27,479 nucleotides of DNA, taken from IMG/VR virus record IMGVR_UViG_3300031787_000677, positions 1 to 27,479 of that record; one strand, given 5' to 3'. The position numbers and the translations under genes are program-made. A model generated the notes under the pieces. That model worked only from the letters and a program-made list of their open reading frames with translations. It was not told the DNA's origin and searched no databases. This document shows positions 1-27,479 of the stretch, one piece after another (position 1 is the stretch's first letter; each line of letters starts with the position of its first letter). The DNA is from a virus.

Positions 1-357
1 ATCGTCAGCGCTTCTAATTTGTAATATTTCACCTACTTCGTTTTTTAAAGTAGATTCATCAGAAATAATGTCAAGAGTAGATGCAATGATTGATTCTGTA
101 TCCATAGCTTCATAGTCAGTATACAACTGAATACGAAGTGTTTGGTAATTCATTGTAGGGTTGTATGGCATATTAGCGCCATAGCGGTGTAGCTTAGTAA
201 ATCTATCAATAAGAGCGTTGGTCTTTACATTACCATATGCTTGAATTTTATCAACATCTATGGTTTTTAATTGATTGCCACCAACATTTCTTATAATAAC
301 GTCTGTGCTGAAGAGACGTCTTAATCTATCGAATAAGCCTATTTGATTTTCAGCCAT
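1..357 (-). CDS. Portal vertex protein, N-terminal part (cut by window edge)
   Basis: The reading frame opens with ATG at 357 and stays open to base 1, giving 119 codons that begin MAENQIGLFDRLRRLF. It contains the stretch MPYNPTMNYQTLRIQLYTDY and then TESIIASTLDIISDEST, which resembles the opening of T4 gp20-type portal proteins, where an acidic helix (DxxxDE) follows an N-terminal Arg-rich segment. A portal forms the dodecameric ring at the unique capsid vertex through which DNA is pumped. Its position directly after the large terminase fits the packaging module of tailed phages. Only the N-terminus is present, so the core fold cannot be checked. The start is preceded by an A-rich stretch with no Shine-Dalgarno sequence, as is usual in Bacteroidota. 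Confidence 0.8.
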   Translation of the reverse strand, partial: MAENQIGLFDRLRRLFSTDVIIRNVGGNQLKTIDVDKIQAYGNVKTNALIDRFTKLHRYGANMPYNPTMNYQTLRIQLYTDYEAMDTESIIASTLDIISDESTLKNEVGEILQIRSADD

Positions 358-391
358 GTTTTGTATTTAATAATATACCAATAAATATTTA

Positions 392-1972
392 TTAACCAAG
401 TACCCATGAAATATCTTCGAATCCCCCACGACCATCATTAATCATGAATGGGTTTTGATATCCACTAGGTACTGTTGGTCCTCCTATATAACCTGTTTTA
501 GTAATACTAGATACCATAGCCCTGTTTAAATCCATACCCTGCTCATAAAATTTCATTGCAGTATCTCTTGTAAACAAACCTATACCTAAAGACATTACTA
601 AATCATCGTTATAACCGTTTTGTGCTTGAGCTTTACCATTTTGCCAAATAAACACACGTAATTCTTCTAATAAACGTTTTGATCTAAACACAAAGACCTT
701 CTCTCGAATGTACGACTCCATTTTTGAAACAACAAGGGGTCTTGTTTTGGATGACATTGTAAAACCAGGAACCGTTTGTTCTTTATCCATTTTATCTAGC
801 CATTTATCTATATGCATTTCACCATAAGCACGAGGTGAATAATATAATTTTTGATATCCTTTTTCTATAATAGTATTAATAACGTCCCATCCAACATTCG
901 CATTCTCCACCACGAGCAAAGCATTATTATACTCAGTAGCAACAGAAACAAGCATGTTTCCAAAAGTACGAGTGTCAATTTGCGATTTATATTCAGCCAC
1001 TTGCTCACAAGTCGTCGCATCAATGACATGGAAAGCAGAAAAGTCGCTACCATCTCCGCGAGCAACATCAGCACATACAAGATACTGCTTACTATAATCA
1101 GGATACTGCCAAATCCAATAGTCGCCACCCATAAACCTGCGTTCCACAGGATCTTGTAAATATGTTTCTTCATAAAATGATAATAAATCAGGTTCAACTA
1201 CTGAATTACCAGAACCTAAAAAGTCACATTCATATTCCTGAGCAAATTCTCTAGGTGACATGTTTGTTCTTTCTCTTTGTTCCCAAGCTTCATCTCTATC
1301 TGGATGTAGGCTCCAAGGTAGTTTAATTGCTTTAAAGTCGTTTTTACCTATTTCAGCCTCAGCATACATTCTATGAAACCAGTTACCTACACCATTTGGA
1401 GAAGATAAAGCAATAATTCCTCCACCTGTTGCAATTGTAGGTTTAATACTTGTATAAATTCTATCAATACCCTCAATAAACGCAGCCTCATCCACTAATA
1501 ATAAAGACACGGCGTAGGATCGACCTGCATCTGATGCTGCTGATGTAGCTACAATTTGAGAGTTATTAGCTAATTTAAGTGATAATTTATTGTCTGAAAC
1601 TGGTTTTTGATTGCCTTTTAGCCAGCTAGGTAGGTTATTATACATAAACTGTACCTTTTCAACCATGCCTTTAGCTGTTTCTTGTTTTGTTGCTATACAA
1701 AGTACTGTTTTGTCTTTTTGAAATAACATCATCCACAAAGAAAAACCAGCAACTAATGTTGATATACCTAACTGTCTTGATTTATTAATGATACAGAAAC
1801 GATTATTTCTAAAATCATTTAGTGTTTGTTCCTGGAATGGGTAAAGGTGAAATAAAATTCTGCCTTTGATTGGGTGTGTAATATAACAGTATTTACGGAA
1901 GAAATGTACAGGATCAGTAGCACACTTAACATATTCCTGTTTAATTATTTCTTTAATATTGGCTTGACTCAT
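392..1972 (-). CDS. Terminase large subunit (T4 gp17-like DNA packaging ATPase/nuclease)
   Basis: This 526-residue protein is the DNA packaging motor and headful nuclease. The ATPase half has a Walker A-like SRQLGIST at about residues 65-72 and a Walker B followed by the catalytic Glu (LLLVDEAAF) at about 157-165. The C-terminal RNase H-like nuclease half shows Asp302 (VCADVARGD), Glu356 (LLVVENANVGW) and Asp456/457 (NGYNDDLV), the expected acidic metal ligands. I start it at ATG 1972 (MSQANIKEI). A frame extension to 2032 would run through the terminator hairpin at 1993-2015 and encodes an implausible leader. The start sits five bases after a TATATTTA box, so the mRNA may be leaderless. The stop codon is followed by the 34-base gap before the portal gene. 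The family assignment is secure; the T4-like subgroup is inferred. Confidence 0.95.
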   Translation of the reverse strand: MSQANIKEIIKQEYVKCATDPVHFFRKYCYITHPIKGRILFHLYPFQEQTLNDFRNNRFCIINKSRQLGISTLVAGFSLWMMLFQKDKTVLCIATKQETAKGMVEKVQFMYNNLPSWLKGNQKPVSDNKLSLKLANNSQIVATSAASDAGRSYAVSLLLVDEAAFIEGIDRIYTSIKPTIATGGGIIALSSPNGVGNWFHRMYAEAEIGKNDFKAIKLPWSLHPDRDEAWEQRERTNMSPREFAQEYECDFLGSGNSVVEPDLLSFYEETYLQDPVERRFMGGDYWIWQYPDYSKQYLVCADVARGDGSDFSAFHVIDATTCEQVAEYKSQIDTRTFGNMLVSVATEYNNALLVVENANVGWDVINTIIEKGYQKLYYSPRAYGEMHIDKWLDKMDKEQTVPGFTMSSKTRPLVVSKMESYIREKVFVFRSKRLLEELRVFIWQNGKAQAQNGYNDDLVMSLGIGLFTRDTAMKFYEQGMDLNRAMVSSITKTGYIGGPTVPSGYQNPFMINDGRGGFEDISWVLG

Positions 1973-1977
1973 ATATA

Positions 1978-1985
1978 TAAATATA
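1978..1985 (-). promoter_or_regulatory. Putative Bacteroidota -7 box of the terminase gene
   Basis: On the minus strand this reads TATATTTA, matching TAnnTTTR of Bacteroidota housekeeping promoters. It lies between the terminator at 1993-2015 and the terminase ATG at 1972, with five bases to the ATG. No good -33 TTTG is seen at the expected spacing. The box also overlaps a TATTTATA string related to the 11-mer found elsewhere in the window. Confidence 0.4.
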
Positions 1986-1992
1986 TAAGGGA

Positions 1993-2015
1993 AGCCCAAT
2001 CTTATCGATTGGGCT
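1993..2015 (-). terminator. Rho-independent terminator after the coiled-coil gene
   Basis: A perfect 8-bp stem (AGCCCAAT / ATTGGGCT) encloses a 7-base loop and is followed on the minus strand by a pyrimidine-rich run, TTCCCTTATATATTT. It lies just after the stop of the 2037-2711 gene and before the terminase start. The U-tract is interrupted, so efficiency is uncertain. Confidence 0.7.
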
Positions 2016-2036
2016 CGCGTATGGGCATGCAAGAGT

Positions 2037-2711
2037 TTACTTAGCTAACAACGTATAAACTAATCCACCAATAACAACACCAGTTCCTATCTTAACAAAT
2101 TTATTTTGGATTTTGAGTTTCTTATTTTGTAATTGAATTTGTTTATATTGGTCTTTCCAATCAGCAATTTGTGTATCTTTGATAGTAATGATACCTTTGT
2201 AGTTATTTTCTTTGCCTTTAAATTCATCAATAATTTTATCTCTAAGGATAACTTTATCTTCAGTTAAAGCAATAACACTATCTTTAACAACTATAATTTG
2301 TTTAGCACCATCTAATTCAACTAAATCTTTAGCGGCACTAACTAATACTGGTTGTGCTACTGGGAGTGGATTAGTAACTGTATCTTCTGGGTAGCGTTGA
2401 TTGAATGAGGAGATAAGTTCTGCTTCAGAATAAGTGTCAATTTTCTTTTTAGATGAATCAACCCATTTAGTAACAGTAATTACTTTTTCTTTTTGATTAC
2501 TTAATTGATAATCCAATTCTAAGCTTTGAACATATAATTCATCAATAACAGAATCTCTTTTATCAATATCTACTTCTAAAGAATCAACAACATGAGTTAA
2601 ACTATCTTGTTTTGCTACAAATTCTTTTGATAATCCATCAAATTGGCATTTATCAACAAATACCCAAAACAATAAAGCTACAACTGCAAGAGGGAAAACT
2701 AATTTTTTCAT
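2037..2711 (-). CDS. Membrane-anchored coiled-coil protein, spanin-like
   Basis: The 224-residue product starts with a signal-anchor or transmembrane segment (MKKLVFPLAVVALLFWVFVDKC), continues as a long charged heptad-rich region at about 30-195, and ends in a second hydrophobic segment (IGTGVVIGGLVYTLLAK). Two membrane anchors separated by a periplasmic-length coiled coil resemble unimolecular spanins, which fuse inner and outer membranes at lysis. No lipobox cysteine is obvious, although Cys22 follows the N-terminal anchor. Alternatives are a membrane-bound structural or injection protein. There is no endolysin or holin next to it to support lysis. It starts three bases after the stop of the 2715-3668 gene and is followed by a terminator. 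The function is inferred from architecture only. Confidence 0.6.
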   Translation of the reverse strand: MKKLVFPLAVVALLFWVFVDKCQFDGLSKEFVAKQDSLTHVVDSLEVDIDKRDSVIDELYVQSLELDYQLSNQKEKVITVTKWVDSSKKKIDTYSEAELISSFNQRYPEDTVTNPLPVAQPVLVSAAKDLVELDGAKQIIVVKDSVIALTEDKVILRDKIIDEFKGKENNYKGIITIKDTQIADWKDQYKQIQLQNKKLKIQNKFVKIGTGVVIGGLVYTLLAK

Positions 2712-2714
2712 ATA

Positions 2715-3668
2715 TTATTTTTTAATACCAGCGTAATATTGCATTCTACCTTTCATCCATTCATCTAATGTTTCTTCTTCTTCAGGCTCAGCTGCTGGTT
2801 TTTCAATTGGTTTACCTGTAATTTTAGATTGGCGTCTTTGTAAATATTCAGAGTTAGCTAATAGATCATTCATTTTCTTTTGTAATCTATCTTTCAATCC
2901 ACGAAGATTTTCAATTTCAGAAGATGGTTCATCTGTAATATCACTAATATCTCTTCTAGAACGTTTAGTTTTTAAAATATCGCTTTTAACTTTAGCTAAA
3001 CGACCTTCAAGATCAGTATATTGCATAAATGCTTCATAATCGTCATCTGACATTGAAGCAGCAGATATATCAGCAGTTTCAATTTCACCTGCTTCAGGCT
3101 CTTCATCACCACTACCCATTGCTTTAGCAAATGATGCTTCGATTTCTTCATCACTCATATCACCTGCTAAACCACCCTCTGGTCCTTCTTCACCTGCTGG
3201 TACTTCTTCACCTGCTGGTTCAGTCGTAGGACGATTAAGGCGTGGAGCTGCTTGGGTACCTGATGGGATAATAACGCCATCAGCTACAAGTGCCATAAAA
3301 TCAGCATTAATTGGATTTTGTTTATCATATCCTAAAGCACCAGCTACATCCATTTTAGACATTGGTTCTTCAGTAGCTTGCATTGCTGATACAATTCTTG
3401 CTTTTTTACCTGCAAAATCAGCAGCAGCTGCATCCGGAGCTAGTTCATAGCGTACGGCTACGTTTGCTAATTCATCAATAGCATCTTCTGTAATTTCTTC
3501 TCTACCTGAAGATATATCACCTTTTTTAAGTTGCAATGCTTTAATTTTAGCATCAATTGCTTTCATTTCAGCATCTTTTGCTGATTTTTCAGCTGGGGAA
3601 ATGTCGGCTTCATTTATTACTTCTTGTATGGCTTTACGTACAAGTTCTTGTAAATCTTTTCTATTCAT
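2715..3668 (-). CDS. Acidic low-complexity protein with capsid-targeting-like N-terminus
   Basis: I do not recognise a named family. I choose ATG 3668, giving 317 residues, because the product then begins MNRKDLQELVRKAIQEVINE, the same amphipathic helix and hydrophobic-x-Glu ending seen in several neighbours; the ATG at 3686 would add only six residues. The middle is very rich in Glu, Ala, Gly and Pro (about residues 150-215). A winged-helix-like stretch may precede it (PMSKMDVAGALGYDKQNPINADFMALVADG). The C-terminal half is a predicted coiled coil rich in Lys and Arg. The composition suits an internal head or scaffold protein. An exact TAATATTTATA 11-mer begins with the stop codon of the upstream gene and ends 17 bases before this ATG. 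Packaging into the head is my inference. Confidence 0.75.
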   Translation of the reverse strand: MNRKDLQELVRKAIQEVINEADISPAEKSAKDAEMKAIDAKIKALQLKKGDISSGREEITEDAIDELANVAVRYELAPDAAAADFAGKKARIVSAMQATEEPMSKMDVAGALGYDKQNPINADFMALVADGVIIPSGTQAAPRLNRPTTEPAGEEVPAGEEGPEGGLAGDMSDEEIEASFAKAMGSGDEEPEAGEIETADISAASMSDDDYEAFMQYTDLEGRLAKVKSDILKTKRSRRDISDITDEPSSEIENLRGLKDRLQKKMNDLLANSEYLQRRQSKITGKPIEKPAAEPEEEETLDEWMKGRMQYYAGIKK

Positions 3669-3685
3669 GTTTTGGTCGTTATACA

Positions 3686-3696
3686 TATAAATATTA
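3686..3696 (-). promoter_or_regulatory. TAATATTTATA motif, copy 1
   Basis: On the minus strand the stop codon TAA of the 3694-4212 gene is followed directly by TATTTATA. The same 11-mer follows two other stop codons (9318-9328 and 15145-15155). It may be a phage late promoter element, a processing signal or a translation signal; the sequence alone does not decide. Confidence 0.4.
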
Positions 3697-4212
3697 AATA
3701 TTTTGTAAAATTATAGCGATACGTTCCTCAGTTGTACCCTCTACCTTAATTAACTTATTAGGTTTATATTCTTCTAATGCCATTTGAATAGCAGTATCTA
3801 TTTTTGATCTATATTCTAAATTAGTTTCACGAATACCATTATCTTCTATATCAACACCATTGGGTGATACATAAATAACCATATCATAATAATCTTTAAG
3901 ATGCATAGCAGCCTCAACAAATGCACGTTTTTCGAAATCACTAATTGATTTTGCTGATAGAGTAAATGAGCAGACATCCCAAATTGTTCTATCAGTAATA
4001 ATATTATCGTATAGCAATTCAGTAGAACGTTCAGCTAGAAATACAAATTGACCACGCAGTGTAGAATCAGTATTAAGTGGAATACCTAAATCACGTAAAT
4101 ATTTACTACGTTCAGTTTGTACACTATGATCTTTAAATTGATCTAGTTCACCTAATGCTTTTGCTAATGTAGTTTTACCTACAGACATTGTACCAGCTAA
4201 TCCTATTCTCAT
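3694..4212 (-). CDS. P-loop ATPase/kinase of the AAA_28 (NadR-like) type
   Basis: This compact 172-residue protein starts with the Walker A motif GTMSVGKT at residues 7-14. Later come TERSKYLRDLG, LAERSTELL, an Asp-containing DRTIWD motif at about 80-85, and an aromatic DYYDMVIYVSP strand. That order matches small nucleotide or nucleoside kinases and the ATPase domain of NadR (AAA_28). A role in phosphorylating a nucleotide or NAD precursor is plausible, but the substrate cannot be read from sequence. It overlaps the preceding gene by ATGA (4209-4212), implying translational coupling, and its stop codon forms part of the TAATATTTATA motif. Fold confidence is high and substrate confidence low. 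Confidence 0.8.
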   Translation of the reverse strand: MRIGLAGTMSVGKTTLAKALGELDQFKDHSVQTERSKYLRDLGIPLNTDSTLRGQFVFLAERSTELLYDNIITDRTIWDVCSFTLSAKSISDFEKRAFVEAAMHLKDYYDMVIYVSPNGVDIEDNGIRETNLEYRSKIDTAIQMALEEYKPNKLIKVEGTTEERIAIILQNI

Positions 4213-4427
4213 TTTTTATTATTAATTTTTTTCATTTGACGTGCTGTCTTTTTAATTTGTTTAGCTTCCTTAGCACGTGCTTTAATCGCTTTATCTGCTC
4301 CTGCTTTATATTTAATATCTACAGAAATAGGACCTTTGTCGAATTTATCTAAATCAAAAGTCCATGTTTCTATAGTTTCTTCATCTTCATATACACGAGT
4401 AAACTTTCTTTCCTTTACTTCTTTCAT
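4209..4427 (-). CDS. Small basic protein, function unknown
   Basis: This is a 72-residue product whose first half is mixed β-like (TRVYEDEETIETWTFDLDKF) and whose second half is a Lys/Ala-rich helix ending in KKINNKK. No family is recognised. It is translationally coupled to the P-loop kinase gene through a 4-base ATGA overlap. Its ATG is four bases downstream of a TATCTTTA box at 4432-4439, so it may head the small transcription unit that includes the kinase. The Lys-rich tail suggests nucleic-acid or protein binding, but nothing specific can be claimed. Confidence 0.75.
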   Translation of the reverse strand: MKEVKERKFTRVYEDEETIETWTFDLDKFDKGPISVDIKYKAGADKAIKARAKEAKQIKKTARQMKKINNKK

Positions 4428-4431
4428 GTTA

Positions 4432-4439
4432 TAAAGATA
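4432..4439 (-). promoter_or_regulatory. Putative -7 box TATCTTTA before the 4209-4427 gene
   Basis: It matches TAnnTTTR and lies four bases from the ATG at 4427. The -33 position has no clear TTTG (GGGT at a 19-base spacing), so it is weaker than the site at 6625-6655. The arrangement implies a leaderless or nearly leaderless mRNA. Confidence 0.4.
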
Positions 4440-4454
4440 TAATATTAATTTTGC

Positions 4455-4691
4455 TTAAACCCTAGCACCTGCAGATTTACCAGCTGCTGTTTTATACCAA
4501 GGTTGTCCATTAACATCTTTTTTCTTTTCTTCCCATTGTTCCTTAGTATGTTTAATACCAAATAAATAATATTCAGAGGCACGTTTATTACCTTGTGGAA
4601 TATAAGCAGGTCCATCCCAATTATGCATTTTACCGTCTAGATAGTAAACAATACTACCATCTGCTGTTTTCATTTTTCTTACTTCTGACAT
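4455..4691 (-). CDS. Small phage protein with DGKxHxxDGPA-like motif
   Basis: The 78-residue protein contains YYLDGKMHNWDGPAYIPQG followed by EYYLFGIKHT. This is one unit of the DG-x-YYL-x-GKLHR-x-DGPA type, a β-rich repeat that I recall from small proteins of many phages and bacteria, with no assigned activity. It starts with MSEVRKMKTADGS and ends in a short basic and glycine-rich tail. It lies seven bases downstream of the FAD-dehydrogenase stop codon and is probably co-transcribed with it. The family resemblance is from memory and unverified; the function is unknown. Confidence 0.75.
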   Translation of the reverse strand: MSEVRKMKTADGSIVYYLDGKMHNWDGPAYIPQGNKRASEYYLFGIKHTKEQWEEKKKDVNGQPWYKTAAGKSAGARV

Positions 4692-4698
4692 GTTTGTT

Positions 4699-6150
4699 TT
4701 ATTTTAAAAGTGATTCTGCAACATAAATACCATGTGCACCGGAAACTGTAATACCACGAGCTGATAAGGCATCGCCTACAAAGTGTACATTTGGGTATTC
4801 TGTAAGTGATAAATTATGATAATTAACAAGTGGTTCAGGTGATAGATATTTTACCTCAGGAATATACATCCCCCAATCATTACCAAATTTAAATACTTTA
4901 TTCATATCAAAAATAAAATCAGTAATATATTTAAAGTATCCTTGGAATTCTTTTTCTACATCTTTCAATCCAATTTCATCAATTTGGGCTGTATTGATAG
5001 GTGTTCCTTCTGATGTATTGGATGGATTGCGTGTACCTTTAGGTGAAAAATATAAACCGGTATTATTAGGTTTTGTTTGTAATTTATTTACTAGATCGCG
5101 TGACCATTTAAATGGATCTTCAATACCTTTAATTTCCATTAAGATACCAAAATTAGTCATTTTATTTTCAAATTCCTTACCTTTTTTGGCGTGACCATTA
5201 TAACTTACATCCCCATATGTTTCCTCAACTGCCACATAAGCAGCGTTATTATTCGTACAAAAAGAACGAAGGGATACATTATCGAATTTTTGATAGAGTT
5301 TAAAGTCATAGCTTACATCGATTAATTTCTGGAAGTATTTTTGTGGTGCCTCAAAACGAACTCCAATTTGTACTGATTTAGGTTCGTTAGGTAGTTTATA
5401 TTGATCTGATAGTGCTTGGGCAAAATCAATACCTGATTTACCCACAGCGAATATAAGGGTATCATATTCAATATTAAACAATATTTCGGGATGTTCTGAG
5501 TAATATAATAGATTTTTATCTTCAAAATGGATATTGCTAACAGTAGCATTCCATGTAAAATTAACACCACTATCACCTAAATATGAATACCATGCTTTAG
5601 CAATCTCATGTAAGAAATTAGATCCAATGTGCCATACAGGAAACATTCTCAAACCAAAGTATGGTTTGATAAATTCAGGTTCCTCTTGTGGATCAGACAT
5701 AAATATTTCTTCTGGTTTAGGGTGGAAACGAGTAAAGTTATCTACTACTTGTTTCATTAATTCCATAGCTTTTTCTTCACCACAGTATTTAGATAATTGA
5801 CCACCAATTGCTGTGTGGTAAGTTAATTTACCATCAGACCAACCACCGGCACCAAGCATGCCAGTCATTACTTCTTCAGGTAAACGGCTATGTGGATCAT
5901 TACCTTTATCAATAATAGTGATTAGTTCACCAGGATAGCCATTATCTACTAATTTAGTAGCAGCATTAATACCAGCTACACCGGCACCTACAATTACAAT
6001 TTTCTTATATGTTAGTATTTCTTTTACAGGTGGTGGCGTTTCTTCTATTGGAGATGGAGGAATAATAGCTGTTTTAATTCTGCTCTCAGCAGGAACAGCA
6101 CTGTTAACCATATTATTCCATCCTCTAATTGCGTTTTGATGATTTCTCAT
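4699..6150 (-). CDS. FAD-dependent dehydrogenase (COG2509-like)
   Basis: This 483-residue flavoprotein has a Rossmann FAD-binding motif, IVIVGAGVAGINAA, at residues 51-64, with the ribose-binding Asp at about 81 (IIDKG). It has a central region containing GLRMFPVWHIGSNF and a C-terminal FAD motif, VHFVGDALSARGITVSGAHG, at about 455-475. The order resembles the poorly characterised FAD-dependent dehydrogenases of COG2509. The first 48 residues are an extra Pro-rich segment without a clear fold. A complete dehydrogenase of this type is unusual in a phage and may be an auxiliary metabolic gene; the substrate is unknown. Its ATG overlaps the preceding stop codon (ATGA, 6147-6150), so it is coupled to the 6147-6620 gene. 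The flavin fold is secure, the reaction is not. Confidence 0.88.
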   Translation of the reverse strand: MRNHQNAIRGWNNMVNSAVPAESRIKTAIIPPSPIEETPPPVKEILTYKKIVIVGAGVAGINAATKLVDNGYPGELITIIDKGNDPHSRLPEEVMTGMLGAGGWSDGKLTYHTAIGGQLSKYCGEEKAMELMKQVVDNFTRFHPKPEEIFMSDPQEEPEFIKPYFGLRMFPVWHIGSNFLHEIAKAWYSYLGDSGVNFTWNATVSNIHFEDKNLLYYSEHPEILFNIEYDTLIFAVGKSGIDFAQALSDQYKLPNEPKSVQIGVRFEAPQKYFQKLIDVSYDFKLYQKFDNVSLRSFCTNNNAAYVAVEETYGDVSYNGHAKKGKEFENKMTNFGILMEIKGIEDPFKWSRDLVNKLQTKPNNTGLYFSPKGTRNPSNTSEGTPINTAQIDEIGLKDVEKEFQGYFKYITDFIFDMNKVFKFGNDWGMYIPEVKYLSPEPLVNYHNLSLTEYPNVHFVGDALSARGITVSGAHGIYVAESLLK

Positions 6151-6620
6151 ATATTAATCCAATTTGGTTTGTTGTTTAATTTGTTCCAAGATAAGTTCTT
6201 TATTTTGACTTTATCTTCTATATAAAATTTTTTATAAGCAGAAATAGTATCTTCACCTTTAAATTGATCAGGCATACATTGTGGGGGCGGAGTAAATCCA
6301 TTATCTGGAATAGAAGGTTCATTTAATTTACACCATTCAAGTACATCTTGTGTTTTATGGCGTTTACCATAGCGTTTAATAAATTCACTACAAATTTCCA
6401 AACCATGTTCTACTAACCAACGATAATGTTGAATTGATTCACGTACCCATTTAGTTGATGGGTGGTTGAAATGGGCTTTTTTGTATGGAGCTTCTTTACC
6501 AATAGCCCAATGTGTAGTACAACACATTTGTGCTGATTCAATTTGCATTTTGCGGATGTGGTCATCAGCAAGCTCTTGTGCTGCTGTGATTGGATCGGTA
6601 TTAATGTAAAATATATTCAT
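6147..6620 (-). CDS. Conserved phage protein (DP-x-x-AA...DDHIRKM family)
   Basis: The 157-residue product begins MNIFYINTDPITAAQELADD and then HIRKMQIESAQMCCTTHW, followed by AHFNHPSTKWVRESIQHYRWL and KRYGKRHKT. This arrangement is familiar to me as a protein of many aquatic T4-like phages (usual form: DP-x-x-CA...DKHV-x-KM-x-x-E-x-AQ). The conserved His, Lys, Glu and Arg residues look catalytic or nucleic-acid binding, but I know of no established activity. It follows the best promoter in the window (6625-6655), is probably leaderless, and is coupled by ATGA to the FAD dehydrogenase. The two may therefore act together. Confidence 0.82.
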   Translation of the reverse strand: MNIFYINTDPITAAQELADDHIRKMQIESAQMCCTTHWAIGKEAPYKKAHFNHPSTKWVRESIQHYRWLVEHGLEICSEFIKRYGKRHKTQDVLEWCKLNEPSIPDNGFTPPPQCMPDQFKGEDTISAYKKFYIEDKVKIKNLSWNKLNNKPNWINI

Positions 6621-6624
6621 ACTA

Positions 6625-6655
6625 TAAAGGTATAAAATTTATTTTGACTTACAAA
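6625..6655 (-). promoter_or_regulatory. Bacteroidota-type promoter (TTTG-N19-TACCTTTA)
   Basis: On the minus strand TTTG at 6655-6652 is followed after exactly 19 bases by TACCTTTA at 6632-6625. This fits the Bacteroidota consensus of -33 TTTG and -7 TAnnTTTG with one mismatch. It sits immediately after the terminator at 6663-6683, and the ATG at 6620 is only four bases from the -7 box. Transcription should start at or very near the start codon. Confidence 0.65.
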
Positions 6656-6662
6656 TAGAGAA

Positions 6663-6683
6663 AGCCCACCTTTAGGGTGGGCT
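6663..6683 (-). terminator. Rho-independent terminator after the 6739-7902 gene
   Basis: A perfect GC-rich 8-bp stem (AGCCCACC / GGTGGGCT) has a 5-base loop and is followed on the minus strand by TTTCTCTATTT. It resembles the hairpin at 1993-2015. A weaker 6-bp inverted repeat (GAACAG / CTGTTC, 6714-6734) lies between it and the gene stop. Confidence 0.78.
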
Positions 6684-6738
6684 ACAGCTCCAATATTTTT
6701 GTCTCTTACGAGCGAACAGGCTATAAATCTGTTCTATC

Positions 6739-7902
6739 TTATTGTAAAGCAGGAGCATTGTTATAGTCAATGACTAGTGTTTTTCCTCCTCTTTTAGATT
6801 CAAATTTAGCTTGTTTATAAGGTATTGTTCTAAAATCTATACCATATTTTTGATTTTCATGGCGAGCTAACCATATAATTGGTTTATCTTCTTCAGTTAA
6901 ATCATTTATATTATCTATATTTCTTGTAGTACTAATATTTAATATTCCATCTTGTAAATTAAAATCACCCTTAGAAAAAGAACGTTGTACTATTTTTGCA
7001 TCTTCAGATCCAAAAGCAATTTGTTTTACAATTTTTTCATCATTTAGAGGTGGATAATTTTTTATTAATACCACTCCATACCTTTTATCATCCCTAGGAT
7101 CAATCATATCTAAAACGTATGATTGAAAAGGATTTTCTTTAAGTATTAGATTATCAATTTTTCCTGCTTTGCCTTGTTCAACAAATTTATTAAGCAAATC
7201 TGAAAATTGTTGTCTTTCGCTACTCCACCAATAAATTCCATCTTTTTTAACTGAGATACTTTGGTTTTGGGATGTGCTGTATAGCATTACATCTCCTTTC
7301 ATTCCTAATTTTTTACCTTTATAACCTATATTTTCAGCCTTTTTTACACCTTCTACTATAATTTCAGGACCTTCTTTAGCTATAAACTTAATAGTAAGAG
7401 GATTATTATCATTTTGTTCAATATAGTTATTAATAACATTTACTAATTCAGTTTCATTTGATACTCCTCTTCCTCCACCTTCTTGTCCTCCTAAATCAGC
7501 CGATTTATATATAGCATTTATACTTAATGCAGTTTCCTGTCCATTTAGTTTGCCTACTAATTTTATATCGCGAGCAGAAGCAGCATCTCTAAAAGCACCA
7601 ACTAAATTGGATTTTTCTTCTTTATTTTCTGCTTTAAAAATTTCATCACCTACAGCAACATAATCAATAATAAATTCATCTTCACCTTTTACTCCTATTC
7701 TAAAAGGCTTACTATCGTAAAATTTATTTGAAAACTGATCAGGACGTTTTTTAATTGATTTTAACGATAGCATAGCTTCTTCTAATTCATGTTCTTGAAT
7801 TATTTCCTGTAAGAGAGACAGTTTAATAGGATCGTTTAAATCAACAATCCCATCGTGGCAACGAAATGACCACTCATTTAATATTTTGTCTATAACTTCC
7901 AT
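6739..7902 (-). CDS. Tagged protein with possible PD-(D/E)XK nuclease fold
   Basis: I set the start at ATG 7902, giving 387 residues, because the upstream frame extension overlaps the neighbouring gene and is low-complexity. The N-terminus MEVIDKILNEWSFRCHDGIV contains an LNE-W-S-x-R-x-x-DG leader that I recall at the front of several phage proteins. Further on, an acidic helix (ETELVNVINNYI) precedes GMKGDVMLY and then ISVKKDG. Read as Glu...Gly-Asp-Val...Ser-Val-Lys, this could be the active site of a restriction-endonuclease-like domain. The C-terminus includes IIWLARHENQKYGIDFRTIP. ATG 7902 lies one base beyond the stop of the 7904-8434 gene, and the unit ends at the terminator at 6663-6683. 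Nuclease activity is a hypothesis. Confidence 0.7.
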   Translation of the reverse strand: MEVIDKILNEWSFRCHDGIVDLNDPIKLSLLQEIIQEHELEEAMLSLKSIKKRPDQFSNKFYDSKPFRIGVKGEDEFIIDYVAVGDEIFKAENKEEKSNLVGAFRDAASARDIKLVGKLNGQETALSINAIYKSADLGGQEGGGRGVSNETELVNVINNYIEQNDNNPLTIKFIAKEGPEIIVEGVKKAENIGYKGKKLGMKGDVMLYSTSQNQSISVKKDGIYWWSSERQQFSDLLNKFVEQGKAGKIDNLILKENPFQSYVLDMIDPRDDKRYGVVLIKNYPPLNDEKIVKQIAFGSEDAKIVQRSFSKGDFNLQDGILNISTTRNIDNINDLTEEDKPIIWLARHENQKYGIDFRTIPYKQAKFESKRGGKTLVIDYNNAPALQ

Positions 7903-7903
7903 A

Positions 7904-8434
7904 TTATGCTTCTGCTGGTGGTGGAGTTTCTTCGGCTGGCGCTTCAGGAGCTGGTTCTTCAGCTGGAGGTGTAGTTTCTGGAGCGCCTGCGGCTGCTGTA
8001 AATGCTTCAGCACCAGCATCAGCTTTAGGTGCTTCACCGCCACCTTCTTCTTTATCACCAACAGCATAATTTAATTCTAATAAATCAGCTATTCCTTGTT
8101 GTGCTCTTTCTAATTCACCTAATTGTTGCATATTATATCTCTTACCAGCTACTTTTGCTGTGTAATTTTTCTTGCCGTCATACACAATTGTGAATTCTTG
8201 TTCGTTAATTAATTTGAGGTTGAATGTAGTTGGTTTTGGAGCAACTAAATTAACTTCAGTAATAAAACGACCAAATGATGGAGACATTAAGTCTTCTACA
8301 ATCTTTTTTAAACCAGGAAAACGATATATTAAATACATAGATTTAGCAGCACGTTGCTCTCTTGCTTCTTGTTCTGCTAGAGCTTTACGCACTGCCACTT
8401 TAATATATTTCTCTAATAATATTTTTTTACTCAC
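7904..8434 (-). CDS. Tagged small protein with Ala/Pro/Glu tail, presumed head-internal
   Basis: The 176-residue product uses a GTG start at 8434. It begins with the amphipathic helix [20 protein letters not shown], like other capsid-targeting-type leaders here. The middle (about 30-120) looks globular, with [22 protein letters not shown] and [21 protein letters not shown]. The last 45 residues consist almost only of Ala, Pro, Glu and Thr. No named family is recognised, although the YRFPGLK and LMSPSFGRF segments look like a conserved phage protein. It overlaps the stop of the 8427-8798 gene by eight bases, which suggests coupled translation. The leader and composition suggest an internal virion protein. 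Confidence 0.75.
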
Positions 8435-8798
8435 TATCTGAATTTTGGCTATATTGGATTTCTTCCTCAGTTAGATATTCAGCTATACTATGCATATAAT
8501 CTGAAGCTAAGGTAATATATGCTGATACCCATCCAGGCAATTGTTGGTTGGGTTCAATTAATTGATATATTTTAGCAGCATTATTAACCATATCTCTTAA
8601 TTCACTTTTAGCCATTGTAGCTTCGTGATCTTGAGTTGGAGGCCAACTTAAGTGGCCTTCTCTCATCTTTTTAGCTATTGCTTGACGGCGCTTTAAAAGA
8701 TATTTATCTGTCTTATCCTGTTTTCCATCATTGTTGATGTCGGCATCTTCTTTGCCCACAGGATCAAGATTTTCTAATAAATCAATGAGTTTAATCAT
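8427..8798 (-). CDS. Tagged protein with EF-hand/dockerin-like calcium loop
   Basis: The 123-residue protein begins [13 protein letters not shown], one of the short leader helices shared across this region. It is followed by [21 protein letters not shown], an EF-hand or dockerin-type loop with Asp, Asn and Asp at the calcium positions and Gly at the turn. The C-terminal part contains [22 protein letters not shown] and a helical segment. The loop suggests Ca2+-stabilised packing inside the virion, but cohesin-type binding is not implied. It starts one base before the stop end of the 8800-9291 gene and its own stop overlaps the next gene, so the cluster is tightly packed. Confidence 0.8.
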
Positions 8799-8799
8799 T

Positions 8800-9291
8800 T
8801 TATTTATCTTTTTTAGCAGGTGCTTTTTTAGCTACAGGCTTTTCTTCTTTAGGCTCTTCTTTCTTTTCGTCTTTTTTAGGCTCTTCTTTTTTATCAGCTT
8901 TTTTATCGTCTTTTTTACCAACAGCTGGTTTTTTAGCTTTTTCGATAAGACCCATCATTTCTTTAATCTTTTCAGTTTCAGAAGAAACTTTACCTTCAAC
9001 TTCAGAAATTTGGTTGTCAAGCATTTCAGCTAATTTAGCATGAGCAGACTTAATCTTTTCTAATTCGTTTACAAACTTTTGCATATGAGCATATTCAGCT
9101 ACGAATCCTGGTGCGGATTCGCCACCTTCAGCAATTTGGTATTGACCTAATGCTTCTCTCATACCTTTAAGGCTTTGTAATTCTTTTTTAAGGTGTACTA
9201 ATTTACCACCACTTTTTGGTAATCCACCTTTTTCTTCCATTGCTTCGGCAATTGCTTGGCGAACAACGCTACGTACTTCTGTGATATTCAT
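8800..9291 (-). CDS. Lys/Glu-rich tagged protein, candidate prohead core protein
   Basis: I choose ATG 9291 (163 residues). An in-frame ATG at 9339 would read through the TAATATTTATA motif and overlap the upstream gene. The product begins [20 protein letters not shown], a leader helix of the same type as at 3668 and 10587. Residues 30-115 form a predicted coiled coil, and the last 45 residues are runs of Lys, Glu, Pro and Ala. The highly charged, repetitive composition recalls internal scaffold or core proteins such as T4 gp67/gp68, which are shredded by the prohead protease; no sequence homology is claimed. The 5' leader is A-rich with no Shine-Dalgarno sequence. Confidence 0.78.
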
Positions 9292-9317
9292 GATTTTGTT
9301 TTTGTTGTGTTTATGTG

Positions 9318-9328
9318 TATAAATATTA
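9318..9328 (-). promoter_or_regulatory. TAATATTTATA motif, copy 2
   Basis: This is an exact copy of the 11-mer at 3686-3696. Its TAA is the stop codon of the 9326-10342 gene, and it ends 26 bases before ATG 9291. It supports the later start for the Lys/Glu-rich gene. Confidence 0.4.
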
Positions 9329-10342
9329 TAAAGTTTCATCTAGATCGGCTAATCCCGTGTCGTCTTTTCTTAAGTCACGTTCAATGTCACGCATTGTATC
9401 CATTGCCCATTTACGTTGTAATGGTTTTAATTCGCCATTGATTGCGTTTTCAATGAATGGAAAAAATTCATCGTCAATCAATTTATATACTTCAGCAAAA
9501 AACAATTCACGAACGCGTGCATCATCTATATTCGATTCATTATATAAATCAGATATAGCATCATAAATAAATTTACCATACTGTAAATCACGAGGCTCAT
9601 TTGAGAGCTTGTCAACAGCCCCAACAATGGCTTGATTTTTTTCTTTATCGGCTCCAAAGCCTTCAGTTCCAACGATTTCATATAAACCTTTTACTATTTC
9701 ATGTACTAACATTGGAAAGCAAATAGCACGAGCCTTGATTACAAATTGCTCGTTTTCTTCATCATATTCCATTTCACTTTCACCACCTTGCATTTTTTGA
9801 CCTTGAGCAAGCATTGCTAACATCATTGCAATTGCATTCTCATCATCATATATACCAAATGCTAATTTTAATATTTCACTATATTTTTCAACCAATTCTG
9901 GACTGATTTGGTCAAGGTACTCTCTAAAGAGCATAAAGCCAAAAGCACCTCTAATAGAGGCACCTTGTGTAATACCGTTAATAATACGGCGTTTTGCTTT
10001 TTCAGCTTCAAGAGGCATATTATCTAAACTTTCTTCACCACCTCCCATTCCCATGTTTAGATCTCCCATATCAACTATCTTAGCATCAATTTTGATGTTT
10101 GCATAATCAATAATTGGGTAAGCATCAGTTACCATTTGGGCAGCTACCATTTCAAGTTCATCGCGATATCCTTCTTCTGCTTGAATAATTTCACCTAATA
10201 ATGCTTGTGAACGCACCATTGTTTGCATTAGATTTTTATCACCAAGCATTTGGCGTAATGATTCACCTGATTTACCTTTTAGGGCAGTCATTGTTTTAGG
10301 TGAAAATATCTTTTCGTAATCGACTTCTAATAAGCGGCTCAT
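9326..10342 (-). CDS. Conserved phage protein, probable virion component
   Basis: The 338-residue product begins MSRLLEVDYEKIFSPKTMTA. It is mostly α-helical and acidic, with YANIKIDAKIVDMGDLNMGM near residue 90, a Met/Gly-rich stretch, and a hydrophobic helix with GFMLFREYLDQI. The opening is familiar from large aquatic T4-like phages, where it lies among head genes, but I know no function. It lacks the short tag helix of its neighbours, so it may be a structural protein rather than cargo. Its ATG shares one base with the preceding stop (TAATG at 10342). Confidence 0.78.
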   Translation of the reverse strand: MSRLLEVDYEKIFSPKTMTALKGKSGESLRQMLGDKNLMQTMVRSQALLGEIIQAEEGYRDELEMVAAQMVTDAYPIIDYANIKIDAKIVDMGDLNMGMGGGEESLDNMPLEAEKAKRRIINGITQGASIRGAFGFMLFREYLDQISPELVEKYSEILKLAFGIYDDENAIAMMLAMLAQGQKMQGGESEMEYDEENEQFVIKARAICFPMLVHEIVKGLYEIVGTEGFGADKEKNQAIVGAVDKLSNEPRDLQYGKFIYDAISDLYNESNIDDARVRELFFAEVYKLIDDEFFPFIENAINGELKPLQRKWAMDTMRDIERDLRKDDTGLADLDETL

Positions 10343-10587
10343 TATTTTTTAGATTTAAAGCGTGCTACAATTTTTTTAAGCATTTCTTCTTCGTTCATTG
10401 CTTTAGGAGCAGGTTTAACTTCAGGATTACCTAATGGACGACGTGGTTTTGGTTTACCTGTATCTGGTTTACCTGGTGCTACAGCTGGTCCAGGAGATGG
10501 TTTTGGTTTACTAGGTGCCGGAGCATTTTCGTTTAATACTCTATCAACGATCTCACGGATGATTTCTTTAAGTTTATTTTTGTTCAT
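10342..10587 (-). CDS. Short Pro/Lys-rich protein with capsid-targeting-like leader
   Basis: The 81-residue product consists of a leader helix (MNKNKLKEIIREIVDRVLNE, then NAP), a 45-residue Pro/Lys/Gly-rich spacer, and a final helix (MNEEEMLKKIVARFKSKK). The LNE motif is followed directly by the disordered spacer, as expected if a prohead protease cut after the Glu. A basic, disordered product of this size could neutralise packaged DNA. No family is recognised. It is coupled to the next gene by a one-base stop/start overlap and lies one base after the stop of the 876-residue gene. Confidence 0.72.
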   Translation of the reverse strand: MNKNKLKEIIREIVDRVLNENAPAPSKPKPSPGPAVAPGKPDTGKPKPRRPLGNPEVKPAPKAMNEEEMLKKIVARFKSKK

Positions 10588-10588
10588 T

Positions 10589-13219
10589 TTATTTCTTTTT
10601 TTCGTTTATGTGTTTGCGTAGTAATTCTTTAAATTCTGTTAAGTGACTTGGATTGCGGTCAAAATATTCATTTACAATATAACGATGAATTTCTGCCAAA
10701 TTACGTTGTTGTAAGGCTTGTAGTAAATTAGCAGGTGAATCTAACCTTACTAGGGTATTCTGTATAATAAGGAAATGATTATTTCCAGGTTGGATTACAA
10801 CAGATAATACATTTGTATTGTTATTTAATCGAATATTATATATAGCACTTTGTCCACTTTCATATACTTGGTTAACCCTACCTCTTCCACCTATTAGATT
10901 TTGGCGGCGAGCAACACCTCTATTACCTACTGTAATACCTGGTAACCAGTTTCTTGGCCAGTTTCTTATTATGAAGTTAGCAGTAGTGAGAGTAGCAGGG
11001 ATTCCAGCATTTTGAAAAATATCTCCTATTCCAACTTCTCCTTCTGCAGGTGCAGCGGCTTGTTGAGGACGAGGAGCATTTGGTTGTCCTGCTGGTCTAC
11101 CTCTTCTTGCAATACCACCTACTTGAGCAGCTATTTGACCAGCTGCTGGTTGTCCTTGTCCTAGTAATTGTCTTGCTAATGCGCTAGGTACATTTGCTTT
11201 AACTAATTTACCTGATTGATCAGATACTTTAAAGCTATTTCTTGGATCTGCTGTGTTGATAAGTAAAGCAGTATTACCATTCATAGCTGGTTTGTATCTG
11301 TTAGTATCTGATACTGGTGGGTTGCTAGATATAAAGTCTTTTTTAGAGTTACCAATCATACTAAATCCTTGATTTCCTAATAGTGTAGTTAAATCATTAT
11401 CATTGAATGTTTGATTTGTTGCTCTTAAATAAGCAAAATAGGATCTCCATTCATTAGCATCTAGACTAGTTGAGGTATTTCTGCTTCTCCAATTATTACC
11501 ACTATAATCAGCAATTGATCTTTGTTGGCGTGGATTAATAGTAGCAGGCATTAATAAAAATGCTGATCTTTCACCAGAAGCCGTTAATACTACTGATGGG
11601 ATATCCCCATATTGTACTATTCTTTGGTTATAAGGAATAGCATTAATAATCGATGTTAAAGCATCTTTATCTATAGTTGCAGGAATATTTCGTTCATCAT
11701 CTCTAAATAAATTTAATGCATTTTGCTGGAATGATTCGTTATCTTTAGCATCAGTAAATGCTTGTTGTACTTCTTCATTATCAAAGGGAACTGATGTTAT
11801 TTTTCCGTCTTCACCTACTTTATATGAAGAGAATGAGTTAGAATCTAATACAATTTCTCCACCTTCTACTGGTTTAACTATTAAGGCAGAATTTTCATCC
11901 TTTTTAGCATTGTCTAATATTTTTGTAATTAAACTTCTATCAATAATTTCATCTTGAGCTAATTTCAATAGATTTCTTATAGGGATTTTATCTAGTTCTG
12001 GGTAGTCAATAAGATATTTTGATGTACGTTTGTTTAATTTGATGTTGGGGAAATCATCTTCGGCTTGGTATAATCCTATTTTAATATCATCTCCCAATTC
12101 TAATTTAACTATAGTATCACCTTCTTTATTAATATATACTCTTTCATCAGACTCTAAATACCATTTATTTAATTGAGTTATAAGTTTTTTAACATCAAAT
12201 GGAATCTTTTCTTGCGAAAGGTATTTTAAAGGAATTTCATTTTGGAGATTTGCTGTTATTGATCTTCTAATTTGATTTGGGAACTTATCTAAATTTTTCA
12301 ATAAAGTAACAGAATCAATAACACCAGGGGATTCAGCTATAAATTTAGCTAATTCAGGATATTTAGGTAAATATTTTTCTACAAATTCTTCATCACTAAT
12401 ATCAGAAAACAATTCATTACTTCTATTATTTTTTCTAACTACTAAGTATTGTTGTTTTGCTGAAAAGGGGAATTTAGTCCATTCTCTATAACCTACAGAT
12501 TGATTTCTGTATTGTTGGGTCATTTTTTCAGTTGAAGAAATAGGGATATACTTTAAAATAGATTTAATATTTGGTATATCTCTTAACCAAGGAACTTCAC
12601 TTAACAACCCATCAAAATCCATTGGATTTGATTCGTGAGGAGAATTTTTTCTATTTGTATAAACGTATCTTTCATTTTCATTAGTTGTTTTAGGATCTCT
12701 AACTTGAATAGCAACAAAACTTAATTTATCGCCATCTGAAAGATTATTATTTTTTGCTAGATAAAATGTTGGATAAGATCTGTATGCACTATAACGATAG
12801 CTAGGGAATGAGGATCTAGTTATACACCATTTTTCTCCATCACCGTATCTAATACAGTTATCTTGTTTACTACCATTATATATAACAATAGTATTATCGT
12901 CATTATGATATACAACATCTGGGGTGATATCTAGTTCTTCAACACCTTCTTCACCTTTAGTTGCAGTAACTAATCTAATGAATTTAGCTATAGACCATTT
13001 ATTTAAATCTCTTTGATCGCTAGGTAATTTTTCCTTAATACGATCAAAAGTATTGATATATGCTCTTAATTGGTCATCTGTGATTTGAATATTAAGATCA
13101 TCAGCTTCTTCTTGGAATCTTTTAATAAAACCTTTTATAGCGTTTTCGCCATAAGCTTCATTAAGCTCATTTTTCCAATTGTGTACAACGTGTAATATAA
13201 ATCTATCTATATTTCTCAT
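10589..13219 (-). CDS. Large protein with KYG-type module, presumed virion cargo
   Basis: The 876-residue product begins MRNIDRFILHVVHNWKNELNE and then AYGENAIKGFIKRFQEE. Residues about 26-235 form a module shared with the 15741-19817 protein: a helical pre-domain (FIKRFQEE...LRAYINTFDRIKEKL), then IVIYNGSKQDNCIRYGDG and EKWCIT (Cys122, Cys132), a β-rich part, and a WLRDIPNIKSILKYIPI end segment. The central 300 residues are unassigned. At about 690-740 is a Gly/Ala/Pro/Gln linker. The C-terminal region has FIIRNWPRNWLPGI and ends in a basic helix (ELLRKHINEKKK). No catalytic motif is certain. The leader, with an LNE site, and its position among tagged proteins suggest that it is packaged. 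It overlaps the 13219-13617 gene by one base. Confidence 0.75.
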   Translation of the reverse strand: MRNIDRFILHVVHNWKNELNEAYGENAIKGFIKRFQEEADDLNIQITDDQLRAYINTFDRIKEKLPSDQRDLNKWSIAKFIRLVTATKGEEGVEELDITPDVVYHNDDNTIVIYNGSKQDNCIRYGDGEKWCITRSSFPSYRYSAYRSYPTFYLAKNNNLSDGDKLSFVAIQVRDPKTTNENERYVYTNRKNSPHESNPMDFDGLLSEVPWLRDIPNIKSILKYIPISSTEKMTQQYRNQSVGYREWTKFPFSAKQQYLVVRKNNRSNELFSDISDEEFVEKYLPKYPELAKFIAESPGVIDSVTLLKNLDKFPNQIRRSITANLQNEIPLKYLSQEKIPFDVKKLITQLNKWYLESDERVYINKEGDTIVKLELGDDIKIGLYQAEDDFPNIKLNKRTSKYLIDYPELDKIPIRNLLKLAQDEIIDRSLITKILDNAKKDENSALIVKPVEGGEIVLDSNSFSSYKVGEDGKITSVPFDNEEVQQAFTDAKDNESFQQNALNLFRDDERNIPATIDKDALTSIINAIPYNQRIVQYGDIPSVVLTASGERSAFLLMPATINPRQQRSIADYSGNNWRSRNTSTSLDANEWRSYFAYLRATNQTFNDNDLTTLLGNQGFSMIGNSKKDFISSNPPVSDTNRYKPAMNGNTALLINTADPRNSFKVSDQSGKLVKANVPSALARQLLGQGQPAAGQIAAQVGGIARRGRPAGQPNAPRPQQAAAPAEGEVGIGDIFQNAGIPATLTTANFIIRNWPRNWLPGITVGNRGVARRQNLIGGRGRVNQVYESGQSAIYNIRLNNNTNVLSVVIQPGNNHFLIIQNTLVRLDSPANLLQALQQRNLAEIHRYIVNEYFDRNPSHLTEFKELLRKHINEKKK
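12515..13144 (-). repeat. KYG module, copy 3 (coding repeat)
   Basis: Approximate limits of the domain at residues 26-235 of the 876-residue protein. It shares with the two copies in the 1358-residue protein the RF-x-x-IK helix, the Y-x-G-x-x-x-x-CI-x-YG-x-G-x-x-x-CI core and the P-x-(L/I)-K-(G/S)-(L/I)-(K/L) end. It is the most divergent of the three. Confidence 0.65.
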
Positions 13220-13617
13220 TACTTTGTTTTACCCCATTTTTTACCCTTACCAGGATCTGAACATTGTGAAGGTGTTGGGCGGCAGGAAGGGTATTTTGCT
13301 CGCGTTTCACCTTTTTTACGGCCACAAGGTTTACATTTTTTCTTACCGTCTACCTCGCGACATGTATTACAATCAACCCAACCTCCTGTTTTACCAGGTG
13401 CACCTTTGCGTTTAAACCAAGTGCGAAGGGTTTCTTTTTTTTTCTCGTCTAATTGATCAATAAGTTCTTCTTTTAATCCTTTCCAAATATTACCTTTACG
13501 GCAACGTACAATAGCACCTGACTTATAGGCAGATGGCTTATCATATTTGCGATCGGCAATTCGTTTGCAACGATCTTCGTTAAGAATTTCTTTCGCTATG
13601 TCGGTTAATTTGATCAC
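13219..13617 (-). CDS. Tagged Cys-rich basic protein (DUF5872-like)
   Basis: The 132-residue product uses a GTG start at 13617 and begins MIKLTDIAKEILNE, one of the clearest leader helices ending in LNE. The rest is very basic: a segment RCKRIADRKYDKPSAYKSG, then WFKRKGAPGKTGGWVDCNTC, KKCKPCGRKKGE, and YPSCRPTPSQCSDPGKGKKW. The pattern of paired Cys suggests a zinc-binding fold. The RKG-x-x-GKTGGWVDCNTC block is familiar as a conserved phage and giant-virus protein, which I believe is DUF5872, with no known activity. A DNA-binding role inside the capsid is plausible from charge and leader. It shares one base with the 10589-13219 gene. Confidence 0.8.
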   Translation of the reverse strand: MIKLTDIAKEILNEDRCKRIADRKYDKPSAYKSGAIVRCRKGNIWKGLKEELIDQLDEKKKETLRTWFKRKGAPGKTGGWVDCNTCREVDGKKKCKPCGRKKGETRAKYPSCRPTPSQCSDPGKGKKWGKTK

Positions 13618-13620
13618 TTT

Positions 13621-14091
13621 TTATATATTAAAAAAATATAATAATTGATTTTTCCCATTAATTTTGACCATCTCTAAATTATCTGTTGTTCCTGTATATC
13701 CTGCATTCATCATTGTATTGATGTTGTTCATGTTTCCTTTATATGCATCCTGTACACCTCTTATAAAATAGGATTCAACAAAATTATCTTGAAAATCTTC
13801 ATGTTTAGGATGCCAATCTATAGCATCTTTATATAATTCATGAAGTATTTTAGGATTATTATCTAAAAAAACTATATATTCTACATCATTAGTTAATACC
13901 TTGTATGGTTTATTATCCCAATTCCACTCAGAAATCCATTCATCTTCATTTTCATCTTCATCATACCCTATTAGATGTCCTAAATCTTGAACAATTAATT
14001 GTTTTAATATAGAAGATACCTCTGAATTTTGTTGAAGTTGTCCTGTGGGGGATATTTCAAGTTCTTTTAATATGTCTAATAATTTAATCAT
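13621..14091 (-). CDS. Tagged acidic protein of unknown function
   Basis: I choose ATG 14091, giving 156 residues, since the product then opens MIKLLDILKELEISPTG, the canonical leader, and the start follows the previous stop by one base. An upstream ATG at 14148 would run through the C-terminus of that gene. The body contains DEDENEDEWISEWNWDNKPY, a β-strand pair (YKVLTNDVEYIVFLD), a Trp/His-containing helix, and YFIRGVQDAYKGN. No family is recognised. Codon use and spacing are typical of the cluster. It probably belongs to the packaged set. Confidence 0.75.
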   Translation of the reverse strand: MIKLLDILKELEISPTGQLQQNSEVSSILKQLIVQDLGHLIGYDEDENEDEWISEWNWDNKPYKVLTNDVEYIVFLDNNPKILHELYKDAIDWHPKHEDFQDNFVESYFIRGVQDAYKGNMNNINTMMNAGYTGTTDNLEMVKINGKNQLLYFFNI

Positions 14092-14092
14092 A

Positions 14093-14470
14093 TTACCATT
14101 TTCTGCAAGACCAATATCTTGCTTTTGTACGTGGTCCTGGGTTGGCACAGTTATGTCTTGCTCTAAAGGCAGCGCGGCGTTTAGGATTATTTTTCTTAAT
14201 GTTCATTCCCTTAGCACCAAAGTTTACTTTTACAACTTTACCTGTTTTAGGGTTTTTAACATATACCTTAAACTTTTTAGAATCACCACGCATTGGTTTA
14301 CCTAATGGTACAGTACGACCTTGATACTTAGCTTCTAACATGCAATCGCAATCAGCTTCGTTAAGTTCGTTTTGATATTCTTCCATGAATTGAACAAATT
14401 CTAAAATGTCTTGTTCATTTTCAACGTCGTACTCTTCTACTTCGTCTATTATTTCTAATAACTTAATCAT
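14093..14470 (-). CDS. Tagged basic conserved phage protein (LGKPMRGD...RARHNC)
   Basis: The 125-residue product begins MIKLLEIIDEVEEYDVEN and has an acidic pro-region that ends in NELNEADCDC at about residue 40. The following domain is strongly basic and appears highly conserved: VPLGKPMRGDSKKFKVYVKN, then GKVVKVNFGAKGMNIKKNNP, RRAAFRARHNC and TKARYWSCRKW. I recognise this block from many T4-like phages, where its function is unknown. The LNE site placed just before the conserved domain would, if cut, release an acidic pro-region from a mature basic core. It overlaps the 35-residue gene by ATGA (14467-14470). Confidence 0.82.
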   Translation of the reverse strand: MIKLLEIIDEVEEYDVENEQDILEFVQFMEEYQNELNEADCDCMLEAKYQGRTVPLGKPMRGDSKKFKVYVKNPKTGKVVKVNFGAKGMNIKKNNPKRRAAFRARHNCANPGPRTKARYWSCRKW

Positions 14471-14574
14471 TTGAATTGATTTAATATCTTGTTATTTTGA
14501 TCGATTCTTTTTTTATGTTTAAGACCGTTTTTTCTTGATTTCATTGGTCTTTTTTTAGGTGCTGCGTTTGCCAT
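14467..14574 (-). CDS. Very small Lys/Arg-rich protein
   Basis: This frame of 35 codons plus stop lies in what otherwise looks like a gap. It starts with ATG 14574 and encodes MANAAPKKRPMKSRKNGLKH followed by KKRIDQNNKILNQFK, with about a third of the residues Lys or Arg. Its TGA overlaps the ATG of the next gene (ATGA), the same coupling used elsewhere here, and its start is five bases past the preceding stop. Both details favour a real gene. A tiny basic peptide among presumed head proteins could bind DNA or act in the core. The length leaves room for doubt. Confidence 0.6.
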   Translation of the reverse strand: MANAAPKKRPMKSRKNGLKHKKRIDQNNKILNQFK

Positions 14575-14579
14575 AGTTT

Positions 14580-14813
14580 TTATTTTGAATGCCACCAATT
14601 ACAACAATATTCGTCGGCAGCGACAGGTATTTTAGCATTACCATCACGCCACTGTAACCAATATTTGTTATTGCATAAATTGCCCTTTTCAACCCAATAT
14701 TCACAGTTACCACACATTGAACCACCTTTAGTTACTTTCATACCGGGTTTATGATCTGAAGGGTATTCAATTTTACCTTCTTGGAGTTTAAGTAATTCAA
14801 GTAGGCTATGCAT
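14580..14813 (-). CDS. Tagged small Cys-rich protein (possible metal or FeS site)
   Basis: The 77-residue product begins MHSLLELLKLQEGK, a leader-like helix. It continues with GGSMCGNCEYWVEKGNLCNN, KYWLQWRDGNAKIPV and DEYCCNWWHSK. The spacing C-x2-C...C...CC with aromatic residues around it resembles the small phage proteins with a GxSCxxCxF / CxNxYF / IPxxxxxYCxxW pattern, and superficially a HiPIP-like cluster site. Whether it binds zinc or iron-sulfur cannot be told. The ATG shares one base with the stop of the 14813-15106 gene (TAATG). Confidence 0.78.
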   Translation of the reverse strand: MHSLLELLKLQEGKIEYPSDHKPGMKVTKGGSMCGNCEYWVEKGNLCNNKYWLQWRDGNAKIPVAADEYCCNWWHSK

Positions 14814-15106
14814 TATTTTACTTTTTTAAGTTTATCATTTTCTTGAGTGAGAAAATCAACCTTAATGCGCAACTCAGCTACTTCGGAAGTCAATTTAAGG
14901 ATCAAATTGCGTAAATCATCTTTTTCAGATGCTGATTCTTCAAGCAATGCTTCTAATTTGGCAATGCGTTCTTTGCAATCATGGCGAATAAAATCTTCGT
15001 CTTTTTCCTTGTGAATTGCCCTTCTTTCATAATAGCGAAAAGCTGATGTACTTCCCAAAACCGTAATTGCAGTGATTAACACTGTCCACAGATTGCTATT
15101 TTCCAT
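14813..15106 (-). CDS. Membrane-anchored coiled-coil protein
   Basis: The 97-residue product has one N-terminal transmembrane segment (LWTVLITAITVLGSTSAF, about residues 6-23), a basic stop-transfer (YYERRAIHKEK), and a charged heptad-rich helix to the end. This architecture occurs in Rz-type inner-membrane spanin subunits and in some holin-associated proteins, but there is no lipoprotein partner next to it. A TAATATTTATA motif ends 38 bases upstream of the ATG. The lysis role is speculative. Confidence 0.7.
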   Translation of the reverse strand: MENSNLWTVLITAITVLGSTSAFRYYERRAIHKEKDEDFIRHDCKERIAKLEALLEESASEKDDLRNLILKLTSEVAELRIKVDFLTQENDKLKKVK

Positions 15107-15144
15107 CGTAATTTATAAGTTGATTTTATTAGTAAATCATTACC

Positions 15145-15155
15145 TATAAATATTA
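15145..15155 (-). promoter_or_regulatory. TAATATTTATA motif, copy 3
   Basis: The TAA is the stop codon of the 15153-15737 gene, and TATTTATA follows directly. The next ATG (15106) is 38 bases downstream. This third exact copy has the same position relative to a stop codon as copies 1 and 2. Confidence 0.4.
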
Positions 15156-15737
15156 AGATCCGATGTGTTCTTTAAGTTTTTGGATATATTCCTGTAATTC
15201 TGCGGTTATTTTTTGCTTGTCTATACCTTTACCTGCCCATTTCTCAACGTCACCCTGTTCAGTTACGAAACCTTCATTACTATCTTCTAATGCTATTTCT
15301 AGTACAAATTGTTCTAATTCGTCAATGTGTGTTTTAATACCTCGTGTTGTTAAACTACGAGCATATTCTTCGAATTGTCCTGTGCGTTTTAATTCAGTTT
15401 CCATTTCAACAACACAATTAAAACACATTTTGTGTAAAGGCCACATTTTTTTATTTAAGGTGTGGTTTTTCATTGCTTTGTCACATTTAGGACAAGTTAG
15501 TGGTATATTGAGTGCTTCTTTTAATTTATCAAAGCGAGTAACGGTTTGTTTGATACCGTTTTTAATAGTCCATTGTTTACCCTTTTCTTCCCATACATCA
15601 CCTTCCTTATGTTCTACTTGTGATTTAGTATAACCAACTTGAGTAACTGTTTTAGCAGTATAATCTTTAGTAATAATATTGCGCATGCGCTGTACATCGC
15701 GATCTTTAAACTCGCGTTTCAACATGTTGTCACTCAT
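15153..15737 (-). CDS. Conserved phage protein with zinc-ribbon-like Cys pairs
   Basis: The 194-residue product begins MSDNMLKREFKDRDVQRMRN. It contains KSQVEHKEGDVWEEKGKQWT, a CPKCDKAM pair near residue 82, and an HKMCFNCVVEMETEL pair near residue 107, which together could hold one zinc ion. The KEFDRDVQR-type opening and the KMWPLHKMCFNC block are familiar from T4-like phages of aquatic bacteria; the function is not known to me. It has no leader helix of the packaged type. It lies three bases after the stop of the 15741-19817 gene and ends in the TAATATTTATA motif. Confidence 0.8.
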   Translation of the reverse strand: MSDNMLKREFKDRDVQRMRNIITKDYTAKTVTQVGYTKSQVEHKEGDVWEEKGKQWTIKNGIKQTVTRFDKLKEALNIPLTCPKCDKAMKNHTLNKKMWPLHKMCFNCVVEMETELKRTGQFEEYARSLTTRGIKTHIDELEQFVLEIALEDSNEGFVTEQGDVEKWAGKGIDKQKITAELQEYIQKLKEHIGS

Positions 15738-15740
15738 AAC

Positions 15741-18700
15741 TTATTGATATATCTCGTTGTTTTGTTTGCCAAAATCTCTTAATAATATTCCTGCTTTAGC
15801 GTTTGCTTCGTTTTCAATTTCACTACCTGTTTTTCCACTTTCATAACTAATTCGTCCGTCTAAATTTTGTTTATGATGAACTAATTCATGTGCTAATGTT
15901 CTTAATATATCAGCCATGTTTCTATTCTTCACATAAACCCATATTTTATTATCATTCGGATCAAAATAACCAAAACTGCGTCTGTCTTTTACTTGATTAG
16001 TATCGTAGGAGAGGGTTAAGCTACGAGGAGGATTCTGGATTGCCAAATTTTTGCATGCATATTTTATAAATTCTCCAATAGTACCTGTTTCACTTTCGTC
16101 TAAACGTTGTAATTTAGATTTTAAACCTTCATTCATTAATTTTATTTTAGCTAATTCTTTTCTATATTCGTCTACTAATTGTTTAACTTCTTCCATATAT
16201 TCTTTTAAAAGGCCTAATTCTTCAGAATTTATATTCCAATCATTAAGAACATCTTTTAATGTAATTCCAGGAGGAGCAAGACTCATTAAAATATTATCAG
16301 CAAATTTTTTATATTCATCTTTTATATCGCTTCCTGCTTTTACAATTCGGTTTTGTGATATATAAGAGGTTGCATATCTGTCCTCTTTTTTTACATATTT
16401 AAGTGTAGCTATAATTTTGTAAGATTTTATTTTACCACTTAAAATATCATCAATTTTATTATCAGCAGTTTTAATATATCTAAAAACATATTGTTTATCC
16501 CGAAATCCTTCTTGATAATTTTTACCATTCTTATAATCGTAACTATCATTAAGATTACCTAATAAACTATTGTATTTTTTATCTAATTCATATTCTGCTT
16601 TTTCTTTAGGATCTACTTCTACATCTTTAAATATATTTTTTAAACCTTTAAGTCTAGGATACTTATCTTCTATATTCTTAAAGAAAGAATAGAAATCTTC
16701 CCCCGGATTATCAGCTGTTGTTACAGTGTAATGGTCTATCCCATTATCTGAATACATATTATAGTTAGCATCAACGAATTCCCCATTTGGGTCAGGATGG
16801 ACAAATATTACTAATAGATGTGTTATATCTACAAAATTTCCATTTTTATCTTGTTCAGATGATTTTGTATCATCAAATACAAAGTATGGTGTGCCACTTT
16901 CTTCATATCTATAATCATAATATAAATTATCATCACCACGAGCTGAAATACAAAATGAATAGCCATTGCCATATTTAATACAGGCATTTTTAGTTTTACC
17001 TACATATATTCTTAATCCGTTTTGGTTATAAACTAGATTAGCATCTTTACTAGGTTCACCATCATTTATTTTACCTGCCTTAATACGCTTTGGTTGATTA
17101 GCATCAACTGTAGTTTCTAAATCTTTCCAGTTATATTTAGTAATATCTTTTTCAGTTACTCTAGGACTATCCTTAATTTGACTAAAGCGATTAATATATG
17201 ATTGAATAATATTTACTCCTAAATTAGGTTTTTCTTGTTGAAATTTAGCAGTTAAATCATTAACTAATTTGTTAGAATATTCATTGATAGAAGTTTCATT
17301 TATTAATTTTAACTTAAGTATTTCTCTATCATATTTGTTTGATATTTCAATATAGGTTGATAAAATTTCTTCATGTTCATCATCGAGGGGTACCAATTTA
17401 TATTCTAACTTTGGTGTTAGGTTTAATTTTTTTACATTATCAATCCAACCACTTATATTTTTTTCAAATTCTTTTTCATTTTTAGCAACTGCATAATTTT
17501 TTTGAATAGTCATATATGGATTTAGTTGTCCGTTTTTTTTATCATAAGCTAATAATCGGTAAAAATATAATTGTAGTTCTCCTTTTAATAATTTAGTTGC
17601 TGTAGATTTACCACTCTTAGTATCTTTACCACTTATAATACTCAATGCTGGGTATTCATCAAGAAGATTATCTAGTTTTTTTTCTTTTTGTCGTTCAAGA
17701 TTATATATTTTAACATCAATATCACTATCCCCTATAGGTTTATATTGTAATATATTTTTTAATCCATTAAGTTGGGGATATACTTCTGCCATTTCTTCAA
17801 AAGTACTAAAAAGCTCTTCACCAGCATTGTTTGCTTCTGTAACAGAAAATGCTTCTCCTTCCTCAACCAATATTACCAATAAATGAGTAGGATCTATAAA
17901 ACCATTTTTACCTTTATCACTAGATCTACTATCATCAAATACAAAATATATAGATGCTGGGCCTGACTCTTCATATGATCCTTCTTCTGATCCTACTCTG
18001 TATCGAGCATATAAATTTCTTGAACCACGAGCTGAAATGCAGAAACTATATCCATTACCATACTTTATACAGGATTTTTTAGATCCACCTTCATATACCC
18101 TAATATTATTTTGATTATATAGTAACTCAGCGTTAGTAACATCTCCATCATTTAATTTACCTGCTTTAATACGTTTTGATTGTAGATTATCTTTTATTGT
18201 ATCTTCTAAATCACTCCATGAATATTGAAAAATATCACGTTTATTTGCAGATAAATTATTTTTAATCTGATCAAAACGTTTAATATATTCTTTTACCTGT
18301 TCAGTCGATAGTTCAGGATTTTCTTGTGTGAATTTGTCTGTTAGTTGGCTAATAACCTTTTCAGAATATTCTTTTAATGGTTCAGCAGGTGGTTGTTCAG
18401 CAGGAGCCGGTTCTGGTTTGGGTTCTTCTTTAGATTCTTTACCCATTGCTAATAGGAAATCAGCTACTTCAACACCATCAGGTAAGAATTTTTTAATTTC
18501 TTCCTCATTACCATCGCGTATTGCTTTTCTAAGATCAGTAGCATTTAAACCACCAAAATTACCAGCATCGAATATTTTTGCGTTAGAATATTTACTTAAA
18601 TTTTTATATCTATCTTCTTCACCTTTACCATAAGCAGCATATACTGTTACCTCAGGATTATTTTCTACAAAATCATATACATCTTTAACAGGTGTAACAG

Positions 18701-19817
18701 CTGATACTCTTATTTCTACTTTATCACCGTCTACTAATTGGTCTTTGTATAATTCCCAAGCAGCAACACTCTCATCAGGTGAAATACCATCATGTATTTT
18801 AGGTGAAACTAATACTACTACTTGATCTGCTTTATTAAGTAATTGTTTTACTACACTAAAGTGACCTTTATGTGGTGGTTTGAATTTGCCTGGAAATAGT
18901 GCTATTGTTGTTTCACTTTGTTCAAGTAGCAATGATGCAATGTATCTACCTAGGTTAGTTTCACTTAGCATTGAATTTACTTTATCTAATGATTTTTGTT
19001 TATTATCGCCTTTTGGCGTATTTACTTCACCACTTTTAATAGATACCATCGAGTTAAAAACGCCTTTAATGCGGTTTTTAGAGCGTGGATTTTGTACCTT
19101 AGATGATATATTATTTAACAGTTCCTCGAAGCTACCGTCTATTTTGTAGTTGGTAAATAGCTTTTTGATATTAGACCAATTGCTAGTTTTCCATACTTCG
19201 GTACGATCAGTTTCTTTAAAATTATCTAACGTTACGATACGTAATGTTAAACCGGCGCTTGATAAGTTAAATTCATATTCTTGATTTGCTTCTAGTACAG
19301 GTACATTTTTTATACCCATACGAGCAAATATTGATTTAGGATCTTCCTCTAGACATATTACCTTAGCTAATCCTAATAATAGTCCTTGTATTTCAGCAGG
19401 ATAATCTAAAAATTCTTTCTTGAATTCAGCTTCATCATCACTAACAGAAACAATATTATCTATTTGAACGTATTGATCTGGTTGGTCTTCTATAGGATAT
19501 AGTATGGTAATAATTTCACCTGTGTTGAGGTATTTTTTACCTTTATATTTTTCACTTTTAAAGGGAATAATAACGTCGTCTGGTAGTGCTGATAGGAATT
19601 TAGCTAGCTCTACTTTAATATTTTTCTTGTCTGTTGCTTCTAAATTAACAATTAAGTCAATATCACCAAAATCTTCTTTAGCGCTTGTATTATATGAACC
19701 TGAAATTTTAGCACTTTTAAAAGCAGGAAATTTCTTTAATATCCTGTTGATATAATTATCTGTTGTTTTAGCAACAGAAGCTCTAGTAATCCTATTTCCA
19801 CCGGCTGATCCTGACAT
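15741..19817 (-). CDS. Giant multidomain cargo-type protein: two nucleotidyltransferase domains, two KYG modules, metallopeptidase-like end
   Basis: The 1358 residues carry at least five domains. Residues 25-125 are a Pol β-type nucleotidyltransferase (GS at 40-41, GDID at 51-54, possible third Asp120). Residues 304-455 are a HIGH-type nucleotidylyltransferase (FPGKFKPPHKGH with HKGH at 316-319; LNATDLRKAI near 424). Residues 482-700 and 845-1070 are two KYG modules (CIKYGNGYSFCISARG in both). The C-terminus is a gluzincin-like metallopeptidase domain with HELVHH at 1310-1315 and a possible third ligand Glu1337. Domain borders carry L/I/M-x-E sites: LLLEQ 296-300, KLINET 837-842, KLMNEG 1226-1231 and LDESET 1239-1244. 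These could be prohead protease cuts releasing several enzymes. The start shares one base with the preceding nucleotidyltransferase gene. Domain calls are strong; the polyprotein model is inference. Confidence 0.88.
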   Translation of the reverse strand: MSGSAGGNRITRASVAKTTDNYINRILKKFPAFKSAKISGSYNTSAKEDFGDIDLIVNLEATDKKNIKVELAKFLSALPDDVIIPFKSEKYKGKKYLNTGEIITILYPIEDQPDQYVQIDNIVSVSDDEAEFKKEFLDYPAEIQGLLLGLAKVICLEEDPKSIFARMGIKNVPVLEANQEYEFNLSSAGLTLRIVTLDNFKETDRTEVWKTSNWSNIKKLFTNYKIDGSFEELLNNISSKVQNPRSKNRIKGVFNSMVSIKSGEVNTPKGDNKQKSLDKVNSMLSETNLGRYIASLLLEQSETTIALFPGKFKPPHKGHFSVVKQLLNKADQVVVLVSPKIHDGISPDESVAAWELYKDQLVDGDKVEIRVSAVTPVKDVYDFVENNPEVTVYAAYGKGEEDRYKNLSKYSNAKIFDAGNFGGLNATDLRKAIRDGNEEEIKKFLPDGVEVADFLLAMGKESKEEPKPEPAPAEQPPAEPLKEYSEKVISQLTDKFTQENPELSTEQVKEYIKRFDQIKNNLSANKRDIFQYSWSDLEDTIKDNLQSKRIKAGKLNDGDVTNAELLYNQNNIRVYEGGSKKSCIKYGNGYSFCISARGSRNLYARYRVGSEEGSYEESGPASIYFVFDDSRSSDKGKNGFIDPTHLLVILVEEGEAFSVTEANNAGEELFSTFEEMAEVYPQLNGLKNILQYKPIGDSDIDVKIYNLERQKEKKLDNLLDEYPALSIISGKDTKSGKSTATKLLKGELQLYFYRLLAYDKKNGQLNPYMTIQKNYAVAKNEKEFEKNISGWIDNVKKLNLTPKLEYKLVPLDDEHEEILSTYIEISNKYDREILKLKLINETSINEYSNKLVNDLTAKFQQEKPNLGVNIIQSYINRFSQIKDSPRVTEKDITKYNWKDLETTVDANQPKRIKAGKINDGEPSKDANLVYNQNGLRIYVGKTKNACIKYGNGYSFCISARGDDNLYYDYRYEESGTPYFVFDDTKSSEQDKNGNFVDITHLLVIFVHPDPNGEFVDANYNMYSDNGIDHYTVTTADNPGEDFYSFFKNIEDKYPRLKGLKNIFKDVEVDPKEKAEYELDKKYNSLLGNLNDSYDYKNGKNYQEGFRDKQYVFRYIKTADNKIDDILSGKIKSYKIIATLKYVKKEDRYATSYISQNRIVKAGSDIKDEYKKFADNILMSLAPPGITLKDVLNDWNINSEELGLLKEYMEEVKQLVDEYRKELAKIKLMNEGLKSKLQRLDESETGTIGEFIKYACKNLAIQNPPRSLTLSYDTNQVKDRRSFGYFDPNDNKIWVYVKNRNMADILRTLAHELVHHKQNLDGRISYESGKTGSEIENEANAKAGILLRDFGKQNNEIYQ
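16608..17285 (-). repeat. KYG module, copy 2 (coding repeat)
   Basis: Approximate limits of residues 845-1070 of the 1358-residue protein. The order is EYSNKLVNDLTAKFQQEKPNL, a SYINRFSQIK helix, KRIKAGKINDGE, CIKYGNGYSFCISARG, then YFVFDDTKSS, DITHLLVIFV and YPRLKGLKNIFK. It is close to copy 1 at almost every block. Confidence 0.85.
17718..18374 (-). repeat. KYG module, copy 1 (coding repeat)
   Basis: Approximate limits of residues 482-700 of the 1358-residue protein. The order is EYSEKVISQLTDKFTQENPEL, a EYIKRFDQIK helix, KRIKAGKLNDGD, CIKYGNGYSFCISARG, then YFVFDDSRSS, DPTHLLVILV and YPQLNGLKNILQ. The identical 16-residue core in copies 1 and 2 shows a recent or constrained duplication. 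Confidence 0.85.
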
Positions 19818-20788
19818 TATGCTTTTTCTTTTTGGTAAGGAATTAATTTAGAATTATCAGGTAAGAATTTACCTTTTAATCCTAGTCTATCTTGGTTATC
19901 AATCCAATATTTTTGTAAATTATCAGGTATATCTGCTCTAGTTGAGTCAAGTATTTTAAGATATCTATCCATAATAGAATTATATTCTTCTTTGGATATA
20001 TTTTTTCTTATATAATCTTCTAATTTGAAATAATCATCAAGAATATCTTGAGTTAAATTAAAACCGTATAATTTATTTAATAGAGCGATTGCTTCTTTAG
20101 GATTAGATGCTTCCTGCTTACCTGTTTCCTTATCTAAAACACCAGTAGTATGACCAAATGTTTTACCTTTATTAGCAAATAAAGCTAACATTAATTGTGT
20201 ACGATGTAATCCTTTAACATTGCCCTCATATGATTGAGAATAATAACTAAAACGTAACCATTCAGGATTACCTACATTAATATCGGTTTGAACTGCTTTA
20301 CCTACTTTTTCACCGTCAGGTCCGTATTGAGGTATAGCACAAAATATAGAGCCGGCACCTGATGCTTTAAGATCAACTTCAACGTCAGGTAAAGCATCGT
20401 TAATTTTATCTCCAATCAATACAATCATAGCACGTAATTGGAGTTTTTCAGGAGTAGCGGTTCTAGCTTTTTTAGTAAATTGAGCTAAAAGTTCATTATA
20501 TTTGTTTTCATCTACACCCCAGCCTTTAAAGTCAGGTTTTCCACCAGGAAATATATTTTGAATATCATATGATAAATCAATATCACCTGACACGGCTTTT
20601 TTACCAGCAGATCCTAATTTTTCAAATGCTTTAAACGTTGATGCCTTTGCAGGAAATATTTTAGATAATTGATCTACAAATTTTTCAATTGTAGGTTCAA
20701 TATTGTCTTTTTCAATTGAATCGGTAGTACCAAATACATTACCACCTTCTAACAATATTTGTTTAGCTATTTTTAATAATTGGATCAT
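19817..20788 (-). CDS. Tagged Pol β-superfamily nucleotidyltransferase
   Basis: The 323-residue product begins MIQLLKIAKQILLEGGNVFG, a leader helix ending in LLE followed by Gly-Gly. The nucleotidyltransferase core has LGSAGKKAVSGDIDLSYD at about 58-75 (Gly-Ser plus the two catalytic Asp), and a third Asp in VQTDINVGNPEWLRFS near 170. The C-terminal half is helical and contains KGLHRTQLMLALFANKGKTF. Enzymes of this fold transfer NMPs to RNA, proteins or small molecules; the acceptor is unknown. It lies directly before the 1358-residue gene, which starts with another domain of the same fold, with a one-base overlap. The leader suggests packaging and injection. The start sits three bases after TATGTTTA, just past the hairpin at 20802-20830. 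Confidence 0.85.
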   Translation of the reverse strand: MIQLLKIAKQILLEGGNVFGTTDSIEKDNIEPTIEKFVDQLSKIFPAKASTFKAFEKLGSAGKKAVSGDIDLSYDIQNIFPGGKPDFKGWGVDENKYNELLAQFTKKARTATPEKLQLRAMIVLIGDKINDALPDVEVDLKASGAGSIFCAIPQYGPDGEKVGKAVQTDINVGNPEWLRFSYYSQSYEGNVKGLHRTQLMLALFANKGKTFGHTTGVLDKETGKQEASNPKEAIALLNKLYGFNLTQDILDDYFKLEDYIRKNISKEEYNSIMDRYLKILDSTRADIPDNLQKYWIDNQDRLGLKGKFLPDNSKLIPYQKEKA

Positions 20789-20791
20789 AAT

Positions 20792-20799
20792 TAAACATA
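20792..20799 (-). promoter_or_regulatory. Putative -7 box TATGTTTA before the nucleotidyltransferase gene
   Basis: It matches TAnnTTTR, lies three bases from ATG 20788, and directly follows the hairpin at 20802-20830. A TTG occurs 20 bases upstream, within the hairpin stem. If active, it would restart transcription at the head of the long cargo-gene run. Confidence 0.4.
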
Positions 20800-20801
20800 A
20801 A

Positions 20802-20830
20802 TAGGCAGCTTGGACAGCCCAAGCTACCTA
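20802..20830 (-). terminator. Hairpin terminator after the lipoprotein gene
   Basis: A 12-bp stem (TAGGTAGCTTGG / CCAAGCTGCCTA on the minus strand) has a 5-base loop. One position is a U-G wobble in minus-strand RNA but a C/A mismatch in plus-strand RNA, so the structure is kept for the coding direction. The following tract TTTATGTTTAATT is only partly U-rich. A TATTTATA string overlaps its 5' edge. Confidence 0.65.
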
Positions 20831-20850
20831 TAAATATTTGTTATTTTTGA

Positions 20851-22053
20851 TTATTGACCTTTAGCTGGGAAGCGTGTCCATCCATTTATCCATGATGGTC
20901 TAGCCAGAGCTTCCATCTCTAATTTAGTGTAATTTTTTTCAATATTACCTTCACCTAATGCTTTTGTTTTCATTTGAGATGCAGTAAATAATGTTGAAGT
21001 TGATTTAAAGTTTAATAATGGATCATATGCTTGAATTTCATTATTTTCAAATTTACTAACACCATCTTTATAAGAGGTTGCTGTTTCATTTGATTCAATT
21101 GAAAATGCACCTTTTTGATATCCTAATATTTTAGAATTAGTAATCGTAAATTGTGTAGCACGTCTCCATCTTAAACCTAAGTTGTGATTAGCTAAAGCAG
21201 CAGCATCAAATGGACCAATTAATGTCATTCCTACTAATTTAGGATGAGTAAATGGTTGAGCGGAAGATCCAACACCATCATTATCACATTCTACACCATT
21301 ACCTGCATCTCCATTATCTACGAATTGAGGGTCACGCTTTGATACTCCATTTGTTACAGTTCCTGTATAACCAAAATCAAAATCATAATCATCATCTGCT
21401 GTTGCAAATGCATATAGGTTTTTAGGGGATACAGTACCACCAAAGAATTCAAATGCATCGTCGTTAGCATATACTGTTTGAACGTTTTCAATTATAGTAC
21501 CTGAACCTACTCCACCTAATGTTAAAGCGTTAATTTCAGAGTTAGGTAAAGCAGCAACACCAGCATATTCAATACGAACATACTTTAATACACCACTATT
21601 GTCAGCATCATTAGTACCACCAAATGCTCTACCAATGCCGCCTTCAATAGTTGGTTCTGATGAGCGATTAGTTTTAGCGCGACCTAAAATTACAATACCA
21701 CCCCAATCGCCAGGAGATCTCTCGCCAGCGTTTTTACCTGAGGTGAATATAATCGGTTTTGTAGATGTTCCTTCAGCAATGATTTGGGCTCCTCTTTCAA
21801 TACACAAAGCACCTTTTTCAGCAATATCGCTTACAATAGTGGTGCCAGGTTGAATAATAATTTTAGCTCCATCAGTTACATACACATATCCTTTTAAAGT
21901 CCATACCTTGTCTGATGTTAAGGTAATAGTTGTGTTAATATTGCCATTAAGTACAGTGTTTGATGGTACATTGATAGGTCCATCTTCACCACCTAATTCT
22001 TTAGTGCAGGAAAATATCCCTACTAATGCTAATAATGTTAATAGCTTTTTCAT
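20851..22053 (-). CDS. Surface lipoprotein, β-helix type, partner of the TonB-dependent receptor
   Basis: The 400-residue product has a lipoprotein signal peptide (MKKLLTLLALVGIFSC) with the lipidated Cys at 16, followed by TKELGGED, acidic as in Bacteroidota surface-export signals. The body is repetitive and β-rich with GTTIVSDIAEKGALCIERGA, SGKNAGERSPGDWGGIVILG, RIEYAG and NDDAFEFFGG, as expected of a right-handed β-helix. Such proteins are commonly encoded next to TonB-dependent receptors in Flavobacteriia, which fits its ATGA overlap with the receptor gene. It probably sits on the outer surface and helps ligand capture. The ligand is unknown; a link to phosphate acquisition in such pairs is only a recollection. 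The protein looks intact. It is very unusual in a phage genome. Confidence 0.85.
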   Translation of the reverse strand: MKKLLTLLALVGIFSCTKELGGEDGPINVPSNTVLNGNINTTITLTSDKVWTLKGYVYVTDGAKIIIQPGTTIVSDIAEKGALCIERGAQIIAEGTSTKPIIFTSGKNAGERSPGDWGGIVILGRAKTNRSSEPTIEGGIGRAFGGTNDADNSGVLKYVRIEYAGVAALPNSEINALTLGGVGSGTIIENVQTVYANDDAFEFFGGTVSPKNLYAFATADDDYDFDFGYTGTVTNGVSKRDPQFVDNGDAGNGVECDNDGVGSSAQPFTHPKLVGMTLIGPFDAAALANHNLGLRWRRATQFTITNSKILGYQKGAFSIESNETATSYKDGVSKFENNEIQAYDPLLNFKSTSTLFTASQMKTKALGEGNIEKNYTKLEMEALARPSWINGWTRFPAKGQ

Positions 22054-24296
22054 AAATTAAGATTGATTGTTAATGAGATTGATTGTTCGTTGTTTGTTTT
22101 GATTAAATTACCTCTTGTTTTTTGGTAGTAGATAGATGGTTGCGCAAGTACATCACCTATTGCCAATTTGATTTCACCTTTATTTATCTTACGTAAGTAA
22201 ACTAAGTCGATTATATCTCTAGAATTTTCAAATATATCAGCATACCCTTGGAATCCAACTGCTGATATTCTGTCTCCTACTCTATTATATGATACGTTTA
22301 ATGTATTTTTATTTTTATGGAAATTTAAACCACTGTTAATAACGTATTTTGATTGGCCTTGTAATTGGCGTTTTATACCATTTACTTTAACTTCAGAATT
22401 AGTTAAAGCTGTATTTGTGTAAAAATCTAACCACTCATTTACTTTTTTACGAATTTCAAATTCAACACCATAAATTATAGCTGATTTGGGGTTGGTGAAT
22501 GATAAAAGTAAATTTGATGGTACAGAACCATCTGCTACGATTTGTTCAATTGGTTTGATAAAATTTTTACCAAATAAAGCTATAGATATATTTTCACCTG
22601 ATTTAGGATAAAATTCATATTTAAGATCTAAATTATAGATATCTGATTTTTCTAGATTAGGATTACCTAATAATTGGGCGTTTCTAACAAAATCATAATA
22701 AGCAAAGTTAGCTACTTCTCTAAATTCAGGACGAGATAATGTTTTGCTAGCTGATATGCGGTATTTGGTTTTATCTAAATTATAAGATAAATTTAATGAT
22801 GGTAAAACATCTAAATATTTTCTATTTACATTTACTTTAGTACCGCTAAAATCAGCTGTATTGACATTAAATAGATTATATTCAGTTCTTAAACCAGTAT
22901 TTAATTTCCATTTCCCAAATTCATTATCGTACATTGCATATCCATTTGCTAAATCAAAATCAGCTACATACTTATCTGTATTGTTTGTGATTTCATTTAG
23001 CATATCTGCTGCTTCATATCTGAATATTCTGGCTTTAAAGTTTCTTGTTCTTTTAAGGTATCCACCACCAACTTTAACTTTATTAAATGATTTATTTAAA
23101 TTACCATTAAAGCTATTTTCATCCATTACACTCCAAAAACGGTATGTATCTCTCCAGGCTACAGCATAAGGTTCATTTATACTTAATGATTTTGTAATTG
23201 GATTTACTCTATAGTCAGGTTGATCACGTAACATTAAATTATAACCTAAGTTAAAATCTAATGTTTTAATTTTACCTTCAAATTGAGAATTTACAACAGT
23301 TTTAATAATGTGATTAGAAGCATTACTTCTTACATTTTGAACATTATCATAATTTTCACCATTACGAGTTAAATATGATTGTTCAATTTGATGATTAAAT
23401 AATGTCTTTAAGCTATATTTATTTTTACCTGTATAAGTAATATTAGCTAAACCATTTAATAGTGTTGTTTTAGTAAATAGTGTATCTTTATACTTATATG
23501 CTAATTCGGTTGATGATTGATAATCTTGTCTATCAATATAATTTAAAGAGTAAGTATTTCTAGCTGTGGAGCTAAATAAGAAATTCCAATTATTTTTCTT
23601 TAAACCAAAAGACAAAGATCCATTTGTATTAGGAATAGATGTAAATTGTTTAGCCTGAGGAGAATTAATTAACTTAGTATATGCTCTTTTATCTCCATTA
23701 CTGCTTATGCGGTATTTGTAAGTGGAAGGGAACATTGAAGGGAACTGAATAGATTCCACCAAGTTGAATTTTTGAGATGTAGACACCACTCCATAACTTG
23801 ACCCCAGGCTTAAAGAAAAAAAATTGCTAGAAACATCTTTAGTAGCAATTTGAATAACACCACCAGCAAAATCTCCAGGCAAATTAGCAGTAGCCGATTT
23901 GGCTACAATTATATTGTCTATTAATCCTGAAGGTATAATATCGAATGAGAATGCTCTGCGATCAGGTTCAGTTGATGGTAGGTAGGTTTTATTTAGTAAA
24001 GCTAAATTATATCTATCAGCTAAACCACGTACTAATACGAATTTATCGTTTTGAATTGTAACACCATTTACTCTTTTAAGAGCATCACCTACTGTACGAT
24101 CTGGTGTTTTTTTAATAAATTCAACTGATAGGCCATCAGAAATAACGGAGCTGTTCCTAATTGTGTTAAGAACAGCTACGTTGGTTTCTTTTTTAGTTAC
24201 GGAACGAACCGTAATATTGTCTAATTTTTTGTTAAATAGTGTGTCTTGAGAAAATAAAAATACAGGACACAATAACAAGAATAATAAATGTTTCAA
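22050..24296 (-). CDS. TonB-dependent outer-membrane receptor
   Basis: The 748-residue product has a signal peptide (MKHLLFLLLCPVFLFSQ, cut before Gln17), a possible TonB-box-like stretch (LDNITVRSV, 25-33), and a plug domain at about 50-150 with TVGDALKRVNGVTI, VLVRGLADRY and LPGDFAGGVIQI. A long β-barrel follows, with many alternating aromatic strands (RPEFREVANFAYYDF near 530) and a terminal strand ending SISLTINLNL. It imports ligands through the outer membrane using TonB energy. The N-terminal carboxypeptidase-regulatory-like domain of many Bacteroidota receptors is absent. The only usable start is TTG at 24296; an in-frame TGA lies upstream and there is no ATG. Low expression may therefore be intended. 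The gene is coupled to the lipoprotein by ATGA. The family is certain; why a phage carries it is not. Confidence 0.93.
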   Translation of the reverse strand: MKHLLFLLLCPVFLFSQDTLFNKKLDNITVRSVTKKETNVAVLNTIRNSSVISDGLSVEFIKKTPDRTVGDALKRVNGVTIQNDKFVLVRGLADRYNLALLNKTYLPSTEPDRRAFSFDIIPSGLIDNIIVAKSATANLPGDFAGGVIQIATKDVSSNFFSLSLGSSYGVVSTSQKFNLVESIQFPSMFPSTYKYRISSNGDKRAYTKLINSPQAKQFTSIPNTNGSLSFGLKKNNWNFLFSSTARNTYSLNYIDRQDYQSSTELAYKYKDTLFTKTTLLNGLANITYTGKNKYSLKTLFNHQIEQSYLTRNGENYDNVQNVRSNASNHIIKTVVNSQFEGKIKTLDFNLGYNLMLRDQPDYRVNPITKSLSINEPYAVAWRDTYRFWSVMDENSFNGNLNKSFNKVKVGGGYLKRTRNFKARIFRYEAADMLNEITNNTDKYVADFDLANGYAMYDNEFGKWKLNTGLRTEYNLFNVNTADFSGTKVNVNRKYLDVLPSLNLSYNLDKTKYRISASKTLSRPEFREVANFAYYDFVRNAQLLGNPNLEKSDIYNLDLKYEFYPKSGENISIALFGKNFIKPIEQIVADGSVPSNLLLSFTNPKSAIIYGVEFEIRKKVNEWLDFYTNTALTNSEVKVNGIKRQLQGQSKYVINSGLNFHKNKNTLNVSYNRVGDRISAVGFQGYADIFENSRDIIDLVYLRKINKGEIKLAIGDVLAQPSIYYQKTRGNLIKTNNEQSISLTINLNL

Positions 24297-24324
24297 ACGA
24301 GAAATTTTGTTTCACTTATAATTA

Positions 24325-25110
24325 TTAGGCATTTAATTTAATACTCGTGGGTAATAACTCCGTCATAGGCTTAAAGTCTGGGTTTTCAAGCTTATAGATT
24401 TCATATATGTTTTTAAACATGCTGAAATTAGTAGCAATGCCATCTGATGGTTTTAATTGCCATCCTTTACCTTGAATTGCATCTTTTTTACCCTCACCAC
24501 GAGTAGATGCTTTTAACCACAAAATACCTGTGCGTTCAATAAGAGTATCGTGTGTTTCATTCCAAGCAACAGCATACGCTGCTAATTGTAAATCATATGA
24601 AGTATGGAGTGAATTTGATGTTTTAATATCAAGTAACCAAACTTGATCATTTAATCTAACAATCAAGTCAGCTGTACCTGCATATTCATGAGCGTCTGAA
24701 AATAAATGATATTCTGTAGCAATTAGTTCTGGTTTATGTGTATTCCAAAATTCGGCAAATTTAAGAATCATCTTCCAAACTTCTAAACTATATTCTGCTC
24801 TTCCGTTTTCATCTAACCAATTAATTTCTTCACCATTCAAGAAACGATCAATAGCAGTGTGTACTTGTGTACCTTCAGATGCTGCTCTAGAAGCAATGAT
24901 ATCAGCATTGTGACCTACATCTTTAAGCCACTCATGGAAAAATTTATTTTTAGGAAAATAATTTAATACTGATGTTACTGAAGGATAGTATTTGTCGTTG
25001 CGTCTATAGAATCGGGAGTCTAAAACATTAATTTGCTTGTCTCCTTGGCTGTACTCAACGATGCGCTTAATTTTAGGGTCTTTTATGACGTTAACGTGTC
25101 TGTCAATCAT
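24325..25110 (-). CDS. PD-(D/E)XK nuclease of the RecB/Cas4 type
   Basis: The 261-residue product shows the full set of RecB-family exonuclease motifs: a His in GTQVHTAIDRF (about 84), Glu133 in ATEYHLFS, GTADLIV with Asp148, LLDIKTS with Asp161 and Lys163, and the QLAAYA motif at about 175. This fold hydrolyses single- or double-stranded DNA ends and serves in replication or recombination in phages. There is no four-Cys cluster, so an Fe-S Cas4 is unlikely. It is coupled to the primase by ATGA (25107-25110), which places it in the replication module. It ends 28 bases before the TTG of the receptor gene, so the receptor could be read from the same transcript. Confidence 0.88.
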   Translation of the reverse strand: MIDRHVNVIKDPKIKRIVEYSQGDKQINVLDSRFYRRNDKYYPSVTSVLNYFPKNKFFHEWLKDVGHNADIIASRAASEGTQVHTAIDRFLNGEEINWLDENGRAEYSLEVWKMILKFAEFWNTHKPELIATEYHLFSDAHEYAGTADLIVRLNDQVWLLDIKTSNSLHTSYDLQLAAYAVAWNETHDTLIERTGILWLKASTRGEGKKDAIQGKGWQLKPSDGIATNFSMFKNIYEIYKLENPDFKPMTELLPTSIKLNA

Positions 25111-26048
25111 ATTAGTTGTAGTTTTTTCTCAAGCAAGCTCTGTAAATTCAGAGGTTTTGTTTGCTCAAGAGTGTTAAGGAATTGTTCAAAACCAATTTCA
25201 TTAGCGTCTTTACCTTCCATTTCTACAAGATATACTTCTTTACCGTATGACATAAGCATTTCAGCTTGTTTCAAAGCATCGCGCCTAGCGTCAGCATCTA
25301 AAGCAATATAAATTCTATCAACAGAGGCTTTAACTAATTTTTCCATTAGTTTTCCGTGTATTATTTTTCCAAATAAAGGAATAACATTTCGTTTAATGGT
25401 GAGAGCATCAAATATCCCTTCTACAAGGATAATTGGTGCATCCCAATTTATAAATAATTCCCACCCAATAACATCTTTAGCGGATGCAGGTGGGTTCTTA
25501 TATTTTTGTAATGATGTTTCTTTATAGTCACGTGCTATAAAGTAATTTAATTTAGTATCAGCATCGTATGAAGGTATAATAACGCGACCTTCATATTTGC
25601 CTTCTTTACAAAAACCAATATTATATTTTATAATGTCATTTTGTGTAAGACCACGTTTTTTAAGGAACTTTAAAGCATGTTTCGCTTCAATTTGTATAAT
25701 TCTATCTTCAGTTATATTTGAAAAAGATATAAATTCTTTAGGAAGTTCAAGTATATCTGAAGATACACTAATTTCTTTCTTGTTAGGGACTATTAGAATA
25801 TTTAATTCAGCAATTTTATTTTGTGGTGCTTTAATTTTCTTAAATAGTGAAAGCAACGATTTACCCTTAGCACCACACACCCAACAATGCCAAAAATTCT
25901 CACGTTTAGCTGTTGTGCGCAAGTTAATTTCCATTTTGTTTTTATGGTGTGTGCAAAATGGACACTTAAAGGCATAGTTACCTTTACTTGTAGATTGCCC
26001 TTTGCCTAGTACGGATTCCACTAAAAATAGAAGCGCTGTATTATCCAT
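25107..26048 (-). CDS. DNA primase (T4 gp61-like, CHC2 zinc finger plus Toprim)
   Basis: The 313-residue product has an N-terminal zinc-binding domain with CPFC at 29-32 and HCWVC at 54-58, then a Toprim core with the catalytic Glu in IILVEGIFDAL (Glu210) and the acidic pair in YIALDADARRD (Asp251, Asp253), followed by GKDANE. It would make RNA primers for lagging-strand synthesis together with a DnaB-type helicase, which is not in the window. The length fits stand-alone phage primases such as T4 gp61. The start is five bases after a TATATTTG box, and the gene leads the primase-nuclease pair. Confidence 0.93.
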   Translation of the reverse strand: MDNTALLFLVESVLGKGQSTSKGNYAFKCPFCTHHKNKMEINLRTTAKRENFWHCWVCGAKGKSLLSLFKKIKAPQNKIAELNILIVPNKKEISVSSDILELPKEFISFSNITEDRIIQIEAKHALKFLKKRGLTQNDIIKYNIGFCKEGKYEGRVIIPSYDADTKLNYFIARDYKETSLQKYKNPPASAKDVIGWELFINWDAPIILVEGIFDALTIKRNVIPLFGKIIHGKLMEKLVKASVDRIYIALDADARRDALKQAEMLMSYGKEVYLVEMEGKDANEIGFEQFLNTLEQTKPLNLQSLLEKKLQLI

Positions 26049-26053
26049 AACCT

Positions 26054-26084
26054 CAAATATACGAAATAACTTTGCCTACAACAA
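26054..26084 (-). promoter_or_regulatory. Bacteroidota-type promoter of the primase gene
   Basis: TATATTTG, a perfect TAnnTTTG, lies at 26061-26054 on the minus strand. TTG occurs twice upstream (26084-26082 with a 20-base spacer, 26081-26079 with 17). The ATG at 26048 is five bases from the -7 box, so a leaderless mRNA is predicted. The -33 part lies inside the end of the GIY-YIG gene. Confidence 0.6.
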
Positions 26085-26507
26085 GTCTTTAGTAAAGAAT
26101 TTACCTAGTATATTATCATTGTATGATCTGTCCTTTCCAATCAGAACTTCTTCTTTACACTGGAAATGCATTTCGTAATATGTTAATGCTTTTTTAGTTT
26201 TGCATTGTATTAGGATCCAACGATCAAAATTTTCCTCGCCATATTCCTTAATATCAGTAAGTAATTGTTTATTAGACCCCCAATATTTTTGCCAATCGCT
26301 TTCAGTACGAATTATTTCGTGAGTTGGTTTGCGACCTGGGCCAGTTTGTTCAGCAAGTTGTTTTTTAGTGAGTTTGTGTTTTTTATTATTCCAAAACACT
26401 TTTTTACCAATATAAAATTTACCTGTTTTTAAATTGGTAATTTTATAAACAAAACCATAATATTTTTCGGGATTAGGTATATCCCAACTTTTCCACTTGT
26501 GTATCAT
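26076..26507 (-). CDS. GIY-YIG nuclease domain protein
   Basis: The 143-residue product has the two motifs of the fold, YGFVYKITN (residues 17-25) and FYIGKK (31-36). Later come ESDWQKYWGSNKQLLTDI and ALTYYEMHFQCKEEVL, where Glu112 (YYEMHFQ) is in the place of the catalytic Glu. This exact arrangement is common in T4-like phages as a free-standing protein. It may be a homing-type endonuclease or a DNA-processing enzyme. The absence of a DNA-binding region such as NUMOD argues against a classical homing enzyme. It overlaps the next upstream gene by ATGA (26504-26507). Confidence 0.85.
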   Translation of the reverse strand: MIHKWKSWDIPNPEKYYGFVYKITNLKTGKFYIGKKVFWNNKKHKLTKKQLAEQTGPGRKPTHEIIRTESDWQKYWGSNKQLLTDIKEYGEENFDRWILIQCKTKKALTYYEMHFQCKEEVLIGKDRSYNDNILGKFFTKDLL

Positions 26508-26878
26508 ATTTCAACTATCCAAATAGATGGATCTATTCCTTTATTTATTAATCCTGACAGTCTGGTATTTCCAGCTAACAGATCATAGTCTTGATCATTA
26601 AATTTTACTGCTATAGGTATTTCTACTTTATTTTGATAAAATGATTTATTAAATCTATCTTTTTTAGGTTCTTCTAATTTGTTAAAATTTAAATCTATAT
26701 TACCTAATACATCTTTAATTTTAGAATATTTTATAATGTATCCTTGATTAGCTATTTTTTTCCATTCCTCCTTTCCCATTTTTTTAAGTTCTGGATATCT
26801 GATAGCTTCTTCCCACTCAATGTCGAAATTGGGTTTAGTGTATTTTATTTCTTTTAAAAGATTTAATAGCTTAATCAT
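26504..26878 (-). CDS. Tagged ParB/sulfiredoxin-like protein
   Basis: The 124-residue product begins MIKLLNLLKEIKYTKPN, the same leader helix as the cargo genes 12 kb away. It contains EWEEAIRYPELKKMGKEEW, and near the end PIAVKFNDQDYDLLAGNTRL followed by SGLINKGI. The DLLAGNTRL-x-x-L motif is the G-x-x-R-type loop of the ParB N-terminal/Srx fold, which binds or hydrolyses nucleotides (CTP or ATP) in relatives. It is not a complete ParB because there is no HTH or dimer domain. A nucleotide-dependent role in the virion or early infection is a guess. It shares one base with the virion-type gene upstream. Confidence 0.75.
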   Translation of the reverse strand: MIKLLNLLKEIKYTKPNFDIEWEEAIRYPELKKMGKEEWKKIANQGYIIKYSKIKDVLGNIDLNFNKLEEPKKDRFNKSFYQNKVEIPIAVKFNDQDYDLLAGNTRLSGLINKGIDPSIWIVEI

Positions 26879-27479
26879 TAGGTGTCATATTTCACAACAA
26901 AAGTCATATCAGTATCAGGAGACATTAACATGGGTTTACCAAATTTAGCTACAGCTAATAATTCATTATTGTCATTGTATAGTCCTAAAGTAGTAGCGTA
27001 GGTGTAAAAATCAGAGCCAGTAGCAAAATTTCTTAAAATACTACCTGTATAACTACCAGTTATGAGTGATGGGTTATAAGATAAGTTATAATCACTTTCT
27101 TTTACTAAACAACGAACTTCATTTTCATAAATGATATGTTCATTTTTAAAAGATATTTGCCAATTATCTGTTTCAGGGGCTGTTGATAGATCTTGATTTG
27201 TTATAACAGCTATTCCTTGAGCATAAAATATATTTCCTATATAATTTTCAGGGGTTATTACGTTTTCTGCAAAGTAACCTTCGTAATCAAAATAGTTAAT
27301 ATTAATATATCTATCTGTTTCTCCTTGTAAGTCTATAAGATTACCATATCCATCATCAACAATAAAGTAAACAGAAGAAGACATAATAAAGGTAGTAGGT
27401 AATATTTTACTACCGTATACATCTTGATTAACAGATATTACTTGAATAGTTTCATTTATTCCTGTTGGATAATTCCTAA
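26878..27479 (-). CDS. Virion-type structural protein (5' end outside the window)
   Basis: An ATG at 27384 would give 168 residues, but the frame is open upstream to the window edge and reads as coding sequence (NYPTGINETIQVISVNQDVY and then GSKILPTTFIMSSS). I therefore treat the gene as partial, with its true start beyond 27479. Recognisable blocks are YFIVDDGYGNLID, ENYIGNIFYAQGIAVITN, NWQISFKNEHIIYENEV, and TTLGLYNDNNELLAVAKFGK with a final DMTFVVKYDT. I recall this pattern from a conserved structural protein of large T4-like phages, probably of the tail or baseplate; its exact place in the virion is not known to me. Confidence 0.8.
   Translation of the reverse strand, partial: RNYPTGINETIQVISVNQDVYGSKILPTTFIMSSSVYFIVDDGYGNLIDLQGETDRYININYFDYEGYFAENVITPENYIGNIFYAQGIAVITNQDLSTAPETDNWQISFKNEHIIYENEVRCLVKESDYNLSYNPSLITGSYTGSILRNFATGSDFYTYATTLGLYNDNNELLAVAKFGKPMLMSPDTDMTFVVKYDT

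Follow-up and report, generated by a model that had tools for sequence, protein, structure and literature searches.

Interchangeable N-terminal leaders as a probable code for capsid targeting and cutting of injected cargo in T4-like phages related to Flavobacterium phage immuto

The window, the whole 27,479-nucleotide stretch of the virus record IMGVR_UViG_3300031787_000677 analyzed here, encodes a series of proteins with unrelated bodies that open with a few classes of short N-terminal leaders. By computation, we observed the leaders themselves, their register, their exchange between bodies, the recurrence of the same kind of site at module borders, a prohead-type protease gene in the same phage and the absence of the leaders from replication and tail genes. 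These features make it highly probable that the leaders are a modular code by which cargo for injection is targeted to the capsid and cut, in the manner of T4 but with other letters. Binding to the core, cutting, presence in the virion and injection of the tagged proteins are predictions made from these sequences.

Leader classes in the window and its relatives

The window matches part of G001, a 182.8-kb T4-like phage record from freshwater that is a relative of immuto and a distant cousin of T4. The nearest cultured relative infects Flavobacterium, so the host of this clade is probably a member of Bacteroidota. Genes were called with our own script and families were built by single linkage. 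In G001, the protease and major capsid genes are situated beyond the portal end of the window (the position 1 side); a PHROGs search of the portal piece at that end gave no match.

Every gene named in an earlier, sequence-only reading of the window is open, in place and on the minus strand (Table 1), and the N-terminal observation it made is confirmed as real and larger than first reported. The seven short helices that it quoted, in genes starting at 26878, 20788, 14813, 14470, 14091, 13617 and 8798, stand: from these MIKLL-type N-termini we built a matrix, and each of them scores at least 9.1 with the matrix of the other six. Its single shared helix gives way to at least two classes in the window, and both the short-leader class A (MIKLxDILKE) and class B, made up of longer helices, stand; class C (KRMQQLAGIIxE) occurs elsewhere in the genome, outside the window. 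Among the six longer helices that it listed, those starting at 10587, 9291 and 3668 belong to class B, the one at 13219 is a leader of its own, the one at 7902 is in class A register, and the one at 8434 is a weak candidate, for which the gene caller gives a start at 8392 and relatives favor the longer version.

Table 1. Features of the window, with each leader quoted up to its predicted border
Feature	Position	Strand	Leader	Remarks
Portal (gp20-like) gene, N-terminal end	1..357	-		named by eye and by place beside terminase, as in immuto
Terminase large subunit	392..2032	-		anchor used for finding relatives
Class B gene	2715..3686	-	MNRKDLQELVRKAIQEVINE	inner start 3668
Gene with leader in class A register	6739..7902	-	MEVIDKILNE
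Conserved protein, longer amphipathic N-terminus	7904..8434	-		weak candidate; start uncertain
Class A protein	8427..8798	-	MIKLIDLLE
Class B gene	8800..9291	-	16 letters
Class B gene	10342..10587	-	MNKNKLKEIIREIVDRVLNE
876-aa protein	10589..13219	-	MRNIDRFILHVVHNWKNELNE (13157-13219)	leader followed by module X
Class A DUF5872 protein	13219..13617	-	MIKLTDIAKEILNE	GTG start
Class A gene	13621..14091	-	MIKLLDILKE	ATG start within longer GTG ORF
Class A protein	14093..14470	-	MIKLLEIIDE
Class A small Cys-rich protein	14580..14813	-	MHSLLELLKLQE
1358-aa multi-module protein	15741..19817	-		without N-terminal tag
Class A Pol X-like nucleotidyltransferase	19817..20788	-	MIQLLKIAKQILLE (20747-20788)	body from GGNVF
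Class A gene	26504..26878	-	MIKLLNLLKE (26849-26878)	body ParB-like by eye only

In the DUF5872 protein the Pfam match starts at residue 15, immediately behind the leader, and in the structural model of the Pol X-like nucleotidyltransferase residues 1-17 have a pLDDT below 50, with the body blocks mostly above 85; structure comparison of this protein with DNA polymerase lambda gave a Z of 9.6 (rmsd 4.1, 183 aligned). The gene starting at 26878 has two homologues, with the tags MIKLVDILKE and MIKLIDILKE, and a Pfam search of its body found no match. The EYDVE body of the gene starting at 14470 is also found behind other leaders and within longer proteins, and the gene starting at 14091 is without relatives in the set. 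L/I-x-E lies within residues 6-35 in 10 of 10 distinct N-termini homologous to the 876-aa protein and, among the matches listed, L[NKS]E precedes the body in all eight. Relatives of the gene starting at 7902, again among the matches listed, mostly open with MxVIDKILxE followed by WSF or WSY.

When N-termini were collected from seven genomes, 31 of the 1,334 outside the window reached a score of 10 against about 0.5 expected (2 of 4,594 internal Met positions, giving 0.58; 0.4 from shuffles), 14 of them having a homologue in the window and 17 none. Over the 1,298 genes of at least 60 aa in seven genomes, the window's own phage included, we counted 38 class A leaders (score 9; 0.7-0.8 expected), 12 of class B (0.3-0.4 expected) and 13 of class C (1.0-1.3 expected), this last set including at least one false match by eye (immuto 85576). 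The class B leaders are found on only 8 body families, which counts against a capsid-targeting role. A loose expression for class A, which also caught signal peptides and membrane proteins, was dropped for the matrix. The hydrophobic-x-Glu endings pointed out earlier do recur, as most leaders of these classes end in L/I-x-E; the bare motif is present in 599 of the 1,298 N-termini (residues 6-35) and was dropped as a tag test. Tag scans, which yielded at least 120 stretches with 80 of them listed, select their own pattern, and consensus letters derived from them lean that way: the class C ending, seen in 100 of 101 among the matches listed, comes from a pattern that itself demands a nearby E.

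The genome is AT-rich, with small genes in tandem, which would favor shared ancestry or chance, with the leaders being left over from duplicated genes or arising as a side effect of AT-rich starts. This is exceedingly improbable, since the tags vary in their codons as much as the genome does on average though the residues agree, and shuffled and internal controls give less than one expected class A match. Specifically, tag pairs have a Leu codon in common at 0.423, with 0.424 expected, and 77 of 79 tag 30-mers are distinct; hence, the tags appear to have been kept as residues and not as copied DNA.

Register and predicted cut site

In class A the E mostly falls on residue 10. This is the register known from the T4 capsid-targeting sequence, in which residues 4 and 7 are given as targeting and residues 8 and 10 as processing positions (PMC9026906). 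We examined 64 different N-termini of the form M[ILV]KL, taken from loci that had not been picked by a tag pattern, a set in which residue 4 is Leu through selection. LIVMF occupies residue 7 in 97% and residue 8 in 95%, and the L/I-x-E end falls at residue 10 in 44 and at residue 14 in 15, as opposed to 24 and 9, respectively, of 703 internal x[ILV]KL controls. With one N-terminus per body family, the E is at residue 10 in 21 of 29, at 14 in two, at 9 in four, and two have none. The residue behind E10 is often I or V (n = 200; I 62, V 25), unlike the A, T or S behind the E in gp23 and the S, N, E, A or G in class C; thus, the true class A cuts may be elsewhere, for example at E14.

Bodies, leader exchange and internal sites

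Across all loci, tagged members are present in at least 192 of 1,246 body families, 146 of these with a single one, in keeping with the earlier claim that the bodies are otherwise unrelated. Recognizable among them are ADP-ribosyltransferase, zeta-type kinase, Pol X-like nucleotidyltransferase, SET, ParB, thioesterase and a 2H/anti-CBASS-like enzyme, besides many without a known family. Representatives numbered 100 of 101 in one set (A1) and 88 of 91 in the other (A2), with four left out. PADLOC on 100 class A/B representatives yielded weak matches only (best 0.0011), NCBIfam on class A/B representatives recovered five families, and Pfam on 88 class C representatives recovered 16, with DUF6926 the best at 8e-7 and the others at 7e-4 or weaker.

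Leader exchange takes place at the L/I-x-E border, and sites of this kind appear again where the modules of long proteins meet. One body is common to L020_8713, with a class A leader, and L023_9683, with a class C leader. As read by eye, 7 of the 8 contexts of the AFF/AFY-IGED module, which include class A, class-B-like and internal ones, have [LIV]-x-E in front of it, the script tally being 3 of 8 because its pattern took in the Glu; for DUF5872, an L/I-x-E stands a short way upstream in 24 of 24. Homologous pairs whose tag classes differ number 46; in most of them the alignment lies well away from the leader and two proteins are concerned, so that these pairs point to common inner modules and not to clean exchange. 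Internal borders have an L/I-x-E in 126 of 214 cases versus 20% in a looser test that counts sites inside the body, in 72 of 137 versus 14.7% when the site must lie at or just before the border, and in 11 of 16 versus 7.4% when this stricter test is limited to one row per body family.

The 1358-aa protein has two copies of module X, which it has in common with the 876-aa protein, and appears to combine them with NTase-like, cytidylyltransferase-like and metallopeptidase-like modules. Pfam supports CTP_transf_like (1.1e-4, over its own cut-off) and gives weak matches to Polbeta (0.012) and DUF6782 (0.0062), both under their own cut-offs. Possible borders are LLLE/QSE near 18932, PLKE/YSE near 18380, LINETSINE/YSN near 17312 and LMNE/GLK near 16148. 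This protein is apparently cargo, and its untagged N-terminus counts against the capsid-targeting reading. The model of module X (mean pLDDT 80.2) has no clear fold, with a best Z of 4.4 among 999 chains and a best E of 2.8e-4 at TM 0.28 against a viral structure library.

Protease, head genes and controls

The gp21-type protease expected earlier was found: a Peptidase_S77 gene lies at G001:125686-126195, about 4 kb past the portal gene of the same phage, and a search of 14 records found such a gene in 13, namely G001 and 12 relatives. Among the matches listed, S77 occurs in 18 of 25 tagged contigs (at least about 53 kb, none from the 14-record search) versus 4 of 19 unselected ones (at least about 48.6 kb; p = 0.002), and in 18 of 25 versus 3 of 14 when the 53-kb floor is applied to both (p = 0.003); for contigs of at least 100 kb the figures are 7 of 8 versus 3 of 6, which is not significant. 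The seven tagged contigs in which S77 was not seen, among the matches listed, may be fragments. The class A DNA pattern was found in none of the 19 unselected contigs among the matches listed. Further, gp23-like N-termini have an E at the expected T4-type cut place in 48 of 48.

The tag generalizes to long genomes, as had been proposed, with several classes and mostly in the late or head part instead of evenly spread; many of the tagged genes are found on either side of the portal, protease and capsid genes. This location, the class C leader on the core-type protein beside the protease (G005 95672, G001 124994) and the cutting of T4 core proteins into small fragments by gp21 (PMC9026906) would also fit leaders that are propeptides of prohead core or scaffold parts, with the tagged proteins being degraded at maturation and not delivered. 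We deem this unlikely, as at least 192 body families, most with a single tagged member, are hardly scaffold parts, and some of the folds (ADP-ribosyltransferase, zeta-type kinase, SET, thioesterase) are those of enzymes acting on other molecules. A link to the head comes from L017_17299, which follows closely on the S77 gene in its contig: here a class A leader with its body is fused to a core-type protein that is preceded by an inner class C leader.

The motif is not equally common in replication and metabolic genes: in the seven genomes, 0 of 170 replication, metabolism, lysis or glycan homologues are tagged. Over all loci, a tag is present on 5 of 403 control-gene homologues, and a single nucleotidase query accounts for all five (judged by eye, plain nucleotidases in three cases and kinase fusions in two). 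As the helices look amphipathic and some tagged genes stand among tail-side genes (G001 173307), they might instead dock or bind membrane away from the capsid, for example at the tail, baseplate or inner membrane. We regard this as quite improbable, given that 0 of 63 tail-gene homologues are tagged in the seven genomes, and that such docking offers no reason why the Glu should keep its place, why leaders should be exchanged at L/I-x-E or why there should be an association with S77.

Relationship to known systems and proposed mechanism

The likeness to the T4 capsid-targeting sequence of IPI-IPIII, which is cut by gp21, is one of working: short N-terminal leaders on unrelated bodies, key residues 4, 7, 8 and 10, an L/I-x-E end, an S77 gene and the E at the gp23 cut place. 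The earlier proposal of a T4-like tag is supported in this functional sense; the letters are not those of T4, whose MKTYQEFIAE differs from both MIKLxDILKE and KRMQQLAGIIxE. The window-tag matrix scores -7 on T4 IPII and IPIII, and over 150 of the 169 kb of T4 the 2,125 candidate starts all stay below 9 (best 8.4); letter-level homology was dropped since the matrix misses the T4 internal proteins, and the leaders are accordingly filed not in the T-even leader family but only as working alike. By eye, the T4 N-terminus nearest to class A is MAKINELLRES of gp24, which is a capsid vertex protein and not cargo, and scores only 1.9. Further differences from T4 are that there is more than one class, that far more body families are tagged, that sites also occur where modules meet and that the hosts are probably Bacteroidota.

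The bodies recall polyvalent proteins, which likewise have ADP-ribosyltransferase, PBECR, ParB and metallopeptidase domains and, in the accessible portion of their description, are predicted to be injected, with packaging deduced from gene context and fusions (PMC5512222); relative to these, leader and cut sites here would supply an address. An N-terminal signal for the head is also known from P1 DarB, whose first 30 residues suffice to send a reporter there; a separate scaffold is apparently missing in P1, and the part of that report available to us mentions no L/I-x-E code (PMC9024508). Among the matches listed in a literature search that covered few subscription journals, we found none on a shared capsid leader in this clade.

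Taken together, we propose that a short amphipathic helix docks the new protein on the prohead core, so that it would be enclosed as the shell forms; the gp21-type S77 protease would then cut behind L/I-x-E at the end of the helix, and the freed body would remain in the head to be injected with the DNA. The several leader classes would do the same job and be exchanged between unrelated bodies, and a long protein would be split into several effectors at such sites between its modules. We lean, by a little, toward the broader idea that an open, interchangeable leader code of at least three classes, with internal cut sites, loads a large injected effector repertoire of T4-like phages, probably of Bacteroidota hosts, such that a leader by itself would single out a protein as injected, and long cargo would be a polyprotein split by the head protease.

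Should the leaders indeed mark injected cargo, scanning for them would be a simple way to pick candidate host-takeover and counter-defense proteins, many of no known family. T4 Ip1-Ip3 are described as inhibitors of specific restriction enzymes (PMC12373910), and part of the larger tagged set may therefore be of the same kind. Many environmental-phage genes of unknown function would become recognizable as those of injected proteins, and such phages would possess short portable tags for loading proteins into their heads.

The window and its relatives

The window is a complete 27.5-kb IMG/VR record with its genes on the minus strand and a terminase large subunit among its products, and among cultured phages the closest relative found is Flavobacterium phage immuto (terminase identity 52%). 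It is contained, from 131,920 onward, in the 182,846-base record G001, in which 10 of 10 40-base probes match exactly and about 92 bases are absent between 21 and 24 kb. We compared seven genomes, namely immuto and the longer related phage records G001-G006, with genes called by our own script. The TonB-dependent receptor carried by the phage reads as two frames in near-identical G001; it and the adjoining lipoprotein-like gene have relatives at 79-87% identity in other phage loci.

Features of the window and of related phage loci
Record	Positions (strand)	Feature	Remarks
Window	3694-4212 (-)	AAA_28 P-loop protein (8.8e-10)	untagged, among tagged genes
Window	4699-6150 (-)	FAD/NAD-type oxidoreductase (Pyr_redox_2 1.6e-7)	untagged, among tagged genes
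Window	10589-13219 (-)	876-aa protein	one copy of module X
Window	15741-19817 (-)	1358-aa protein	two copies of module X
Window	20851-22053 (-)	lipoprotein-like by eye	no Pfam match; adjoins receptor gene
Window	22050-24296 (-)	TonB-dependent receptor (Plug 3e-8, OMP_b-brl_3 1e-26)	
Window	26076-26507 (-)	candidate GIY-YIG endonuclease, by eye only	adjoins tagged gene
L017	17299-18795	class A leader, body, inner class C leader and core-type protein	one chain
L224	5417-5917	relative of immuto nucleotidase (NT5C)	class A leader
L262	6586-7050	relative of immuto nucleotidase (NT5C)	class A leader
L237	11063-11629	relative of immuto nucleotidase (NT5C)	class A leader

Three leader classes and their distribution

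The sequence-only reading had proposed that window proteins share MIKLL-type N-termini, and this is borne out well beyond the window. In a matrix built from the seven such N-termini (class A), all seven score at least 9.1 when left out in turn, and 31 of the 1,334 N-termini from elsewhere reach 10 against about 0.5 expected (controls: 2 hits among 4,594 internal Met positions, giving 0.58 expected; shuffles, 0.4 expected); 17 of the 31 lack a window homologue. Over the 1,298 genes of the seven genomes, window genes included, we count 38 class A leaders at score 9 (0.7-0.8 expected), 12 of the longer class B helices (0.3-0.4 expected) and 13 of class C (1.0-1.3 expected). The last, with consensus KRMQQLAGIIxE, was missing from the earlier reading, and all its G001 copies lie outside the window, close to core and capsid genes.

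Nor is the motif equally common in replication and metabolic genes: in the seven genomes, tags are absent from all 170 homologues of genes for replication, metabolism, lysis or glycans and from all 63 tail homologues. Over all loci, 5 of 403 control-gene homologues are tagged, every one matching a single nucleotidase query. Class A leaders on relatives of this enzyme suggest that a metabolic-type enzyme can turn into cargo.

The 100 class A/B representatives give MIKLxDILKE as the class A consensus, which is biased by the many loci fetched with a MIKLxDxxK pattern. The register was counted on 64 different N-termini beginning M[ILV]KL, all from loci fetched without a tag pattern, some of these loci via a tagged nucleotidyltransferase gene: the L/I-x-E predicted cut site has its end at residue 10 in 44 of them and at residue 14 in 15, versus 24 and 9 of 703 at the equivalent positions after internal x[ILV]KL. 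Counted once per body family (n=29), it ends at residue 10 in 21, 14 in 2 and 9 in 4. T4 IPII and IPIII begin MKTYQEFIAE, in the same register but with different letters; in T4, residues 4 and 7 serve targeting, and 8 and 10 processing (PMC9026906). Both proteins score -7 in the class A matrix, which puts all 2,125 candidate starts from 150 kb of T4 below 9. Selection on the leader acts at the residue rather than the DNA level: Leu codons agree between tags of different families only as codon usage predicts (0.423 vs 0.424), and 77 of the 79 tag 30-mers are distinct.

Link to the phage head

A gp21-type prohead protease (S77), expected if the leaders are cut, is encoded by G001 and 12 relatives (13 of 14 records). 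Among the matches listed, S77 occurs in 18 of the 25 long contigs that bear tags versus 4 of 19 unselected ones (p = 0.002), a contrast that is not significant for contigs of at least 100 kb only (7/8 vs 3/6); the tag A pattern is absent from all unselected contigs examined. In all 48 of the relatives' gp23-like (major capsid) N-termini, QAK[QE][LI]xx is followed by E, near residue 60, about where the T4 counterpart sheds 65 residues (PMC9026906). A class C leader is present on the core-type protein adjoining the protease gene, and L017_17299, which lies shortly after the S77 gene on its contig, looks like a natural cargo-core fusion.

Leaders as exchangeable modules

Clustering of 4,420 protein bodies gave 1,246 families, 192 with at least one tagged member (class A in 96, C in 94, B in 8). 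The leaders are modules: different ones precede homologous bodies at one common border. An AFFIGEDD-type body is preceded by ILNE (class A), by VIAE and VEE (by eye, class-B-like) and by I-x-E inside longer proteins, directly following such a site in 7 of the 8 contexts read by eye; in all 24 DUF5872 cases, a few of them internal, L/I-x-E lies at most 9 residues upstream. One body is common to L020_8713 (class A leader) and L023_9683 (class C leader); the other pairs among 46 differently tagged homologous pairs mostly have only inner modules in common. Among 214 cases of a tagged body inside a longer protein, 126 have L/I-x-E at most 3 residues from the border, versus 20% at shifted positions; a stricter count (better alignments, and only sites that coincide with the border or immediately precede it) gives 72/137 versus 14.7%, and a single row per body family 11/16 versus 7.4%.

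The window's 1358-aa protein has L/I-x-E-type sites ahead of its cytidylyltransferase-like, X and metallopeptidase-like modules, two of them within a 53-base repeat (72% alike). Module X has six invariant residues across 23 sequences (NCI-YG-WCI-YR type), and fold searches gave it no clear known fold. In the nucleotidyltransferase family (23 aligned) residues 1-13 vary, E14 is nearly invariant and GGNVF fully so; in the model, pLDDT is below 50 at residues 1-17, and most of the remainder lies in blocks of 82-97. The product of window gene 20788 is predicted to have a Pol X-like fold (Z 9.6, rmsd 4.1, 183 aligned).

Proposed cargo and interpretation

Pfam matches of the 100 class A/B representatives include ART-PolyVal (2.1e-10), thioesterase (5e-10), SET (2.6e-8) and ParB_N (1e-7), and, more weakly, PBECR3, GNAT, KptA, Tox-ART-HYD1, zeta toxin and Acb1/2H (3.7e-4, below the curated threshold); a further tagged protein, L196_5800, matches zeta toxin at 4.1e-10. 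For the 100 representatives 46 Pfam families are listed, so many bodies have none. This set overlaps those of the polyvalent proteins, predicted to be injected (PMC5512222), and of the injected T4 Alt and IP proteins.

As a leader class, A is firm, and C, known from outside the window alone, is well supported. Class B and the leaders peculiar to window genes 13219 and 7902 are likely, though these may instead be propeptides fixed to conserved head proteins. Judged from sequence, the leaders are best read as a modular capsid-targeting and cutting code, under which tagged proteins would be loaded into the head, cut and injected.
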